NCBI RefSeq assembly: GCF_001633105.1
Contig: NZ_LUKZ01000025.1
Location: 1-64,000, forward strand
DNA length: 64,000 nucleotides
DNA from: Acidovorax sp. GW101-3H11
GTDB taxonomy: Bacteria > Pseudomonadota > Gammaproteobacteria > Burkholderiales > Burkholderiaceae_C
Reading direction: 5' to 3'
This document shows positions 1 to 64,000 of the stretch, one piece after another. The notes beneath the pieces are model-generated. The model had not been told where the DNA came from. It made no database searches and was given only the letters and a program-made list of their open reading frames with translations. The number at the start of each line of letters is the position of its first letter. The first letter of the stretch is position 1. The position numbers were made by a program, and so were the translations under genes.

Positions 1-2
1 GC

Positions 3-98
3 TATGGCACCACCGACCACTTCATCGCCATGGCGTTCCTGATCGCTGGAAAGCTCACTCACCTGCCGGGCAGTCCTTTGCAAAAAGCAAGGGCCTGA
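3..98 (+). CDS. 3' end of an upstream gene, unidentified
   Basis: An open frame enters from the left edge and ends in TGA at 96-98, giving a 31-residue C-terminus (ending LPGSPLQKARA). No other frame stays open to a gene-like end here. The segment is too short to assign a family. It is followed by about 150 bases before the next start codon, so the downstream gene probably has its own promoter. It could be non-coding; only the preceding window would settle it. Confidence 0.4.
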   Translation, partial: YGTTDHFIAMAFLIAGKLTHLPGSPLQKARA

Positions 99-247
99 CC
101 ATGGCTATGGTGGGGAATGTGGCTTTCCACCCGAAACGGAAGAGAGCCTTTTTCTTGTACATGCACCACAAGGCCACCCCAGCGCCACGCCACGTCCTCC
201 GTGCAACCCTGTGGCGGCCCCCCACAAGCCTGCGCCACAATGGCGCC

Positions 248-1447
248 ATGCTGACCCTCCAAGACATCCGTGACGCCGCCACCCGCCTACAAGGCCAGGT
301 GCTGGACACCCCCTGTGTCGAATCCAAGACACTCTCGCAGATCGTGGGCGCGCAGGTGTTCCTCAAGTTCGAGAACCTGCAGTTCACCGCTTCGTTCAAG
401 GAACGGGGCGCCTGCAACCGGCTCACGCTGCTGTCTGAGGACGAACGCGCCCGGGGCGTGGTGGCCATGAGCGCAGGCAACCATGCGCAGGGCGTGGCCT
501 ACCACGCGCAGCGCCTGGGCCTGCGCGCGGTGATCGTGATGCCGCGCTTCACGCCCGCCGTGAAGGTGGAACGCACCCGTGGCTTTGGCGCCGAGGTGGT
601 GCTGCACGGCGACACGCTGGAAGAAGCCCGCCAGCATGCCTACGCGCTGGCCGACGCGCAGCGCCTGACCTTTGTCCACCCCTATGACGACGAGGGCGTG
701 GCTGCGGGCCAGGGCACGCTGGGCCTGGAGATGCTGCAGGCCGTGCCCGACCTGGACACGCTGGTGATCGCCGTGGGCGGCGGCGGGCTGATCTCGGGCG
801 TGGCCACGGCCGCCAAGGCGATCAAGCCGGGCATCGAGGTCGTGGGCGTGCAGACCACACGCTTCCCGGCCATGGTCAACGCGGTGAAGGGCACGCACCA
901 CCCGCAGGGCACCTCCACCATTGCCGAAGGCATTGCCGTGGGCACGCCGGGCAAGATCACGCAGGAAATCGTCAAACGCCTGGTGGACGACCTGGTGCTG
1001 GTGGACGAAGGCGACATCGAGCAGGCCGTGCTGATGCTGCTGGAGATTGAAAAGACGTTGGTCGAAGGCGCAGGGGCTGCAGGCCTGGCGGCACTGGTGC
1101 GCTACCCCGAACGCTTCCAGGGCAAGCGCGTGGGCCTGGTGCTGTGCGGCGGCAACATCGACCCGCTGCTGCTGGCGGCCATCATCGAGCGCGGCATGGT
1201 GCGGTCGGGCCGCCTGGCGCGCATCAAGGTCAGCGCGCGCGACGTGCCGGGTGTGCTGGCGCGCATCACCGCCACCGTGGCCGACGCGGGCGCCAACATC
1301 GGCGAGGTGCACCACCAGCGCGCCTTCACCCTGCTGGCCGCACAGAACGTGGAGATCGAACTGGTGCTCCAGACCCGCAGCAAGGCCCATGTGGCCGAGG
1401 TGCTGGAGCAGCTGCGCACGGCGGGCATGGAAGCCGCGCTGATGTGA
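248..1447 (+). CDS. ilvA: threonine ammonia-lyase (threonine dehydratase) with C-terminal ACT domain
   Basis: A 399-residue PLP enzyme that deaminates L-threonine to 2-oxobutanoate, the entry step to isoleucine. The PLP lysine is K51 in the motif SFKERGA. The SAGNHAQG motif follows near 75-82, and the glycine-rich phosphate-binding loop is [10 protein letters not shown] around 175-184. The last ~75 residues look like a single ACT regulatory domain ([17 protein letters not shown]). Length and the single short ACT domain fit the ~400-residue class shared by catabolic TdcB-like and many betaproteobacterial biosynthetic enzymes rather than the ~510-residue E. coli IlvA. The open frame runs upstream to 101, but the ATG at 248 gives the family N-terminus ([10 protein letters not shown]). 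The symbol is the usual one for this class; a serine/threonine dehydratase with catabolic role is the alternative. Confidence 0.88.
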
Positions 1448-1521
1448 ACCCCACGCCCCGCTGGCCGCCACGGCGCACAGGCGGCTAGAATTGCGCAAGT
1501 TTTCAGCATCTGGAGCCCCCC

Positions 1522-1668
1522 ATGTCCGACCACAACACTTCTCACGCCCCTCAGACCGCAGCGCACGACCCCGTGGAAAACGTCGTGCCCATGATGCCCG
1601 TGGTGCTGCCCGTGGTCGGCGGCGTCCTGATCTTCCTGCTGGCCTTCATCGCCGTGTTCATGGCCTGA
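1522..1668 (+). CDS. small single-pass membrane protein, 48 aa
   Basis: ATG at 1522 opens a 48-residue protein with a hydrophilic His/Asn-rich N-terminus ([13 protein letters not shown]) and one clear transmembrane helix (residues ~25-47, [20 protein letters not shown]). It lies between the threonine deaminase and a strong terminator, so it is a self-contained short transcription unit or the last gene of the ilvA unit. I recall similar short proteins in Comamonadaceae genomes but no function. It is real rather than a shadow because the frame has high-GC third positions and ends right before a canonical terminator. Confidence 0.6.
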
Positions 1669-1690
1669 TCCGCCCGCAACGCTGCCAAAC

Positions 1691-1716
1691 GCCCCGCGCT
1701 GCGGGGCTTTTTTTTT
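1691..1716 (+). terminator. rho-independent terminator
   Basis: A 7-bp perfect stem (GCCCCGC / GCGGGGC) with a 3-base loop is followed by nine T residues. It sits 22 bases after the stop of the 48-residue membrane protein and ahead of queC. Confidence 0.9.
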
Positions 1717-1766
1717 GCCCCGCCTTTCCCGCCGTCCCCATTTCCATCTTCCGACCAGGAGCCCCC

Positions 1767-2477
1767 ATGCGACCCGGACACGCCCTCGTTCTTTTTTCTG
1801 GAGGCCAGGACTCCACCACGTGCCTGGCCTGGGCGCTGGAACACTTTGCCCATGTGGAAACCATCGGCTTTGACTATGGCCAGCGCCACCACATCGAGCT
1901 GCAGGCACGCCAGACGGTGCTGGCATCGCTGCGCGCCCGGTTTCCGCAGTGGGATGCACGGCTGGGCGACGACCACATGCTGGACCTGGCGGTGCTGGGC
2001 CACATCAGCGACACCGCGCTGACCAGCGACACCGAGATCCAGATGACCGCCGCCGGCCTGCCCAACACCTTCGTGCCGGGGCGCAACCTGCTGTTCTTCC
2101 AGCTCGCGGCTGCGGTGGGCTACCGGCGCGGCCTGCACACCCTGGTGGGCGGCATGTGCGAGACCGACTTCTCGGGCTACCCCGACTGCCGCGACGACAC
2201 GCTCAAGGCCCTGCAGGTGGCCGTGTCGCTGGGCATGGGCCAGCGCTTCACCTTCGACACCCCGCTCATGTGGCTGGACAAGGCCGAAACCTGGGAGCTG
2301 GCCCGGTCCCTGGGCGGACAGGCGCTGGTGGATCTGATCGTGAACGACTCGCACACCTGCTACCACGGCGTGCGCGACACGCTACACGCCTGGGGTTACG
2401 GCTGTGGCACCTGCCCGGCCTGCGCACTGCGCAAGAGTGGTTACGAGCGGTGGAAAGGCACCCCGTCCAACCCGTGA
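1767..2477 (+). CDS. queC: 7-cyano-7-deazaguanine (preQ0) synthase
   Basis: A 236-residue enzyme converting 7-carboxy-7-deazaguanine to preQ0 with ATP and ammonia, in the queuosine tRNA-modification pathway. The N-terminal PP-loop ATP pyrophosphatase motif SGGQDSTTC is at residues 11-19. The C-terminal zinc-binding cysteines appear as CGTCPAC near 217-223, with the upstream cysteine in SHTCYHG. The start ATG at 1767 is preceded by AGGAG. The length fits QueC (about 220-235). No other queuosine gene is adjacent, and I see no preQ1 riboswitch in the short leader, which begins right after the upstream terminator. Confidence 0.95.
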
Positions 2478-2767
2478 GGGATTGGCCCCAGTCACGCATA
2501 ACCCCATGCATTTTTTGCATGGTTTTACCCCCTGTCTGACAGACAAACGGGCGGTAGATTCATAAAATTGACATCCCAGCCGACCCGCGGAATCCGTGGA
2601 ATAGCCTCCACCCCGTGGGGCTGACACACGCTCCCGCCCGCCGACTGAGCAAGAAAGCCGTTTTTTCAAAGGCAGCGCTCAGCACCGCAACTGCGCCAGG
2701 CCTTGCCGCGTTCCGCCCGGTCCGCTTCCTTTGAAAAAACTGTTTTTCAACTTAGGAAGCTCCCCCG
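2478..2767 (+). other. intergenic leader of pckG with an AT-rich inverted repeat
   Basis: This stretch of 290 bases carries no convincing gene. It contains a TTGACA-like hexamer at 2568-2573, an inverted repeat GTCTGACAGAC near 2534, and, just before pckG, a perfect 8-bp inverted repeat (TTGAAAAA-ACTG-TTTTTCAA, 2731-2750) that ends 17 bases before the ATG and next to the AGGAAG ribosome-binding site. The latter could fold in the mRNA leader or bind a regulator; there is no direct evidence for either. Confidence 0.35.
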
Positions 2768-4639
2768 ATGAACGCACCCACCATGCAGGGCCTGAATCTC
2801 AACGCCCCCAGTTACGTCAAAAACGCCCGGCTGCTCGCCTGGGTGGCCGACATGGCCGCCCTGTGCAAGCCCGAGAGCATTTACTGGTGCGACGGCACGA
2901 AGGAAGAGTACGACCGCCTGTGCCAGCAACTGGTCGATGCAGGCACCTTCAAGAAGCTCAACCCCGCCAAGCGCCCCGGCAGCTTCCTGGCTTGGTCCGA
3001 CCCGTCGGACGTGGCCCGTGTGGAAGACCGCACCTACATCTGCTCGGCCGCCAAGGAAGACGCTGGCCCCACCAACAACTGGATGGCGCCCGCCGAAATG
3101 CGCGCCACGCTGCAGCCCCTGTTTGACGGCTGCATGAAGGGCCGCACCATGTACGTGGTGCCCTTCAGCATGGGCCCGCTGGGCAGCCACATTGCCCACA
3201 TCGGCGTGGAGCTGACCGACAGCGCCTACGTGGCCGTGAATCAGCGCCTCATGACCCGCATGGGCAAGGCCGTGTACGACGTGCTGGGCGTGGAAGGCGA
3301 GTTCGTGCCCTGCATGCACACCGTGGGCGCCCCGCTGGCTGAAGGCGAGAAGGACACGACGAGCTGGCCCTGCAACCCCAAGGTCAAGTACATCGTCCAC
3401 TACCCCGAAACACGCGAGATCTGGTCCTACGGCTCGGGCTACGGCGGCAACGCGCTGCTGGGCAAGAAGTGCCTGGCCCTGCGCATCGCCTCCACCATGG
3501 GCCGCGACCAGGGCTGGCTGGCCGAGCACATGCTCATCCTGGGCGTGACCAACCCCGCTGGCAAGAAGTACCACGTGGCAGCGGCCTTCCCCAGCGCCTG
3601 CGGCAAGACCAACTTCTCGATGCTGGTGCCGCCCGAGGCTGGTTTTGCGGGCTGGAAGGTCACCACCATCGGTGACGACATCGCCTGGATCAAGCCCAGT
3701 GCCGACGGCAAGATGGTCGCCATCAACCCCGAAGCCGGCTACTTTGGCGTGGCCCCCGGCACCAACATGCACACCAACCCCAACTGCATGCGCAGTCTGG
3801 ACCGTGACGTGATCTTCACCAACGTGGCCCTGACGGACGACGGCGACGTGTGGTGGGAAGGCATGGAAAAGGACACCGGCAAGCTGCCGGACCACCTGAT
3901 CGACTGGCAAGGCAAGGACTGGACGCCCCAGATCGCCAAGGAAACCGGCGCCAAGGCCGCCCACCCCAACTCGCGCTTCACCGTGGCTGCCGCCAACAAC
4001 CCGGCGCTCGATGCACAGTGGGACGACGCCAATGGCGTGGCGATCGATGCGTTCATCTTCGGTGGCCGCCGCTCGACCACCGTGCCGCTGGTCACCGAAG
4101 CCCGCACCTGGACGGAAGGTGTGTACATGGCCGCGACCATGGGTTCGGAGACCACCGCCGCCGCCTTCGGCGCCCAGGGCGTGGTGCGCCGCGACCCCTT
4201 CGCCATGCTGCCATTCTGCGGCTACAACATGAGCGACTACTTCCAGCACTGGCTCAGCATGGAAGGCAAGATTGCCGCCACCGGCAAGGCCGTGCCCAAG
4301 GTGTTCTGCGTGAACTGGTTCCGCAAGGACGAGGCGGGCAAGTTCGTCTGGCCCGGTTATGGCGACAACATGCGCGTGCTCAAGTGGATGATCGACCGCA
4401 TCGAAGGCCAGGCCCAAGGCCAGGAAACCATGTTCGGCGTGGCTCCACAGTACGCTGAAATCAACTGGACGGGCCTGGACTTCAGCGCCCAGAAGTTCGA
4501 CGCCGTGACCAGCATCGACAAGGCCGCTTGGGCCGAAGAGTTCAAGCTGCACGATGCGCACTTCGAACAGCTGGCCTACCACCTGCCCCAGGCGCTGCTG
4601 GACACCAAGGCCGCGCTGGAAAAGCGCCTGGTAGCCTGA
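2768..4639 (+). CDS. pckG: phosphoenolpyruvate carboxykinase (GTP)
   Basis: A 623-residue GTP-dependent PEPCK that decarboxylates and phosphorylates oxaloacetate to PEP, the gluconeogenic entry from the TCA cycle. The hallmark P-loop and active-site cysteine are visible as [10 protein letters not shown], with the cysteine near residue 278. Other family motifs are [14 protein letters not shown] in the substrate site and [12 protein letters not shown] and NWFRKDE toward the C-terminus. The length is that of the GTP class (~600-630), not the ATP class (~540). The ATG at 2768 follows AGGAAG. The gene is monocistronic: it has a long leader and ends at a strong terminator. Confidence 0.97.
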
Positions 4640-4677
4640 TGCTGCCGTCCTGAGATCTGAGAAGCTTTCCCTTCAAA

Positions 4678-4712
4678 GCCGCTCCGCCTTCTGGCGGGGC
4701 GGCTTTTTTTTT
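4678..4712 (+). terminator. rho-independent terminator of pckG
   Basis: An 11-bp stem (GCCGCTCCGCC with GGCGGGGCGGC) with a TTCT loop, followed by nine T residues, 38 bases after the pckG stop codon. Confidence 0.92.
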
Positions 4713-4766
4713 GCGCTGGCTCGCAGTGCACGGCAAGCCCCCGCTCACCAGAAAAGGGCATAAAAA

Positions 4767-4788
4767 AAGCCGTGGCATGCCACGGCTT
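4767..4788 (-). terminator. palindromic terminator of the leftward membrane-protein gene
   Basis: A perfect 22-bp palindrome (AAGCCGTGGCATGCCACGGCTT) preceded on the plus strand by seven A residues, so that the minus-strand transcript ends in a U-run. It lies 48 bases past the stop of the gene at 4836-5276 and, with the pckG terminator, insulates the two convergent genes. Confidence 0.8.
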
Positions 4789-4835
4789 TCAATCGATTGC
4801 GCCCCCGCCGCCCACCAGCGCGGCGGGTTCAGCGG

Positions 4836-5276
4836 TCAGTAGTACTTGCGGATGTCGTCCACCGTGGCGATGCCCATCGCATGGTTCAGTTCGGCCATGA
4901 TGCGGGGGTCCTTCATGGCGACTTGCCAGGTGCGCTCGTCTTCAGCGACGCGGCGGCGGCTTTCTGCCCAGGCCTGGACACCACTGCGCAGGGCCACACC
5001 AGCGCGGCGTGCGGGGGCGGTGAGCAGGGCCAGAGCGGCAAACGCCACCAGCCACAGCACCATCCAGGCGGCCAGCAGGTGGCCTTCGCTCCAGGTGTCG
5101 ATCACCTGGTTGGCCACCACCAGCAGTGCGGACACCACGGCCGCCAGCAGGAGGGAGGCAGCGCCACGGGCGCCATCAAAGCGGGCGGCAGCGCCCTTCA
5201 GGGCTGCGGCGGCGTTTTCGGCGCGGACAACGCCGGGGTGTTCGGTGGGGTATTCAACGTGTGCAAAGGCGGTCAT
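4836..5276 (-). CDS. conserved hypothetical membrane protein, 146 aa
   Basis: I do not recognise a named family. The protein has a soluble N-terminus, two closely spaced hydrophobic segments (about residues 41-57 and 67-86, the second LLAAWMVLWLVAFAALALL), and a charged C-terminal half ending in IATVDDIRKYY. That is the layout of a two-pass inner-membrane protein with both ends on one side. It is transcribed leftward, divergent from the LysR gene at 5402 with 125 bases between them, and ends at a palindromic terminator. Regulation by the divergent LysR protein is plausible but only inferred from the arrangement. Confidence 0.7.
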   Translation of the reverse strand: MTAFAHVEYPTEHPGVVRAENAAAALKGAAARFDGARGAASLLLAAVVSALLVVANQVIDTWSEGHLLAAWMVLWLVAFAALALLTAPARRAGVALRSGVQAWAESRRRVAEDERTWQVAMKDPRIMAELNHAMGIATVDDIRKYY

Positions 5277-5332
5277 TTCGGTTTCCCTTTTCTAACGCTT
5301 GTGGCGAGATTGCCGGGCGATGGGGTGATATT

Positions 5333-5375
5333 AGGGTTTACCCTTTGCGTGTTCAAGTTTATATTTTGAATCATG
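5333..5375. promoter_or_regulatory. candidate divergent control region
   Basis: Between the divergent membrane-protein and LysR genes lie a near-palindrome AGGGTTTACCCT (5333-5344) and an AT-rich stretch containing a T-N11-A motif (TCATGGATATTCA, about 5371-5383), the classical LysR-binding format. The AGGGTT-palindrome resembles two perfect copies elsewhere in the window (58850 and 60558). Confidence 0.3.
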
Positions 5376-5401
5376 GATATTCATAACGGTGATAACCAGC
5401 C

Positions 5402-6370
5402 ATGACACCCCTGAACTTCCGCTCCCTCGACCTGAACCTGCTGCGCGTTTTTGACGAGGTGATGGCGGAGCGCAGCCTCACGCGTGCGGCACACAAGCTT
5501 TCGATCACCCAGCCCGCCGTGAGCAACGCCATGCGGCGCCTGCGCGAGGTGCTGGGGGATGAGCTGCTGGTGCGCAGCGGCCAGGGGGTAGAGCCCACCC
5601 CCCGGGCGCTGGCGCTGTGGCCGCCAGTGCGCGAGGCTCTGGCCCATTTACAGGATTCCCTGGCCCCGGGCCTGTTCGACCCGGCCACCGCCGAATCCAC
5701 CTTTGTGCTGGCCATGGCCGACGCCACGGCCGCCACGCTGGTGCCTGCCCTGGTCGAAATCATCGAGCGCGAAGCGCCCGGCATCGCCATCCGCGTGCTG
5801 CCGCTGACCACGCGCGACCCGCGCCGCCTGCTGGACGAAGAGGCCGCCGACATGGCCGTGGGCTACTTCCCGGCAGCGCTGGCCGACCTGACAGCCCGCG
5901 CCCAGTCGGGCGGCGTGGTGGCGTTTGAGAGCCGCCGCCTCTACGACGGCGAATATGTGTGTGTGATGCGCCAGGGCCATCCGCTGGCGGATGCCCCCCT
6001 CACGCTGGACGCCTACTGCCAGGCACGCCATATGCTGGTCAGCTTCTCGGGCCGACCCTTCGGTTTCATTGACGAGGCCCTGGCCTCGCTGGGGCGTGAG
6101 CGCAAGGTGGTGATCACCGTGAACCAGTTCTTCACGGCGGGGCGGGTGGTGTCGGGCTCGGACCTGCTCACCGTGCTGCCGCGCCACTTTGTGCCCGTGA
6201 CCGGCATTGCCGACAAGCTGGTGCAACGGGCCCTGCCGCTGGATGTGCCCCCGGTGCACGTGGACGCGCTGTGGCGCCGCCGGGGCCCGCAGCAAGCGGC
6301 CATGACCTGGCTGCTGCACGCGCTGGCACGTTCCGCGCGGCGCACCTTCCCGGAACAGGAGAGCCCGTAG
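5402..6370 (+). CDS. LysR-family transcriptional regulator
   Basis: A 322-residue LysR protein. The N-terminal winged helix-turn-helix is clear: RSLDLNLLRVFDEVMAERSL at residues ~7-26 leads into TRAAHKLSITQPAVSNAMRR (about 27-46), followed by the LTTR linker and a type-2 periplasmic-binding-fold effector domain from ~90. The N-terminal wording (LDLNLLRVFDEV, and VSNAMRRLRE) resembles the NodD/LinR-type branch of LTTRs. The start ATG at 5402 is the first in frame. The phosphoesterase gene follows 12 bases after the stop, so the two may be co-transcribed, while the natural target is more likely the divergent gene at 4836-5276. Confidence 0.9.
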   Translation: MTPLNFRSLDLNLLRVFDEVMAERSLTRAAHKLSITQPAVSNAMRRLREVLGDELLVRSGQGVEPTPRALALWPPVREALAHLQDSLAPGLFDPATAESTFVLAMADATAATLVPALVEIIEREAPGIAIRVLPLTTRDPRRLLDEEAADMAVGYFPAALADLTARAQSGGVVAFESRRLYDGEYVCVMRQGHPLADAPLTLDAYCQARHMLVSFSGRPFGFIDEALASLGRERKVVITVNQFFTAGRVVSGSDLLTVLPRHFVPVTGIADKLVQRALPLDVPPVHVDALWRRRGPQQAAMTWLLHALARSARRTFPEQESP

Positions 6371-6382
6371 ACTGTGTGCTGC

Positions 6383-7228
6383 ATGAACATCCAGCTCCTG
6401 TCCGACCTCCACCTGGAGGCCCATCCCCACTTTGTTCCCGAACCCGCCCCCGGTGCCGACGTGCTGGTGCTGGCGGGGGACGTGGGCTCCTACCAGCCTG
6501 GCTCGCAGTTGGCCGACGACGATTTTGGCCTGACCCGTTTTTCGCCCCTGCCCCAGCACGCGGGCTGGCCCACCCCGGTGCTGTTTGTGCCCGGCAACCA
6601 CGAGTACGACGCGCAGGACTTCGACGCCGCGCACCTGCGGCTGCGCCAGACCTGCGACCGCCTGGGCATCGTCTGGCTGGAGCGCGAAACCCTGGTGCTG
6701 CAAGGCATCCGTTTCGTGGGCACCACGCTCTGGAGCGACTTTGACGCCCTGGCCGACCACGAGGGCTGCACCGACCTGGGACGGCGGCTGAAGCTGCGCG
6801 ACAAAGCCTTCCGCGCCGCCAACTTCTACCTGCGCAAGACCGGCGGCACCCGACATGGCGAGCCGTTCCTGGCCGAACCCCTGCGCGAGCAGGCCCTGGC
6901 CTGCCAGGAGTGGCTGGCCGCCGCCCTGCAGCAGCCGTTTGACGGCCCCACCGTGGCCGTCACTCACTTTGCGCCCAGCCTGAAAAGTGCTGACCCGCGC
7001 TATGGCCTCGTGCCCGGCACGGCAGGCTTCTGCAACGCCCTGGACCACCTGCTGCCCCACGCGCAGCTGTGGCTGCATGGCCACCTGCATGCGCCCAGCG
7101 ACTATCTGGCCCAGGGCCAGCGTAGCGATGGTTCGGCATGGCAATGCCGCGTGGCGGCCAACCCGCTGGGCTATGCCCGCAAGGGGGAGCAGGCCACCTT
7201 CCGGCCCTGCTGGACGGTCACCGTATGA
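6383..7228 (+). CDS. calcineurin-like metallophosphoesterase
   Basis: A 281-residue cytoplasmic phosphoesterase with the complete dimetal motif set: SDLHLE at residues 7-12, AGDVGS near 33, PGNHEYD near 71-77, THFAPS near 194 and HGHLHAP near 231-237. These ligands bind two divalent metals; the substrate cannot be read from the sequence. An in-frame GTG exists nine bases upstream (6374), but the ATG at 6383 places the first metal motif at the usual distance from the N-terminus. It begins 12 bases after the LysR stop. Confidence 0.88.
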   Translation: MNIQLLSDLHLEAHPHFVPEPAPGADVLVLAGDVGSYQPGSQLADDDFGLTRFSPLPQHAGWPTPVLFVPGNHEYDAQDFDAAHLRLRQTCDRLGIVWLERETLVLQGIRFVGTTLWSDFDALADHEGCTDLGRRLKLRDKAFRAANFYLRKTGGTRHGEPFLAEPLREQALACQEWLAAALQQPFDGPTVAVTHFAPSLKSADPRYGLVPGTAGFCNALDHLLPHAQLWLHGHLHAPSDYLAQGQRSDGSAWQCRVAANPLGYARKGEQATFRPCWTVTV

Positions 7229-7342
7229 TCAAACGCGCGGTTCTTGTGAATTCGCCACGCGCCGGACAAAAAAGCATGACCCAGGTCAAGACAACAGGCA
7301 CCTGCGCAGAGTAGTCTGCCTTATCCCTTCTCGGAGAACACC

Positions 7343-7765
7343 ATGAACATCCTGCTTGCTGTCGATGGCAGCGCCTACACCAAGAAAATGCTGGCCTACC
7401 TGGCCACCCACGAAGAACTGCTGGGCGGCACCCACACCTACACCGTGCTGACCGTGCAAGCCCCCCTGCCCGCCCGCGCCCGCGCGGCCCTGGGCAAGGA
7501 AGTGGTGGACACCTACCACGCCGAAGAAGCCGAAAAAATCCTCGCGCCCGTGTGCAAGTTCCTGGGCCGCCATGGCGTGGATGCCAAGCGCAGCGTCAAG
7601 GTGGGCACCGTGGGCGAAACCATTGCCAAGGTGGCCGACACCGGCAAGTTCGACCTGCTGGTCATGGGCTCGCACGGCCACGGCGCGATTGCCACCCTGG
7701 TGATGGGCTCGGTCACCACCCAGGTGCTGGCCCACAGCAAGGTGCCGTTGCTGATCGTGCGCTAA
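7343..7765 (+). CDS. universal stress protein (UspA family)
   Basis: A 140-residue single-domain Usp. The N-terminus MNILLAVDGSAYTKKML carries the conserved beta1 and D residue. The C-terminal ATP-binding signature G-2x-G-9x-G-S is present as MGSHGHGAIATLVMGSVT (residues ~110-127), so this belongs to the nucleotide-binding class. The ATG is preceded by GGAGA. It has its own 114-base leader and a strong terminator, so it is monocistronic. Confidence 0.93.
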   Translation: MNILLAVDGSAYTKKMLAYLATHEELLGGTHTYTVLTVQAPLPARARAALGKEVVDTYHAEEAEKILAPVCKFLGRHGVDAKRSVKVGTVGETIAKVADTGKFDLLVMGSHGHGAIATLVMGSVTTQVLAHSKVPLLIVR

Positions 7766-7794
7766 CTCCCGGCGCCTTCGTGCGCATCGCACCA

Positions 7795-7821
7795 AGCCCT
7801 GCCTCTGCAGGGCTTTTTTTT
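7795..7821 (+). terminator. rho-independent terminator of the usp gene
   Basis: An 8-bp perfect stem AGCCCTGC / GCAGGGCT with loop CTCT, followed by seven T residues. Confidence 0.92.
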
Positions 7822-7838
7822 CACCCATCATTACCGAA

Positions 7839-7887
7839 TGGTCTTTGAATGACCAGTTGGTTTACTTTTATACCAATTGGTTATACA
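7839..7887. promoter_or_regulatory. cluster of palindromic operators in the FAS1 gene promoter
   Basis: Three inverted repeats are packed into 43 bases: TGGTC-N7-GACCA (7839-7855), ACCAGTTGGT (7852-7861) and ACCAATTGGT (7872-7881). The last two are 10-bp palindromes with centres exactly 20 bp apart, two helical turns. A TATACA hexamer at 7882-7887 abuts the last one, so a bound protein would cover the promoter. The TetR gene at 8971-9585 is the obvious candidate partner. Confidence 0.55.
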
Positions 7888-7943
7888 TTCGCGCCACGCC
7901 CATCCTGGCGTGTCATTTCCATCGATACCGAGAGGAGCGACCC

Positions 7944-8882
7944 ATGAACACCGCATTCAACCGCCGCACCGTCCTGATGGCCGCCGCCCTGGGCGCGAGC
8001 ACCACCCTGCTGCAAGCCTGTGGGGGCAGCGACGACGAACCCCAGCGCAACATCGTCGAGCTGGCGCAGAACACCCCCGACCTGAGCATCCTGGTCGAAG
8101 CCGTCACGGCTGCCGGGCTGGCCAACACCCTGAGCACCGGCACGCTCACCGTGTTCGCTCCCACCAACGCCGCCTTTGCTGCGCTGCTGGCCGAGCTGGG
8201 CGTGACCAAGGACGCGCTGCTGGCCAACAAGCCGCTGCTGACCGCCGTGCTGACCTACCACGTACTCGGCAGCAAGGTGATGCGGGCCGATGTGCCGCTG
8301 GGCAAGGCGATCACGCCGGTGTCCGGCGGATTCTTCAAGATCGAATCGAACAACGGCCTCAAGATCACCGACGGCCGCAACCGCGTGAGCACCATCACCA
8401 GCACCGACATCCAGGCCAGCAACGGCGTGGTGCATCTGGTAGACAAGGTGCTGCTGCCCGCTGACAAGGACATCGTGGCCACGGCCTCGGCCCTGCCGGA
8501 TTTCAGCATCCTGGTCGAGGCCGTGGTGGCCGCAGGGCTGGTGGGCACCTTGCAGGGCACCGGCCCGTTCACGGTGTTTGCCCCCACCAACGCCGCCTTT
8601 GCCGCCCTGCTGACCGAGCTGGGGGTGAGCAAGGCCGACCTGCTGGCCAACACCGCGCTGCTGACCAAGGTGCTGACCTACCACGTGGTGCCTGCGCGCG
8701 TGCTCAAGGCCGAGGTGCCTACCAACACCGCCATCACCACGGTACAGGGCCAGAGCTTCACCGTGAGCACCAGCCTCGTGATCACCGACCAGAACATGCG
8801 CACCAGCAACATCACGGCCGCCGATGTATTCACCAGCAATGGCGTGATCCACGTGGTGGACAAGGTGATCCTGCCCAAGTAA
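7944..8882 (+). CDS. lipoprotein with two fasciclin (FAS1) domains
   Basis: A 312-residue exported protein. The N-terminus NRRTVLMAAALGASTTLLQAC ends in a lipobox-like LQAC, so it is a probable lipoprotein, with twin arginines in NRRT. Two tandem FAS1 domains follow (about 40-175 and 178-312). Each contains the FAS1 H1 and H2 motifs (TVFAPTNAAFAALL and LTYHV...NGVVHLVDKVLLP or NGVIHVVDKVILP). FAS1 domains mediate adhesion; the bacterial role is undefined. The ATG at 7944 follows GAGGAG; the open frame upstream has no signal. The adjacent convergent TetR and the promoter palindromes suggest repression. Confidence 0.9.
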   Translation: MNTAFNRRTVLMAAALGASTTLLQACGGSDDEPQRNIVELAQNTPDLSILVEAVTAAGLANTLSTGTLTVFAPTNAAFAALLAELGVTKDALLANKPLLTAVLTYHVLGSKVMRADVPLGKAITPVSGGFFKIESNNGLKITDGRNRVSTITSTDIQASNGVVHLVDKVLLPADKDIVATASALPDFSILVEAVVAAGLVGTLQGTGPFTVFAPTNAAFAALLTELGVSKADLLANTALLTKVLTYHVVPARVLKAEVPTNTAITTVQGQSFTVSTSLVITDQNMRTSNITAADVFTSNGVIHVVDKVILPK

Positions 8883-8909
8883 CTACCGAAAAGGACGGCC
8901 CCCACGCAA

Positions 8910-8937
8910 GAAAGCCCGGCATGCCGGGCTTTCTTTT
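8910..8937. terminator. bidirectional terminator between the FAS1 and TetR genes
   Basis: A perfect palindrome (GAAAGCCCGGC / GCCGGGCTTTC) followed by CTTTTT on the plus strand, placed between two convergent genes. Confidence 0.85.
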
Positions 8938-8970
8938 TGATCGGATCCAGGAAAAAACCGGGGGGACTTC

Positions 8971-9585
8971 CTAGCGGGCCGCCAATCCGTCAAAACAGGT
9001 GCGCACCACCAGGTCAACAATCTCCGCGTCCGAGTACTGGCCACTTTCCTTGAGAAAACTCACCACCGGGTCGCAGGCGCGGGCATACAGGGTGTACAGC
9101 ACCACGATGGGCGGCAGACTGGGGCTGATCACGCCCTGGGCCTGGGCTTCGGTGATCCATTCGCCGATCTGGTCGCTCACGCCCACCAGGCCGTTGAGGT
9201 AGTCCTTGTTGGCCATCAGCACCGCGCGCAGCGTGGAGTTGCGGCTGGGCAGCAGCGGCATTTCGTTGGTCAGCAGGCGCTCCAGCGACCAGCGCACCAG
9301 CGAGCGCAGCTTGTCCAGCGGCGGCATGTCGGCGGGCAGGCCCGCCAAGTAAGCCTGCACGCGCCCCAGGATTTGCACCATGGCGGCGCTGCACAGCTCT
9401 TCCTTGCTGCAGAAGTGCTTGTACAGGCTGGCCTTCGCAATGCCCACGGCATTGGCGACGTCGTCCATGGTCATGGCGTCAAAGGCCTTTTCGCCCAGCA
9501 GACGGCAGGCCGACTGGAGGATGGCCTCCTCGCGCGCCTGGTGCATCTGCTCCTTGAACGAGACTTTGGGGGGCTGGGTTTGCAT
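8971..9585 (-). CDS. TetR-family transcriptional regulator
   Basis: A 204-residue TetR protein. The N-terminal HTH spans about residues 15-62, with ILQSACRLLGEKAFDAMTMD and the recognition stretch VANAVGIAKASLYKHFCSKE. The C-terminal ligand domain has a TetR_C-like layout (LRSLVRWSLERLL). It lies tail-to-tail with the FAS1 gene, and a 15-bp palindrome lies 42 bases upstream of its own start. It may therefore autoregulate and control the FAS1 promoter; both are inferences from the palindromes. Confidence 0.9.
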   Translation of the reverse strand: MQTQPPKVSFKEQMHQAREEAILQSACRLLGEKAFDAMTMDDVANAVGIAKASLYKHFCSKEELCSAAMVQILGRVQAYLAGLPADMPPLDKLRSLVRWSLERLLTNEMPLLPSRNSTLRAVLMANKDYLNGLVGVSDQIGEWITEAQAQGVISPSLPPIVVLYTLYARACDPVVSFLKESGQYSDAEIVDLVVRTCFDGLAAR

Positions 9586-9626
9586 GGCCTATATTTTATA
9601 CATTACGGTAAAAAAATAAATGACTA

Positions 9627-9641
9627 AGTTGCAATGCAACT
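9627..9641. promoter_or_regulatory. 15-bp palindrome upstream of the TetR gene
   Basis: AGTTGCAATGCAACT is a perfect palindrome with one central base, 42 bases upstream of the TetR start codon, close to an AT-rich TATAAAATATA box on the minus strand. It is a candidate autoregulatory operator, but it differs in sequence from the ACCANNTGGT palindromes before the FAS1 gene, so one protein may not bind both. Confidence 0.45.
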
Positions 9642-9713
9642 ACGTCGTTCACGTTTTAACCAGCACAAAGCGTGCCTTCCACCGTGCGCCCCGGGAGTGC
9701 ACGCGGGGTGTGT

Positions 9714-10625
9714 TCAGGACACCAGCGACTGGGCGGCGGCGCCGGTCAGCGCGGCCGACAAGGCATCGAGCAGCTCGGATTCCAGGTTCCAGCAATGCCA
9801 GTACAGCTGGATGGGCAGGGAGCGGCCGGGCGCCAGGTCCACCATGCTGCCGTCGGCGATCGGGCCGCGCGCCAGCAGCTCGGGCACCACGCCCACCGCC
9901 CAGCCCGCCGCCACGGCGCGCATCTGCGCCTCGGAACCGGGCACAAACAGGTGGTTCAGCGCCACACGCTTGAGCCCGAAGGCACGCGCCACAAACTCGG
10001 CCGCCATGTCGTCCTTGCGGTTGAACGACAGGAACGACACGTCACGGAAGTTGTGCGGCGTGAGCCCATGCGGCAGATGCTGCTCTGCATAGCTGGCCGA
10101 GGCCACAGCCACGTAGTGCATGGCCCCCAGCGGCACCATCTTGCAGCCGCGCAGCGCCTGCTTGAGCGTGGTCACGCAGCCCAGCACCTGGCCCGAGCGC
10201 AGCCATTCCTGTGTGAAGTCCTGGTCGTCCACGATGATTTCGAGCGGCAGGCGCTCGCGCACCAGATCGTGCAATGCGCCCATGGCCCAGGTGGCGATAC
10301 TGTCGGCGTTGATGGCGATCGAGATGCGCTCGTCCTCGCGCGTGCCGCCGGGGGCGCTGGGCGCCAGCTCCTGCAAGTCGCGCTCCAGGTCGGCGCGCAA
10401 CAGGCGCATCTGCTTGGTGTGCTTGAGCAGCAATTGCCCCGCCGACGTGGGCCGCAGCGGCCGGCTGCGCACGATGAGCACCGAGCCCACCTGCGCTTCG
10501 AGCGCGCGCAGGCGCTGAGACACGGCCGACTGCGTGACATTGAGGCGCTGCGCTGCGCGCTCGAAACCGCCCTCTTCAACGATGGCGGCAAGGCATTCGA
10601 GGGCGGCAGGGTCGTAGGTGCTCAT
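9714..10625 (-). CDS. ArgP/IciA-type LysR regulator, divergent from dadA
   Basis: A 303-residue LysR protein whose N-terminus (LAAIVEEGGFERAAQRLNVT followed by QSAVSQRLRALE) has the ArgP signature. ArgP-type proteins sense basic amino acids and activate divergent exporters such as argO/lysE. The ATG at 10625 is chosen because GGAGA lies 8 bases upstream; the longer frame would start with TTG. Here the divergent gene, 119 bases away, is a D-amino-acid dehydrogenase rather than an exporter, so the regulator may respond to an amino acid substrate of DadA. Confidence 0.85.
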   Translation of the reverse strand: MSTYDPAALECLAAIVEEGGFERAAQRLNVTQSAVSQRLRALEAQVGSVLIVRSRPLRPTSAGQLLLKHTKQMRLLRADLERDLQELAPSAPGGTREDERISIAINADSIATWAMGALHDLVRERLPLEIIVDDQDFTQEWLRSGQVLGCVTTLKQALRGCKMVPLGAMHYVAVASASYAEQHLPHGLTPHNFRDVSFLSFNRKDDMAAEFVARAFGLKRVALNHLFVPGSEAQMRAVAAGWAVGVVPELLARGPIADGSMVDLAPGRSLPIQLYWHCWNLESELLDALSAALTGAAAQSLVS

Positions 10626-10744
10626 GGTTCTGGTCTCCGGCAAGGCAACGGCAGCAGGGGTCTTTGCATTAGACGTCCTGATGTTTTTGGAGTAAGTTTA
10701 ATTTTGCTTTTAGTAGAACGCAATGTCGCGCACACTGCGCCCTC

Positions 10745-12082
10745 ATGAAAACCATTGTTTTGGGCGCCGGCATCATCGGCATCAGCACCGCGTGGCACCT
10801 GCTGGAGCGGGGCCATGAGGTCATCGTGATCGACCGCCAGCCCGATGCGGCGCTCGAAACCAGTTTTGCCAACGCGGCGCAGATCTCGGTGAGCTACTGC
10901 GAGCCCTGGGCCAACCGTGAGGCGCCGCTGAAGGCGCTGAAGTGGATGTTCGACAAAGAGGCGCCGCTGCTGTTCCGCCCGCAGATGGACTGGCAGCAAT
11001 GGCGCTGGGGCCTGCAGTTCCTGGCGCAGTGCAACGACACGGCGTTCGAGCGCAATGTGCAGCAGATCGTGGCGCTGGGCGCCTACAGCCATGCAGCGCT
11101 GAAGGACCTGGTGGGCACCACCGGCATCGAATACAACCGGCTCGAACGCGGCATCGCCCACTTCTACACCGACCAGAAATCGTTTGACGCCGCAGGCCAT
11201 GCCGTGGAGCTGATGCGCAAGCACGGCGTGCAGCGCCGCCTGGTCAGCCGCGACGAGCTGCTGCAGATCGAGCCCGCCTTCAGGGCCTATGGCGACAAGA
11301 TCACCGGCGGCACCTACACCAGCACCGACGAAAGCGGCGATGCGCGTGTCTTCACGCAAGAGCTGGCACGCCGCTGCATCGCACGGGGCGCACAGTTCCT
11401 CTACGGCCACGACGTGCTGCGCCTGAACAAGATTGGCAATGCTATTGATTCTGTAGCTGTTATGGCACGCCAGCCGGGCGGTGGAGGCAAAAAAGACTTC
11501 ATATTGAAGGCCGATGCCGTCGTGGTGGCCTGCGGTTCCTACAGCGCGCCGCTGCTGCGCAGCGTGGGCGTGGATCTGCCGATCTACCCCGGCAAGGGCT
11601 ACAGCGCGACTTTCCCGCTGCTGCGGCCCGAGGGCGCGCCCATGGTCTCCACCATCGACGACGGCAAGAAGATCGCCATGAGCCGCCTGGGCAACCACCT
11701 GCGCGTGGCAGGCACCATCGAACTCAACGGCTGGGACCTGACACTCGACAGCTCCCTGGCCCGCGCCCGCTGCCACATGCTTTCGCGCCGCATCGAGGCC
11801 ATCCTGCCCGGCGTGTGCGACACCCGCACGCCCGAAGAAGGCGGCGACCCGCAGTACTGGACCGGCCTGCGCCCGGCCACGCCTACCAACATCCCGTTCA
11901 TCGGCCGCACGCGCGTGGGCAAGCTGTGGGTGAATGCGGGCCACGGCACGCTGGGCTGGACCCACGGCGCGGGTTCGGGCAAGGCGCTGGCCGAACTGAT
12001 CAGCGGCCAGGTGCCTGCGATGAACTTCGGCTTCTGCGGCATGGAACAGGGCAACCGCACCTTGACGGCCAAGGTGGCCTGA
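10745..12082 (+). CDS. dadA: D-amino acid dehydrogenase, small-subunit type
   Basis: A 445-residue FAD enzyme that oxidises D-amino acids (typically D-alanine) to 2-oxo acids and passes electrons to the respiratory chain at the membrane. The N-terminal Rossmann motif GAGIIGISTAWHLLERGHEV (residues ~7-26) binds FAD. The C-terminal DAO signature TGLRPATPTNIPFIG and the GHGTLGWTHGAGSGK stretch complete the fold. It is about 13 residues longer than E. coli DadA; a low-complexity insert at ~231-256 (NAIDSVAVMARQPGGGGKK) coincides with a degenerate dispersed repeat. No alanine racemase (dadX) follows. Confidence 0.93.
   Translation: MKTIVLGAGIIGISTAWHLLERGHEVIVIDRQPDAALETSFANAAQISVSYCEPWANREAPLKALKWMFDKEAPLLFRPQMDWQQWRWGLQFLAQCNDTAFERNVQQIVALGAYSHAALKDLVGTTGIEYNRLERGIAHFYTDQKSFDAAGHAVELMRKHGVQRRLVSRDELLQIEPAFRAYGDKITGGTYTSTDESGDARVFTQELARRCIARGAQFLYGHDVLRLNKIGNAIDSVAVMARQPGGGGKKDFILKADAVVVACGSYSAPLLRSVGVDLPIYPGKGYSATFPLLRPEGAPMVSTIDDGKKIAMSRLGNHLRVAGTIELNGWDLTLDSSLARARCHMLSRRIEAILPGVCDTRTPEEGGDPQYWTGLRPATPTNIPFIGRTRVGKLWVNAGHGTLGWTHGAGSGKALAELISGQVPAMNFGFCGMEQGNRTLTAKVA
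11437..11512 (+). repeat. degenerate dispersed TGATAGCTATC-type repeat inside dadA
   Basis: The stretch beginning ATGCTATTGATTCTGTAGCT and ending near GACTTCATATTG aligns by eye over about 65 bases with the dispersed repeats at 27674, 29049, 38013 and 63740 (opposite strand). It is read in frame and encodes the extra segment NAIDSVAVMARQ of DadA. Confidence 0.6.
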
Positions 12083-12137
12083 GCCACATCCACGCTGCCG
12101 CCCCGGCGTCCGGGGTGCCACCGGTGCTAGGCCTCCC

Positions 12138-12824
12138 TCAACCAGCCACCGGCACCACGCCGGGCCCGGTGGCCAACAGGATTTCCAGACCCTGGAAGCC
12201 CCCCGCCAGCATCACCACCAGCGTGGCCGCCAGCACCACCCCCACCCCCAGGGCCGCCGCCAGAACCGGGGCGCGCTGCCTGGGGGGCAGGTTCCAGTAC
12301 AGCGCACAGCCCACATGGGTGCACAGCGCCAGCACCGCCAGAAAGTAGTACGGCCCGAAGAACCACTGCCAGGGCGGCGTGTGCATGCCCGCCGCCGCAA
12401 ACTGCAGATTGGTGTCCACCCCTTGCTGGCGCGCTGCCAGCACGGCCGCCACATGGATCAGCAGGAACAGCGACAGGTACGCACCCGACACCGCCTGTGC
12501 CCACGCCACGGCACCCCGGCGCTGGCGCCAGCCGCGCCACAGCAGCGTGAGCCCGCTGCCCGCCTGGAACAGCACCCCCGCCAGCAGCAAGCCCTCGACC
12601 ACAGGTTGCCGGTACACACTGCGCAGCGCCTCCAGCACCGCCTGATGCGCAGCCGCCCCCGCCAGGCCCGCAAGATGGCCCAACACATGCGCCACCAGGA
12701 ACAGCGCCAGCGCCATGGCACTGGCCCGGTGCAGCGTGCGCAGGGCCGGGCGCTGGCGCCACACCCAGGTGCCCGCCAGGCCAATGGCGGCGGCGCCCAG
12801 GGCGAGCTGGCTGGTGTCATTCAT
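12138..12824 (-). CDS. polytopic membrane protein resembling succinate dehydrogenase cytochrome b
   Basis: A 228-residue protein with about six hydrophobic helices. Helix entry motifs such as LHRASAMALALFLVAHVLGH and LSLFLLIHVAAVLA carry paired histidines spaced as in SdhC/FrdC-type haem-binding helices, so it may be a haem-carrying membrane anchor. No catalytic partner gene is adjacent. The ATG at 12824 is preceded by GGAG on the coding strand; the open frame continues upstream to 12950 but with non-membrane, coding-poor sequence. It is divergent from the TetR gene at 12917 with only 92 bases between starts, which suggests that regulator controls it. The family assignment is tentative. Confidence 0.65.
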   Translation of the reverse strand: MNDTSQLALGAAAIGLAGTWVWRQRPALRTLHRASAMALALFLVAHVLGHLAGLAGAAAHQAVLEALRSVYRQPVVEGLLLAGVLFQAGSGLTLLWRGWRQRRGAVAWAQAVSGAYLSLFLLIHVAAVLAARQQGVDTNLQFAAAGMHTPPWQWFFGPYYFLAVLALCTHVGCALYWNLPPRQRAPVLAAALGVGVVLAATLVVMLAGGFQGLEILLATGPGVVPVAG

Positions 12825-12916
12825 GGCGGGGTTCTCCGGGTGGCGGGTTGCGTGGATGGCGGCAGAATAGGCCGCCCCGGCCTTGCCGCCTACTCGCATT
12901 GCGCTCAGGTTTGCCC

Positions 12917-13567
12917 ATGTCCAAAGCCGTTTCACCCCCCCGACGCACACCCCGGCAGGAGCGCTCGCAGTTCACGGTGGATGCCATCTTTGAGGCCGTG
13001 GCCCGCATCGTGGCCACGCAGGGCGAAGGCGCCCTGACCACCAACCGCATTGCCGAGGTGGCGGGTGTGTCCGTGGGCTCGCTCTACCAGTACTTTCCGA
13101 GCAAGGAGGCCATCCTGGTGGCCATGCTGGACCAACACTGCGACCGCGTGATGCTGGCGCTGGATGCACTGCTGGCCCAGGCCCGCACCGAGGGCTGGCC
13201 CCCCGAGCAGCAGGTGCGCCACTATGTGCGCCACTACCTGCAGGCGTTTGGCGGGGGGCCGCAGGAGCTGCGGGCCCTCGCCCGCCTGTCGTGGAAACAG
13301 GACTACCGCGCAACCATGCTGGTGTCGGTGCGGGGCACCAGCGAACGCATTGCCCTGCACCTGCAGCGCATGGCCGACGAGCACCATCTGCAACCGCCAT
13401 CGGCCGCGCAGCTGTTCGTGCTCACGCGCGCCTTCATGGGGGCGGTGCGCGCCGCGTCGCTGGAGCAGTCGCCGCTGCTGGACAGCGCCGAGTTTGAGGA
13501 TGCGCTGGTCGCGCTGTGCCTGGCGTACCTGCGGCCTGCGCAGGCCAGCGCTACGATGGCACCATGA
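12917..13567 (+). CDS. TetR-family transcriptional regulator
   Basis: A 216-residue TetR protein. The HTH is clear: RSQFTVDAIFEAVARIVAT at ~15-33, then LTTNRIAEVAGVSVGSLYQY and FPSKEAILVAML. It has the N-terminal arginine-rich arm (PPRRTPRQERS) typical of the AcrR-like group. Its stop overlaps the next start (ATGA), so the regulator and oxidoreductase form a translationally coupled unit. The divergent membrane-protein gene at 12138-12824 shares the promoter region. Confidence 0.9.
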   Translation: MSKAVSPPRRTPRQERSQFTVDAIFEAVARIVATQGEGALTTNRIAEVAGVSVGSLYQYFPSKEAILVAMLDQHCDRVMLALDALLAQARTEGWPPEQQVRHYVRHYLQAFGGGPQELRALARLSWKQDYRATMLVSVRGTSERIALHLQRMADEHHLQPPSAAQLFVLTRAFMGAVRAASLEQSPLLDSAEFEDALVALCLAYLRPAQASATMAP

Positions 13568-14139
13568 CCACGCCCACCGCACCTCACTACCTGTTCCTCA
13601 CCACCTCCACCCGCGAGCCGGGCCATGTCGGCAACACCGAATGGCTGGCCCGCCAGGCCGCCGCCGCGCTGCCTGCGGGCACCCCACAAACCTGGCACCA
13701 CCTGGCCCGCATGGACCTGCCGCCTTTTGTGGACCAGCGCCACACCACCGGCACCTACGCGCCGCCCGAGGGCGACATGAAGACCCTGCTCGACGCCACC
13801 CTGGCGGCCACACACATTGTGTTTGTCGCTCCGGTCTACTGGTACAGCATCCCCTCGCCGCTCAAGACCTACCTGGACCACTGGAGCGCCTGGATGCGCG
13901 TGCCGGGCCTGGCCTTCAAGGAGCCCATGGGCGCCAAGACGCTGGCACTCATCACCACCAGCGGCGACCGCACCAAGGCCCAGCCCATGATCGATTCGGT
14001 GGCACTGTGCGCGCAGTTCTTGTCGATGACCTGGGGCGGCGCCCTGTGGGGCAAGGGCGGGCCACCGGGGGCCGTGCAGTCTGATGCACAGGCCGTGGCA
14101 GCGGCCAGCGGTTTCCTCAGCGCCCCCTCCGCCGCGTAG
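13564..14139 (+). CDS. NAD(P)H-dependent FMN oxidoreductase (flavodoxin-like)
   Basis: A 191-residue flavodoxin-fold protein. The FMN phosphate-binding region is TTSTREPGHVGNTEWLAR (residues ~12-29), and the flavin-contacting loop APVYWYSIPSPLKTYLDHWS (about 96-115) is diagnostic of NADPH-dependent FMN reductases and WrbA-like or azoreductase-like enzymes. It starts inside the TetR stop (ATGA overlap), so it is probably a drug or quinone-stress enzyme regulated by that TetR protein. The substrate is not readable from the sequence. Confidence 0.85.
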   Translation: MTTPTAPHYLFLTTSTREPGHVGNTEWLARQAAAALPAGTPQTWHHLARMDLPPFVDQRHTTGTYAPPEGDMKTLLDATLAATHIVFVAPVYWYSIPSPLKTYLDHWSAWMRVPGLAFKEPMGAKTLALITTSGDRTKAQPMIDSVALCAQFLSMTWGGALWGKGGPPGAVQSDAQAVAAASGFLSAPSAA

Positions 14140-14146
14140 CGCGCTC

Positions 14147-14307
14147 AGAAGGTGTGAATGAATCCGGCGTGCCCGAGCAGGCCGCCACAACGCGCCCGAT
14201 CTAGGCGCAAAGCGCAGCCATAGCTCGGGCTATGGCGAGCATTGGCAACGACGAGCGGGTGTGTTTTGGCGGGATGAGCGGGCATGGCGGGTTCGTTCAC
14301 ACCTTCT
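14147..14307. repeat. 161-bp long inverted repeat (hairpin element)
   Basis: The left end AGAAGGTGTGAATGAATCCG is mirrored by the right end (reverse complement AGAAGGTGTGAACGAACCCG). The complementarity continues with interruptions through CAGGCCGCCACAACGCGCCC to a central perfect stem GCCATAG-CTCGGG-CTATGGC (about 14219-14238). The whole element folds back on itself. It lies between two convergent genes, contains no gene, and its right end overlaps the last base of the YdcF stop codon, so it probably also terminates both transcripts. It looks like a REP or MITE-type element. Confidence 0.75.
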
Positions 14308-15065
14308 CAAGAATCCAGCGACCAGTGCTGGGCCAGGATGCCCAGCCATTCATGCAGCGCCAGGCTGCTGTCGGCCAGCGCAGAGGCCCGGGGCAGCAGC
14401 CGGTACAGCTTGCGCGCCTGCCCACCCTTGAAGCCCGTGGGTGCAGGCAGCACCTGCAGCCCCGCGCGCTCGAAGTCCCGCGTGGCGCGCACCATGTGCC
14501 AGGCATGGGTGACCAGCGCAATGCGCTCGATGCCTGCGGCCTTGAGCTGCGCCGCCGATTTTTCGGCGTTGTTGCGGGTGTCGAGCGATTCCACCTCGGT
14601 CCAGCGCACCCGGCCCTTGAACTCGCGCTCCACCACGTCCTTCATCACCAGCGCTTCGGCGCGCATGCCACCCGTCGAGCCCCCCGTGGCCAGAATGGGC
14701 AGCCCCGTCTGCTGCTGCAGGTACACGGCGTAGCGCACCCGCTCACGGGCGCCCCGGCTGAGCACGTCCACCCCGTATTCAGGGGCAACCGTGTCGGCCC
14801 CGCCCCCCAGCACCACAATGGCCTGGATCTGCGCCTGGGGCAATTGCTTGGGAGCCACGGCAGGGTGACGCTCCAGGCTGCGCACCAGCGCATCGGCCAC
14901 GGGCGGCCACGACAGCGCCAGCACGGACAACAACGACAGCACCACCACGGCCAAGCCCGTGCGGCGGTGGTAGCGCGCGAGCCACAGGCCCACAAACGCG
15001 AGCAGGATGCTGAACACCGGCGGCATCAGCAGCGCAGACAGGATTTTCTTGAGGGCAAACAGCAT
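14307..15065 (-). CDS. YdcF/ElyC (DUF218)-family membrane protein
   Basis: A 252-residue protein starting MLFALKKILSALLMPPVFS, with two N-terminal transmembrane helices and a DUF218 domain: AIVVLGGGADT near 101-111, TGGSTGGMRAEA, the ESLDTRNNAEK motif and LVTHAWHMVRA. This family includes SanA, YdcF and the envelope-biogenesis factor ElyC, which acts in peptidoglycan and lipid-carrier metabolism. ATG at 15065 is preferred over the in-frame ATG at 15092 because it gives the usual N-terminus. It follows the hydrolase gene on the same strand by 76 bases. Confidence 0.85.
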   Translation of the reverse strand: MLFALKKILSALLMPPVFSILLAFVGLWLARYHRRTGLAVVVLSLLSVLALSWPPVADALVRSLERHPAVAPKQLPQAQIQAIVVLGGGADTVAPEYGVDVLSRGARERVRYAVYLQQQTGLPILATGGSTGGMRAEALVMKDVVEREFKGRVRWTEVESLDTRNNAEKSAAQLKAAGIERIALVTHAWHMVRATRDFERAGLQVLPAPTGFKGGQARKLYRLLPRASALADSSLALHEWLGILAQHWSLDS

Positions 15066-15141
15066 AGGGGTCACATCCGAGGCGGCGATCATGCCAGCAC
15101 ACAGCGGCCGGTCCCGGCCCTGGGCGGCTGCCGTGCGCCGG

Positions 15142-15930
15142 TCAGTGCAGCCAGCGGCGCCGGGCCAGAAAGTCCAGCAGCGCGGCGTCAAACCCCTCGG
15201 GGTCCTCCAGCTGCGGCCAGTGCCCGACATGGGGCAGCTGCAGGGTTGCCGCATCGGGCAGCACCTGGGCCAATGCCTCAAGGGCCACCGGCGGCGTGCA
15301 GCGGTCCAATTCGCCCCCCACCAGCAGCGTGGGCATGGTCAGCTGCGACAGGGCGGCGGCACCCCGGTCGAACGTGGGCAGGGCCGCCAGCGCGCGCCGG
15401 TAGGCCCCTGGGTAGACCTGGGCCAGCGCATGGCTGGCCAGCCGCACGCCTTCGGGCAGCGCGCCGGTGCCAATGAACTGGGGCACCAGCGTCTGCGCCA
15501 GCTGCTCCATGCTGCCACCGGCGTCCAGTGCCGTGAGCGCGCGCAGGCGGGGCGCCACCCAGTCCTCCACCGCCTGCGCATCCAGCGCAGGCCCGCCCGC
15601 GCACAGCACCAGGCGGCGCACCTTGGACGGGTCGCGCACGGCGGCCTCCAATGCCACCATGGCGCCCATGCCGTGGCCCACCAGCGCCACGGGGCCGCCC
15701 TGTAGCGCGTCGATCAAGGCCAGGCAGCTCTGCGCCAGCGCCTTGAAGGTGTAGGGCTCCACCGGGGCGCTGCGGCCATAGCCGGGCATGTCCCAGGCCA
15801 CGGCACGGTAACCGGCGGTGGCCAGGGTCTCCACCTGCGGGGCAAACGTGAGGTGATCGCCGTCGGCGTCGTGCAGCATGAGCACGGTGGGGCCCGCGCC
15901 CAGGGTGGTGAAGGTAGGAAGGACGGCCAT
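15142..15930 (-). CDS. alpha/beta-hydrolase-fold protein lacking the nucleophile serine
   Basis: A 262-residue alpha/beta-hydrolase. The oxyanion region is LMLHDADGDHLTF and DMPGYGRSAP, the acid is in VGGELDRCTPP, and the histidine in LPHVGHWPQLEDP. The nucleophile elbow, normally GHSMG, reads LVGHGMGAM: the codon is GGC (Gly). The rest of the active site is intact. Members without the serine usually act as non-catalytic binders or as cofactor-independent enzymes; here it may also be an inactive paralogue. It is divergent from the flavin-reductase gene. Confidence 0.85.
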   Translation of the reverse strand: MAVLPTFTTLGAGPTVLMLHDADGDHLTFAPQVETLATAGYRAVAWDMPGYGRSAPVEPYTFKALAQSCLALIDALQGGPVALVGHGMGAMVALEAAVRDPSKVRRLVLCAGGPALDAQAVEDWVAPRLRALTALDAGGSMEQLAQTLVPQFIGTGALPEGVRLASHALAQVYPGAYRRALAALPTFDRGAAALSQLTMPTLLVGGELDRCTPPVALEALAQVLPDAATLQLPHVGHWPQLEDPEGFDAALLDFLARRRWLH

Positions 15931-16039
15931 GCGGTGGAAAAAGGCAGTAAACCCCGCAACAGCGCGGTAGTGGGAGCCGCCTGATAATAGTTGCTCCCTT
16001 CCATTGCCCCCACTGCCGCCCCTGCGGGCGCCGCCCTTC

Positions 16040-16561
16040 GTGAACCCCTCGCCCCCCCGCCCCGCCCTTGCCCTGCCTCCGAGCTTTTCCACGCGCGAGT
16101 TCCGCAATGCGCTGGGCATGTTTGCCACGGGCGTGACCATCGTGACTGCCCGCAACGCGGCGGGTGAGCTGGTGGGGCTCACGGCTAGCTCGTTCAATTC
16201 GGTGTCGCTGAAGCCCCCGCTGGTGCTGTGGAGCCTGTCGCACGGCGCCAGCTCCATGCCCGCGTTTGCCGATGGCTCGCACTACGCCATCCATGTGCTG
16301 GCCGCAGACCAACGAACGCTGGCCGAGCGGTTCGCCACACGCGGCATCGACCGCTGGGCCGGGCTGGAGCACCGCCCCGGCATCAGCGGCGCCCCGTTGC
16401 TGGCCGGTGCCGCCGCCACCTTCGAGTGCTTCAACCGCAGCCAGTACAAGGAGGGTGACCACACCATCTTTGTGGGCGAGGTGGAGCGCTGCGAGCACCG
16501 CGAAGGCGCATCGCCCCTGCTGTACCACGGCGGCAAGTTCTACACCGAGCACCCGCTGTGA
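16040..16561 (+). CDS. flavin reductase-like (FMN-binding split barrel) protein
   Basis: A ~173-residue protein with the flavin reductase motifs FRNALGMFATGVTIVTAR, LTASSFNSVSLKPPLVLWSL and GDHTIFVGEVE. These proteins supply reduced FMN/FAD to two-component monooxygenases or act as flavin:NAD(P)H oxidoreductases. No ATG precedes the conserved start; GTG at 16040 gives a short N-terminus of normal family length, with TTG at 16004 as the alternative. Its stop overlaps the next start by four bases (GTGA), so the pair is translationally coupled. Confidence 0.85.
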   Translation: MNPSPPRPALALPPSFSTREFRNALGMFATGVTIVTARNAAGELVGLTASSFNSVSLKPPLVLWSLSHGASSMPAFADGSHYAIHVLAADQRTLAERFATRGIDRWAGLEHRPGISGAPLLAGAAATFECFNRSQYKEGDHTIFVGEVERCEHREGASPLLYHGGKFYTEHPL

Positions 16562-17148
16562 CCACCGCCTCCGTGGTGGTGCGCCACGTGAACATCGGCG
16601 CAGCCCGGCGCCTGAAAATGGGCGAGCGTTCCATCCTCAGCGCCATCGGCAAAACACCCGTGACCGGCCCCGTGGCCGTGGGCCCGCTGGGCCTGGCAGG
16701 GGACGAGCAGGCCGACCTGAGCGTGCACGGCGGCCTGGCCAAGGCGGTGTATGCCTACCCGGCCGCGCACTACGCGTTCTGGCAGGCCCAGCGCCGCGAG
16801 CGTGGGGTGAGCCTGTTCGACGAGGCACTGCCGCCGGGTTTCCTGGGCGAGAACCTCACCATCGACGGCCCGCTGGAGCACGCGGTGTTTGTGGGCGACG
16901 AATGGCATTTTCCCGACTGCGTGCTGCGCGTGACGGCCCCACGCGAGCCCTGTTTCAAGTTCGCTGCGGTGATGGGGTTTGCCCAGGCGGGCCGCGCCAT
17001 GGCGCTGGCAGGCTGCTGCGGCTACTACCTGGCGGTGGACCGGCCCGGCACCCTGGCCGCCGGGCAGACCGCCACGGTGGTGCCCGGGCAGCGCGGGCTG
17101 AGCATCGCCCAGGCGTTTGCGGGCAAGTTCGCCAAACACGCGCGCTGA
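16558..17148 (+). CDS. MOSC domain protein (YiiM-like)
   Basis: A 196-residue MOSC protein starting with GTG inside the stop of the flavin reductase gene. The motifs GLAGDEQADLSVHGGLAKAV, PGFLGENLTIDGPLE and REPCFKF are those of the YiiM-type MOSC plus 3-alpha domains. The MOSC cysteine (EPC) is present. Family members bind a molybdenum cofactor or sulphur compounds; YiiM participates in 6-N-hydroxylaminopurine reduction. The overlap with a flavin reductase fits a short redox relay, though the partner substrate is unknown. Confidence 0.9.
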   Translation: MTTASVVVRHVNIGAARRLKMGERSILSAIGKTPVTGPVAVGPLGLAGDEQADLSVHGGLAKAVYAYPAAHYAFWQAQRRERGVSLFDEALPPGFLGENLTIDGPLEHAVFVGDEWHFPDCVLRVTAPREPCFKFAAVMGFAQAGRAMALAGCCGYYLAVDRPGTLAAGQTATVVPGQRGLSIAQAFAGKFAKHAR

Positions 17149-17170
17149 CGACAACAGCTGCCGCGCAGGC

Positions 17171-17563
17171 TCAGGCGTCGCCGTGGCAGCAGACGCAGAG
17201 CTTGTTGCCCTCCGGGTCGCGGAAATACGCCCCGTAATAGTTCGCGTGGTACTCGGGCCGCAGGCCCGGCGGGCCTTGGCAACGGCCGCCGTGCTGCAGG
17301 GCCAGCGCGTGCACGGCGTCCACCGTGGCGCGGTCGGCAGCCAGCAGCGCGTTCATGGCGCCGTTGCCCGGCGCGGCAGGCCGGCCATCAAAGGGCCGAC
17401 CGATGAGGAACAGCGGGCGGGCCACCCCGGGGGTCTGCCACCCAGCCCAGGGGCGGGCGGGCTCGGTAAAACGCGGCACCAAGCCCAGACGCTCCAGCAC
17501 CGGGCTGTAGAACGCCACCGCCCGGTCAAAGTCGTTCACGCCGATGAACACATGGGACAGCAT
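17171..17563 (-). CDS. VOC-family (glyoxalase/bleomycin resistance) protein
   Basis: A 130-residue single VOC domain. The start MLSHVFIGVNDFDRAVAFYS carries the first metal-ligand histidine, and the C-terminal FRDPEGNKLCVCCH carries the terminal glutamate-position motif. The DPEGN motif is typical of glyoxalase-like enzymes. The C-terminus has three cysteines (LCVCC). The substrate is not assignable. Confidence 0.9.
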   Translation of the reverse strand: MLSHVFIGVNDFDRAVAFYSPVLERLGLVPRFTEPARPWAGWQTPGVARPLFLIGRPFDGRPAAPGNGAMNALLAADRATVDAVHALALQHGGRCQGPPGLRPEYHANYYGAYFRDPEGNKLCVCCHGDA

Positions 17564-17614
17564 GGCTTGCGATCCTCCGAAGATTCATTGTCATACGCTC
17601 GGCCGATGAAACTG

Positions 17615-17757
17615 GCGCTGCCGAGACCAGCGCCCCCGCGCAAGGGCCGCCCCGCCGCGAAGGCGGCGCTTCGCTTGCGTGCGCTGGGGGCGTCCCCCTC
17701 CCCGCATTGCGCAGCAATGCGAGAGAGAGGGGTGAAGGCGCGAAGCGACTCAGGGGG
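17615..17757. repeat. dispersed repeat, family B (copy 1)
   Basis: The stretch CCGCGCAAGGGCCGCCCCGC...GTCCCCC...GAGAGAGGGGTGAAG...CTCAGGGGGTG aligns with the reverse complement of 63598-63728, including the shared CGCGCAAGGGCCGCCCCGCC core. The central part differs in spacing. It lies between the VOC and minE genes. The two short open frames crossing it are shadows. Confidence 0.55.
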
Positions 17758-17760
17758 TGT

Positions 17761-18027
17761 TCACCTGACCGTGTCCGGCAGCTCGATCTTGACTTCGAGC
17801 ACTTCCAGGTTGTCCTGGCGCTCCAGGTGCACCTTGAGGTCGTCGGGGTTGATCTTCACGTACTTCGAGATCACGGCCACCAGTTCGCGCTGCAGCGCGG
17901 GCAGGTAGTCGGGCTCGGAGGCATTGCGACCGTTGCGTTCGTGCGCCAGGATAATCTGCAAACGCTCTTTGGCGACGCTGGCGGTTTTTTTCTTCTCGCC
18001 GAGCAGGAAGGAGAGGAAAGAAGCCAT
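17761..18027 (-). CDS. minE: cell division topological specificity factor MinE
   Basis: An 88-residue MinE that displaces MinD from the membrane and sets the pole-to-pole oscillation. The anti-MinCD segment is at the N-terminus ([20 protein letters not shown], ~4-23), with the conserved [10 protein letters not shown] motif next, and the dimerising topological specificity domain follows ([19 protein letters not shown]). Length matches the family (80-90). It follows minD by 3 bases, the last gene of minCDE. Confidence 0.97.
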
Positions 18028-18030
18028 GGC

Positions 18031-18849
18031 TTATTTGCTCCCGAACAGGCGTTTGAAGAAACCGGGTTTTTCCGCCTCGATGAAGCGCAGCGGCTTGTCG
18101 GTGGCGCCCAGGAAACGGTCGATCACATCCTTGTAGGCCTCGCTCACATCGCTGCCCTGCGAGTGGATCGCGGGCGTGCCCTGGTTGGACGATTGCAGCA
18201 CCACTTCCGATTCCGGAATCACACCGATCAGCTTGATGCGCAGGATGTCCTGGATGTCTTCCAGGCTCAGCATCTGGCCGTCTTCCACGCGGCTGGGGTT
18301 GTAGCGCGTGATGAGCAGGTGCTCCTTGATCGGCTCGCCGCCTTCAATCGCACGCTTGGTCTTGCTGCCCAGCATGCCCAGGATGCGGTCGGAGTCGCGC
18401 ACACTGGACACCTCGGGGTTGGTCACCAGCAGCGCCTCGTCGGCAAAGTGCATGGCCATGAGCGCGCCGCTCTCGATGCCGGCGGGCGAGTCGCAGACGA
18501 TGTACTCGAAACCCATCTCGGCCAGGTCCTTGAGGATCTTCTCCACGCCGTCCTGGGTCAGGGCGTCCTTGTCGCGCGTCTGGCTGGCGGCCAGCACGAA
18601 CAGGTTGTCGCACTGCTTGTCCTTGATGAGGGCCTGGTTCAGGTTGGCCTCGCCCTGGATCACGTTGATCAGGTCATACACCACGCGGCGTTCGCAGCCC
18701 ATGATGAGGTCCAGGTTGCGCAGGCCGACGTCAAAGTCGATCACGGCAGTCTTGTGGCCGCGCAGGGCGAGGCCGGAGGCGAAGCTGGCGCTGGTGGTGG
18801 TCTTGCCCACGCCACCCTTGCCGGAGGTCACGACGACGATTTTGGCCAT
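18031..18849 (-). CDS. minD: septum-site-determining ATPase MinD
   Basis: A 272-residue deviant-Walker P-loop ATPase that recruits MinC to the membrane. The Walker A is SGKGGVGKTTTSA (residues ~9-21), Walker A' is DFDVGLRNLD, Walker B is YIVCDSPAG, and the C-terminal amphipathic membrane-targeting helix is KPGFFKRLFGSK. It lies between minC and minE, 44 bases after minC. Confidence 0.98.
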   Translation of the reverse strand: MAKIVVVTSGKGGVGKTTTSASFASGLALRGHKTAVIDFDVGLRNLDLIMGCERRVVYDLINVIQGEANLNQALIKDKQCDNLFVLAASQTRDKDALTQDGVEKILKDLAEMGFEYIVCDSPAGIESGALMAMHFADEALLVTNPEVSSVRDSDRILGMLGSKTKRAIEGGEPIKEHLLITRYNPSRVEDGQMLSLEDIQDILRIKLIGVIPESEVVLQSSNQGTPAIHSQGSDVSEAYKDVIDRFLGATDKPLRFIEAEKPGFFKRLFGSK

Positions 18850-18893
18850 GTGTTGCTGATTCTCTGTGGGGTTGGTACGAATGAAATGGGGGC

Positions 18894-19658
18894 TCAGGCC
18901 AGCGGCTCGATGAGGAGCTTCTCGCCGTCAAGCCGCACCTGGGCGGGTTTGCCACGCACATCGGCGGGCAGCTCGGTCTCGGTGGTGCGGTAGATGCCTG
19001 CGATGGAGACCAGCTGGGGCTCCAGGCAGGTCGAAAAAATGCGGGCTTCGGTGTTGCCCCGCGCACCGGCAATCGCGCGGCCACGCAGCGGGGCATAGAC
19101 GTGGATGTTGCCGTCGGCAATCACCTCGGCGCCGAAGCTCACCACGGCCATCACCACCAGGTCGGCGCCACGCGCATACACCTGCTGGCCGGAGCGCAAG
19201 GGTTTGTCCACCACCACGGTGCCGGGGCCGGGCATGGGCACTTCGCGCACCACCTCCACCTCGACTTCGCGGATCACCTCGCGTACCACTTCCTGGACTG
19301 GTGCGGGTGTCTCGGCACGTGCGGGGGGCGCATCGGGCGCTGCTGCCAGGCCCGCGGCGCGCGCCGCCTCCATCTGGGCAGGGCTGCCGCCGCGCACTGC
19401 CACGGGCAGGGTGCTGTGGCGGCGCAACTCGGCCACGATGGCGACAAAGTCAATGGTGTCTTCGGACTCGCGCACGGGGGCCAGGTCAATCAGCACCGGG
19501 TCGTTGTCGAAAAAGCCCGGGGCATCGGCCACGCGCTCGGCCAGGTCGGCCGCAAACTGCGCGGCGTCGGTGGTCTTGAGCAACACCGCCACCACGGGCA
19601 GCGAGGCGCTCTTGAGGTCAAAGCTGGTGCGGGCCTGGGCCGCCGTCGTAAGGGCCAT
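18894..19658 (-). CDS. minC: septum-site-determining inhibitor MinC
   Basis: A 254-residue FtsZ assembly inhibitor. The N-terminal domain (to ~110) carries the FtsZ-inhibiting alpha/beta fold. A charged, proline- and acid-rich linker (about 115-145, with repeated REVVRE/REVEVEV) follows, and the C-terminal domain has the beta-helix motif GQQVYARGADLVVMAVVSFG and HVYAPLRGRAIAGARGN (the RG-containing dimer face for MinD). It is the first gene of the minCDE operon, transcribed leftward, divergent from the EamA gene with 170 bases between. Confidence 0.95.
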   Translation of the reverse strand: MALTTAAQARTSFDLKSASLPVVAVLLKTTDAAQFAADLAERVADAPGFFDNDPVLIDLAPVRESEDTIDFVAIVAELRRHSTLPVAVRGGSPAQMEAARAAGLAAAPDAPPARAETPAPVQEVVREVIREVEVEVVREVPMPGPGTVVVDKPLRSGQQVYARGADLVVMAVVSFGAEVIADGNIHVYAPLRGRAIAGARGNTEARIFSTCLEPQLVSIAGIYRTTETELPADVRGKPAQVRLDGEKLLIEPLA

Positions 19659-19828
19659 GAATGAGGGGCGTGGAAAGGGGCGCGGGAAGCTGTTTCAGAA
19701 GGCGCAAAGTGTACCGTGGGCCCGTGTAAGCGCCTGTTCCTGCACTATGGGCGCACAGAAGCGGTGTTGCAATCGGCCGCGCCACACAGGCGACCGCCCA
19801 CGCGCACCACCCCTTTGATAATCCCCCG

Positions 19829-20752
19829 ATGCCTTCCACCCGCAAAACCCATATCGACGCCCTCGCCATCTCCGTGCTGCTCGCCTGCTGCATGTTCTGG
19901 GGCTTCCAGCAGGTGCTGGTCAAGGCCACGGTGGCCGAGGTGGCGCCGGTGTTCCAGGCCTTTGTGCGCTTTGCGCTGGCCACGGTGGCCGTGGCCGCCT
20001 GGTGCCTGTGGCGGGGCGTGCGGCTGTCGGCTGCAGGTGAGCCCGCCGGGGCCGCACGCGCCGGGCTGCTGGCCGGGGCGCTGTTTGCGGGCGAATTCGC
20101 GTGCATCTACCTGGGCCTGCAGTACACCACCGCATCCCGGCTCACCGTCTTTCTGTATGCCTCGCCTTTCTGGGTGGCGCTGCTGCTGCCGCGCTTCATC
20201 CCGGGCGAGCGCCTGCAGGGCTGGCAGTGGCTGGGCCTGGCCGCCGCGTTTGTGGGCGTGGGGCTGGCCCTGGGCGATGGGCTGCTGGGCCCCGCCAATG
20301 CCGCCCTGCCCCAGGCCTGGCTGGGCGACCTGCTGGGGCTGGCGGCCGGGCTGATGTGGGCGCTGACCACGGTGGTCATCCGCACCACCCCGCTGGCGCG
20401 CGTGGCGCCTGCCAAGCAACTTTTCTATCAAGTGGCGGTGAGCACGGCGGTGTTGCCGGTGCTGTCGCTGGGCCTGGGCGAGGCCTGGGTCTGGCAGTTC
20501 AGCGCGTTTGCCTGGGGCTCGCTGCTGGTGCAGGCGCTGGTGGGCGCGTTTGTGAGCTATCTGGCCTGGATGTGGATGCTGGCGCACTACCCGGCGACCA
20601 AGATCTCGGTGTTCGTTTTTCTCACACCCGTGTTCGCATTGCTGTTTGGCGCGCTGTGGCTGAGCGAACCGGTCACGCCGGGGCTGGTGGCGGCACTGGT
20701 GCTGGTGGCGGCGGGCATTGTGCTGGTGAACCGGCGGGCGACTGCAACGTAG
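19829..20752 (+). CDS. EamA-family (DMT superfamily) transporter
   Basis: A 307-residue inner-membrane protein with ten predicted hydrophobic helices in two repeated halves of five, each ending in the EamA motif. Helix 1 is LLACCMFWGFQQVLVKATVA; the second half begins at LGDLLGLAAGLMWALTTVVI. The C-terminal helix has the family motif VTPGLVAALVLVAAGIVLVN. The substrate is unknown: members export amino acids, nucleosides or drugs. It is divergent from the min operon. Confidence 0.88.
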   Translation: MPSTRKTHIDALAISVLLACCMFWGFQQVLVKATVAEVAPVFQAFVRFALATVAVAAWCLWRGVRLSAAGEPAGAARAGLLAGALFAGEFACIYLGLQYTTASRLTVFLYASPFWVALLLPRFIPGERLQGWQWLGLAAAFVGVGLALGDGLLGPANAALPQAWLGDLLGLAAGLMWALTTVVIRTTPLARVAPAKQLFYQVAVSTAVLPVLSLGLGEAWVWQFSAFAWGSLLVQALVGAFVSYLAWMWMLAHYPATKISVFVFLTPVFALLFGALWLSEPVTPGLVAALVLVAAGIVLVNRRATAT

Positions 20753-21004
20753 CGATGCAACCCATGGACCAAGAGGCATGCGAGCGATTGAGCCAGAGCC
20801 CGACCAGCAGGTGTCGAAAGGAGCCTTTTGGCAGCCCCTCACCCCAGGCCGTACAGCCCTCGGTCCAGCCCCGGCGACCCGGCAACGCCAGGGCAGGGCG
20901 TAACAAAAAATTTCATGGGTAGCGAACCCCCACTGTCTCGCTAAAGTACACCGCACGCGGCCGCCAAAACGGCCTTCCTTTGTTGACCCAAAGAAAGAGC
21001 ATGC

Positions 21005-22513
21005 ATGACTGACAGCGCCTTCTTCCGTTCTTCTCCCGACCGATCACGACAAGACCTCCGCCCCGCCAAAGCCGCACTGGCTTTGGGGGTTGCCACGCTA
21101 ATCCTCGCGGGCTGCGGAGGGGGTTCTGACTCTGCAGAGACACCGACCACACCAACGCCTCCACCCTCCGCGCTCGCAGCGCCCGAAAACTTCGCCGTAG
21201 GCCAGTCCTTGTCCTTTTCCTGGACCCCCACGGTGGCTGCAACCCGCTATGAACTGTTCGTAGACCCGGACGGCACGGGACCCCTTCCGGAATCGCAGGT
21301 CGAGCCACAACGGTTTAGCTATTCCGCAGCCCCCAACGGGGGTTCATTCAATGGCTCGCTCGGCACCACCGTCAATGTGGCCGACGTGATCAATGCCAGT
21401 TACCGCCTGCGCGCTTGCAACGCCAGCGGATGCGGGGCCTTCACGGACGCCAAGGCATTCGATGTCACCAAAGGCATCAGCTACGAATTTGCGTCGGGGT
21501 ATGCGCCCCTCGTCAATTACTTTTCCGCAGGCGGTCAGCTGCGCACGGGCATGTTGTCCAAGGATGGGCTCACCTTGGCGTTGCGCGGAGTAAGTTATGG
21601 CGCCAACACCACGACACTCGTTTTCGCGCGCAGCAGCAAGAATCAGCCATGGCAGCAACAAGCCTCGCTGCGCTCCGGTGACTACTACATCGATCAGTCC
21701 ATGCTGTCGGCAGACGGGAATACCTTGGCCGTACGGGCCCTGAAGCAGATCAGGACCAGCACAAGTTCCCTCGTCGTCACAGACGCGGTGTATGTCTACC
21801 AGCGCAGTGGCGGCGCATGGAGCCAGCAAGCCCGCCTGGACAGCACCTCTGCACCATCCGCGTGCCCACAGCCCTGCCAGGCTGAAATTGCCGACCACAT
21901 GGCGCTGTCCGCCGATGGCAACCTGCTGGCTGTCTCTGCGGTGGTCTCCTCCGGCACCACCACTTCCAGCGCAGTGTTCACCTACACCCGCACGGGTACT
22001 GCCTGGGCCCCCCAGACTTCGTTGAGCGGCGAAGGTACCTTTATCGCGAACATGGCTCTGTCGGGCGATGGCCGCACTTTGGCCGTGACCGATCGCGATT
22101 TACTCAAGACTTCTGCCACCCCCCTGGTCCTTGTGTTCTCACAAGATGGCAGCGGTGCCTGGACGCAGCAGGAAAGGATTCCAGCTACGTTGTACGTATA
22201 CACCCCATCGATCTCGGGAGGGCCTGAGTACGGGGCCATGGTGTTGTCTGGCGACGGCAGCACGCTCGCCGTCAATACCGCCAAGGTACCCGGACAAGTG
22301 GCGTGCGGTGCTTCTGCGGCTGACAACGGGGAAACCCAACGCATTGCGCTGTATGCGCGTACCAGTGGTGCATGGAACCTGCAAGGGCAGGCCGTCGTGA
22401 ACACAGGCACATCGCGGCCATCGACCCTTTGGGCCCTTGCCAACGATGGCAGTGCGCTGATCTACGGCAGCACACGCTTCACACGCAGCAGCGGAACCTG
22501 GGCTTGTAATTGA
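21005..22513 (+). CDS. lipoprotein with beta-propeller-like repeats, function unknown
   Basis: A 502-residue exported protein with a lipobox (ILAGCGG) at residues ~33-39, a short TPTTPTPPP linker, an FN3-like stretch (~55-150), and then four copies of a motif of the form M(A/V)LS(A/G)DG-TLAV (for example MLSADGNTLAVRA, MALSADGNLLAVSA, MALSGDGRTLAVTD, MVLSGDGSTLAVNT) spaced about 80-100 residues apart. Such motifs are typical of propeller blades, so a surface or periplasmic beta-propeller is likely. I do not recognise a named family. The gene sits alone with no operon neighbour on its strand. Confidence 0.8.
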   Translation: MTDSAFFRSSPDRSRQDLRPAKAALALGVATLILAGCGGGSDSAETPTTPTPPPSALAAPENFAVGQSLSFSWTPTVAATRYELFVDPDGTGPLPESQVEPQRFSYSAAPNGGSFNGSLGTTVNVADVINASYRLRACNASGCGAFTDAKAFDVTKGISYEFASGYAPLVNYFSAGGQLRTGMLSKDGLTLALRGVSYGANTTTLVFARSSKNQPWQQQASLRSGDYYIDQSMLSADGNTLAVRALKQIRTSTSSLVVTDAVYVYQRSGGAWSQQARLDSTSAPSACPQPCQAEIADHMALSADGNLLAVSAVVSSGTTTSSAVFTYTRTGTAWAPQTSLSGEGTFIANMALSGDGRTLAVTDRDLLKTSATPLVLVFSQDGSGAWTQQERIPATLYVYTPSISGGPEYGAMVLSGDGSTLAVNTAKVPGQVACGASAADNGETQRIALYARTSGAWNLQGQAVVNTGTSRPSTLWALANDGSALIYGSTRFTRSSGTWACN

Positions 22514-22666
22514 TCCGCCGTCTGGCGGCCCATCCATGACGGTGGCTGCGGGCAGTGTGGGAGCCTTGCATGCCTGCAGCCACCTGCGACATGGATGCGG
22601 ACAATTCGTACACCCATGTGAATGAAGTCCGTGTTTAGCGCTTACTCCGAAAAGCGCTCAACACCA

Positions 22667-23293
22667 TCAAAACTTCGGAATCTTGATCCGGCTGATCATG
22701 AGCGACCCCGACACCGCAAACACCAGCACCAGCGGGTGCAACGTGAAGCCGCCAATCAGCACCTTGCCAAACCACAGCTGCTCGCGCACCGCACCCATCG
22801 CGCCGGCCACGGCCATCAGGCCCACCAGCACGATGGAGGTGGGGATGGGCGTGCCCTCGAAATACTTCACCTTGCCCGTGCCTTCGGACAGCGTTTCGGC
22901 GGTGACGTTGTAGCGCGCCAGGCGCGACACGCCGCAGGCCACGAAGTAGGCGAGCACGATGCGGTCGTACAGGCCCTGCATGCCGCAGCCGTAGGCAATG
23001 ATGGCCGGGGCGACGCCGAACGAGATCACGTCGGCCAGAGAGTCCAGCTCGCGGCCCATGGCCGAGCTTTTCTGGCGCCAGCGGGCGATGCGGCCGTCCA
23101 GCACGTCAAACACCAGCGCGGCCAGCACCAGGGCGCAGGCAAAGTAGATGTGCACGATGTCGCCTGTCTCCAGGTACGACATCACCGAGAACAACGCCCC
23201 CACGCCACAGAACGCGTTGCCCAGCGTGAACCAGTCCGCCAGGTGGAACTCACGGATCATCGAAAAACGCTTGGGGGGGTTGGGTGTGTTCAT
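22667..23293 (-). CDS. pssA: CDP-diacylglycerol--serine O-phosphatidyltransferase
   Basis: A 208-residue membrane enzyme making phosphatidylserine from CDP-diacylglycerol and serine. The CDP-alcohol phosphotransferase motif is complete: D-G-R-I-A-R...G-R-E-L-D-S-L-A-D (residues ~65-86). The following SFGVAPAII identifies the Bacillus/betaproteobacterial type-II synthase. Around six transmembrane helices are present. It begins MNTPNPPKRFSMIREF. No psd gene is within the window. Confidence 0.9.
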   Translation of the reverse strand: MNTPNPPKRFSMIREFHLADWFTLGNAFCGVGALFSVMSYLETGDIVHIYFACALVLAALVFDVLDGRIARWRQKSSAMGRELDSLADVISFGVAPAIIAYGCGMQGLYDRIVLAYFVACGVSRLARYNVTAETLSEGTGKVKYFEGTPIPTSIVLVGLMAVAGAMGAVREQLWFGKVLIGGFTLHPLVLVFAVSGSLMISRIKIPKF

Positions 23294-23333
23294 GAAAGGG
23301 GCGCTGTGGTGCGCGCAGTGGACATCAACGGCA

Positions 23334-24287
23334 TTATGGGCGCGCCGCCGGGGGGGCCACGCCGCCTTCGCCCACCTTGGCCAGGATGAAATCGATCAGC
23401 GTGCGCACCGAGCTGGTCTGGTAGCGGTTGGGCATGTAGAGCAGAAACATCTGCGTGCCGAACACGCTCAGGCGGTAGTCGTCGAGCGCGGTCACCAGCG
23501 GGCCCTGGTCCACCAGGTCCTGCACCACGTAGTCGGGCATCAGGCCCACGCCCAGGCCCGCCAGCACGGCGTCGCGCAAGAACAGCATGTTCTCGGACAG
23601 CAGCGTGGGCCGGGGCAGCACCTCTTCGCGCTGGCCGTTGCGGTAGGCGGCCACGCGCAGCTCGCGGCCAATAAAACCTGCGGAGATGAGGGGCACCGCC
23701 CCCAGGTCACTGAGCTGCCGGGGCAGGCCCTGGGCCTCTGCATAGCCGCTGGAGGCGCAGACCACATAGCGCACGGCCCCCAGCGGGCGGGCCACCAGCG
23801 TGGGCGGGGGCTCGGTCATGATGCGGATGGCGATGTCCACGTCCTCGCGCACCAGGTCGCTCACGCGGTTTTCGAACATCACCTCCAGCAGGATGCCGGG
23901 GTACAGGCGCTTGAACTCGATCAGCCACCCGGCCATGACCACCTGGCCATAGCCCACGGGCATGCTCAGCCCCACGCGGCCCTGCAGGCTCTTGCCCAGG
24001 GTGGCGATGGTCTCTTGTGCAGCCAGGATCTCGTTGACGATGCTGCGGCCATGGTCGTACAGGCGCAGCCCCACCTCGGTGGGCTCCACACGCCGGGTGG
24101 TGCGGCGCACCAGCTGCACGCCCACCGATTTTTCGAGCTGGGCGAGGTGGTAGCTCACGTTGGCGCGGCTCATCTTGAGCTTGCGCGCCGCCAGGCTGAG
24201 GTTGCCTGCGTCCAGGATCTCCACCAGCAGGGTCAAAGCCGAGAGGTCCAAGCGGTCGGCAGCCGGCGGCTTGTCAAAATTTTTCAT
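23334..24287 (-). CDS. LysR-family transcriptional regulator, divergent from the acyl-CoA synthetase unit
   Basis: A 317-residue LysR protein. The HTH region is LTLLVEILDAGNLSLAARKL then KMSRANVSYHLAQLEKSVG, and the effector domain carries the ENRVSDLVREDVDIAIRI stretch, like CrgA/DsdC-type members. ATG at 24287 is chosen; the frame runs four codons further to a TTG. It is divergent from the acyl-CoA synthetase (81 bases apart) and probably controls that gene and the Bug gene after it. Confidence 0.9.
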   Translation of the reverse strand: MKNFDKPPAADRLDLSALTLLVEILDAGNLSLAARKLKMSRANVSYHLAQLEKSVGVQLVRRTTRRVEPTEVGLRLYDHGRSIVNEILAAQETIATLGKSLQGRVGLSMPVGYGQVVMAGWLIEFKRLYPGILLEVMFENRVSDLVREDVDIAIRIMTEPPPTLVARPLGAVRYVVCASSGYAEAQGLPRQLSDLGAVPLISAGFIGRELRVAAYRNGQREEVLPRPTLLSENMLFLRDAVLAGLGVGLMPDYVVQDLVDQGPLVTALDDYRLSVFGTQMFLLYMPNRYQTSSVRTLIDFILAKVGEGGVAPPAARP

Positions 24288-24367
24288 ACAGAGTGTCAAT
24301 GCTTCATGGGATTGTCAAGAAATCCTGTCGCTACAACAATGGCTGTTCTGCTCCCCCTGATGCGTCC

Positions 24368-26332
24368 ATGGCCACGACCCCTGCTCAGCAACCGCTCCCG
24401 CCCCTCCACCCCCCGTTCACCCGGTCCGCCCCCATCCGCAGCCTGCAGGACGTGCAGCGGCTCGAAGCCCGGCCCCTGGCCGAGGCGCTGCCGGTGCAAA
24501 GCACCTACGAGATTTTTGTGAACGCGGCGGCGGCGTTTGGCGACAAGACGGCGCTCACCTTTCTGCCCACGGCCGACCCGGCGGCCGAGCCCATCCGCTG
24601 GTCGTATGCGCAGCTGCTCACAGGCATCCACCAGACGGCCAACCTGCTGCACCACCTGGACGTGGGGCCGCAGGATGCCGTAGCTGTGCTGCTGCCCGGC
24701 TGCCTGGAATACCACCTGGCCCTGTGGGGCGGCGAGGCGGCGGGCATCGTGCAGCCGCTCAACCCCATGCTCACCGACGAGAAGATCGCGGCCATGATGA
24801 CCCTGGCGCGCGCCAAGGTGCTGATTGCCTACGGCGCCGAGGGTGACCTGGGCTACTGGAGCAAGGCGCTGCGCCTGCGTGCGCTGGTACCCACGCTGAC
24901 CACCGTGCTGCGCGTGGCCCCGCACGACGAAGCGCCCGACGCAGCGGGCACGCTGCCCGCTGGCGTGCTGGACCTGGCCGCGCGCCACCAGCACCCTGGC
25001 GACCACCTGGTGAGCGGCCGCCGCATTGCGGCCAGCGACATCGCCGCCTACTTCCACACCGGCGGCACCACGGGCGCGCCCAAGCTGGCACGCCACAGCC
25101 ACGGAGCACAGGTGTTCACGGCCTGGGGCAGCGTGCAGATGCAGGGCATCACCCCCGAGGACGTGGGCATCAACGGCTACCCGTTGTTCCATGTGGCGGG
25201 CGTGCTGCCGGGCTCGCTGGCGGCGCTGTCGGCGGGGGTAGAGACCATCATCCCCACCACCGGCCTGTTCCGCAACCGCGAGGTGATTGCGAACTACTGG
25301 CGGCTGGTGGAGCGCTACCGCTGCACCTACCTGTCGGCCGTGCCTACGGTGCTGGCGGCGCTGGCCAACGTGCCGCTGGACGGGGCCGACATTTCCACCC
25401 TGCGCTACTGCCGCACCGGCGCGGCCATCCTGGCGCCCGAGCTGGCCGCGCGGTTCGAGCGCCTGTTTGGCCTGCACATCCACGAAAGCCTGGGCATGAC
25501 GGAGATGGCGGGCATCTCCACCATCACCCCGCCCGGCGTGCACGCGCCCGCAGGCTGCGTGGGCTGGCGGCTGCCGTACACGCAGCTGCGCGTGGTGGCG
25601 CTGGATGCGCAGGGCAATGCGTCGGACCAGGACCTGCCACCTGGCCAGCCGGGCATGGTGCTGTTCCAGTCCCCCAACCTGTTCTCCGGCTTTTTGGACG
25701 CGGCCGACACCGCCAAGGCCTTCACGCAGGACGGCTGGCTGGCCACGGGCGACCTGGGCTTTGTGGACGACCAGGGCCGCCTGCACCTGAGCGGCCGCTC
25801 CAAGGACCTCATCATCCGCAGCGGCCACAACATCGACCCCAAGGTGATCGAGGACGCGCTGGGCGCCCACCCCGCCGTGCAGCTGTGCGCCGCCGTGGGC
25901 GCGCCCGATGCCTATGCGGGCGAGCTGCCCGTGGTCTACGCCACCCTGCGGCCGGGCGAGCAGGTGACCGAGGCCGAGCTGCTGGCCTTCACCGCCGAAC
26001 GGGTGGACGAGGCCGTGGCCCGCCCGCGCTGGGTGCAGGTGATCGAGACCATGCCCGTGACCAACGTGGGCAAGATCTACAAGCCCGAGCTGCGCCAGCG
26101 CGCCGCCTGCCACACGGTGCAGGCGCTGGTGGATGGTGTGTGCGCCGCCGAAGCCCCGGGCCAGCCCCGCCCCCAGGTGCAGCCCGAAGGCGACAACGCG
26201 GTGCGCGTGGCCGTGGCCCCCGGCCCGGGCGCTGACGCGCTGGCCACCCGCCTGCGCGAACTGCTCGCGCCCCTGCCCCTCACCGTGCGCATCACCACCG
26301 CCCCCGCCGCAGGGAGCCCCCAGACCCCATAA
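24368..26332 (+). CDS. AMP-dependent acyl-CoA synthetase/ligase
   Basis: A 654-residue ANL-superfamily enzyme that adenylates a carboxylic acid and thioesterifies it to CoA. Motif A3, usually YTSGTTGxPK, is YFHTGGTTGAPKLARHSHG; motif A5 is SLGMTEMAG; the hinge and A8 are ATGDLGFVD and LSGRSKDLIIRSGHNIDP; the catalytic lysine is near the C-terminus in TNVGKIYKPEL. A further ~90 residues after the canonical C-terminus are unusual. It precedes a tripartite tricarboxylate receptor gene and is divergent from a LysR gene, a common catabolic arrangement in Comamonadaceae. The substrate is not assignable. Confidence 0.9.
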   Translation: MATTPAQQPLPPLHPPFTRSAPIRSLQDVQRLEARPLAEALPVQSTYEIFVNAAAAFGDKTALTFLPTADPAAEPIRWSYAQLLTGIHQTANLLHHLDVGPQDAVAVLLPGCLEYHLALWGGEAAGIVQPLNPMLTDEKIAAMMTLARAKVLIAYGAEGDLGYWSKALRLRALVPTLTTVLRVAPHDEAPDAAGTLPAGVLDLAARHQHPGDHLVSGRRIAASDIAAYFHTGGTTGAPKLARHSHGAQVFTAWGSVQMQGITPEDVGINGYPLFHVAGVLPGSLAALSAGVETIIPTTGLFRNREVIANYWRLVERYRCTYLSAVPTVLAALANVPLDGADISTLRYCRTGAAILAPELAARFERLFGLHIHESLGMTEMAGISTITPPGVHAPAGCVGWRLPYTQLRVVALDAQGNASDQDLPPGQPGMVLFQSPNLFSGFLDAADTAKAFTQDGWLATGDLGFVDDQGRLHLSGRSKDLIIRSGHNIDPKVIEDALGAHPAVQLCAAVGAPDAYAGELPVVYATLRPGEQVTEAELLAFTAERVDEAVARPRWVQVIETMPVTNVGKIYKPELRQRAACHTVQALVDGVCAAEAPGQPRPQVQPEGDNAVRVAVAPGPGADALATRLRELLAPLPLTVRITTAPAAGSPQTP

Positions 26333-26422
26333 GCCCATGGCGTGACAGCCAGGCACCGGCCCGCCACCATGCACGCGGAGCCCGCTGAGTACGTTTCTAT
26401 AACCATGACAGGAGACAAACCG

Positions 26423-27418
26423 ATGCCCTTCCACCCCCTGATGTCCCGCCGCACCTGGCTCGGCGCCGCTGCGCTGGCCGCTGCCTTCACCGGCACGTCG
26501 GCCTTTGCGCAGGCCTACCCCCACAAGCCCATCAAGATCGTCGTGCCCTTTGCCGCAGGCGGCGCCACCGACGTGCTGGCGCGCGTGCTGGCCGAGAAGA
26601 TGGCCGTGGGCCTGGGCCAGCCCATGGTCATCGACAACAAGCCCGGCGCGGCCGGCATCATCGGCACCGACGCGGTGGCCAAGGCCGCGCCCGACGGCTA
26701 CACCCTGCTGCTGGGCCTGAGCAACTCCATGCTCACCAACCAGTTCCTCTACACCAAGCTGCCCTACAGCCCCGAGAAGGACATTGCGCCCATCTACCAG
26801 ATCGCGATTGCCCCGCTGGTGCTGGTGGCCCACCCCAGCGTGCCCGTGGCCACCGGCCCTGAGCTGCTGAAATACGTGGCCGCGAACAAGGGCAAGGTGG
26901 CCTATGGCTCGTACGGCACGGGCGCCTACCCGCACCTGGCCGGGGCCTACATGAGCCTCACACAGAACGCCGACATGAGCCATGTGGCCTACCGGGGCGA
27001 GGCACCCATGGTGCAGGACCTGCTGGGCGGCCAGATCCAGATCGCGTTTGCCAGCGCACTGCAGGCCAAGCCCCACATCGAGGCGGGCAAGCTCAAGGCC
27101 ATTGGCGTGAGCGGCGAGCGCCGCATGGGCACCCTGCCCAATGTGCCCAGCCTGGCCGAACAGGGCCTGAACGACGAGGCCTACCGCGTGGCGGGCTGGC
27201 TGGCTTTTGGTGCGCCCGCAGGCACGCCGCCCGCCATCCTGGAGCGCATTGCCGAGGAGGTGCGCAAGGCCACGCAGCTGCCCGATGTGGCGCAGCGCAT
27301 CGCGGCCATGGGGTTTGATGTGCAGAACAGCTCGCCTGCGCTCTTCTCCGCCGCGATTGCGAAGGAACGGCCGGTGTGGGAGCGACTGATAAAGGCGTCC
27401 GGCGCGAAGCTGGATTGA
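26423..27418 (+). CDS. Bug-family (TctC) tripartite tricarboxylate receptor, periplasmic
   Basis: A 331-residue periplasmic binding protein. The start ATG at 26423 follows AGGAG by 8 bases. A Tat-like signal with RRTWLGAAALAAAF ends AFAQAYP. The mature part opens with the Bug hallmark YPHKPIKIVVPFAAGGATDVLAR. The Bug proteins of betaproteobacteria bind dicarboxylates, aromatic acids, nicotinamide and similar compounds; most lack the partner membrane genes locally, as here. It probably binds the substrate that the upstream AMP ligase activates. Confidence 0.93.
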   Translation: MPFHPLMSRRTWLGAAALAAAFTGTSAFAQAYPHKPIKIVVPFAAGGATDVLARVLAEKMAVGLGQPMVIDNKPGAAGIIGTDAVAKAAPDGYTLLLGLSNSMLTNQFLYTKLPYSPEKDIAPIYQIAIAPLVLVAHPSVPVATGPELLKYVAANKGKVAYGSYGTGAYPHLAGAYMSLTQNADMSHVAYRGEAPMVQDLLGGQIQIAFASALQAKPHIEAGKLKAIGVSGERRMGTLPNVPSLAEQGLNDEAYRVAGWLAFGAPAGTPPAILERIAEEVRKATQLPDVAQRIAAMGFDVQNSSPALFSAAIAKERPVWERLIKASGAKLD

Positions 27419-27436
27419 CGGACGGGTTGATGGACG

Positions 27437-27460
27437 GATTGAGGGATTGAGGGATTGAGG
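27437..27460. repeat. short tandem repeat
   Basis: Three copies of the 8-mer GATTGAGG in tandem, preceded by a related GGTTGATGGAC, directly after the Bug gene. It holds no gene and no obvious function. Confidence 0.7.
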
Positions 27461-27507
27461 GGCGGGGCAGCCGTCTACCGCCGCTCCGGTCATCGCGCCC
27501 CTGAACA

Positions 27508-27613
27508 CTCCCTCTCCCCTCGCGGGAGAGGGCCGGGGAGAGGGGGTGATAAGGCATCGCCCTTGGCACAGGCCCCCTCTCCCCCACCCTCTCCCACGGG
27601 GGGAGAGGGAGTC
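27508..27613. repeat. inverted pair of CTCTCCC-type repeats
   Basis: Two ~42-bp units in opposite orientation: one at 27508-27549 (CTCCCTCTCCCCTCGCGGGA then GAGGGCCGGGG) and one at 27572-27613. The reverse complement of the first matches the second almost base for base. Each unit also contains internal inverted repeats. They resemble the widespread REP-like CTCTCCC elements found in many proteobacteria, and may act as terminators between the convergent Bug and acetoacetyl-CoA synthetase genes. Together with neighbouring repeats they fill the 306 bases between the two genes. Confidence 0.7.
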
Positions 27614-27673
27614 ACACCACAGCGCCGCTGGTGCTCAAGCGGTTTGGGCCTGTACCAGCAGGGCTGGCCATGC

Positions 27674-27740
27674 AAAAATTCAAGCAAAAATGGCCGCTAC
27701 CGCGCGTCCAGCATGCCTGAGTAGCTATGCATTTCGCAGC
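27674..27740 (+). repeat. dispersed TGATAGCTATC-type repeat (copy A2)
   Basis: A ~67-bp element (AAAAATTCAAGCAAAAATGG, then CCGCTACCGCGCGTCCAGCA, then TGCCTGAGTAGCTATGCATT) aligns with copies at 29049, 38013 and 63740. It overlaps the 3' end of the convergent acetoacetyl-CoA synthetase gene and supplies its last five codons and stop. Confidence 0.75.
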
Positions 27741-29833
27741 ATTCCAGCCCGCTCGGCCGCAAACGCCACATACCAGTCCAGGCACCCCGGGTTGGCCATC
27801 GCGTCCTTGTTCACCACCTTCTCGATGGGCTGGCCCAGCAACAGCTTTTTGATGGGCAGCTCCTGCTTCTTGCCGCTCAGGGTACGCGGCACCTCGGCCA
27901 CGGCAAAGATGTCGTCGGGCACAAAGCGTGGGCTCAGCGCCGTGCGCACCGCACCGTTGATGCGCGCGCGCAGGGCGTCGTCGAGCGCGTAGCCAGGGCG
28001 CAGCACCACAAACAGCGGCATGTAGCTCTCGCGGCCCAGGTACTCCAGGTCCACCACCAGGCTGTCGAGCACCTCGGGCAGGGATTCGACCGCGCTGTAG
28101 ATCTCGCTCGTGCCCATGCGCAGGCCGTGGCGGTTGATGGTGGCGTCGCTGCGGCCATAGATCACGCAGCCGCCGTTGGCGCCGATCTTGAGCCAGTCGC
28201 CATGGCGCCAGACCGCACCCATCGCGGCGGGGCCGTCTCCACCGCCGGGCTGGCGGCCGTGGCCTGCGGGGTACATGTCGAAGTAGCTCGACAGATAACG
28301 GCTGCCGTCCTTGTCGCCCCACAGGTAGAGCGGCATCGACGGAATCGGCTGCGCGCAGACCAGCTCGCCCACCGCGTCCTGCACGGGGCGGCCCTCGGCG
28401 TCCCACGACTCCACGGCCGCGCCCAGCATGCGGCACTGCATCTCGCCCGGCACCTGGGGCATCTCGCGGTGGCCGCCGATGAAGGCGCCGCAGAAGTCGG
28501 TGCCCCCGGAGATGTTGTTCCACCAGATATCGGATGTGCCCAGCGCCTCGAACTGCGCCGTGCCCCACTCCTGCACCTCGGGCGACAGCGGCGAACCCGT
28601 GGTGCCCAGCGCGCGGATGCGTGTCAGGTCGCCATAGTCCGCGAGCGTGATACCCGCTTTCATGCAGTTGGCAAAAAACGCCGCGCCCGCGCCGAAGAAG
28701 GTCACGCCCGTCTCGGCCGCAAAACGCCACAGCACGCCCCAGTCGGGGTTGTCTTTGCTGCCACCAGGGTTGCCGTCGTAGATCACGCAGGTGGTACCCG
28801 AGAGCAGGCCGCTGAGCTGTGCGTTCCACATCACCCAGCCCGTGGAGCTGTACCAGTGGTAGCGCTCGCCGAAGCTGTTGGGCTCGTAGCTGCAGCCGAT
28901 GTCGTTGTGCAGCACCTTGAGCTGCAGCGCCACCAGCACCGTGCCACCGTGGCCGTGCACGATGGGCTTGGGCAGGCCGGTGGTGCCGCTGGAATAGACG
29001 ATCCACAGCGGGTGGTCAAACGGCAGCCACAGGGGCTCGAAGGCCGTGGTTTCAGCATCACTTCGGGCCGTTGCGCCCGTCCAGCTTGCCCAACCAGCTA
29101 TCGAAACAGAAGCATCCAGATTGCCCAGCAGCACCGCGTGCTGCACGCTGGGCAGGGCCTCGCGCAGCTCGGCCAGCACGGGGCGGCGGTCGTGGTCGCG
29201 GCCCCCGTAGCTCACGCCGTCCACGCCGATCAGCACCTTGGGTGCGATCTGGCGGAAGCGGTCGAGCACCGCATGCGTGCCCATGTCGGGCGCGCAGATG
29301 CTCCACACGCCGCCAATGCTCACCGTGGCCAGGAAGGCGATCATGGCCTCGGGCACGTTGGGCAGGTAGGCGGCCACGCGGTCGCCGGGCATCACACCCT
29401 GGGCCTTGAGGTGCAGCGCCAGCGACGCGACCTGGCGGCGCAGCTCGGGCCAGCTCAGCTCACGGTGCTGGCCTTTTTCATTGCGGCTGATGATGGCGGG
29501 CAGGCCTGCGGCGTGGGCGGCATCGACATGCCGCAGCGCCTGGCGTGCGTAATTGACCTGGGCGCCGGGGAACCACTGGGCGCCGGGCATGGTGTTTTTG
29601 CCCAGCACGGCGGTGTGGGGCGTGGGCGATTCGATCTGGAAGTAGTCCCACACGCTTTGCCAGAACGCATCCAGCTCGGTGGTGGACCAGCGCCACAGCG
29701 CGTCGTAGCTGTCCCACTGCAGGCCACGCTCGTCTCGCAGCCAGTTCTGGTACAGGCGGATCTGGGGGATGTAGGGGGGCTGGGGGCCTGTGGCCGGTGG
29801 GCCGGGGCGGTGCGGTGGGGGGTTTGTCTCCAT
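27725..29833 (-). CDS. acetoacetyl-CoA synthetase
   Basis: A 702-residue ANL-superfamily ligase joining acetoacetate (or a related acid) to CoA with ATP. The ATP motif is IVYSSGTTGLPKPIVHG at ~272-288; A8-type motif is IYGRSDATINRHGLRMG; the catalytic C-terminal lysine is in TLSGKKQELPIKKLL. ATG at 29833 starts METNPPP and the N-terminal WRWSTTELDAFWQSVWDYF segment is typical of AACS. An extra segment of ~23 residues (SVSIAGWASWTGATARSD, about 242-259) is encoded by a dispersed repeat. The C-terminal five codons and stop come from another copy. These changes sit in non-conserved places, so the enzyme is probably active. Confidence 0.92.
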   Translation of the reverse strand: METNPPPHRPGPPATGPQPPYIPQIRLYQNWLRDERGLQWDSYDALWRWSTTELDAFWQSVWDYFQIESPTPHTAVLGKNTMPGAQWFPGAQVNYARQALRHVDAAHAAGLPAIISRNEKGQHRELSWPELRRQVASLALHLKAQGVMPGDRVAAYLPNVPEAMIAFLATVSIGGVWSICAPDMGTHAVLDRFRQIAPKVLIGVDGVSYGGRDHDRRPVLAELREALPSVQHAVLLGNLDASVSIAGWASWTGATARSDAETTAFEPLWLPFDHPLWIVYSSGTTGLPKPIVHGHGGTVLVALQLKVLHNDIGCSYEPNSFGERYHWYSSTGWVMWNAQLSGLLSGTTCVIYDGNPGGSKDNPDWGVLWRFAAETGVTFFGAGAAFFANCMKAGITLADYGDLTRIRALGTTGSPLSPEVQEWGTAQFEALGTSDIWWNNISGGTDFCGAFIGGHREMPQVPGEMQCRMLGAAVESWDAEGRPVQDAVGELVCAQPIPSMPLYLWGDKDGSRYLSSYFDMYPAGHGRQPGGGDGPAAMGAVWRHGDWLKIGANGGCVIYGRSDATINRHGLRMGTSEIYSAVESLPEVLDSLVVDLEYLGRESYMPLFVVLRPGYALDDALRARINGAVRTALSPRFVPDDIFAVAEVPRTLSGKKQELPIKKLLLGQPIEKVVNKDAMANPGCLDWYVAFAAERAGMLRNA
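29049..29115 (+). repeat. dispersed TGATAGCTATC-type repeat inside the acetoacetyl-CoA synthetase gene (copy A3)
   Basis: The run TTTCAGCATCACTTCGGGCC ... GCCCAACCAGCTATCGAAAC aligns with copies at 27674 (notably GGCCG-CGCGTCCAGC-TGCC) and 63740. It is read in frame as part of the enzyme, in the same reading frame and orientation relative to the gene as the copy inside dadA. Confidence 0.6.
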
Positions 29834-30114
29834 GCCCGGCAAGGTAGCAGCGCTCACAGCAAAAAGCCATCTTTGGCAGTCATGTGGTTGACAGACATGT
29901 GGGCGGACGCTGCCGCGCCGCTCGCCGTGACATTCGGCAGGCGCCAATAATTACAAGAATTAACAAATTTCGGGACGACCCCTATCACATACGACGTCTG
30001 ACCACTTCAGAATTCGCGGCGAGAGGGAGTCGCATCGCTGTGCGGCAGCCTACAAAACGCCCGGCGCAAAGCTGGGCACCACACAACACCACAGGCCCGA
30101 AGGATCTGCGCGCG

Positions 30115-33435
<3,321 letters not shown>

Positions 33436-33526
33436 GCGGACGCCTCAGCACCGCCATTGGCCATCTCCCGCGAGATGCGCAAAGACACCGGAGTTCCTCA
33501 GCGCTCCCAGGAGGGTCTTTTTGCAT

Positions 33527-33544
33527 TTCGCACATTCGTGCTAA
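33527..33544. promoter_or_regulatory. operator-like palindrome upstream of the TetR gene
   Basis: TTCGCAC-ATTC-GTGCTAA, 11 bases before the TetR start codon. It matches in 11 of 14 arm positions the perfect palindrome TTCGCAC-AACC-GTGCGAA at 34214. Confidence 0.6.
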
Positions 33545-33554
33545 ATTTCGCCCC

Positions 33555-34166
33555 ATGGACGCCAAAACCCAGAAAGCCGAACTCACCCGCGCCGCCATCG
33601 TCGGCGCGGCGCTGGACCTGGCTGCGGCCGAAGGGCTGGAGTCGATCACGCTGCAGGCCGTGGCCGACCGCGTGGGGCTGTCCAAGAGCGGCGTGTTCTC
33701 GCGTGCCGGCTCGCGCGAGGCGCTGCAGAAGGCGGTGATCGAGGAGTTTGGCCGCCGCTTTCTGGCCGATGTGTTTGTGCCCGCCATGCAGCACCCCAAG
33801 GGCCTGCCGCGCCTGCAGGAGATCATGCGCCGCTGGATTGCCCGCACGCGCGACGTGGAGGCCTTCACCGGCTGCATCTACACCGCTGGCGCGTTCGAGC
33901 TGGACGACCGCGAGGGCGAGCTGCGCGACCTGCTGCATTCCGAAATCACCCGCTGGCGTGCCGCCCTGCGCCGCACGGTGCTGCAGGCCATCGAGGCCGG
34001 GCACCTGCCTCCCGACACGCCGCCCGATCAGCTGGTGGGTGAAATCTATGGCCTGATCATGGGCTTGTTGCACGATGTTCGCTTCCTGCGCGATCCGCAG
34101 GCAGTGGCACGCACCGAGGCGTCCTGGGCGCGCCTCGTCAAGAGCTACCTCCCTCTCCCCGCCTGA
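33555..34166 (+). CDS. TetR-family transcriptional regulator
   Basis: A 203-residue TetR protein. The HTH is LTRAAIVGAALDLAAAEGLE then SITLQAVADRVGLSKSGVFS, RAGSREALQKAVI. The C-terminal domain has the TetR_C_8/YcdC-like LHSEITRWRAALRRTVLQAI stretch. Both its own promoter and the promoter of the small gene and hydrolase after it carry the same TTCGCAC-N4-GTGC palindrome, so autorepression and control of that unit are likely. Confidence 0.9.
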   Translation: MDAKTQKAELTRAAIVGAALDLAAAEGLESITLQAVADRVGLSKSGVFSRAGSREALQKAVIEEFGRRFLADVFVPAMQHPKGLPRLQEIMRRWIARTRDVEAFTGCIYTAGAFELDDREGELRDLLHSEITRWRAALRRTVLQAIEAGHLPPDTPPDQLVGEIYGLIMGLLHDVRFLRDPQAVARTEASWARLVKSYLPLPA

Positions 34167-34213
34167 CATCTGGTGGTGTGCCATGGAGACCTCTTGTTTT
34201 TTTATGCCCCAAT

Positions 34214-34231
34214 TTCGCACAACCGTGCGAA
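34214..34231. promoter_or_regulatory. perfect operator palindrome upstream of the small-protein/hydrolase unit
   Basis: TTCGCAC-AACC-GTGCGAA is a perfect 7+7 bp inverted repeat, 13 bases before the start of the 37-residue gene and its AAAGGAAA ribosome-binding site. Confidence 0.75.
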
Positions 34232-34244
34232 GAAAGGAAACGCC

Positions 34245-34358
34245 ATGTTGATCATCCTGGGCATTGCCGCCATTGCGGCCGCAGCGGGCGCCATCCGGGC
34301 GCTGCGCAGCACCCTCACCAGCCTCCCGCGCAGCAACCGGGACTGGGTCTTTTTCTGA
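34245..34358 (+). CDS. 37-residue membrane peptide
   Basis: MLIILGIAAIAAAAGAIRAL then RSTLTSLPRSNRDWVFF: one N-terminal hydrophobic helix and a basic C-terminal tail ending in DWVFF. It starts after AAAGGAAA, 13 bases past a perfect operator palindrome, and precedes the hydrolase gene by 46 bases. The short tail with S-N-R-D-W-x-F-F is a familiar ending of small proteins paired with such hydrolases and TetR genes in Comamonadaceae, but I know no function. Confidence 0.65.
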   Translation: MLIILGIAAIAAAAGAIRALRSTLTSLPRSNRDWVFF

Positions 34359-34404
34359 GGCGCGCGCCGCGCTCGCCCCACTCCACCCCTTCAGGAGCCC
34401 CACC

Positions 34405-35385
34405 ATGACCGCCTCTTCATCCTCCTCCACCGCGCTGCAGGCCACCGCTGGCTACTACGGCGAACACCCCGGCATGCGCCTGCTGCGCCTGGCGCTGGGC
34501 ACCACCGAGCGCCTGTGGCCCGCGCTGGCCGTGCGCGTGGCCTCGCGCCTGTTTGGCACGCCTCTGCCCCTGCGCAAACCCGGCCGCCTTGCCGTGCCGC
34601 CCGGCCACTGGCGCACCGAGCGGTGGGCGTTTGAAGACGCCGAAATCACGCTCTACCTGCCCCAGGCCCAGCCACATGGCCCCACGGTGCTGCTGCTGCA
34701 CGGCTGGGGCGGCCATGCGCGCCAGATGCTGCCGCTGGCCGACGCCCTGACTGCGCGCGGCCTGCGCCCGGTGCTGGTGGACCTGCCCGCCCACGGCGGC
34801 AGCCGGGGCCGCGTGAGCAACCTGCCGCAGTTCGCCCGCGCCATCGAATACACCACCGCCCGCCTGCACGCGCAGGACGCGGCGCCCCACGCCGTCGTAG
34901 CGCATTCGCTGGCAGCCAACGCAGCCGCGCACGCGGCCAGCCGGGGCCTGGCCACCGGGCGGCTGGTGCTGCTGGCGCCGCCTGCCTCGCCGCACGAATA
35001 CACGCGCCTGTTCGCGCAGGTGTTCGGCCTGTCCGAGCGCACGCGCGCCGCCATGCAGCGGCGCATCGAGGCGCGCGAAGGCATCCTGATGCGCCAGTTC
35101 GAGCCCCCGGCCGTGGGCCCGCGCATCGCCCTGCCCACGCTGGTGGTGCACGACCGGAGCGACCGCATCAACCGCTTTGCCGACGGCGAGGCCTACCGCG
35201 ACCACATCCCGGGCGCCACGCTGCTGGCGACCGAGGGGCTGGGGCACCGCAAGATCCTGCAGCAGGCCGAGGTGCTGCAGGCCGTGGCGGACTTTGTGGC
35301 CGTGCCAGCGCTTGCACCAGCACATGCACAGGCGCCCGCCAACGCAGGCCCTGCGCCATCACACCGCCCACAACCCCTGGCTTGA
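34405..35385 (+). CDS. alpha/beta-hydrolase
   Basis: A 326-residue alpha/beta-hydrolase. The oxyanion HGWGG is at ~98-102; the nucleophile elbow is A-H-S-L-A (residues ~170-174), where glycines are replaced by alanines but the serine is kept; the acid lies in HDRSDRINRF and the histidine in EGLGHRKIL. The last ~25 residues are an Ala/Pro-rich tail. It is regulated together with the 37-residue peptide by the TetR operators upstream. The substrate is unknown; a lipid or small ester is likely. Confidence 0.88.
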   Translation: MTASSSSSTALQATAGYYGEHPGMRLLRLALGTTERLWPALAVRVASRLFGTPLPLRKPGRLAVPPGHWRTERWAFEDAEITLYLPQAQPHGPTVLLLHGWGGHARQMLPLADALTARGLRPVLVDLPAHGGSRGRVSNLPQFARAIEYTTARLHAQDAAPHAVVAHSLAANAAAHAASRGLATGRLVLLAPPASPHEYTRLFAQVFGLSERTRAAMQRRIEAREGILMRQFEPPAVGPRIALPTLVVHDRSDRINRFADGEAYRDHIPGATLLATEGLGHRKILQQAEVLQAVADFVAVPALAPAHAQAPANAGPAPSHRPQPLA

Positions 35386-35858
35386 CTGCGGTATTGCCAG
35401 CGCCGTAGCGCAGCCATTGCCTACACTGGCGCCCTTTTTTCCCGTTTGCGCCATCCCTCTGGTGCCGTCCACGGACGGTGCCGCGCAAATGCCCTGCCTT
35501 GCCGCGCCGCTGGTTCCCACGCGCGCATCGGCCCCGGGCCCGGCCCTCTCTTCATCCTTGCGATGCGGCGTTGTGGCGAGCCACCCCTGCGGGTGTGCCT
35601 GCCATCCGCCAGGCTGGCCCGTCTTTCCTTCCGAGATGTGCGGCCATCGCAGCGGTCGGCACCTGCACACCTGCACACCTGCGCTTCATTCGCGCACGGC
35701 GCACAGGTGCCACAGGCGCATTGACCGCCGGGCGTGCCCGGTGGCACGCTGCTGCAGCGCCGATGCGGCATGGCGTGTCTCGCACGCTGCACGCCAGGCA
35801 AAGCCAGGCAAAAGGCGCCGCGCATCTCCTTGTCGATTCAGCAGAAGAAAGGTGATCC
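35386..35858. other. intergenic stretch without a supported gene
   Basis: This stretch of 473 bases carries only short frames with poor codon use on either strand. The last 20 bases hold the AGAAAGGTG ribosome-binding region of the BCCT gene. No terminator hairpin with a T-run is seen. Confidence 0.4.
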
Positions 35859-37392
35859 ATGGAACTTCTCATCTCGGCGGGGCTGATCCTCGCCATCGTG
35901 CTCTGGGGCGTGGCGGCGCCGGACTCGCTCGGCGCCGTGTTCGACACGGCCCTGGCGGCCATCACGCGCAACTTTGGCTGGTTCTACCTGTGGGTGGTGC
36001 TGGGCCTGGTGGTGATGGCGCTCATCCTGGCGTTCAGCCGCTACGGCGACCTGAAGCTGGGCCAGGAAGACGACGAGCCCGAGTTCTCCATCGGCGCGTG
36101 GTTTGCCATGCTGTTTGCGGCGGGCATGGGCATTGGCCTGGTGTTCTGGGGCGTGGCCGAGCCCATCTCGCACTACGGCACGCCGCCGCCCGGCATCGCG
36201 CCGCACACGCCCGAAGCCGCCAACGCGGCCATGCGCTACAGCTTCTTCCACTGGGGGCTGCACCCCTGGGCGGTGTACAGCATCGTGGCACTGGCGATTG
36301 CGTTTTTTCAGTTCCGCAAAGGCGGCTCGGCGCTGGTCAGCACCGCCGTGATGGCCCTGCCCTGGGCGCCGCTGCAGCGCATCGGCCCGGTGGTCAATGT
36401 GCTCGCGGTGATCGCCACCGCGTTCGGAGTGGCGGCATCGCTGGGCATGGGGGCGCTACAGATCAACAGCGGCCTGCACGCCACGCTGGGTCTGCCGGTC
36501 AGTGAGGCCTGGCAGGTCGGCATCATCGGGGTGACCACGGTGCTGTTCCTCGCCTCGGCCGTGTCGGGCGTGGCGCGGGGCATCAAGTGGCTGTCCACCT
36601 TCAACCTCATCATTGCGGGGCTGCTGGCGCTGGCGGTGTTCACGCTGGGGCCCACGGTGGTCATCATCGACACCTTCACCAACACGCTGGGCAGCTACCT
36701 GAGCGAGTTTGTGCGCATGAGCCTGCGCATGACGCCCTTCCGCGACAGCGGCTGGGTGAGCGGCTGGACGGTGTTCTATTGGGCCTGGTGGGTGAGCTGG
36801 TCGCCGTTTGTGGGCCTGTTCATCGCGCGCGTCTCGCGGGCGCACCATCCGCGAGTTCATCCTGGGCACGGTGCTGGCGCCCACGCTGGCGGCGTTTGTG
36901 TGGTTCTCGGTGTTTGGCGGCACGGCGCTGCACCTGCAGATCATGCAGGGCGTGCCCATTGCAGATGCGGTCAACGCCGATGTCTCCACCGCACTGTTCT
37001 CGCTGTTCCACGCGCTGCCCTGGGGCGCGCTGATGTCGGGGGTGGCCACGGTGCTGGTGCTGGTGTTCTTTGTCACCTCGGGCGACTCGGCCGTGCTGGT
37101 GCTGGGCATGATGAGCACCCGGGGCAACGAGAACCCGTCCGCACGCGTCAAGGTGGTCTGGGGCCTGCTGATCTCGGGCATTGCGGTGAGCCTGCTGCTG
37201 GCCGGGGGCGTGAAGGCGGTGCAGACCGCCACCATCGTGTTCGCCCTGCCCTTCACCGCCGTGATCCTGCTCATGGCGCTGGCGCTGTGGCGCGGCGTGA
37301 AGGCCGACTGGGAGGCCGAAGACCGCCGCGACCGCGCCCTGCGCCGCCGCCTGCGCGAGATGGCGGGCCCGGCCACACCGCCGCAGCCATAG
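35859..37392 (+). pseudogene. BCCT-family (betaine/choline/carnitine) transporter, frameshifted
   Basis: The first 327 codons encode the N-terminal eight or so helices of a BCCT carrier, with the signature WAWWVSWSPFVGLFIARVSR at the end. The conserved continuation GRTIREFILGTVLAPTLAAF is in another frame from ~36841. The expected coding GTC-TCT-CGC-GGG reads GTCTCGCGGG, a 2-base deletion in CTCT (near 36832-36835). After repair the protein is ~511 residues, normal for the family. It begins ATG at 35859 after AGAAAGGTG. As it stands the product would be truncated, lacking several helices and the Trp-box region, so it is probably inactive. BCCT carriers import glycine betaine or choline with Na+ or H+. 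Confidence 0.85.
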
Positions 37393-37510
37393 ACCGGCGC
37401 CATGGGGGCGAGGGGCGGTGTGCATGCGTCTATCATCCGCAGCCACACCTGCCCCCTGCGTCCCTCTGTCTCCTCTCCTTGCTTCGCGGCTGATACCGGT
37501 ATCGACTCCC

Positions 37511-37942
37511 ATGCCCCTGCTCCTGTCCGCCTGGCCCGCCGTGGTCCTTGTGCTGCCCGCCCTGGTGCTGGTGTCGGCCATTGTTTTTCTGGCCAAGGGC
37601 AACCGCCGGGCCTTTGCGCAGCTGCTGGCGCTGGCGGCGTGTTTTCTGATCGGTGCGCTGCTCATGGAGTTTTTCACCTTCATGGGCGCGCTCATGGCGC
37701 GCTCGGGCAGCCAGCACACCACGCCCGAGGTGGGCACAGGCACGCGCCAGCTGCTGGCCACCATTGCCAACCCGCGCTCCATCACCGCACCGCCGCTGTC
37801 GCTGGCCGCCTTTGCCGCGTACAGCATCCCCGCGTCTTACCTGTGGCTGCTGGTGACCTGGGGGCTGCACCTGCGCGGCAAGAAGGCGGGCACGGCCAAG
37901 AAGAAACCGGCCAGGGGCACGCGCAAGGCTGCCAAGGACTGA
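37511..37942 (+). CDS. hypothetical membrane protein, 143 aa
   Basis: Three hydrophobic segments (MPLLLSAWPAVVLVLPALVLV at 1-21; LLALAACFLIGALLMEFFTF at ~40-59; and LSLAAFAAYSIPASYLWLLV at ~97-116), ending in a basic tail (KKAGTAKKKPARGTRKAAKD). It lies 118 bases after the BCCT gene. No family is recognised. The ATG at 37511 gives the simplest membrane topology; the frame stays open upstream to 37418. Confidence 0.65.
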   Translation: MPLLLSAWPAVVLVLPALVLVSAIVFLAKGNRRAFAQLLALAACFLIGALLMEFFTFMGALMARSGSQHTTPEVGTGTRQLLATIANPRSITAPPLSLAAFAAYSIPASYLWLLVTWGLHLRGKKAGTAKKKPARGTRKAAKD

Positions 37943-38012
37943 TCGCCTGAGCGGTGGTGACGGTGACGGTGGGGACGAGCCCACCGTGCGCAGCGCAGGG
38001 CCAGGGGCCAGT

Positions 38013-38080
38013 AATTTGAAGGTTTTTTGGCCGTTACCGCGCACTGGCATTGCCTTGATAGCTATCATTTACATAGCAAA
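38013..38080 (+). repeat. dispersed TGATAGCTATC-type repeat (copy A4)
   Basis: TAATTTGAAGG..., TTGGCCGTTACCGCGC..., ATTGCCTTGATAGCTATCAT... aligns with the copy at 63740 in the same orientation (shared TTGGCCG-ACCGCGC and TGCCTTGATAGCTATC). It is intergenic, upstream of the UbiM-like gene. Confidence 0.85.
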
Positions 38081-38186
38081 CACCTGTACAGCCGCTTGAC
38101 CCAGGGCAAACCCCGCCGCGCAGGCCGCGCCCACAATGACAGGCGCTTGGGCCGCCTTGTTCGGCCCCGTTAGGTTTTCCCCTGCC

Positions 38187-39503
38187 ATGACCACCACCCA
38201 CCACAGCGACGTGCTCATCGTCGGCGCAGGCCCGGCGGGCCTGTCGCTGGCCATCTCCCTGGCGCAGGCCGGTTTCACCGCCACGGTGGTGGAGCAGCAG
38301 AGCGACAGCGCCCTGGCCCAGCCCGCGCCCGATGGCCGCGAGATCGCCCTCACCCACCCCAGCCGCGCCACGCTGCAGCGGCTGGGCAGCTGGGCCCACC
38401 TGGCCGACCACGAGGTAGGCCAGATTGCCGAGGCCCAGGTGCACGACGGCCCGCTGGGCCGCCACAGTGCGCTGCAGCTGAACGCGGCCAGCGGCGCCCA
38501 GGGTGGCACGTCTGCGGCAACCCCCGGCGCCCTGGGCTTTATCGTGCCCAACCACGCACTGCGCCGCACGGCCCACACCGTGGCGGCACACACGCCGGGC
38601 GTGCGCCTGCTCACCGGCACCCAGGTCACCCGCGTGGCCACGCTGCCCGGCCATGCCGAGCTGGACTGCGTGCCTGCCAATACAGCCCCCGGCGCCAACA
38701 CCACGCCCCAGCGCCTGACGGCCCCGCTGCTGGTGGCCGCCGACAGCCGCTTCTCGGCCACGCGCCGCCAGCTCGGCCTGGGCGCGCAGATGACCGACTT
38801 TGGCCGCACCGTCATCGTCTGCCGCATGCGCCACGCAAAGCCCCATGGCGGCGTGGCGCACGAGTGTTTTGGCTACGACCGCACCCTGGCCGTGCTGCCC
38901 CTGCCGGACGACCCACACGAAGGGCATGCGCTGTGTTCGGTGGTGGTCACCGCCGGTGCGGCCGACGCCGCCGCGCTGATGGCCCAAGGCCCCGAGGCGT
39001 TTGCCGCCCAGGTGCAGGCCCAGTTCAACGACCGGCTGGGCCCCATGGCCCTGGTGGGCGAGCGTTATGCCTACCCGCTGGTGGCCGTGTACGCCCAGCG
39101 CTTTGCGGGCCACCGCTGCGCGCTGCTGGGCGACGCCGCCGTGGGCATGCACCCCGTGACGGCCCACGGCTACAACCTGGGCCTGGCCGGGGTGGAGCGG
39201 CTCACCGCCGCACTGGTCAGCGCGCGCCAGCGCGGGCAGGACATTGGCAGCACCGACGCACTCGCGCCCTACGCCCAGGGCCACCACCGCCACGCCTGGC
39301 CCATCTACCAGGGCACCAACGCCATCGTGCGCCTGTACACCGACGCCCGCCCGGTGCCGCGCCTGCTGCGCCAGCTGGTGCTGCAGGGCGCGCGGCGCCT
39401 GCCGCCGCTGCAGGCGGCCATCGTGGGGCAACTCACGGGCCAGGCCCCCGCGTGGGTGCGGGTGCTGGCGCCCGGTCAGTTGGCAGAATTGCGAAAAAAC
39501 TAG
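38187..39503 (+). CDS. FAD-dependent UbiH/UbiM-family ubiquinone hydroxylase
   Basis: A 438-residue flavoprotein monooxygenase. FAD motif 1 is IVGAGPAGLSLAISLAQAGF (~12-31), and the second FAD motif is LLGDAAVGMHPVTAHGYNLG (~310-329). The GDAAVGMHPVTAHG wording is like that of UbiM, the promiscuous C5/C6 hydroxylase, rather than the GDAAH of UbiH/UbiF. It would hydroxylate the ring of a ubiquinone precursor in the membrane-associated pathway. ATG at 38187 gives the usual short N-terminus. A UbiH-type enzyme is the alternative. Confidence 0.85.
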   Translation: MTTTHHSDVLIVGAGPAGLSLAISLAQAGFTATVVEQQSDSALAQPAPDGREIALTHPSRATLQRLGSWAHLADHEVGQIAEAQVHDGPLGRHSALQLNAASGAQGGTSAATPGALGFIVPNHALRRTAHTVAAHTPGVRLLTGTQVTRVATLPGHAELDCVPANTAPGANTTPQRLTAPLLVAADSRFSATRRQLGLGAQMTDFGRTVIVCRMRHAKPHGGVAHECFGYDRTLAVLPLPDDPHEGHALCSVVVTAGAADAAALMAQGPEAFAAQVQAQFNDRLGPMALVGERYAYPLVAVYAQRFAGHRCALLGDAAVGMHPVTAHGYNLGLAGVERLTAALVSARQRGQDIGSTDALAPYAQGHHRHAWPIYQGTNAIVRLYTDARPVPRLLRQLVLQGARRLPPLQAAIVGQLTGQAPAWVRVLAPGQLAELRKN

Positions 39504-39513
39504 CTACTGCGGC

Positions 39514-40434
39514 TCAGGGGAAGCCATCCCTTACCCCCAGCGTTGCCACCCCATACGGCGGTGCCCCCAGCCAGTGCTGCCACAGCGCATCTAAACCGAG
39601 CCCCGCCCAACCATAAGCCTCGGCCACGCTCTGCGCGCGCAGCAGCTTTAGGCGCGGGTGCACGGCAGCCAGCTCGGCCATGCGGCCCACGCCCCAGCAG
39701 AATTCGGCCCCCGTGGGCCCCACGCTGGGGTGCCGGGCGGCCCGGCCCACGGCCTGGCGCGTGAGCACATCCAGCACCATGCGCGAGCCCGGGGGCGCAC
39801 GCTGCGCAAACTCGGCCAGCACGGCCTGCACCTGCGCGGGCTGCAGGTACATCAGCACGCCTTCGCATACCAGCAGCACCGGCTGTGCGCTGCTGCGCGG
39901 CGGCAGCCCCAGCCGCTGCCACCAGCCAGGCTGGGCAAGGTCCACCTCGGCCTGCCGCATGCGCGGGCCCAACACCGGCAGCAGCTGCTGGCGCAGCGCC
40001 ATCACCTCGGGCAGGTCGGCATCGAGCCACTGGTTGGCACCCCCGTCCAGCCACTGGAAATGCTGCGTGAGCCCACACCCCAGGTTGGCCCCCAGGCCCT
40101 GCGGGTGCGCCGCAAAAAAGGCGCGCCCCGCCGCCTTGACCGCCCCGGTGCGCCACAGCACCTGGAACACCGTGGGCAGGTCGTCCAGCAGCGCATCCAC
40201 ATCGGCGCCCAGGCGCTGCAGCAACTCGCCCGCCACGGCATCACGGCAGTCCAGCCAGGGAAAGTAGCGCGCCCCCCGCGCCCGCGCCGCCAGCGGGATC
40301 AGCAGGGTGCTGGGCACGGGGGGCAGGTGGGCGCTCTGCAGCAGGTTATTGGCAGGAGGGCAGCTTGCCGGGGCCGCATGCAGTGCGGGGCTGCGCCGCG
40401 GTCGAACACGGCGTCGGGCGGGGGTCTGCGGCAC
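39514..40434 (-). CDS. class I SAM-dependent methyltransferase (LCMT/Ppm1-like)
   Basis: A 306-residue methyltransferase of the leucine carboxyl methyltransferase type. The family motifs LIPLAARARGARYFPWLDC (~40-58), NLGCGLTQHFQWLDGGANQW (SAM-binding, ~117-136) and LLVCEGVLMYLQP (~190-202) are present. GTG at 40434 is chosen because AGGAGG lies 7 bases upstream; no ATG is available at a sensible place. The substrate is unknown; many family members methylate small natural products or carboxylates. It is transcribed leftward, convergent with the UbiM-like gene. Confidence 0.87.
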   Translation of the reverse strand: MPQTPARRRVRPRRSPALHAAPASCPPANNLLQSAHLPPVPSTLLIPLAARARGARYFPWLDCRDAVAGELLQRLGADVDALLDDLPTVFQVLWRTGAVKAAGRAFFAAHPQGLGANLGCGLTQHFQWLDGGANQWLDADLPEVMALRQQLLPVLGPRMRQAEVDLAQPGWWQRLGLPPRSSAQPVLLVCEGVLMYLQPAQVQAVLAEFAQRAPPGSRMVLDVLTRQAVGRAARHPSVGPTGAEFCWGVGRMAELAAVHPRLKLLRAQSVAEAYGWAGLGLDALWQHWLGAPPYGVATLGVRDGFP

Positions 40435-40638
40435 GGGCGCTCCTCCTGTGGCAGCAGGCGCCACGGTGGGGTGGGATGCGGGAGGCCCGGGGCACAGGCC
40501 TGCGCCATTGTGAACGGATTGTGGCTGGGCGCGGTGGCCCGCAGCGTTACACGGGCTTACAACGCCGCAGGCCGGAATCCCTTGCCGCATGGCTGCGCGC
40601 TCTCTACAGTCTGGCGCACCAAAGGGAGAGAAGAAAAA

Positions 40639-43600
40639 ATGCAACGTCTTGAAAAAAGACGCGGTGGCTTGCGTGCGCTCGCAGCCATTGCAGGGAGCTG
40701 TTTCGCGGTTGTGGGCGCTGTGGCGGTTGTCACGCCAGCAGCCTTCGCGCAGACCCGTTCACTCGCAGCGCCAGTTCCATCGGGTGCAGCGTCCGCGCCA
40801 ATGCCACCACATCTCCTGTCTGGCTCTGCCCGCTTGAGAAATGTCACACGCAATGGCTCGTTTGAGGTGGTGTATTCCAACACTACGCTTACTGCGTGCC
40901 CTAATGAGGAAAGGCTGAAGTACTTCTTCTATTGGCAGGACTCCCCCGAATTTCGCAGCTCAACTTGGTGTGGTGCGGCACAAGCCAACATTGACTGGTC
41001 CAATGCCACGGATCCCGTCACCTCGCGCATTCCGTACCAACTGGAGCAGTGTGTTGCCGGAAGCTATTGGACATACTCCCACGCGTTTCCCGACGGGACT
41101 CGCTACTACAGTCCAGAGTACGGCGGTATTTCCATGGTCTGCACCAGGGAGCTGGATCCGCCAGAATCCACCCCACCACCGCCTCCAGAGCCGCCATCAC
41201 CTCCGCCGCCCACTCCGCCGAACAATTCCGGGCCTGCGGGTCCATCGAATCCTCCCACGTGCCCAGAAGGTGACTACTCGGGCAACAGCACCCCCAACCC
41301 GATCATTCCTGCAACGGGCGACAAGAACCAACCCTTCAGTGACGTCATCGGACAGGGCCCCCATGCCCTGAACTGGTCGCGCACCTACCGCAGCCTCTAC
41401 GCCAACAGCCGTGCGACCTACGTACTGCCACTGGTGGGCATGGCCCCCGGGTGGGGCCACAACCACAGCGCCAGGCTCAACCCCGCTGGCAGTGCCCTCA
41501 ATTGGAGCGACGGCACCGCACAGACCCTCGTCATGGGCAATGGTGACCTGCAGCGGTTCACCTATTCCGCATCCACCGCCACCTGGCAGAACCAGAACGG
41601 CAGCAAGAGGCTGCAGACCAATGCCAGCGGCTGGCTCTACACCGATCTGGACGCAGACCGCAAACTGCAGTTTTCTGCCACGGGGCTGCTGCAAAGCGTC
41701 ACAGGCCGCAACGGCTGGGTGACCACCTATGGCTATGTGGCGATCAACAGCATTCCCATGCTGAAAACGGTGACCAACCAGTTTGGCCGCAAACTGCAGC
41801 TCAACTACAACACCAAGGGCCAGCTGGTCTCGGTCGCTGCGGGCAGCAAGGTGCAGGTGAGCTACGAATACGACACATCCGATCGTTTGTTGACGGCGCG
41901 CTATGCCGACAACACCACCAACACCTACCTCTACGAGCACCCCAGCTACCCGCACGCCCTGACCGGCATCGTGGACGAAAACAACCAGCGTTTCGCCACC
42001 TACGCCTATGACGACGTGGGCCGGGCCGTCAGCACCGAGCATGCCGGTGCGGTCGAGCGCTACCAGGTCGGCTACCCCGCCAGCAGCGGTGGGGCCACCA
42101 CCATCACCGACCCTCTGGGCACGGTGCGCGCTTTCAACTACAGCGCCAGCCTGGGCCAACTCGCGGTTACCGGCGCAGACAAGCCCGACGGCCTGGGCCT
42201 GCGCGACGCCGCCAGCCGCGTGCAAAGCCCCCTGGGCCTGGTCACCGCAGAAACCGACTTCCTGGGCACCACCACCAGCTACGCCTGGGACACCGCCCGC
42301 CGCCTGCCCACCGCCGTCACCGAAGCCGCAGGCAAACCCGAAGAGCGCACCACCGTCACCAGCTGGCACCCCCAGTGGCGCCTGCCGGTCACTGTGAGTG
42401 AGCCCGGCCGTACCACCAGCTACACCTACGACAGTGCAGGCAACCCCCTCACCCAGACCATCACCGACACCGGTGCTGGCATGGGCAGCGGCATCGCCCG
42501 CACCACCAGCTGGACGTACCACCCCTCGGGCCTGGTCGCTACCGAAACCGCCCCCAATGGCGCGGTCACCAGCTACCAGTACGACAGTGCCGGCAACCTC
42601 ACCAGCACCACCAACGCCCTGGGCCATGTAGACACCTACACCCACGACACCAACGGCCGCGTGCTCACCCACACCGCGCCCACCGGCCTCCTCACCACCT
42701 ACACCTATGACGCCCGGGGCCGCATGCTCACCGCCAACCGGGGTGGGCAGACGACCCGGTTCACCTACCGCCCCTCGGGGCAGGTGGCCACCGTCAGGTT
42801 GCCCTACGGCCACACCATCACCTACACCTACGACACCGCCCAGCGCATGACCGGCTGGAGCGACAACCGCAACAACAGCGGCACCTACACCCTGGACGCC
42901 ATGGGCAACCGCACCCGCGAGGAGGTGCGCAACGCCCAGGGGCAACTGGTGTGGCTGCTGGCACGCAGCATCAACAGCCTGAACCGCGTGGAAAGCACCA
43001 CCGTGGGCGGCCAGCAAACCACCACCCACGGCTTTGACGCCAACGGCGAGACCGTGCGCAGCACCAACGGCGCCAACGAATCCACCCACCTGGGCCTGGA
43101 CGCCCTGCGCCGCGTCAAGACCATCACCAACGCCGCCAACGCCACGGCATCCCTGACCTACAACGCCCTGGATGCCGTCACCCAGGCCAGCGACTTCAAA
43201 GGCGTAGGCACCACCTACGCCCGCGACGCCCTGGGCAACGCCACCGGCGAATCCAGCCCCGACAGCGGCCTGCAAAGCACCCAGTACGACGCCCTGGGCC
43301 TGCCCAGCACCGTGACCGATGCCCTGGGCCAGGCCACCCACATCGACCGCGACCTGCTGGGCCGCCCCACGCTCATCACCCAGCCGGGCGGCGCCACCAC
43401 CACCCTGCGCTACGACCTGGCAGGCCCCGCCTACAACCAGACCGACCAGCCCAACGCCAGCAAGGGCGCCTTGAGCGAAATCGTGGACGCCAGCGGCACC
43501 ACCACCTACCAGCGCGACCACTTCGGCCGCGTCACCGCCAAGACCCAGACCCTGCTCAGCGGCACCGCCCGCAGCGTGGGCTATGCCTACGCCGCCAGCG

Positions 43601-45309
43601 GCCTGCTGGCCAGCACCACCTACCCTGGCGGGCAAGTGCTGCAGCATGTCTACAACAGCACCGGCTTGCTCACCGGCCTGACCTGGGCGGGCCAAAGCCT
43701 GGTGAGCAACATCACCTGGAACCCCCTGGGCCAGCCCACCGGCTGGCGCTGGAACCTGCCCGGCGCCACGGCCGCCATCCCGGCCACCCGCAGCTACAAC
43801 ACCGCAGGCCAGCTCACCGCCACCGAGTTCAGCAGCTACCAGTACAACAGCGCAGGCCGCATCACCAGCCTCACGCAAAACCTGTGGAAGCCCGGCAGCA
43901 CCGACCCGCTGCAAAGCACCCTGGCCCGCGCCGACACCACCTGGACCGTGCAGTACGACACCCTGGGCCGCATCACCCAGATGGGCGACAACGTGCGCAC
44001 CACCACCTACCAGTACGACGCCAACGGCAACCGCACGGCCAGCGTGCAGACCACCACCACGGGCACACCCGCCGCCACCAGCAGCATCAGCCGCGCCTAC
44101 GGCACAGCCGCAGGCCACAACCGGCTGTTGGGCTTTGAGCAAACTGCCGCTGCTGGCGGCAACAGCGCCACCACCAGCGTCAGCTACCAGTACAACGCCG
44201 CAGGCGACTTGCTGGGCGACGGCCTGCGCAGCTACGCCTACGACAGCCAGGGCCGCATGGAAAGCGCCACCACCGGCGAAGGGGCCGACGCCCCCAAAAC
44301 CAAATACGCCCACAACGCCCTGGGCCAGCGCGTGTTCAAGACCGAGCCGCTGTACAGCGCCGCAGGCAAACCCGCCAGCACCAAGAACCTGAACAACCTG
44401 CTGGCCGATGACGGCGACGAAGGCAAGGACACCCAGGGCGAACAACCCGGCCTCATCCAGCAACTGCTCAACTTCTTCTTCAGCAAACTCTGGAGCCCCG
44501 CCACCAGCGATGCCGAGAAGCTGGGCTGGACCTATGTGTACGCAGAAGACGGCAGCCTGCTGGCCGAGTACGGAGAAGGCAGCGCCGCCACCTCAGGCAG
44601 CGCGCAATACCTGTGGCTGCCCACGGCCAATGGCCCCATGCCCATTGCGGCAGTGGTCAACGGCCAGACCTACGCCGTGCACAGCGACCACCTGAACACC
44701 CCCAGAAAACTCACCCAGGCCAATGGGCAGGCGGTGTGGCAGTGGGCGTACAGTGCGTTTGGGGATGAACAGCCGACCACGGCGGCCAAGCGGTTTACGA
44801 GTGAGATGACAAACCCGACGACGGGGGCGACCAGCACCCCCGAAGTCACGTTCAACCTGCGGTATCCGGGGCAATACTTTGATAGGGAGACGGGGCTCCA
44901 TTACAACTACTTCCGGACGTATGCGCCGGGCACGGGAAGGTATACGCAGGCCGACCCGATTGGGTTGGATGGGGGGTGGAATCGGTTTGGGTATGTGGAT
45001 GGAAATCCTCTATCGCATGCTGATCCAGATGGACTTGCGCCTAAATATGAGAAGCCTCCGAATCCAAATAAGAAACCCCCTCCAGTCCATCGTGTTCCAG
45101 ACAATGCTCGAGAGAGAAACGTGGCTCATCCAAATGCGGAAGAACACTCGCGCACAAGCAAAGGACAGCGTGGCAACAGAGGAGCCCGTGGAGCACGCGG
45201 TGTAGGTGGGCTTTTCATTTGGGATTTAATAAACAACGTCTGTGCAGAGAACCCAGGACTGGCGGGTTGCGAGCCCTTAAAGCCACCTGAGCAGCCCTGC
45301 CAAAATTGA
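40639..45309 (+). CDS. RHS/YD-repeat polymorphic toxin, full-length, Sec-exported
   Basis: A 1556-residue protein. ATG at 40639 follows GGGAGAG. Residues 1-37 are a signal peptide (MQRLEKRRGG..., cleavage near AFA-QT), so export is by Sec, and no PAAR or VgrG-like domain is present. A proline-rich linker (~172-196) and the DUF6531-like segment NPIIPATGDKNQPFSDVIGQ follow. Many YD repeats (Y-x-Y-D-x2-G-R/N) build the shell from ~400 to ~1350. The RHS core ends GLHYNYFRTYAPGTGRYTQA, then DPIGL...DPDGL. The variable tip is 90 residues (1467-1556), rich in basic and Gly residues (RTSKGQRGNRGARGARGVGG) with a hydrophobic patch, no recognised toxin family, and lower GC than the core. This is the apparently expressed member of the tip array. 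Confidence 0.93.
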   Translation: MQRLEKRRGGLRALAAIAGSCFAVVGAVAVVTPAAFAQTRSLAAPVPSGAASAPMPPHLLSGSARLRNVTRNGSFEVVYSNTTLTACPNEERLKYFFYWQDSPEFRSSTWCGAAQANIDWSNATDPVTSRIPYQLEQCVAGSYWTYSHAFPDGTRYYSPEYGGISMVCTRELDPPESTPPPPPEPPSPPPPTPPNNSGPAGPSNPPTCPEGDYSGNSTPNPIIPATGDKNQPFSDVIGQGPHALNWSRTYRSLYANSRATYVLPLVGMAPGWGHNHSARLNPAGSALNWSDGTAQTLVMGNGDLQRFTYSASTATWQNQNGSKRLQTNASGWLYTDLDADRKLQFSATGLLQSVTGRNGWVTTYGYVAINSIPMLKTVTNQFGRKLQLNYNTKGQLVSVAAGSKVQVSYEYDTSDRLLTARYADNTTNTYLYEHPSYPHALTGIVDENNQRFATYAYDDVGRAVSTEHAGAVERYQVGYPASSGGATTITDPLGTVRAFNYSASLGQLAVTGADKPDGLGLRDAASRVQSPLGLVTAETDFLGTTTSYAWDTARRLPTAVTEAAGKPEERTTVTSWHPQWRLPVTVSEPGRTTSYTYDSAGNPLTQTITDTGAGMGSGIARTTSWTYHPSGLVATETAPNGAVTSYQYDSAGNLTSTTNALGHVDTYTHDTNGRVLTHTAPTGLLTTYTYDARGRMLTANRGGQTTRFTYRPSGQVATVRLPYGHTITYTYDTAQRMTGWSDNRNNSGTYTLDAMGNRTREEVRNAQGQLVWLLARSINSLNRVESTTVGGQQTTTHGFDANGETVRSTNGANESTHLGLDALRRVKTITNAANATASLTYNALDAVTQASDFKGVGTTYARDALGNATGESSPDSGLQSTQYDALGLPSTVTDALGQATHIDRDLLGRPTLITQPGGATTTLRYDLAGPAYNQTDQPNASKGALSEIVDASGTTTYQRDHFGRVTAKTQTLLSGTARSVGYAYAASGLLASTTYPGGQVLQHVYNSTGLLTGLTWAGQSLVSNITWNPLGQPTGWRWNLPGATAAIPATRSYNTAGQLTATEFSSYQYNSAGRITSLTQNLWKPGSTDPLQSTLARADTTWTVQYDTLGRITQMGDNVRTTTYQYDANGNRTASVQTTTTGTPAATSSISRAYGTAAGHNRLLGFEQTAAAGGNSATTSVSYQYNAAGDLLGDGLRSYAYDSQGRMESATTGEGADAPKTKYAHNALGQRVFKTEPLYSAAGKPASTKNLNNLLADDGDEGKDTQGEQPGLIQQLLNFFFSKLWSPATSDAEKLGWTYVYAEDGSLLAEYGEGSAATSGSAQYLWLPTANGPMPIAAVVNGQTYAVHSDHLNTPRKLTQANGQAVWQWAYSAFGDEQPTTAAKRFTSEMTNPTTGATSTPEVTFNLRYPGQYFDRETGLHYNYFRTYAPGTGRYTQADPIGLDGGWNRFGYVDGNPLSHADPDGLAPKYEKPPNPNKKPPPVHRVPDNARERNVAHPNAEEHSRTSKGQRGNRGARGARGVGGLFIWDLINNVCAENPGLAGCEPLKPPEQPCQN

Positions 45310-45321
45310 TCAAGGGGTGCA

Positions 45322-45840
45322 ATGAGCGTTTCTTTTGAAGATCCATTTTCAGCAATCCATCATTTGATGAAAAGGGAAGAGTTTGCGGAGGCAATCCTCG
45401 CATTAATAGATGCTCGAACTGGACGTATCAATCTGAAGTTCAGGGTGGATATTAACCATGCTTGGTACTGCGTCGCAGACAGCAAATACAAAATAGGAGA
45501 TTTTTCTGGGGCGCTCTCATCATTTAAGAAGGCCTTGAAAGATAATCCCAATGATGTTGAAAGTCTTCTGGCGATTGCCAATTGCTACGATGAGTTGAAG
45601 AAACCAAAATTGGCCGAAAGATTCCTCCGAAAAGCACTTGCACTCAATCCAAAAGGGCGTATCAAAGCCGCAGCTCTAGTAAATCTAGGCAATGCGCTTA
45701 TGGACCAAAATAGATGGACTGATGCTATTGATCACTTTGGCGAACTATGCAAACGAAAAGATGACATCGGGACAATTGCCCGCAAAAACCGGTCCTTGGC
45801 TCTTGATTTAAGAAATCGCCACAAGCGTCTTCAGATCTGA
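45322..45840 (+). CDS. TPR protein in the immunity position of the parent RHS gene
   Basis: A 172-residue cytoplasmic protein starting 13 bases after the RHS stop. It has TPR-like helical pairs: FAEAILALIDARTGRINLKF, YCVADSKYKIGDFSGALSSF and IANCYDELKKPKLAERFLRK, each with the usual spaced A, L and Y residues. TPR proteins often bind partner proteins, so it may bind the RHS tip as immunity. The assignment as immunity comes from position only. GC content is low, like the tips, so it probably moved with the tip. Confidence 0.75.
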   Translation: MSVSFEDPFSAIHHLMKREEFAEAILALIDARTGRINLKFRVDINHAWYCVADSKYKIGDFSGALSSFKKALKDNPNDVESLLAIANCYDELKKPKLAERFLRKALALNPKGRIKAAALVNLGNALMDQNRWTDAIDHFGELCKRKDDIGTIARKNRSLALDLRNRHKRLQI

Positions 45841-45852
45841 AGCTGAGGGCTT

Positions 45853-46020
45853 GGCTCAGGTCTTGCCTTTTATCTAAATCTCGAAACGGAGGATTCAAAC
45901 TGAAGTGCAACCCGCCCCACGCATGCCTGCTTGTAGTTGCCTCAGACTACTAAATTGATAGCTGCCAGCGCATACCCATCAGGCGGAAACGCCCAATTTG
46001 ACTCCAAACCCAGCAAGACC
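45853..46020 (+). repeat. cassette 5' module R1
   Basis: A ~168-bp block: GGCTCAGGTCTTGCCTTTTA, then GGATTCAAACTGAAGTGCAA, then a weak hairpin around CCGCCCCACGCATGCCTGC, then the dispersed repeat in the orientation AAATTGATAGCTGCC...GGAAACGCCCAATTTGAC. The same block precedes all cassettes (R1-R8). Confidence 0.85.
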
Positions 46021-47206
46021 AACTGCCTGCTGGGCTTTGAGCAGCCCGCAGCCGCTGGATGCAACAGCGCCACAGGCAAACCCGCCAGCACCAAGAACCT
46101 GAACAACCTGCTGGCCGATGACGGCGACGACGGAGACAGCGACAAGGCCCCCCAGGGCGAACAGCCCGGCCTTATCCAGCAACTGCTCAACTTCTTCTTC
46201 AGCAAACTCTGGAGCCCCGCCACCAGCGATGCCGAGAAACTGGGCTGGACCTATGTGTACGCAGAAGACGGCAGCCTGCTGGCCGAGTACGGGGAAGGCA
46301 GCGCCGCCACCTCAGGCAGCGCGCAATACCTGTGGCTGCCCACGGCCAATGGCCCCATGCCCATTGCGGCAGTGGTCAACGGCCAGACCTACGCCGTGCA
46401 CAGCGACCACCTGAACACCCCCAGAAAACTCACCCAGGCCAATGCCCATTGCGGCAGTGGTCAACGGCCAGACCTACGCCGTGCACAGCGACCACCTGAA
46501 CACCCCCAGAAAACTCACCCAGGCCAATGGGCAGGCGGTGTGGCAGTGGGCGTACAGTGCGTTTGGGGATGAACAGCCGACCACGGCGGCCAAGCGGTTT
46601 ACGAGTGAGATGACAAACCCGACGACGGGGGCGACCAGCACCCCCGAAGTCACGTTCAACCTGCGGTATCCGGGGCAGTATTTCGACAAGGAGACGAATC
46701 TCCATTACAACTACTTCCGGACGTATGCGCCGGGTACGGGGCGGTATACGCAGGGGGATCCGATTGGGCTGGGTGGGGGATTCAACAGGTTTGCCTATGT
46801 GGAAGGCAACCCTCTCTCGATGACTGATCCGACAGGAGAGATCGCGTTTCTTCCGATCCTGATTGGCATCGGCGCGGGGTACGCTTTTGACTACGCTCTG
46901 GAGCAATACAAGAAAGAGCACTGTACGTGCAAGGAGACACCGGCTGGTCCGGTTGTCAACGCGGCGGCGGGTGGTGCTGTTGGCGGATCCGGTCCGTTTG
47001 CCAGCAAGCCGAGAGGTGGTGTTGCTGGTGGTGGGCCTGCAGGCAGAGCAACTTCATCTTTTAGCCAGATAAACCATGCGGCGGCAAGTAGTGGCCGGTA
47101 CTCTGTTGCTACCCGAAACTGGATTACCAAGGTTCTTCGGAGGTTGCCATATGCTGGTGCCGCCTTGGCGGGCTATGAACTCTACGACGCCTTTACTTGC
47201 GATTAA
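45937..47206 (+). pseudogene. orphan RHS tip cassette 1, frameshifted
   Basis: Reads (from a TTG) KLIAASAYPSGGNAQF, then the RHS core (GKPASTKNLNNLLADD, then KLWSPATSDAEKLGWTYVYA, LPTANGPMPIAAVVNGQTYA). A tandem duplication of 85 bases (46357-46441 and 46442-46526) breaks the frame after LTQAN. The core resumes at 46442 (MPIAAVVNGQTYA). The tip (46841-47203, 121 residues) begins after DPTGE and has hydrophobic and glycine-rich stretches (PILIGIGAGYAFDYA; VNAAAGGAVGGSGPFA) and ends YEL YDAFTCD. No toxin family was recognised. Immunity candidate follows 5 bases later. Confidence 0.85.
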
Positions 47207-47211
47207 TATCT

Positions 47212-47568
47212 ATGGAAAGCGAACTGTCAATCGAGCTACGTGAATACCTTAAGCGTTGCGGCCTATCAGAAAACAAAATCGCGCAATGCAGAGGCAGCAC
47301 GCGCATGTATCACGACCTTGGCCTCTATGGCGACATCGCGGAGGCGGACATGGAGGTGTTGGCTGATCACTATCTCGTCGATCTGAGCGGCTTCGAGTTC
47401 GAGAGATTCTTTCCACCAGAATTTGCGGGTAAGAGCCCACTGACTCGTGCGCTGCTTTGGATGGTACCTTTCGCTGAAAAGGCAACAAGGAAAGATTATG
47501 AGTATTTACCATTAACTCTTGAAATGATTGAGCGTGCGATGCGAACCAAGCAGTGGCACGTGGATTAA
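47212..47568 (+). CDS. DUF1493-like protein, candidate immunity of cassette 1
   Basis: A 118-residue acidic cytoplasmic protein with the DUF1493 pattern: YHDLGLYGDIAEADMEVLAD then HYLVDLSGFEFERFFPPEF. DUF1493 proteins are small, often found next to polymorphic toxin genes, with an acyl-carrier-like helical fold. It starts 5 bases after the tip stop. Assignment as immunity is by position. Confidence 0.72.
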   Translation: MESELSIELREYLKRCGLSENKIAQCRGSTRMYHDLGLYGDIAEADMEVLADHYLVDLSGFEFERFFPPEFAGKSPLTRALLWMVPFAEKATRKDYEYLPLTLEMIERAMRTKQWHVD

Positions 47569-47642
47569 TTGGTTTGCTTATGTGGATGGGGTCAGACCTC
47601 AATACTGTTCGGTTAGTGAATCACCTTCTGCTGGAATTTTCA

Positions 47643-47806
47643 TGAAATCACTATTTTCAGTTCTCAAACTGCAGTTCTGGATTGGCTTTATTGGCACTTT
47701 GTTACTTTCTCCCGTTTTGTACATCGTAGAGATACTTGGAGGATCCATCCAGCGGTTTGGACCATTCATGAGCGAGCAATGGGGTCAGGTCTTGCCTTTT
47801 GCCTGA
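47643..47806 (+). pseudogene. truncated membrane-protein fragment with RHS-core scar upstream
   Basis: ATG at 47643 opens 54 residues (MKSLFSVLKLQFWIGFIGTL, LLSPVLYIVEILGGS) with one hydrophobic helix, running into the start of module R2. Immediately upstream (47567-47590) the frame reads NWFAYVDG, matching the end of the RHS core (NRFAYVEG in cassette 1, NRFGYVDG in the parent). Then comes one end of the MITE-like element (CAATACTGTTCGGTTA, 47600-47615). The stretch looks like what is left of a further cassette whose tip was deleted. Confidence 0.5.
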
Positions 47807-47949
47807 ATCACCAAACGGAGGATCCAAACTGAAGTGCAACCCGCCCCACGCATGCCTGCTTGTAGTTGCCCCAGACTACTAAATTGATAGCTGCCAGCGC
47901 ATACCCATCAGGCGGAAACGCCCAATTTGACTCAAAACCCAGCAAGGCC
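47782..47949 (+). repeat. cassette 5' module R2
   Basis: Copy of the 168-bp module (GGGTCAGGTCTTGCC... to CCCAGCAAGGCC). Confidence 0.9.
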
Positions 47950-49014
47950 AACCGCCTGCTGGTCTTTGAGCAGCCCGCTGCCGCTGGGTGCAACAGCGCC
48001 GCAGGCAAACCCGCCAGCACCAAGAACCTCAACAACCTGCTGGCCAACGATGGCGACGAAGACAGGGAGCCCCAGGGCGAACAGCCCGGCCTTATCCAGC
48101 AACTGCTCAACTTCTTCTTCAGCAAACTCTGGGGCCCAGCCACCAGCGACGCCGAGAAACTGGGCTGGACCTATGTGTACGCAGAAGACGGCAGCCTGCT
48201 GGCCGAATATGGGGAAGGCAGCGCCACCACGTCAGGCAGCGCGCAATACCTCTGGCTGCCCACGGCCAACGGGCCCATGCCCATTGCGGCAGTGGTCAAC
48301 GGCCAAACCTATGCCGTGCACAGTGACCACCTGAACACCCCCAGAAAACTCACCCAGGCCAATGGGCAGGCGGTGTGGCAGTGGGCGTACAGTGCGTTTG
48401 GGGATGAGCAGCCCACCACGGCGGCCAAGCGGTTTACGAGTGAGATGACAAACCCGACGACGGGCGCGACCAGCACCCCGGATGTCACGTTCAACCTGCG
48501 GTATCCGGGGCAGTACTTTGATAAGGAGACGGGGCTCCATTACAACTACTTCCGGACTTATGCGCCCGGTACGGGAAGGTATACGCAGGGGGATCCGATT
48601 GGGTTGGATGGGGGGTGGAATCGGTTTAGTTATGTGGGGGGGAATCCACTTAGTAAGAGTGATCCACTAGGTCTCACTGAAACATGCAGTGGTACAGATT
48701 GTGCAAATCCCCCATTTGACCCATCTCCAAATGGACCAACTCCCGGTGGTGGACCGAAAACTCCATCTAGTCGGAATGACAACTCGGCTTCAGGCGCGTT
48801 GTGCGAAAGATTTGAAGAGAAGCCCTTCAAGAAATGGATTTGCGAGAAATGTGTATCTGCTGCATGTTCGGCGGGCATTGTTTCCAGTGCTCTTTGCTGC
48901 GGTGAAGCTCACCGGCAATGCGTCATAAGAGAGAAGTCCGAGAGCAGGGATGGGGCAGAATGTGCAGCTCAATTGATGACTTGTAACGCATTCGGTGGGA
49001 GAGGGAGTAAGTAA
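47866..49014 (+). CDS. orphan RHS tip cassette 2, cysteine-rich tip
   Basis: Open from TTG 47866 through the RHS core (LWGPATSDAEKLGWTYVYAE...NRFSYVGGNPLSKSDPLGL) to a 112-residue tip (48676-49011) with eleven cysteines, several in pairs (CEKCVSAACSAGIVSSALCC), and a Pro/Ser/Gly-rich start. Disulphides or metal binding are likely. There is no ATG start or signal peptide, so it is a donor cassette rather than a stand-alone secreted protein. The next gene begins 3 bases after the stop. Confidence 0.85.
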   Translation: MPQTTKLIAASAYPSGGNAQFDSKPSKANRLLVFEQPAAAGCNSAAGKPASTKNLNNLLANDGDEDREPQGEQPGLIQQLLNFFFSKLWGPATSDAEKLGWTYVYAEDGSLLAEYGEGSATTSGSAQYLWLPTANGPMPIAAVVNGQTYAVHSDHLNTPRKLTQANGQAVWQWAYSAFGDEQPTTAAKRFTSEMTNPTTGATSTPDVTFNLRYPGQYFDKETGLHYNYFRTYAPGTGRYTQGDPIGLDGGWNRFSYVGGNPLSKSDPLGLTETCSGTDCANPPFDPSPNGPTPGGGPKTPSSRNDNSASGALCERFEEKPFKKWICEKCVSAACSAGIVSSALCCGEAHRQCVIREKSESRDGAECAAQLMTCNAFGGRGSK

Positions 49015-49017
49015 AAA

Positions 49018-49434
49018 ATGAAGTCGGATCACCAAGCGATTTGGTTCTGTCTTGCCTGCTTTGCAGGATTCATCGGAGTCAATCTAGTTGCTCCGATAGT
49101 TCTTTCTGTGGAGTTGCTTCCAAGTGGATATGCGTATCTTTTGACAAAAAACGTAGCATACGCGGCAATCGTTGGTACTCTGGCCGCATGGTTGCTCAAG
49201 TCCTTTATGCCCTCCAAGGTTTTGATGTGGATTGGTATCGGTAATTTTGTGTTGCCTATGGTTTTTTCTTTGGGGGGGTTGTGGTTGTTCACGGACGCAC
49301 TTTCCCACGTCTCCACTCACACCATAGGTGGTTTTTTTGTCGAAGGAGCTATTTATGGCGCATTTGCAGCCATTTGGTGGACTCTTCTGCGAGTATTTAT
49401 CTTCAGATCAAACGATGAAGAATCGAAAAAATAA
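49018..49434 (+). CDS. four-helix membrane protein, candidate immunity of cassette 2
   Basis: 138 residues with four hydrophobic helices: IWFCLACFAGFIGVNLVAPI, VAYAAIVGTLAAWLLKSF, VLMWIGIGNFVLPMVFSLGG and TIGGFFVEGAIYGAFAAIWW. It starts 3 bases after the cassette 2 stop. A membrane immunity protein suggests that the cognate tip acts at the inner membrane, or in the periplasm. This is inferred from position and topology. Confidence 0.7.
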   Translation: MKSDHQAIWFCLACFAGFIGVNLVAPIVLSVELLPSGYAYLLTKNVAYAAIVGTLAAWLLKSFMPSKVLMWIGIGNFVLPMVFSLGGLWLFTDALSHVSTHTIGGFFVEGAIYGAFAAIWWTLLRVFIFRSNDEESKK

Positions 49435-49449
49435 CGTTGTGAAGCAACA

Positions 49450-49618
49450 GGGTCAGGTCTTGCCTTTTGCCTAAATCACAGAATGCAGGATTCAAACTGA
49501 AGTGAAACCCGCCCCAGGCATGCCTGCTTGTAGCTGCCTCAGACTACTAAATTGATAGCTGCCAGCGCATGCCCATCAGGCGGAAACGCCCAATTTGGCT
49601 CCAAACCCAGCAAGGCCA
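49450..49618 (+). repeat. cassette 5' module R3
   Basis: Copy of the ~168-bp module before cassette 3. Confidence 0.9.
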
Positions 49619-49744
49619 ACCGCCTGCTGGGCCTTGCGCAGCCCGCAGCCGCTGGATGCAATAGCGCCGCAGGCAAACCCGCCAACACCAAGAACCTGAA
49701 CAACCTGCTGGCCGATGACGGCGATGACGGCAATAAGAGCAACG
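49552..49744 (+). pseudogene. orphan RHS tip cassette 3, tip deleted
   Basis: The RHS core begins as usual (KPSKANRLLGLAQPAAAGCN, KPANTKNLNNLLADDGDDGN) but breaks after about 60 codons and runs straight into module R4 (AACGGGGTCAGGTC). The rest of the core, tip and immunity gene are gone. Confidence 0.85.
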
Positions 49745-49912
49745 GGGTCAGGTCTTGCCTTTTGCCTAAATCACAGAAGGCAGGATTCAAACCGAAGTGA
49801 AATCCACCCCACACATGCCTGCTTGTAGTTGCCCCAGACTACTAAATTGATAGCTGCCAGCGCATACCCATCAGGCGGAAACGCCCAATTTGGCTCTAAA
49901 CCCAGCAAGGCC
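49744..49912 (+). repeat. cassette 5' module R4
   Basis: Copy of the ~168-bp module before cassette 4, directly abutting the broken cassette 3. Confidence 0.9.
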
Positions 49913-51154
49913 AACCGCCTGCTGGGCTTTGAGCAGCCCGCTGCCGCTGGGTGCAACAGCGCCGCAGGCAAACCCGCCAGCACCAAGAACCTGAACAACC
50001 TGCTGGCCGATGATGGCGATGACGGAGACAGCGACAAGGCTCCCCAGGGCGAACAGCCCGGCCTTATCCAGCAACTGCTCAACTTCTTCTTCAGCAAACT
50101 CTGGAGCCCCGCCACCAGCGATGCCGAGAAACTGGGCTGGACCTATGTGTACGCAGAAGACGGCAGCCTGCTGGCCGAATACGGTGAAGGCAGCGCCGCC
50201 ACCTCGGGCAGCGCGCAATACCTGTGGCTGCCCACGGCCAATGGCCCCATGCCCATTGCGGCAGTGGTCAACGGCCAGACCTACGCCGTGCACAGCGACC
50301 ACCTGAACACCCCCAGAAAACTCACCCAGGCCAATGGGCAGGCGGTGTGGCAGTGGCCCACGGCCAATGGCCCCATGCCCATTGCGGCAGTGGTCAACGG
50401 CCAGACCTACGCCGTGCACAGCGACCACCTGAACACCCCCAGAAAACTCACCCAGGCCAATGGGCAGGCGGTGTGGCAGTGGGCGTACAGTGCGTTTGGG
50501 GATGAGCAGCCGACCACGGCGGCCAAGCGGTTTACGAGTGAGATGACTGTCCCGACGACGGGGGCGACCAGCATTCCTGATGTCACATTCAACCTGCGCT
50601 ATCCGGGGCAGTACTTTGATAAGGAGACGGGGCTCCATTACAACTACTTCCGCACGTATGCGCCGGGTACGGGGCGGTATACGCAGGGGGATCCGATTGG
50701 GTTGGATGGGGGGTGGAATCGGTTTGGGTATGTCGGGGGGAATCCGCTGAGCTTCGTGGATCCCTTCGGATTGACTTGGGAGGACGTTATTAAGGCAATG
50801 GCAGCGTTGAGTTGCGATTCTGCAAGATACAACTCAAATGCGAATGTCAGGTTTGGTGACCCGGGCAAGGGAAATTTTGGAGCTACTGATTTTTGGACTG
50901 GCCACATTACGCTCAGCTCTAAGGACTTCGAGGGGGCCCTGACAGATTCGATGCGCCTGCATTTGCTTAGAAATCTGGCCCACGAATATATGCATTCCAA
51001 CCAGAGTCGCCCATCAAGAGCTGCAATGAATCTGGACGACCTCCTCGGTGAGCCACTGGGGTTGCATGATGTATTGGGTCGCAAAGCGTATGACATTCCA
51101 GACAATGTCTGGAATGCATGGAACAACAAGAACACTTGTACTTGTTCAAAGTAG
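49829..51154 (+). CDS. orphan RHS tip cassette 4, HExxH metallopeptidase-like tip
   Basis: Reads through the RHS core with an in-frame 126-bp (42-residue) tandem duplication (50231-50356 and 50357-50482, PTANGPMPIAAVVNGQTYAV repeated). The 126-residue tip (50774-51151) contains L-A-H-E-Y-M-H-S-N-Q at tip residues 68-77; HEYMH (50981-50995) is a HExxH zinc motif, so the tip is a candidate zinc peptidase. A conserved Glu or His as third ligand is not certain (GLHD follows at ~97). The next gene starts 9 bases later. The cassette lacks a start codon and signal peptide. Confidence 0.85.
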   Translation: MPQTTKLIAASAYPSGGNAQFGSKPSKANRLLGFEQPAAAGCNSAAGKPASTKNLNNLLADDGDDGDSDKAPQGEQPGLIQQLLNFFFSKLWSPATSDAEKLGWTYVYAEDGSLLAEYGEGSAATSGSAQYLWLPTANGPMPIAAVVNGQTYAVHSDHLNTPRKLTQANGQAVWQWPTANGPMPIAAVVNGQTYAVHSDHLNTPRKLTQANGQAVWQWAYSAFGDEQPTTAAKRFTSEMTVPTTGATSIPDVTFNLRYPGQYFDKETGLHYNYFRTYAPGTGRYTQGDPIGLDGGWNRFGYVGGNPLSFVDPFGLTWEDVIKAMAALSCDSARYNSNANVRFGDPGKGNFGATDFWTGHITLSSKDFEGALTDSMRLHLLRNLAHEYMHSNQSRPSRAAMNLDDLLGEPLGLHDVLGRKAYDIPDNVWNAWNNKNTCTCSK

Positions 51155-51163
51155 GATTATCTT

Positions 51164-51535
51164 GTGACGTTAAATCGCACCTTCTTTGTTTTTCTGCTTG
51201 TAGTTGTCTGTGCGGGCTGGGCAATCTTCACCATGAGGCCAGAGGCATTGCTTATGGCGTTTTTCCTGGTATTGGGCTTTGCACACAAGCATTTCAGACG
51301 CAGCAATCGAGCGGTGATCTCTGCGGCTGCGCTTGTCGCATTGGCACCGTTTTCACCGATCGGGATAACGCTGTCGCACTCTCCGGCTGGGCCGAAGCTC
51401 GTTGAATGCTGTCCGGACAGATTTTTATCCCCTGAACATAATCAGTCTGCTAAAGAATCTGCAAAACGCGGTGAGTGCCATCTGTGTAGCGATGTAGTTA
51501 CTGGGTTTGAGCCGAAGCGTTACATCGTCTGGTAG
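51164..51535 (+). CDS. membrane protein, candidate immunity of cassette 4
   Basis: 123 residues from GTG at 51164 (preceded by AGGATT), with two hydrophobic helices (FFVFLLVVVCAGWAIFTM and ALLMAFFLVLGFAHKHF), a third weaker one near 47-65, and a soluble C-terminal half with four cysteines (LVECCPDRF and ECHLCSD). Placed right after the metallopeptidase-like tip, as expected for immunity, possibly facing the periplasm. Confidence 0.65.
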   Translation: MTLNRTFFVFLLVVVCAGWAIFTMRPEALLMAFFLVLGFAHKHFRRSNRAVISAAALVALAPFSPIGITLSHSPAGPKLVECCPDRFLSPEHNQSAKESAKRGECHLCSDVVTGFEPKRYIVW

Positions 51536-51594
51536 CTACCGTGCCTTCAAGTTACCGGGAAATTGGTAATTGATGGGGTCGGGTCTTGCCTTCT

Positions 51595-51750
51595 TAACCC
51601 GCGCTGCACCGCGAGGCCTTGAGCGCGCGCACTGAGCCATGACACACCAGGGTGTAGCGGCCTCAGCCATTCGCTGAAGCCGTGGCTTGTTCAAACACAA
51701 ACCCCAGCGCGCGGATCTCGTCCTCGCTCATATGCACCTCTAGGGATTCT
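51595..51750 (-). pseudogene. remnant copy of the small 67-aa gene at 55996-56199
   Basis: Aligns with 55935-56085 (ACCCGCGCTGCAC-GCGAGGCCTTG..., GCCGTGG-TTGTTCAAACACA and GCGCGGATCTCGTCCTCGCTC). On the minus strand it encodes only the end VHMSEDEIRALGFVFEQA..., and is cut off before the start. It shows that the array's right-hand end was duplicated into the middle. It is preceded (51574) by a broken start of the cassette module (GGGGTCGGGTCTTGCC). Confidence 0.75.
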
Positions 51751-51789
51751 CTGCACGAATCCCCAAGCGATGTGATTGGGTCCGTAACG

Positions 51790-51958
51790 GGGTCAGGTCT
51801 TGTCTTTTGCCTAAATCACAGGATGCAGGATTCAAACTGAAGTGAAACCCGCCCCAGGCATGCCTGCTTGTAGCTGCCTCAGACTACTAAATTGATAGCT
51901 GCCAGCGCATACCCATCAGGCGGAAACGCCCAATTTGACTCAAAACCCAGCAAGGCCA
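51790..51958 (+). repeat. cassette 5' module R5
   Basis: Copy of the ~168-bp module before cassette 5. Confidence 0.9.
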
Positions 51959-53049
51959 ACCGCCTGCAGGGCTTTGAGCAGCCCGCAGCCGCTGGATGCA
52001 ACAGCCCCACAGGCAAACCCGCCAGCACCAAGAACCTGAACAACCTGCTGGCCGATGACGGCGATGACGACAAGAACCCCCAGGGCGAACAGCCCGGTCT
52101 CATCCAGCAACTGCTCAACTTCTTCTTCAGCAAACTCTGGAGCCCTGCCACCAGCGATGCCGAGAAGCTGGGCTGGACCTATGTGTACGCAGAAGACGGC
52201 AGCCTGCTGGCCGAGTACGGTGAAGGCAGCGCCGCCACCTCAGGCAGCGCGCAATACCTGTGGCTGCCCACGGCCAATGGCCCCATGCCCATTGCGGCAG
52301 TGCTCAACGGCCAGACCTATGCCGTGCACAGCGACCACCTGAACACCCCCAGAAAACTCACCCAGGCCAATGGACAGGCGGTATGGCAGTGGGCGTACAG
52401 TGCGTTTGGGGATGAGCAGCCGACGACGGCGGCCAAGCGGTTTACGAGTGAGATGACTGTCCCGACTACGGGTGCGACCAGCACCCCAGACGTCACGTTC
52501 AACCTGCGGTATCCGGGGCAGTACTTTGATAAGGAGACGGGGCTCCATTACAACTACTTCCGGACGTATGCGCCGGGTACGGGGCGGTATACGCAGGCTG
52601 ATCCGATTGGGCTGGATGGGGGATTCAACCGATTTAGCTATGTGGGGGGGAATCCGCTGAGTCGCATTGATCCACTTGGTTTGCAAGCGATCATTGTTCC
52701 CAGCCCAGGTAGGCCACCTAGGACAGTTGATCCTAACTTTCCCCCTGGAGTAGGACCCAACCAGCAAAGCGATTCGGCCCTGCAGGAGCTCATTGAGCGC
52801 GAAGCGAACAGGAGAGAGTACAAGAATGCCTGTAACGAGCCACCACCACCTGGGTTGAACTCGTGCGAGCGTGCAAAGTGGGAATTGAAAAAATGGCAGA
52901 GCTGCAAGGACCTCCGCGAGGCGAATACCAATAGATGGTGGGGTGGCCAAGACATGCGACATGATCCTCAAACAATGACGGACATTGATACCAACATTTT
53001 TTATGCTAAGCGAGCGATCAGAAGGATTTGCAAAGAGGAATGCCCTTGA
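51892..53049 (+). CDS. orphan RHS tip cassette 5
   Basis: Reads through the RHS core (without frameshift) to a 121-residue tip from 52684. The tip starts with a proline-rich linker (VPSPGRPPRTVDPNFPPGVG) and then a compact charged domain: REYKNACNEPPPPGLNSCER, AKWELKKWQSCKDLREAN, TNRWWGGQDMRHDPQTMTDI, ending in KRAIRRICKEECP. The pattern PPPPGL-x2-C-x-RAKW-x-L-x4-C-x2-L-R reminds me of one of the Ntox families described for bacterial polymorphic toxins (type 16 as I recall); this is unverified. It has no signal peptide or ATG. The next gene starts 1 base after the stop. Confidence 0.85.
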   Translation: MIAASAYPSGGNAQFDSKPSKANRLQGFEQPAAAGCNSPTGKPASTKNLNNLLADDGDDDKNPQGEQPGLIQQLLNFFFSKLWSPATSDAEKLGWTYVYAEDGSLLAEYGEGSAATSGSAQYLWLPTANGPMPIAAVLNGQTYAVHSDHLNTPRKLTQANGQAVWQWAYSAFGDEQPTTAAKRFTSEMTVPTTGATSTPDVTFNLRYPGQYFDKETGLHYNYFRTYAPGTGRYTQADPIGLDGGFNRFSYVGGNPLSRIDPLGLQAIIVPSPGRPPRTVDPNFPPGVGPNQQSDSALQELIEREANRREYKNACNEPPPPGLNSCERAKWELKKWQSCKDLREANTNRWWGGQDMRHDPQTMTDIDTNIFYAKRAIRRICKEECP

Positions 53050-53050
53050 G

Positions 53051-53533
53051 ATGTGCATCATGCAATTAATAGATCGCATTGACCGCGGCTTCAAGGCTGC
53101 CAACTTTCCTCGGAAAGGTGGTCTCGTCGATGGCTCTCTGTCGCAGCAAGATTGTGGGTTTGAAGTGGCTGCCGATTTAGAGTACTGGCGTGATAGAGAT
53201 CCAGACGAGCGCTTGCTGCGTGAGATGCACCAGGAACTTCGCAAGCTATCTCCAGATGCGACACGATGGATCCTGCCGCACTATCTCCGGTACTCTCTCA
53301 CCGAGAAGGCAAAATACACTCGGATGGAGACTTCATTCTTTGTTCTGAGTCTGGTTTCTCGCAGCGATGGAGATTTTCAACAAATCGCAAAAAGATTATC
53401 TTCAATGAGTGGTGAGCAAATAGAGTGCTTGGCAAAAGTACTTGAGCACTTGAATTCTGAATCGGACTGGTCAGAATATATGGGGGAAAGCATTGAGGCC
53501 GCGCTCGCCACTTTGAAAAGTCTTGAGCGTTGA
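53051..53533 (+). CDS. candidate immunity protein of cassette 5 (DUF6714-like pattern)
   Basis: 160 residues from ATG 53051 (one base after the cassette 5 stop; in-frame ATG at 53060 is the alternative). It is acidic and alpha-helical with no membrane segment. The layout IDRGFKAANFPRKGGLVDGS, a cysteine, EVAADLEYWRDRDP, and then RWILPHYLRYSL recalls DUF6714-type immunity proteins, but I cannot verify this. A soluble partner is consistent with a cytoplasmic toxin target. Confidence 0.65.
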   Translation: MCIMQLIDRIDRGFKAANFPRKGGLVDGSLSQQDCGFEVAADLEYWRDRDPDERLLREMHQELRKLSPDATRWILPHYLRYSLTEKAKYTRMETSFFVLSLVSRSDGDFQQIAKRLSSMSGEQIECLAKVLEHLNSESDWSEYMGESIEAALATLKSLER

Positions 53534-53595
53534 CAGTCAGAAAAATTCTGAATCTCGCACTCCTCTTAGGATGTCCGAGCAATGGGATCAGGTCT

Positions 53596-53688
53596 CAATA
53601 CTGTTCGGTTAGATCCAATTTCCATGAACCGGCAATCCTGTAAGTCATTGATTTATATGGTTGCAGAACCATAAACCGAACAGTATTG
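53596..53688. mobile_element. 93-bp MITE-like element
   Basis: Bounded by perfect 15-bp terminal inverted repeats (CAATACTGTTCGGTT at 53596-53610 and AACCGAACAGTATTG at 53674-53688), with no gene inside. It is flanked on both sides by GATCAGGTCT (53586-53595 and 53689-53698), either a 10-bp target duplication or use of the GGTCAGGTCT at the start of the cassette module as the target. A lone left end also occurs at 47600-47615. Confidence 0.75.
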
Positions 53689-53855
53689 GATCAGGTCTTG
53701 TCTTTTGCCTAGATATCGAAGCAAAGGATTCAAACTGAAGTGAAACCCGCCCCAGGCATGCCTGCTTGTTGCTGCCTCATACTACTAAATTGATAGCTGC
53801 CAGCGCATACCCATCAGGCGGAAACGCCCAATTTGACTCAAAACCCAGCAAGGCC
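53688..53855 (+). repeat. cassette 5' module R6
   Basis: Copy of the ~168-bp module before cassette 6, directly after the MITE-like element. Confidence 0.9.
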
Positions 53856-54878
53856 AACCGCCTGCTGGGCTTTGAGCAGCCCGCAGCCGATGGATGCAAC
53901 AGCGCCACAGGCAAACCCGCCAGTACCAAGAACCTCAACAACCTGCTGGCCGACGATGGCGACGACGACAAGGCCCCCCAGGGCGAACAACCCGGCCTCA
54001 TCCAGCAACTGCTCAACTTCTTCTTCAGCAAACTCTGGAGCCCCGCCACCAGCGACGCCGAGAAGCTGGGCTGGACCTATGTGTACGCAGAAGACGGCAG
54101 CCTGCTGGCCGAATACGGTGAAGGCAGCGCCGCCACCTCAGGCAGCGCGCAGTACCTGTGGCTGCCCACGGCCAACGGGCCCATGCCCATTGCGGCTGTG
54201 GTCAACGGCCAGACGTATGCCGTGCACAGCGACCACCTGAACACCCCCAGAAAACTCACCCAGGCCAATGGGCAGGCCGTGTGGCAGTGGGCGTACAGTG
54301 CGTTTGGGGATGAACAGCCGACCACGGCGGCCAAGCGGTTTACGAGTGAGATGACTAACCCGACGACGGGGGCGACCAGCATTCCTGATGTCACATTCAA
54401 CCTGCGGTATCCGGGGCAGTACTTTGATAAGGAGACGGGGCTCCACTACAACTACTTCCGGACTTATGCGCCGGGTACGGGGCGGTATACGCAGGGGGAT
54501 CCGATTGGGTTGGATGGGGGGTGGAATCGGTTTAACTATGCGGAGGGAGATCCGCTCATTTTTACGGATCCACTCGGTCTTTTCAAAATCCCCCTCATCG
54601 ACGACTTCTATACAGGAAAGACCATTGCCTGCCTCGAATTGGAAAAGGAGCAGTGGGGCAAGTGGCTCCGAGAAGCTCACTCTACGCCTATGGCTGAATT
54701 GAGTCCTAGTCAGTGGTATGTAATGCAAAATGCAACCAGTGAGATGAGTCGAATAATAGTTCAACAGGGCAATTTGATGGGAGCAACTGTTGGAGCGGAA
54801 CCTTTGAAATTGCCTAGAAAACCCATTCCTGCAAAATCTATAGCAATGGGACTAGGCATGACATGCGGGTGCAAGTAA
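53766..54878 (+). CDS. orphan RHS tip cassette 6
   Basis: Reads through the RHS core (NRFNYAEGDPLIFTDPLGL) to a 98-residue tip (54582-54875): FKIPLIDDFYTGKTIACLEL, EKEQWGKWLREAHST, and a lysine/proline-rich end LKLPRKPIPAK followed by a Cys-Gly-Cys terminus. No family was recognised. It has no ATG start or signal peptide. The next gene starts 22 bases after the stop. Confidence 0.85.
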   Translation: MLLPHTTKLIAASAYPSGGNAQFDSKPSKANRLLGFEQPAADGCNSATGKPASTKNLNNLLADDGDDDKAPQGEQPGLIQQLLNFFFSKLWSPATSDAEKLGWTYVYAEDGSLLAEYGEGSAATSGSAQYLWLPTANGPMPIAAVVNGQTYAVHSDHLNTPRKLTQANGQAVWQWAYSAFGDEQPTTAAKRFTSEMTNPTTGATSIPDVTFNLRYPGQYFDKETGLHYNYFRTYAPGTGRYTQGDPIGLDGGWNRFNYAEGDPLIFTDPLGLFKIPLIDDFYTGKTIACLELEKEQWGKWLREAHSTPMAELSPSQWYVMQNATSEMSRIIVQQGNLMGATVGAEPLKLPRKPIPAKSIAMGLGMTCGCK

Positions 54879-54900
54879 GTTGCTCAGAAGGGATGTCTAA

Positions 54901-55470
54901 ATGTCAGATTGGGTTGAGGTACTTATTTGGTGCTTGGGATTTGTTTTGCTGCACGAAGGCATTGCGCGCAGTGTGCAGAGAATTAATGATCGGAAAACAT
55001 TTTCTGCCGTCTCATTGGGTGTGTTGACACTTCTTTCTGGTACTATTTTCTGGTACCAGAGTGCTCGAGGATATGAGCAGCTATACGATACCCAACTGCT
55101 TCATAAATCCGAAAAAGAACTGAAAATCAGAATAGAGAAATTTGAAGAACTTGAACCACCTCAACGTAGCGAAGCAAGTGTCAAATTGGCCAGGCTGGCA
55201 TTTGCAAATGGCGAGGACGATTTAAAAGTTTTTTCTGAAGAGGGTGGGTGGACGCCCTTCAAACCCGACGTGCAAGACTGGAAGGAGCGAGACCTCAGAC
55301 ACAAAATGCTGACAGAGATGAATCAGCGGCGACAAGACTTGCTTTTGGGTTTAGTAACTGCAGAGCGAGATTGGAAAAAGTGGTTTGCTAGTTTGTTGAT
55401 CGGAATCCTGACTGGGCTTATGGGAGGCTACTCCCGTAGAAAGACCATCGACATATTTAGGATCCGATAG
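54901..55470 (+). CDS. membrane protein, candidate immunity of cassette 6
   Basis: 189 residues with two N-terminal helices (VEVLIWCLGFVLLHEGIA and TFSAVSLGVLTLLSGTIFWY), a ~90-residue soluble charged loop (KSEKELKIRIEKFEELEPP) and a C-terminal helix (WFASLLIGILTGLMGGYS). It lies 22 bases after cassette 6. A membrane location is consistent with the other membrane-type candidates in the array. By position it is the immunity gene. Confidence 0.7.
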   Translation: MSDWVEVLIWCLGFVLLHEGIARSVQRINDRKTFSAVSLGVLTLLSGTIFWYQSARGYEQLYDTQLLHKSEKELKIRIEKFEELEPPQRSEASVKLARLAFANGEDDLKVFSEEGGWTPFKPDVQDWKERDLRHKMLTEMNQRRQDLLLGLVTAERDWKKWFASLLIGILTGLMGGYSRRKTIDIFRIR

Positions 55471-55505
55471 TGGATCGGCAGCCGAGCCAGCCCTGAGTGG
55501 TGATG

Positions 55506-55675
55506 GGTTCATGGCTTGCCTTTTGCCTAAATCACAAAAAATGCAGGATTCAAGCTGAAATGTGACCCGCCCCACATATGTCGGCTTGTAGCTATTGAGT
55601 AGTCCTAAATTGATAGCTATCAGAGCTTGTCCATCAGGCGGAAACGCCCAATTTGGCTCCAAACCCAGCAAGACC
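55506..55675 (+). repeat. cassette 5' module R7
   Basis: A more diverged copy (GGTTCATGGCTTGCCTTTTG, and CACATATGTCGGCTTGTAG at the weak hairpin). Confidence 0.85.
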
Positions 55676-55975
55676 AACGGCCTGCTGGGCCTTGCGCAAC
55701 CCGCAGCCGCTGGATGCAACAGCGCCGCAGGCAAACCCGCCAGCACCAAGAACCTGAACAACCTGCTGGCCGATGACGGCGATGACGGAGACAGCGACAA
55801 GGCCTCCCAGGGCGAACAGCCCGGCCTTATCCAGCAATTGCTCAACTTCTTCTTCAGCAAACTCTGGAGCCCCGCCACCAGCGATGCCGAGAAGCTGGGC
55901 TGGACCTTCAGGCATTCGAGGCGCTGCTCAACCCGCGCTGCACTGCGAGGCCTTGGCACGCGCATTGAGCCGTGA
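55595..55975 (+). pseudogene. orphan RHS tip cassette 7, truncated
   Basis: RHS core begins as in the others (GKPASTKNLNNLLADDGDDG, KLWSPATSDAEKLGWT) and breaks off after LGWT, joining the unrelated sequence of the downstream small-gene region (CAACCCGCGCTGCAC). No tip or immunity gene is left. Confidence 0.85.
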
Positions 55976-55995
55976 CACAACAGGGTGTACCGGCC

Positions 55996-56199
55996 TCAGC
56001 CGTTCGCTGTAGCCGTGGTTTGTTCAAACACAAACCCCAGAGCGCGGATCTCGTCCTCGCTCATGTGCACCTCTATCAGCTCTGGCTGTCTCGCTTCGAC
56101 TGCGCGGCGGCGCTCATAGTTGGTGGGAGGGCCATTGTCGATCTGGCGGCGATCTTTGCCGCTGCGCCGCTCCGCGCCTCTTCTGTGTTCGACGGTCAT
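55996..56199 (-). CDS. small arginine-rich protein, 67 aa
   Basis: ATG at 56199 gives MTVEHRRGAERRSGKDRRQI, then NGPPTNYERRRAVEARQPEL and IEVHMSEDEIRALGFVFE. The pattern of repeated RR followed by a compact acidic helical end (MSEDE-x2-ALGF) I recall in short hypothetical proteins of Comamonadaceae, function unknown. It is on the opposite strand at the right edge of the array. A truncated duplicate lies at 51595-51750. Confidence 0.65.
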   Translation of the reverse strand: MTVEHRRGAERRSGKDRRQIDNGPPTNYERRRAVEARQPELIEVHMSEDEIRALGFVFEQTTATANG

Positions 56200-56423
56200 G
56201 CTGCTGGTGGGTTGATTGGGATGAATGTTTGGATGTGTTTTGGAGACTCCCCTTTGCGCCATTTGGCTGAACCCCATGCAACGCGTTGTCGCTTTTTGAC
56301 TGCCTGCAAAGGATCGGGAAGTGCGATTTGAAAGATACCGCTGCCCAACACCTGTGAGAAGGAGGCATGACATTTGTTGACGATCCGCGCCGCCGGAACA
56401 TGTCAAAGATGTGAAGGTAGCGG

Positions 56424-56570
56424 TCGCATCCCGAAGCGGAGGATGCAAGCTGAAGTGCAGCCCGCCCCGCATGTGCGGGCTTTCAGCTGTCCAAGACTTC
56501 AAAATTGATAGCTATCAGCGCTTATCCATAGCGCGGAAACGCCCAATTTGGCTCCAAACCCAGCAAGGCC
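56424..56570 (+). repeat. terminal module R8, no cassette behind it
   Basis: The last copy (GGAGGATGCAAGCTGAAGTG... to CCCAGCAAGGCC). It keeps the best hairpin AGCCCGC...GCGGGCT (56459-56481) followed by TTT, and the most perfect dispersed repeat (AAATTGATAGCTATCAGCGC). It looks like the ancestral unit; there is no RHS core after it. The rest of 56200-56656 holds nothing else that I can support. Confidence 0.8.
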
Positions 56571-56656
56571 AACCGGCCTGCCAGCACGCCGCGCATCCTT
56601 CCTCACACGCCCTGGCTCTGACCAGTCCCGGCTTGCCTGCCAAGCCCTGGTGCCCA

Positions 56657-57400
56657 CTAATCCTTCACCAGCGCCCACACCAGCGCCACCCCCGCCGCCA
56701 CCAGGTCGCCCGTGAATGAGCTGTCGGCAGCATCGCTGCTGCTGGTGAACGCGCGCTTTTGCCGCTCGCGCTCGGCACGGCTGCGGTCGCGTTCCAGGGC
56801 CACCAGGGCGTCGCCGATGTCCACCGAGGGGGTGGCGTGGGTGGTGCGCTCACTGCTGGCCTTGGCGTAGCCCTCCATGGCGCGCACCACGGCGTCGGGG
56901 TCGATGAGGGAGAACGCGGCGCGGCAGTAGGGGCAGGCGTGGTCCTTGCGGATGTCCACGGGAGCGCCGCAGCTGGTGCAGTAGATAGCGCCCACGCGTT
57001 TGGCCAGGTCGTCGATCTCGGGGCGCGTCATGTGGCGCACAAAGCCTTTTTCGACCATGAAGGACGAGAAGGTGCTGAAGCGGCCATGCAGGCGCCCGCA
57101 GCGGTAGATCATGTAGCGGCCGCTGCGCACCACGTCGAAGCCCTTGGCCAGGCTGGTGTTGCAGCGTGGGCAGGCCATGCGCTCTGCCAGGGGCTGGTGC
57201 TGGTCGGTGCGGTGTTCGTGCAGCAGGCGGAACAGCTCGACCACCGATTGGGGCGCGAGCTTGAGGTTTTCGTGCCGGTCAAACCACAGGCCCTGGCAGG
57301 CAAAACAGATGTCCAGCTCCAGCGTGTGCCCCTGGTTGCTGGTGAACCGGTGGGCCTCCATGGGCTGGCGGCAGGAGGGGCAGGACGGCAGAGAGTGCAT
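56657..57400 (-). CDS. zinc-ribbon (zf-TFIIB-type) protein
   Basis: A 247-residue cytoplasmic or membrane-anchored protein. The N-terminal CPSCRQPME...CFACQGLWFD (residues ~7-41) is the zf-TFIIB pair of CxxC knuckles, MACPRCNT is a second one, and CTSCGAPVDIRKDHACPYCR is a third. The C-terminal hydrophobic segment (VAAGVALVWALV, 233-244) may anchor it. The function is unknown; it probably binds nucleic acid or acts as a metal-dependent adaptor. Confidence 0.8.
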   Translation of the reverse strand: MHSLPSCPSCRQPMEAHRFTSNQGHTLELDICFACQGLWFDRHENLKLAPQSVVELFRLLHEHRTDQHQPLAERMACPRCNTSLAKGFDVVRSGRYMIYRCGRLHGRFSTFSSFMVEKGFVRHMTRPEIDDLAKRVGAIYCTSCGAPVDIRKDHACPYCRAAFSLIDPDAVVRAMEGYAKASSERTTHATPSVDIGDALVALERDRSRAERERQKRAFTSSSDAADSSFTGDLVAAGVALVWALVKD

Positions 57401-57551
57401 GGCGGCGGTGCCTGTAGGCGGCAGAGCGGGGATTGGCCCAAATGCTAACCCGGCGCAAGGCGGGCGGGCGCCGGGCGCATGACGCGCAGGTTCACGGCAA
57501 CGCCCTGCCCATCCACTAGCATTCGCGCCTCAACAACAAGGAACCAACCAG

Positions 57552-58838
57552 ATGGGATTCATGAACTGGCGCGCAAAAAGCGCCGATGTGCTGCAACAAG
57601 GCGGGGTGATTGCGCCCGACGAGCGGCTGCCCTGGCCGCAGACGGCGGTGATGGGGGTGCAGCACGTGATTGCGATGTTTGGGGCCACGGTGCTGGCGCC
57701 CATCCTGATGGGCTTTGACCCGAACGTGGCGATTTTGATGAGCGGCGTGGGCACGCTGATCTTCTTCCTGATCACCGGCGGCAAGGTGCCCAGTTACCTG
57801 GGGTCGAGCTTTGCGTTCATTGGCGTGGTGATTGCGGCCACAGGCTATGCGGGCCAGGGGCCCAATGCCAACATTGCCGTGGCGCTGGGCGGCATCATCG
57901 CGTGTGGTTTGCTCTACACGCTGATTGGCGCGCTGGTGCAGGCGGTGGGCACGGGCTGGATCGAGCGCTTCATGCCGCCCGTGGTCACGGGCTCGGTGGT
58001 GGCGGTGATCGGCCTGAACCTGGCGGGCATTCCCATCAAGAACATGGCGGCGAGCAACTTCGACAGCTGGATGCAGGTGGTGACCTTCGTGAGCGTGGGC
58101 CTGGTGGCCGTGCTCACGCGCGGCATGGTGCAGCGCCTGCTGATCCTGGTGGGGCTGATCGTGGCGAGCATCATCTACGCGGTGCTCACCAACGGCATGG
58201 GCCTGGGCAAGCCGATTGACTTCTCCATCCTGGCCAACGCCGCCTGGGTGGGCATGCCCAACTTCGCGGCGCCGGTGTTCGACGGCAACGCCATGCTGCT
58301 GATCGCCCCCGTGGCCATCATTCTCGTGGCCGAGAACCTGGGCCACATCAAGGCCGTGACGGCCATGACCGGCCGCGACCTGGACCGCTACATGGGCCGA
58401 GCGTTCATCGGCGACGGCGTGGCCACCATGGTCAGCGGCGGCGTGGGCGGCACGGGCGTGACCACCTATGCCGAGAACATCGGCGTGATGGCGGCGACCA
58501 AGATCTACTCCACCGCCGTGTTCTTCCTGGCGGGCGTGTTCGCGCTGGTGCTGGGCTTCAGCCCCAAGTTCGGCGCGCTGATCCAGACCATCCCGCTGCC
58601 GGTGATGGGCGGCGTCTCCATCGTGGTGTTCGGCCTGATCGCAGTGGCCGGCGCCAAGATCTGGGTGGACAACAAGGTGGACTTCTCGCAGAACAAGAAC
58701 CTGATCGTGGCGGCCATCACCCTCATCCTGGGCACGGGCGACTTCACGCTCAAGTTCGGCCAGTTCGCGCTGGGCGGCATCGGCACGGCCACCTTCGGCG
58801 CCATCCTGCTGTATGCCTTGCTCAATCGCAAAGGCTGA
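57552..58838 (+). CDS. uracil/xanthine permease (NCS2 family, UraA/RutG-like)
   Basis: A 428-residue inner-membrane nucleobase symporter with 14 hydrophobic segments. The signature motifs VPSYLGSSFAFIGVVIAAT, FMPPVVTGSVVAVIGLNLAG and the NAT/NCS2 loop MVSGGVGGTGVTTYAENIGV with the EN pair are present. The last fits the uracil group (UraA/UraD/RutG). It imports uracil or a related pyrimidine by proton symport. Confidence 0.9.
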   Translation: MGFMNWRAKSADVLQQGGVIAPDERLPWPQTAVMGVQHVIAMFGATVLAPILMGFDPNVAILMSGVGTLIFFLITGGKVPSYLGSSFAFIGVVIAATGYAGQGPNANIAVALGGIIACGLLYTLIGALVQAVGTGWIERFMPPVVTGSVVAVIGLNLAGIPIKNMAASNFDSWMQVVTFVSVGLVAVLTRGMVQRLLILVGLIVASIIYAVLTNGMGLGKPIDFSILANAAWVGMPNFAAPVFDGNAMLLIAPVAIILVAENLGHIKAVTAMTGRDLDRYMGRAFIGDGVATMVSGGVGGTGVTTYAENIGVMAATKIYSTAVFFLAGVFALVLGFSPKFGALIQTIPLPVMGGVSIVVFGLIAVAGAKIWVDNKVDFSQNKNLIVAAITLILGTGDFTLKFGQFALGGIGTATFGAILLYALLNRKG

Positions 58839-58849
58839 GCAAACTTGTA

Positions 58850-58861
58850 AGGGTTAACCCT
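58850..58861. promoter_or_regulatory. palindrome AGGGTTAACCCT before the CoA-transferase gene
   Basis: A perfect 12-bp palindrome, 12 bases after the permease stop, followed 39 bases later by a terminator-like hairpin. The same palindrome occurs at 60558-60569 before the periplasmic binding protein gene. Confidence 0.65.
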
Positions 58862-58900
58862 GAATCTGTAAGTTGCAACCGCTAGGATTTCGGTTTTGAC

Positions 58901-58938
58901 CGGGGCCTGCGCCATGCGGCGAGGCCCCTTTTGTTTTT
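58901..58938 (+). terminator. terminator-like hairpin in the CoA-transferase leader
   Basis: A stem of GGGGCC (58902-58907) with GGCCCC, plus an inner CGC/GCG, followed by TTTTGTTTTT. It ends 17 bases before the ATG at 58956. It may terminate permease transcription or act as an attenuator. Confidence 0.65.
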
Positions 58939-58955
58939 CTGCGGAGCCTGTTTCC

Positions 58956-60497
58956 ATGTCCCTGGCCGACCGGGTGCTCTACCCCGACTTTCTTTCCCGC
59001 ACGATGTCCGCCGACGAAGCGGCCGCCCTGATCCCCGCCGGTGCCCATGTGGGCATGAGCGGCTTCACCGGCGCAGGCTATCCCAAGGCCGTGCCCGGTG
59101 CGCTGGCGCGCCGCATCGAGAGCCTGAACGCGCAGGGCAAGGGGTTTCGCATCGGCCTGTGGACAGGTGCATCGACTGCACCGGAGCTCGACGGCGCGCT
59201 GGCCCAGGTCGACGGCATCGAGATGCGCCTGCCCTACCAGTCCGACCCCACGGTGCGCCGCCAGATCAATGCGGGCCATATGCAGTACGTGGACATCCAC
59301 CTGTCCCACGTGGCGCAGTTCGTGTGGTTCGGCTTCCTGGGCAAGCTGGACGTGGCCGTGGTCGAGGTGGCGGGCGTGCTGCCGGACGGTCGGCTGATCC
59401 CCTCGTCCTCGGTGGGCAACAACAAGACCTGGCTGGACCAGGCCGACAAGGTCATCCTGGAGGTCAATGCCTGGCACAACCCGCAGCTCGAGGGCATGCA
59501 CGACATCTACTACGGCACCGACCTGCCGCCACACCGCCGCCCCATCCCGATGACGCGGCCCGACGAGCGCATCGGCGAGCCCTACCTGCGCTGCGACCCC
59601 GCCAAGGTGATCGCCGTGGTGATGACCGACCAGCCCGACCGCAACAGCGTCTACGCCGCGCCCGACGACACGTCCAACCGCATCGCGGGCCACATCATCG
59701 AGTTCCTGCAGCACGAGGTGAAGAAGGGCCGGCTGCCCAAGGACCTGCTGCCGCTGCAGTCGGGCGTGGGCAACATCGCCAACGCGGTGCTCGCGGGGCT
59801 GAACAACGGCCCGTTCGAGAACCTCACGGCCTACACCGAGGTGCTGCAGGACGGCATGCTGGACATGCTGCGCTCGGGCACGCTGGCGAGCGCATCGGCC
59901 ACGGCGCTGTCGCTGAGCCCGGCGGCCATGCAGGACTTCAACGAGCGCATCGACTACTACAAGCAGCGCATCGTGCTGCGCCCGCAGGAGATCAGCAACC
60001 ACCCCGAGCTGATCCGCCGCATGGGCCTGATCGCGATGAACGGCATGATCGAGGCCGACATCTACGGCAACGTGAACAGCACGCACATCATGGGCTCGGC
60101 CATCATGAACGGCATTGGCGGTTCGGGCGACTTTGCGCGCAATGCCTACCTGTCGATCTTCATGACGCCCTCGCTGGCCAAGAACGGCAGCATCTCGTGC
60201 ATCGTGCCCATGGCCTCGCATGTGGACCACACCGAGCACGATGTGCAGATCCTCGTCACCGAACAGGGGTTGGCCGACCTGCGTGGGCACTCGCCCTCGC
60301 AGCGGGCCGAAATCATCATCGACCGCTGCGCACACCCCGACTTCCGCCCGGCCCTGCATGACTATGTGGCACGCGCCAAGCGTGGCGCCGTGGGCCAGCA
60401 CACGCCGCACCTGCTGAACGAGGCGCTGTCGTGGCACCAGCGGTATGTGGAGACGGGCAGCATGCGCGCCCCTGCCAACCCCGCCAACCCGGGGTAA
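58956..60497 (+). CDS. acetyl-CoA hydrolase / succinyl-CoA:acetate CoA-transferase family
   Basis: A 513-residue class I CoA-transferase-like protein. Family motifs seen are MSGFTGAGYPKAVPGAL (residues ~25-41), LPYQSDPTVRRQINAG, ILEVNAWHNPQLEGMHDIYY, and LVTEQGLADLRGHSPSQRA. This family (AarC/ScpC/Cat1) transfers CoA between succinyl-CoA or propionyl-CoA and acetate, or hydrolyses acetyl-CoA. ATG at 58956 follows a GGAG. The length (~500) fits. It may process acetate or propionate from catabolism; the nearby binding proteins could bring in the acids. Confidence 0.9.
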   Translation: MSLADRVLYPDFLSRTMSADEAAALIPAGAHVGMSGFTGAGYPKAVPGALARRIESLNAQGKGFRIGLWTGASTAPELDGALAQVDGIEMRLPYQSDPTVRRQINAGHMQYVDIHLSHVAQFVWFGFLGKLDVAVVEVAGVLPDGRLIPSSSVGNNKTWLDQADKVILEVNAWHNPQLEGMHDIYYGTDLPPHRRPIPMTRPDERIGEPYLRCDPAKVIAVVMTDQPDRNSVYAAPDDTSNRIAGHIIEFLQHEVKKGRLPKDLLPLQSGVGNIANAVLAGLNNGPFENLTAYTEVLQDGMLDMLRSGTLASASATALSLSPAAMQDFNERIDYYKQRIVLRPQEISNHPELIRRMGLIAMNGMIEADIYGNVNSTHIMGSAIMNGIGGSGDFARNAYLSIFMTPSLAKNGSISCIVPMASHVDHTEHDVQILVTEQGLADLRGHSPSQRAEIIIDRCAHPDFRPALHDYVARAKRGAVGQHTPHLLNEALSWHQRYVETGSMRAPANPANPG

Positions 60498-60557
60498 AGG
60501 TCGCCCCACGGCCCGCAGGCCTTTGACAGCCAAATGGCAGCTTGGGCAGATAAAATC

Positions 60558-60569
60558 AGGGTTAACCCT
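60558..60569. promoter_or_regulatory. palindrome AGGGTTAACCCT before the binding-protein gene
   Basis: A second perfect copy of the palindrome, in the CoA-transferase/binding-protein intergenic region, preceded by TAAAATC and followed 28 bases later by a hairpin with a T-run. Confidence 0.65.
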
Positions 60570-60597
60570 AGGTTTCACAACCTCCCCTGTTCAACAT

Positions 60598-60632
60598 CCA
60601 CCAGCCCCTGCCCCGGGGCTGGTGGCCTTTTT
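60598..60632 (+). terminator. terminator-like hairpin in the leader of the binding-protein gene
   Basis: An 11-bp perfect stem (CCACCAGCCCC / GGGGCTGGTGG) with a 6-base loop, followed by CCTTTTT. It ends 17 bases before the ATG at 60650. Same arrangement as for the CoA-transferase gene. Confidence 0.75.
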
Positions 60633-60649
60633 GTCTGCCCATTTTCACC

Positions 60650-61801
60650 ATGCAACGCCGTCAGTTCACCCAATCCCTCGTGGCCGCCAGCGCCGGCCTG
60701 CTGCTTGCCCCCTCGTCGCGCGCCGTGGGCGTGCAAGACCCCATGGACGCCAAGAGCGTGACCATTGGCTGCTCGCTGGGAACGACCGGCGCCCTGGCCA
60801 GCCTGGGCAAGGAACTCAAGCAGGGGCTGGACGCAGGCTTGGCCCAGGCCAACGCCAAGGGCATCCACGGCCGCGAGATCAAGCTGCTGGCCATGGACGA
60901 CGGCTACGACGCCGCGCGCTCCGAAGACAACGTGCGCAAGCTGATTGCCGATGCCAATGTGGTGTCGCTGATCTCCTGCATGGGCACGGCCAACAACCAG
61001 CGCATCCTGCCGATGGTGGACGAGGCGCAGATCCCCTACGTGGCCCCGCAAAGCGGCGCCACCTCGCTGCGCAAGGCCGAGTACCGCTCGGTGTTCCACG
61101 TGCGCGCCAGCTACACCGACGAGGCCCAGCGCCTGGCGCAAAAGCTGGTGTCCATGGGCATCACCGAGCTGGCCGTCGTGTACCAGGACACGGCCTTTGG
61201 CCGTGAATTTCTGGCCGATGTGAGCAAGGCCCTGGCCGCAGCGAAGCAGCCTGCGCCCAAGGCCTTCAAGCTCGACGCCCAAGGCGCGCAGGTGGCCGAT
61301 GTGGTGGGCAAGGCCGTGGCCGCCAAGCCCAATGCGGTGCTGCTGGGCACGGCGGGCGACATCACCGCCACCCTGGTCAACGAGTTCAAGAAGGTCTCGC
61401 CCAGCACGCCGCTGGCCGCCACCAGCGTGGCGCTGTCGGGTGACAACCTGCGCCAGCTGGGTGGCAAGGCATCGGGCATTGCGCTGTCGATGGTGCTGCC
61501 CGACGCGGCCCGCACGAGCTTTGCCGTGGTGCGCGACTACCAGAAGGCCATGCGCGCACTGGGCTACCAGGAGTTTTCGGCCCGCAGCTTTGAAGGCTAC
61601 GTGAACGCCCGCGTGCTGGCCGAGGGCCTGGAGCGCGCCGGCCGCGAGCTGACGCGCGCCAAGCTGCGCAACGCCCTCGCAGGCATCCGCAGCAATGACC
61701 TGGGCGGCCTGTCCATCGACTACGCAGGCGGCGCACCCTATGTGGGCTCGCGTTTTCTGGACCTGGGCGTGATGGGCGCCAACGGCCGCTTTATCGGCTG
61801 A
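60650..61801 (+). CDS. ABC-type periplasmic binding protein (LivJ/branched-chain type)
   Basis: A 383-residue periplasmic binding protein. The signal MQRRQFTQSLVAASAGLLLA (Tat-like RR) precedes the mature start KSVTIGCSLGTTGALASLGKE. The LivJ-type ligand domain (YVAPQSGATSLRKA, ARSFEGYVNARVLAEGLERA) continues to the end. No permease genes are adjacent, so it acts with transporter subunits elsewhere. It is about 50% identical by eye to the protein at 61844-62998; the two form a convergent pair. Confidence 0.9.
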   Translation: MQRRQFTQSLVAASAGLLLAPSSRAVGVQDPMDAKSVTIGCSLGTTGALASLGKELKQGLDAGLAQANAKGIHGREIKLLAMDDGYDAARSEDNVRKLIADANVVSLISCMGTANNQRILPMVDEAQIPYVAPQSGATSLRKAEYRSVFHVRASYTDEAQRLAQKLVSMGITELAVVYQDTAFGREFLADVSKALAAAKQPAPKAFKLDAQGAQVADVVGKAVAAKPNAVLLGTAGDITATLVNEFKKVSPSTPLAATSVALSGDNLRQLGGKASGIALSMVLPDAARTSFAVVRDYQKAMRALGYQEFSARSFEGYVNARVLAEGLERAGRELTRAKLRNALAGIRSNDLGGLSIDYAGGAPYVGSRFLDLGVMGANGRFIG

Positions 61802-61843
61802 CCCTGTGCCATGCCCGCCGCCAGGCGGGCCACGGCTGCAGCA

Positions 61844-62998
61844 TCAGCCCAGGAAACGGCCCGCGCCGTTGAGCACCCCGAGATCGATGAAGCGCGAGCC
61901 CACATAGGGCGACTGGCCGCTGTAATCGACCACAAAACCGCCCATGTCCCAGTTGCGGATACCCGCCAGCGCCGTGCGCAGCTTGGCGCGGCTGGGGTCC
62001 GAGCCCGCGCGCTCCAGGCCCTCGGCCAGCACGCGCATGTTGACGTAGGCCTCCAGGCTGCCCAGCGTGAAGTCCTGCTGGCCCTTGGTGCGCATGGCGG
62101 CCTGGTAGTCGCGCACCAGTTGCGTCTTGGCGCGGTTGGGGTCGGGCATGACCATGGTCACGGCAATGCCACTGCCCGCATCGCCCAGCTGCTTGAGGCC
62201 GTCGCTGGTCAGCGTCACGCTCACACCGGCCATCAGCACGCCTGGCACGGTTTTCTTGATGCCACGCACCAGCTCCACCGAGGCCGCGCCCGCCGTGGCC
62301 AACAGCACGGCGGCGGGGCGGGCCTCGGCCACCTTGGCCAGCACGTCGGCCAGGTTCTTGCCGTCGGTGGCCAGCGCGGCCTGCACGGTGGGTTGGATGT
62401 TCTGCTCGGCCAGCGAGCGCGTGGCGTCTTCCAGCATCTCGCGGCCGTAGCCGTTGTCCAGGTACACCACGCCGATGCCCTTGAGCCCCATGCCCGCCAG
62501 GCGCTGCACCAGGCGGCGCACTTCGTCGGTGTAGCTGGCGCGCACATGGAACACGTTGCGCCCGCCCTTGCGCAGCGACGACGCGCCCGTGAGCGGCGCC
62601 ACGTAAGGGATGCCCGCCTCTTCGATCAGCGGCAGGATGGCCGTGTTGTTGGGTGTGCCCACGCACGACAGCAGCGCAAAGGCGCTGCCCTGGCCGATCA
62701 TCTGCTTGACGTTGTCGGTGGTGCGCTGGGGCACGTAGCCGTCGTCCACCATGTTGAACTGCAGGGTGCGGCCATGCACGCCGCCGCGGCCGTTGATGTG
62801 CGCAAGCGCCGCTTCGGCACCCTGCTTGATGTCCTGCCCAAAACCCGCCAGCGGGCCGCTGAGCGCGGCCGAGCAGCCGATGGTCAGCGTCTTGCCGGTG
62901 ATGCCGCCCTCTTGCGCCCAGGCGTTGCGCATGAAGACAGGGGCAGCCAATGCGGCTGTGGTGTGGGAGGCAAGGGTGACAAACTGGCGACGCTGCAT
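61844..62998 (-). CDS. ABC-type periplasmic binding protein, paralogue of the preceding gene
   Basis: A 384-residue periplasmic binding protein with an N-terminal signal (MQRRQFVTLASHTTAALAAP) and mature start KTLTIGCSAALSGPLAGFGQ. It shares many stretches with the neighbour (VDDGYVP versus MDDGYDA; FHVRASYTDE; YVNMRVLAEGLERAG). Likely a duplicated receptor with a different ligand. It lies tail-to-tail with its paralogue, 42 bases between stops. Confidence 0.9.
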   Translation of the reverse strand: MQRRQFVTLASHTTAALAAPVFMRNAWAQEGGITGKTLTIGCSAALSGPLAGFGQDIKQGAEAALAHINGRGGVHGRTLQFNMVDDGYVPQRTTDNVKQMIGQGSAFALLSCVGTPNNTAILPLIEEAGIPYVAPLTGASSLRKGGRNVFHVRASYTDEVRRLVQRLAGMGLKGIGVVYLDNGYGREMLEDATRSLAEQNIQPTVQAALATDGKNLADVLAKVAEARPAAVLLATAGAASVELVRGIKKTVPGVLMAGVSVTLTSDGLKQLGDAGSGIAVTMVMPDPNRAKTQLVRDYQAAMRTKGQQDFTLGSLEAYVNMRVLAEGLERAGSDPSRAKLRTALAGIRNWDMGGFVVDYSGQSPYVGSRFIDLGVLNGAGRFLG

Positions 62999-63173
62999 GA
63001 TAGGAAACCGACTCCGGGAAAAAGCACAATGCACAACCCGGGCGTGCCGGTGAGACACTCACTGCACGCTGACCCGGCAAGCCGCCGACCCCCGGGGGAA
63101 CCCGGCATTCTATGGAGCCGAAGCGCCGCGCAGTAGTGTGCCGCCTCTACCCCGCCCCCTTTTTGAGATCACC

Positions 63174-63596
63174 ATGCCCATCTGGAAAAAGCCCATCGAT
63201 CTGGCCCTGCTGAAGGCCGCCAACCGCAACACCGCCGTAGAGCACCTGGGCATCGAATTTGTCGAGGTGGGTGACGACTTTCTGCGCGCCCGGGTGCCGG
63301 TGGACCACCGCACCGTCCAGCCTTTTGGCCTGCTGCACGGCGGCGTCAGCGTGGTGCTGGCCGAGTCCATGGGCTCCACCGGCGCCTACTACACCCTGCC
63401 CGAGGGCTACCGCGCCGTGGGCCTGGACATCAACGCCAACCACCTGCGCTCTGCCACCAGCGGCTGGGTGACCGGCACAGCCAAGCCTGTGCACATCGGC
63501 CGCACCACGCATGTGTGGCACATCGATCTGCACAACGAAGCGGGCGAGCTGACCTGTGTGTCGCGGCTGACGATGGCGATCCTCGCACCCCGGTAG
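63174..63596 (+). CDS. hotdog-fold thioesterase (PaaI/MenI-like)
   Basis: A 140-residue single-hotdog enzyme that hydrolyses an acyl- or aroyl-CoA. ATG at 63174 gives MPIWKKPIDLALLKAA. The active-site region QPFGLLHGGVSVVLAESMGS contains the conserved HGG and glutamate of PaaI/YbdB/MenI thioesterases. Tetramer fold expected; the substrate is likely an aroyl-CoA or 1,4-dihydroxy-2-naphthoyl-CoA, not settled by sequence. Confidence 0.9.
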   Translation: MPIWKKPIDLALLKAANRNTAVEHLGIEFVEVGDDFLRARVPVDHRTVQPFGLLHGGVSVVLAESMGSTGAYYTLPEGYRAVGLDINANHLRSATSGWVTGTAKPVHIGRTTHVWHIDLHNEAGELTCVSRLTMAILAPR

Positions 63597-63597
63597 A

Positions 63598-63728
63598 GGA
63601 CTTCCCCCTGAGCGGCTGCGCCGCTTCCCCCTTCTCTCTACGCGCTACGCGCTCCGGGAAGGGGGACACCGCCAGCGCGGCGGGGCGGCCCTTGCGCGGC
63701 GGTCCTGGCCTGGGGCGCGCCGGTTTCA
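63598..63728. repeat. dispersed repeat, family B (copy 2)
   Basis: Aligns with the reverse complement of 17615-17757; contains CCCCCTGAGCGGCTGCGCCG and GCGGCGGGGCGGCCCTTGCG. It fills the gap between the thioesterase gene and the dispersed repeat A5. Confidence 0.55.
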
Positions 63729-63739
63729 AACGGCTGGTG

Positions 63740-63808
63740 GAAATTTGAGTGAAATTGGCCGCCACCGCGCTACCACCATGCCTTGATAGCTATCTATTCA
63801 GTAGCATT
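63740..63808 (+). repeat. dispersed TGATAGCTATC-type repeat (copy A5)
   Basis: AAATTTGAGTGAAATTGGCC, GCCACCGCGCTACCACCATG, CCTTGATAGCTATCTATTCA. It overlaps the 3' end of the cobalamin adenosyltransferase gene and supplies its last three codons and stop. Confidence 0.85.
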
Positions 63809-64000
63809 CTGCTGCGCCAGGCGCTCGCTTTTCCAGTACACATCGTCGCCGCCGTCCATGCGATTGAGCACGCGGGCGAGCACGAACATCAGGTCGGAGA
63901 GGCGGTTGAGGTACTGGCGCGGGGCGTCGTTCAGGGCCTCTTCGTTGCCCAGGGCGACCACGGCGCGTTCGGCGCGGCGGGCCACGGTGCGGCAGATGTG
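63794..64000 (-). CDS. cob(I)alamin adenosyltransferase, PduO type, 3' part
   Basis: Transcribed leftward, entering from the right edge, so the N-terminal part is outside the window. The visible C-terminal ~68 residues (HICRTVARRAERAVVAL, NRLSDLMFVLARVLN, then GGDDVYWKSERLAQQ) are diagnostic of PduO-type ATP:cob(I)alamin adenosyltransferases, which make adenosylcobalamin. The last residues N-A-T-E and the stop come from a dispersed repeat. Confidence 0.88.
   Translation of the reverse strand, partial: HICRTVARRAERAVVALGNEEALNDAPRQYLNRLSDLMFVLARVLNRMDGGDDVYWKSERLAQQNATE

What the first reader, a model, noticed from the sequence alone, without database searches (positions are those of the whole stretch)
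40639..56570. Array of silent RHS tip cassettes behind an expressed Sec-exported RHS toxin
The parent RHS protein (1556 aa) is followed by at least six partial or complete copies of its C-terminal core. Each complete copy switches, right after the D-P-x-G-L core end, to a different AT-richer tip and is followed by a small, unrelated gene. Cassettes lack a signal peptide and a credible start codon (only TTG), so recombination into the parent at the ~660-bp core is the likely use. Orphan rhs-CT/immunity pairs are known in RHS and CDI systems; an array of this size with a Sec-type (not PAAR-type) parent and no T6SS genes nearby is less usual. Tips include a HExxH candidate peptidase, an 11-cysteine tip, and others without known family.
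Basis: partly seen in the sequence, partly recalled or inferred. Interest (0 to 1): 0.9.

Follow-up and report, generated by a model that had tools for sequence, protein, structure and literature searches.

The report
Swappable toxin tips in matching frames
In a bacterium of the Acidovorax group, the gene for a large, predicted secreted toxin is followed by five further, mutually unrelated tips, each with a likely antidote gene and all set between the same two stretches of DNA, a layout that would let the cell exchange its toxin tip by recombination; two related species keep the same frame but hold different tips.

Summary
The array is real. An RHS gene (40639-45309) with a predicted Sec signal is followed by five tip-bearing core copies, one truncated copy and one stub. 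Every tip, the parent's included, is followed by a small gene, then a ~215-bp leader: core on the left of each pair, leader on the right. Eight of eight complete cassettes in three species share one 64-codon core deletion, so they are copies of one frame. Two related Acidovorax with the same flanking genes share none of the six tips; one small gene survives in one of them, elsewhere in the array. Core copies are mosaic: two parents share a significant tract with their own first cassette. Cassette cores have dN/dS like parents'. The genome lacks a T6SS sheath gene. New here: a 21-base motif at the frame's start also flanks a RAYT transposase; all 11 copies in this genome lie in its two RHS arrays. 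In the wider family RAYT relatives are mostly not at RHS loci, so hitchhiking is likelier than a dedicated role. Orphan rhs tips, longer arrays and recombination onto the parent are known; this is a variant. No swap was observed directly.

The parts
40639..45309 (+). parent RHS gene, 1556 aa: signal-peptide-like N-terminus, DUF6531, RHS repeats, Rhs-associated core, tip
40639..40749 (+). predicted Sec signal peptide, ending A-F-A
   Evidence: hydrophobic stretch at residues 13-31, score 2.4; inferred
40867..41151 (+). N-terminal domain with conserved cysteines, shared with some other signal-bearing RHS parents
44356..45024 (+). parent core: left homology arm
45025..45309 (+). parent tip (begins P-D-G-L)
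45322..45840 (+). small gene behind the parent tip (TPR protein), likely immunity
45853..46063 (+). leader 1: right homology arm behind the parent pair, start of cassette 1; motif with 3 mismatches
46066..46828 (+). cassette 1 core, with 85-bp tandem duplication (46354-46444 / 46439-46529) that shifts the frame
46829..47206 (+). tip 1
   Evidence: relative with its small gene in L080
47212..47568 (+). small gene 1, likely immunity (possible start also at 47197)
47779..47992 (+). leader 2, with exact 21-base motif at 47783-47803
47995..48663 (+). cassette 2 core
48664..49014 (+). tip 2 (11 cysteines)
49018..49434 (+). small gene 2, three predicted membrane stretches, likely immunity
49450..49733 (+). 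extra leader with core stub; exact motif at 49451
49744..49955 (+). leader 3; exact motif at 49746
49958..50761 (+). cassette 3 core, with 126-bp in-frame tandem duplication
50762..51154 (+). tip 3 (H-E-Y-M-H, HExxH)
51164..51535 (+). small gene 3 (two predicted membrane stretches), likely immunity; 88.6% relative without its tip in L041
51590..51742 (+). copy of a piece of the array-end region 55924-56075
51789..52000 (+). leader 4; motif with 1 mismatch
52003..52671 (+). cassette 4 core
52672..53049 (+). tip 4; relative on a long RHS frame in Acidovorax sp. Leaf78 (L056)
53051..53533 (+). small gene 4 (DUF6714 match below cut-off), likely immunity
53685..53898 (+). leader 5; motif with 2 mismatches
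53901..54569 (+). cassette 5 core
54570..54878 (+). tip 5
54901..55470 (+). small gene 5 (one predicted membrane stretch), likely immunity
55503..55930 (+). leader 6 with truncated core, no tip; motif with 3 mismatches
55996..56502 (-). small gene at the array end, same place in L041 and L042
56428..56581 (+). last, partial leader copy, without motif or core

Best explanation
This is an array of likely spare C-terminal tips for a predicted secreted RHS toxin, each paired with a likely immunity gene and set between two shared DNA stretches, so that homologous recombination would move a tip/immunity pair onto the parent. Left arm: the ~670-bp core ending at D-P-x-G-L. Right arm: the ~215-bp leader behind each small gene. 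Shown: the frame, the shared deletion, mosaic tracts between parent and own cassette, different tips under the same flanks in three species. Inferred: that exchange is RecA-type gene conversion or double crossover; that two arms allow one pair to be replaced without losing those between; that pairs also arrive from other cells through the same arms; that cassettes are not translated; that tips are toxins and small genes their immunities. The RAYT-linked motif at the frame's left edge most likely rides along.
For: Frame: leader, whole or partial, behind 11 of 11 tip/small-gene pairs in the window (6), NB1 (3) and MAG_42 (2) arrays. Same 64-codon deletion in 8 of 8 complete cassettes there (size). 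Mosaic: of 55 pairs on the contiguous 3' core, window parent vs own c1 0 of 20,000 shuffles (corrected 0.0027); of 36 pairs on the full core without c1 and c3, MAG_42 parent vs own c1 0 of 20,000 (0.0018); leader 1 of window vs NB1 0.0165 over 55 pairs. Turnover: flanks 92-93% and 98% identical; none of six tips matched in L041 or L042 at E 0.001, one of six small genes in L041. dN/dS medians: cassette-cassette 0.17-0.18 (15 and 28 pairs), parent-parent 0.18-0.21 (3 pairs). Start signals: 0 of 37 in-frame ATG/GTG with Shine-Dalgarno-like motif; promoter scan 2 found, 6.0 expected. Pairs travel together: tip1+small gene 88/85% in L080, tip4+small gene 70/68% in L056, on cores 56% (partial) and 62% alike. 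Parent-orphan shared tips elsewhere: L045/L103 66%, L060/L076 51%, L115/L098 43%, L043/L044 31%. Precedent: orphan tip fused to main rhs in passaged Salmonella, with 522 bp at 95% shared (PMC3967940 passages).
Against: No swap seen within one species; species differ by many events. None of the window's tips sits on the orthologous parent in L041 or L042. The tip-4 relative in L056 is on a long RHS frame that meets an assembly gap, so 'parent' is not proven there. Low dN/dS also fits tips recently displaced from working parents. Of the pairs printed with corrected p under 0.05 (seven on the 3' core, three on the full core; only the seven best per test were printed), only two join a parent with its own cassette; the rest are between cassettes or between species, and three runs fall on one patch (columns 266-320 of the 3' core) that may simply be conserved. 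Shuffling controls this only in part. The two-arm idea rests on layout and one leader tract. Tips 3 and 4 had no strong match beyond the own copy in 250 family genomes.
Confidence: 0.72

Rival explanations
1. The array is mainly a bank of immunity genes and a graveyard of displaced tips: new pairs enter at the parent, old ones are pushed downstream and kept only while their immunity gene pays.
For: Every pair keeps its small gene, five of six with a Shine-Dalgarno-like upstream stretch by eye; NB1 keeps small gene 3 without its tip; c1 is frameshifted and one copy truncated.
Against: Five of five tips are still open frames; cassettes share one frame with leader and the same 64-codon deletion, which independently displaced 3' ends would not; two parents exchange core tracts with their own cassettes.
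Confidence: 0.33
2. Cassettes are expressed on their own as intracellular toxin-antitoxin pairs, as proposed for Salmonella RHS elements.
For: In-frame ATG/GTG codons exist in the core; PMC7043789 (title and start of abstract) describes such a role for Salmonella RHS elements; low dN/dS.
Against: 0 of 37 start codons with Shine-Dalgarno-like motif; fewer promoter-like sites than shuffles; c1 core frameshifted.
Confidence: 0.1
3. RAYT transposition, not homologous recombination, makes and moves the cassettes; the motif marks their ends.
For: The shared unit starts at the motif; all 11 copies in this genome (two mismatches allowed) lie in RHS arrays, control 0; in 47 genomes 24 of 34 copies (one mismatch allowed) within 3 kb of a core, zones that make up 0.23% of the 16 motif-bearing genomes; close RAYT in 4 of 47 genomes, 4 of 4 beside a core.
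Against: In the window all motif copies point one way, so cassettes have no inverted pair; two of eight leaders have three mismatches and one lacks the motif; in the family, of 17 RAYT relatives outside the own genome 1 has a clear and 2 a weak RHS match nearby; of 30 motif loci fetched from a capped list 5 had an RHS match, four of these from Acidovorax; one family genome holds 66 exact copies.
Confidence: 0.08
4. The array is an assembly artefact of repeats.
For: Draft assembly of 38 contigs, repeats at 91-96% to the parent.
Against: Copies differ, tips are all distinct, and two other assemblies show the same layout between the same flanks.
Confidence: 0.02

Closest known systems
Orphan rhs-CT/rhsI modules behind main rhs genes (Poole 2011 PMC3150448, passages and Discussion; Koskiniemi 2014 PMC3967940, passages)
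   Same: core homology up to D-P-x-G-L, variable tip, small immunity gene behind, no start signals, recombination onto the main gene
   Different: parent has a predicted Sec signal in a genome without T6SS sheath gene; each pair also has a shared leader behind it; all complete cassettes share one frame with the same core deletion
MafB/mafB-CT silent cassettes of Neisseria (PMC4287609, passages)
   Same: Sec-signal parent, array of tip cassettes, in one class without start codon, each with immunity gene, recombination inferred from strain comparison
   Different: DUF1020 parent without repeats; no leader or RAYT motif mentioned in the passages I saw
CDI cdiA-CT/cdiI orphan arrays (PMC3150448, passages and Discussion)
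   Same: arrays of up to eleven orphan pairs, module exchange between strains
   Different: two-partner secretion, VENN boundary
REP sequences and RAYT (Y1) transposases (papers seen only in the listing)
   Same: a short motif flanks a Y1/RAYT gene in inverted orientation (L009, L045) and recurs elsewhere
   Different: motif does not fold as a palindrome; in Acidovorax it is concentrated at RHS cassette starts
H-rpt element of E. coli Rhs loci (recalled; seen only as a term in a search listing)
   Same: transposase-type element resident in rhs loci (recalled)
   Different: different transposase family; not at each cassette start (recalled)

Membership tests
RHS polymorphic toxin with orphan tip array | RHS repeats and Rhs-associated core in the parent | tested here: met
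   PF05593 1.5e-66, TIGR03696 4.4e-22
RHS polymorphic toxin with orphan tip array | tips unrelated to one another after a conserved boundary motif | tested here: met
   no match among the six tips at E 0.01; boundary deviates in c1
RHS polymorphic toxin with orphan tip array | tip is toxic and small gene protects | not testable with these tools
   needs expression; the tip parts matched no Pfam, NCBIfam or PADLOC family
T6SS-delivered PAAR-Rhs | T6SS present in the genome | tested here: not met
   VipB PF05943 0 of 1, control positive in E. coli; VgrG and PAAR not searched genome-wide
Sec-exported RHS toxin | N-terminal signal peptide | tested here: inconclusive
   hydrophobic segment and A-F-A site by simple rule; no dedicated predictor at hand
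Tip cassette reservoir used by recombination | exchange tracts between parent and cassettes | tested here: met
Tip cassette reservoir used by recombination | same tip on the parent in one isolate and silent in another of the same species | not tested
   one genome per species held
REP element | palindromic fold | tested here: not met
   three motif folds, z +0.20 to +0.59
RAYT transposase | Y1 transposase domain | tested here: met
   PF01797 4.7e-11 over its cut-off; NCBIfam REP_Tyr_transpos 71.9 bits, below its cut-off of 80

The most novel reading that the evidence does not exclude
In Acidovorax, a RAYT nuclease has been recruited to RHS arrays: it nicks at the motif that opens each leader, and the break starts gene conversion that carries one tip/immunity pair onto the parent, making tip exchange a programmed, two-armed switch that spares the other pairs.
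Probability: 0.07. Interest if true: 0.85.

Novelty: new variant of a known kind. Interest (0 to 1): 0.52.

Why it matters
Poole 2011 named two weak points of tip exchange by recombination: the old immunity gene is lost and modules in between are deleted; duplication of the locus was offered as a way out (Discussion read). A second shared arm behind every pair is another possible way out, at least for the modules in between, and it can be tested by mapping junctions. The array also gives a case with a predicted Sec signal and no T6SS sheath gene, with relatives' arrays between the same flanks, so tip turnover can be followed at one address.

Tried and rejected
RAYT as dedicated switch: strong in the genus but the family control went against it; kept only as novel case. 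Motif as REP: not palindromic. Tip 3 structure: AlphaFold2 on a two-row alignment, mean pLDDT 36.1, not used further; no solved-structure relative at E up to 1. Rfam: no match over 40000-57500. PADLOC: none for ten proteins. Tip 3 among cassette-length proteins: only the window's own, 73 candidates. Parent relatives by N-terminal region: four at E 1e-20, none matching a window tip or small gene at E 0.01; two of the four are partial and lack the tip. Motif presence against array size: 10 of 28 loci with two or more core ends, 5 of 73 with one, Fisher 0.0007, not used because kinship and contig length confound it.

Papers: searches. None of the 20 papers listed (of 113) held all four of RAYT, REP, rhs, transposase, and the listing puts papers with more terms first. 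The three papers listed (of four) with rhs, 'repetitive extragenic palindromic' and toxin look unrelated by title. This library lacks most subscription journals.

Full report
What is there. The window (contig C24 of a 5.44-Mb, 38-contig genome) is from Acidovorax or very near it: the closest named core relatives are Acidovorax sp. NB1 (L041, 96%) and an Acidovorax MAG (MAG_42, L042, 94%). The parent RHS gene runs 40639-45309 with DUF6531, twelve RHS-repeat stretches and the Rhs-associated core. Its N-terminus has a hydrophobic segment and an A-F-A site, a predicted Sec signal. The genome has no T6SS sheath gene (VipB/TssC, 0 of 1; control positive in E. coli); VgrG and PAAR were not searched genome-wide.

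The frame. Self-comparison shows that the repeat unit is more than the core. It opens with a ~215-bp leader that ends in a ~54-bp piece of core, then skips 64 codons of the parent, then runs on as ~670 bp of core up to D-P-x-G-L. Leaders lie at 45853, 47779, 49450, 49744, 51789, 53685, 55503 and, as a partial copy, 56428. Because a leader also follows the parent's pair and the last pair, every tip/small-gene pair has core before it and leader, whole or partial, behind it: 6 of 6 in the window, 3 of 3 in NB1, 2 of 2 in MAG_42. The 64-codon gap is in 8 of 8 complete cassettes of these three arrays. Fragments displaced one by one from parents would not be expected to share it.

The same address in other species. 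NB1 and MAG_42 carry the same left gene (92%, 93% protein identity) and right gene (98%, 98%) around their arrays. None of the window's six tips matches either array at E 0.001; of its six small genes one does, small gene 3 at 88.6% in NB1. It sits there in another position, between the array-end gene and the right flank, without a tip. In the window a 153-bp piece of the array-end region lies behind small gene 3 (51590-51742 vs 55924-56075), so this module may have come from the array end (inferred).

Recombination. Core copies of this locus from three species mix in one clade of 11 (95/85) and stand apart from the cores of the second locus in the same genome: 87-94% against 76-84%. I tested for mosaic tracts by shuffling polymorphic sites (20,000 shuffles, contiguous pieces only; truncated copies and the stub left out). 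On the 3' core (11 copies, 55 pairs) window parent and own cassette 1 share a run of 32 sites, never reached (corrected 0.0027). On the full core (9 copies, 36 pairs; c1 and c3 left out) MAG_42 parent and own cassette 1 share 28 sites, never reached (0.0018). NB1's parent shows no such tract with its own cassettes among the pairs printed. Other printed pairs under 0.05 are between cassettes or between species, and three runs lie on one patch that may be conserved. Leaders (11 copies; the window's 56428, two NB1 and one MAG_42 copies left out) give one pair at 0.0165, the two leaders behind the parents of window and NB1. Cassette cores have dN/dS medians 0.17-0.18 against 0.18-0.21 for the three parent pairs: they spend most of their history in working genes, or are read themselves.

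Tips as travelling pairs. Tip 1 and its small gene recur at 88% and 85% in L080 behind a core 56% alike over the part held; tip 4 and its small gene at 70% and 68% in Acidovorax sp. Leaf78 (L056) on a long RHS frame with core 62% alike. Across 154 core ends, not cleared of species present twice (64 parent-like, 62 orphan, 28 uncertain), four cases put one tip family on a parent-like frame in one locus and on an orphan in another at E 1e-6; matches to uncertain ends (for example 81%, 71%, 66%) are not counted. Two of the window's tips sought in 250 family genomes gave only the own copy and one weak hit: the pool looks very diverse.

Silence. 37 in-frame ATG/GTG codons precede the five tips; none has a Shine-Dalgarno-like motif, while stretches of that kind precede five of six small genes by eye. 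Promoter-like sites, both strands, parent included, are fewer than in shuffles (2 against 6.0, sd 2.4). This is sequence evidence only.

The RAYT motif. The leader starts with GGTCAGGTCTTGCCTTTTGCC: exact in three of eight leaders, one mismatch in one, two in one, three in two, absent in the partial one. With up to two mismatches the genome has 11 copies, all in its two RHS arrays; the reversed control has none. In 47 genomes of the genus there are 34 copies with up to one mismatch; 24 lie within 3 kb of a core (exact ones 19 of 21, one-mismatch ones 5 of 13), in zones that make up 0.23% of the 16 motif-bearing genomes; copies in one array are not independent. Ten lie elsewhere, three of them beside an efflux gene (L146). 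In 101 non-redundant loci, 15 hold 30 copies (two mismatches allowed): 24 point with the rhs gene 257-958 bp behind a tip end, five point against it and lie downstream of a RAYT gene, one has no tip before it. Close RAYT relatives (87% or more) are in 4 of 47 genomes, each beside a core. But in 399 family genomes the 17 further RAYT relatives are mostly elsewhere: one clear RHS neighbour, two weak; of 30 motif loci fetched from a capped list five had an RHS match, four of these from Acidovorax; one genome has 66 exact motif copies. So this is a general family element that in Acidovorax is concentrated in RHS arrays; hitchhiking with the leader is the simplest reading.

What is known. Poole 2011 (passages and Discussion) gives orphan modules without start signals, 'silent cassettes' in rhs loci, arrays of eleven, and functional orphan immunity. 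Koskiniemi 2014 (passages) gives evidence for recombination of main and orphan rhs in passaged Salmonella. The MafB paper (passages) has a Sec-signal parent with silent cassettes. Zhang 2012 (passages) lists RHS among the repeats of Sec/T2SS toxins. What I did not find in what I saw is a shared second arm behind each pair or a RAYT motif at cassette starts; I saw passages, not whole papers.

Verdict. A well-supported reservoir of tips that most likely moves by homologous recombination, in a frame with two shared arms: new variant of a known kind.

Noticed in passing
L009 (contig C9:766000-785500): Second RHS locus with a different signal-like N-terminus, two further core ends, a RAYT gene flanked by inverted motif copies, and another HExxH-bearing tip.
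   Followed up: partly
40867-41151: Unnamed N-terminal domain with conserved cysteines, found in 4 of 63 long RHS frames of my loci and in four database proteins.
   Followed up: partly
47880-47970: Second half of the leader folds far better than shuffles as single-stranded DNA (z -3.84), with hairpins; could be a terminator or barrier.
   Followed up: no
leader positions 97-172 (of 47779-47992): The part with AAATTGATAGCTGCCAGCGC recurs at many places over the genome, an interspersed repeat independent of RHS.
   Followed up: no
55996-56502 (-): Small conserved gene marks the array end in all three species; function unknown.
   Followed up: no
L146 (G042:C65): The motif in several copies, both orientations, beside an RND-type efflux gene (name by eye).
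   Followed up: no
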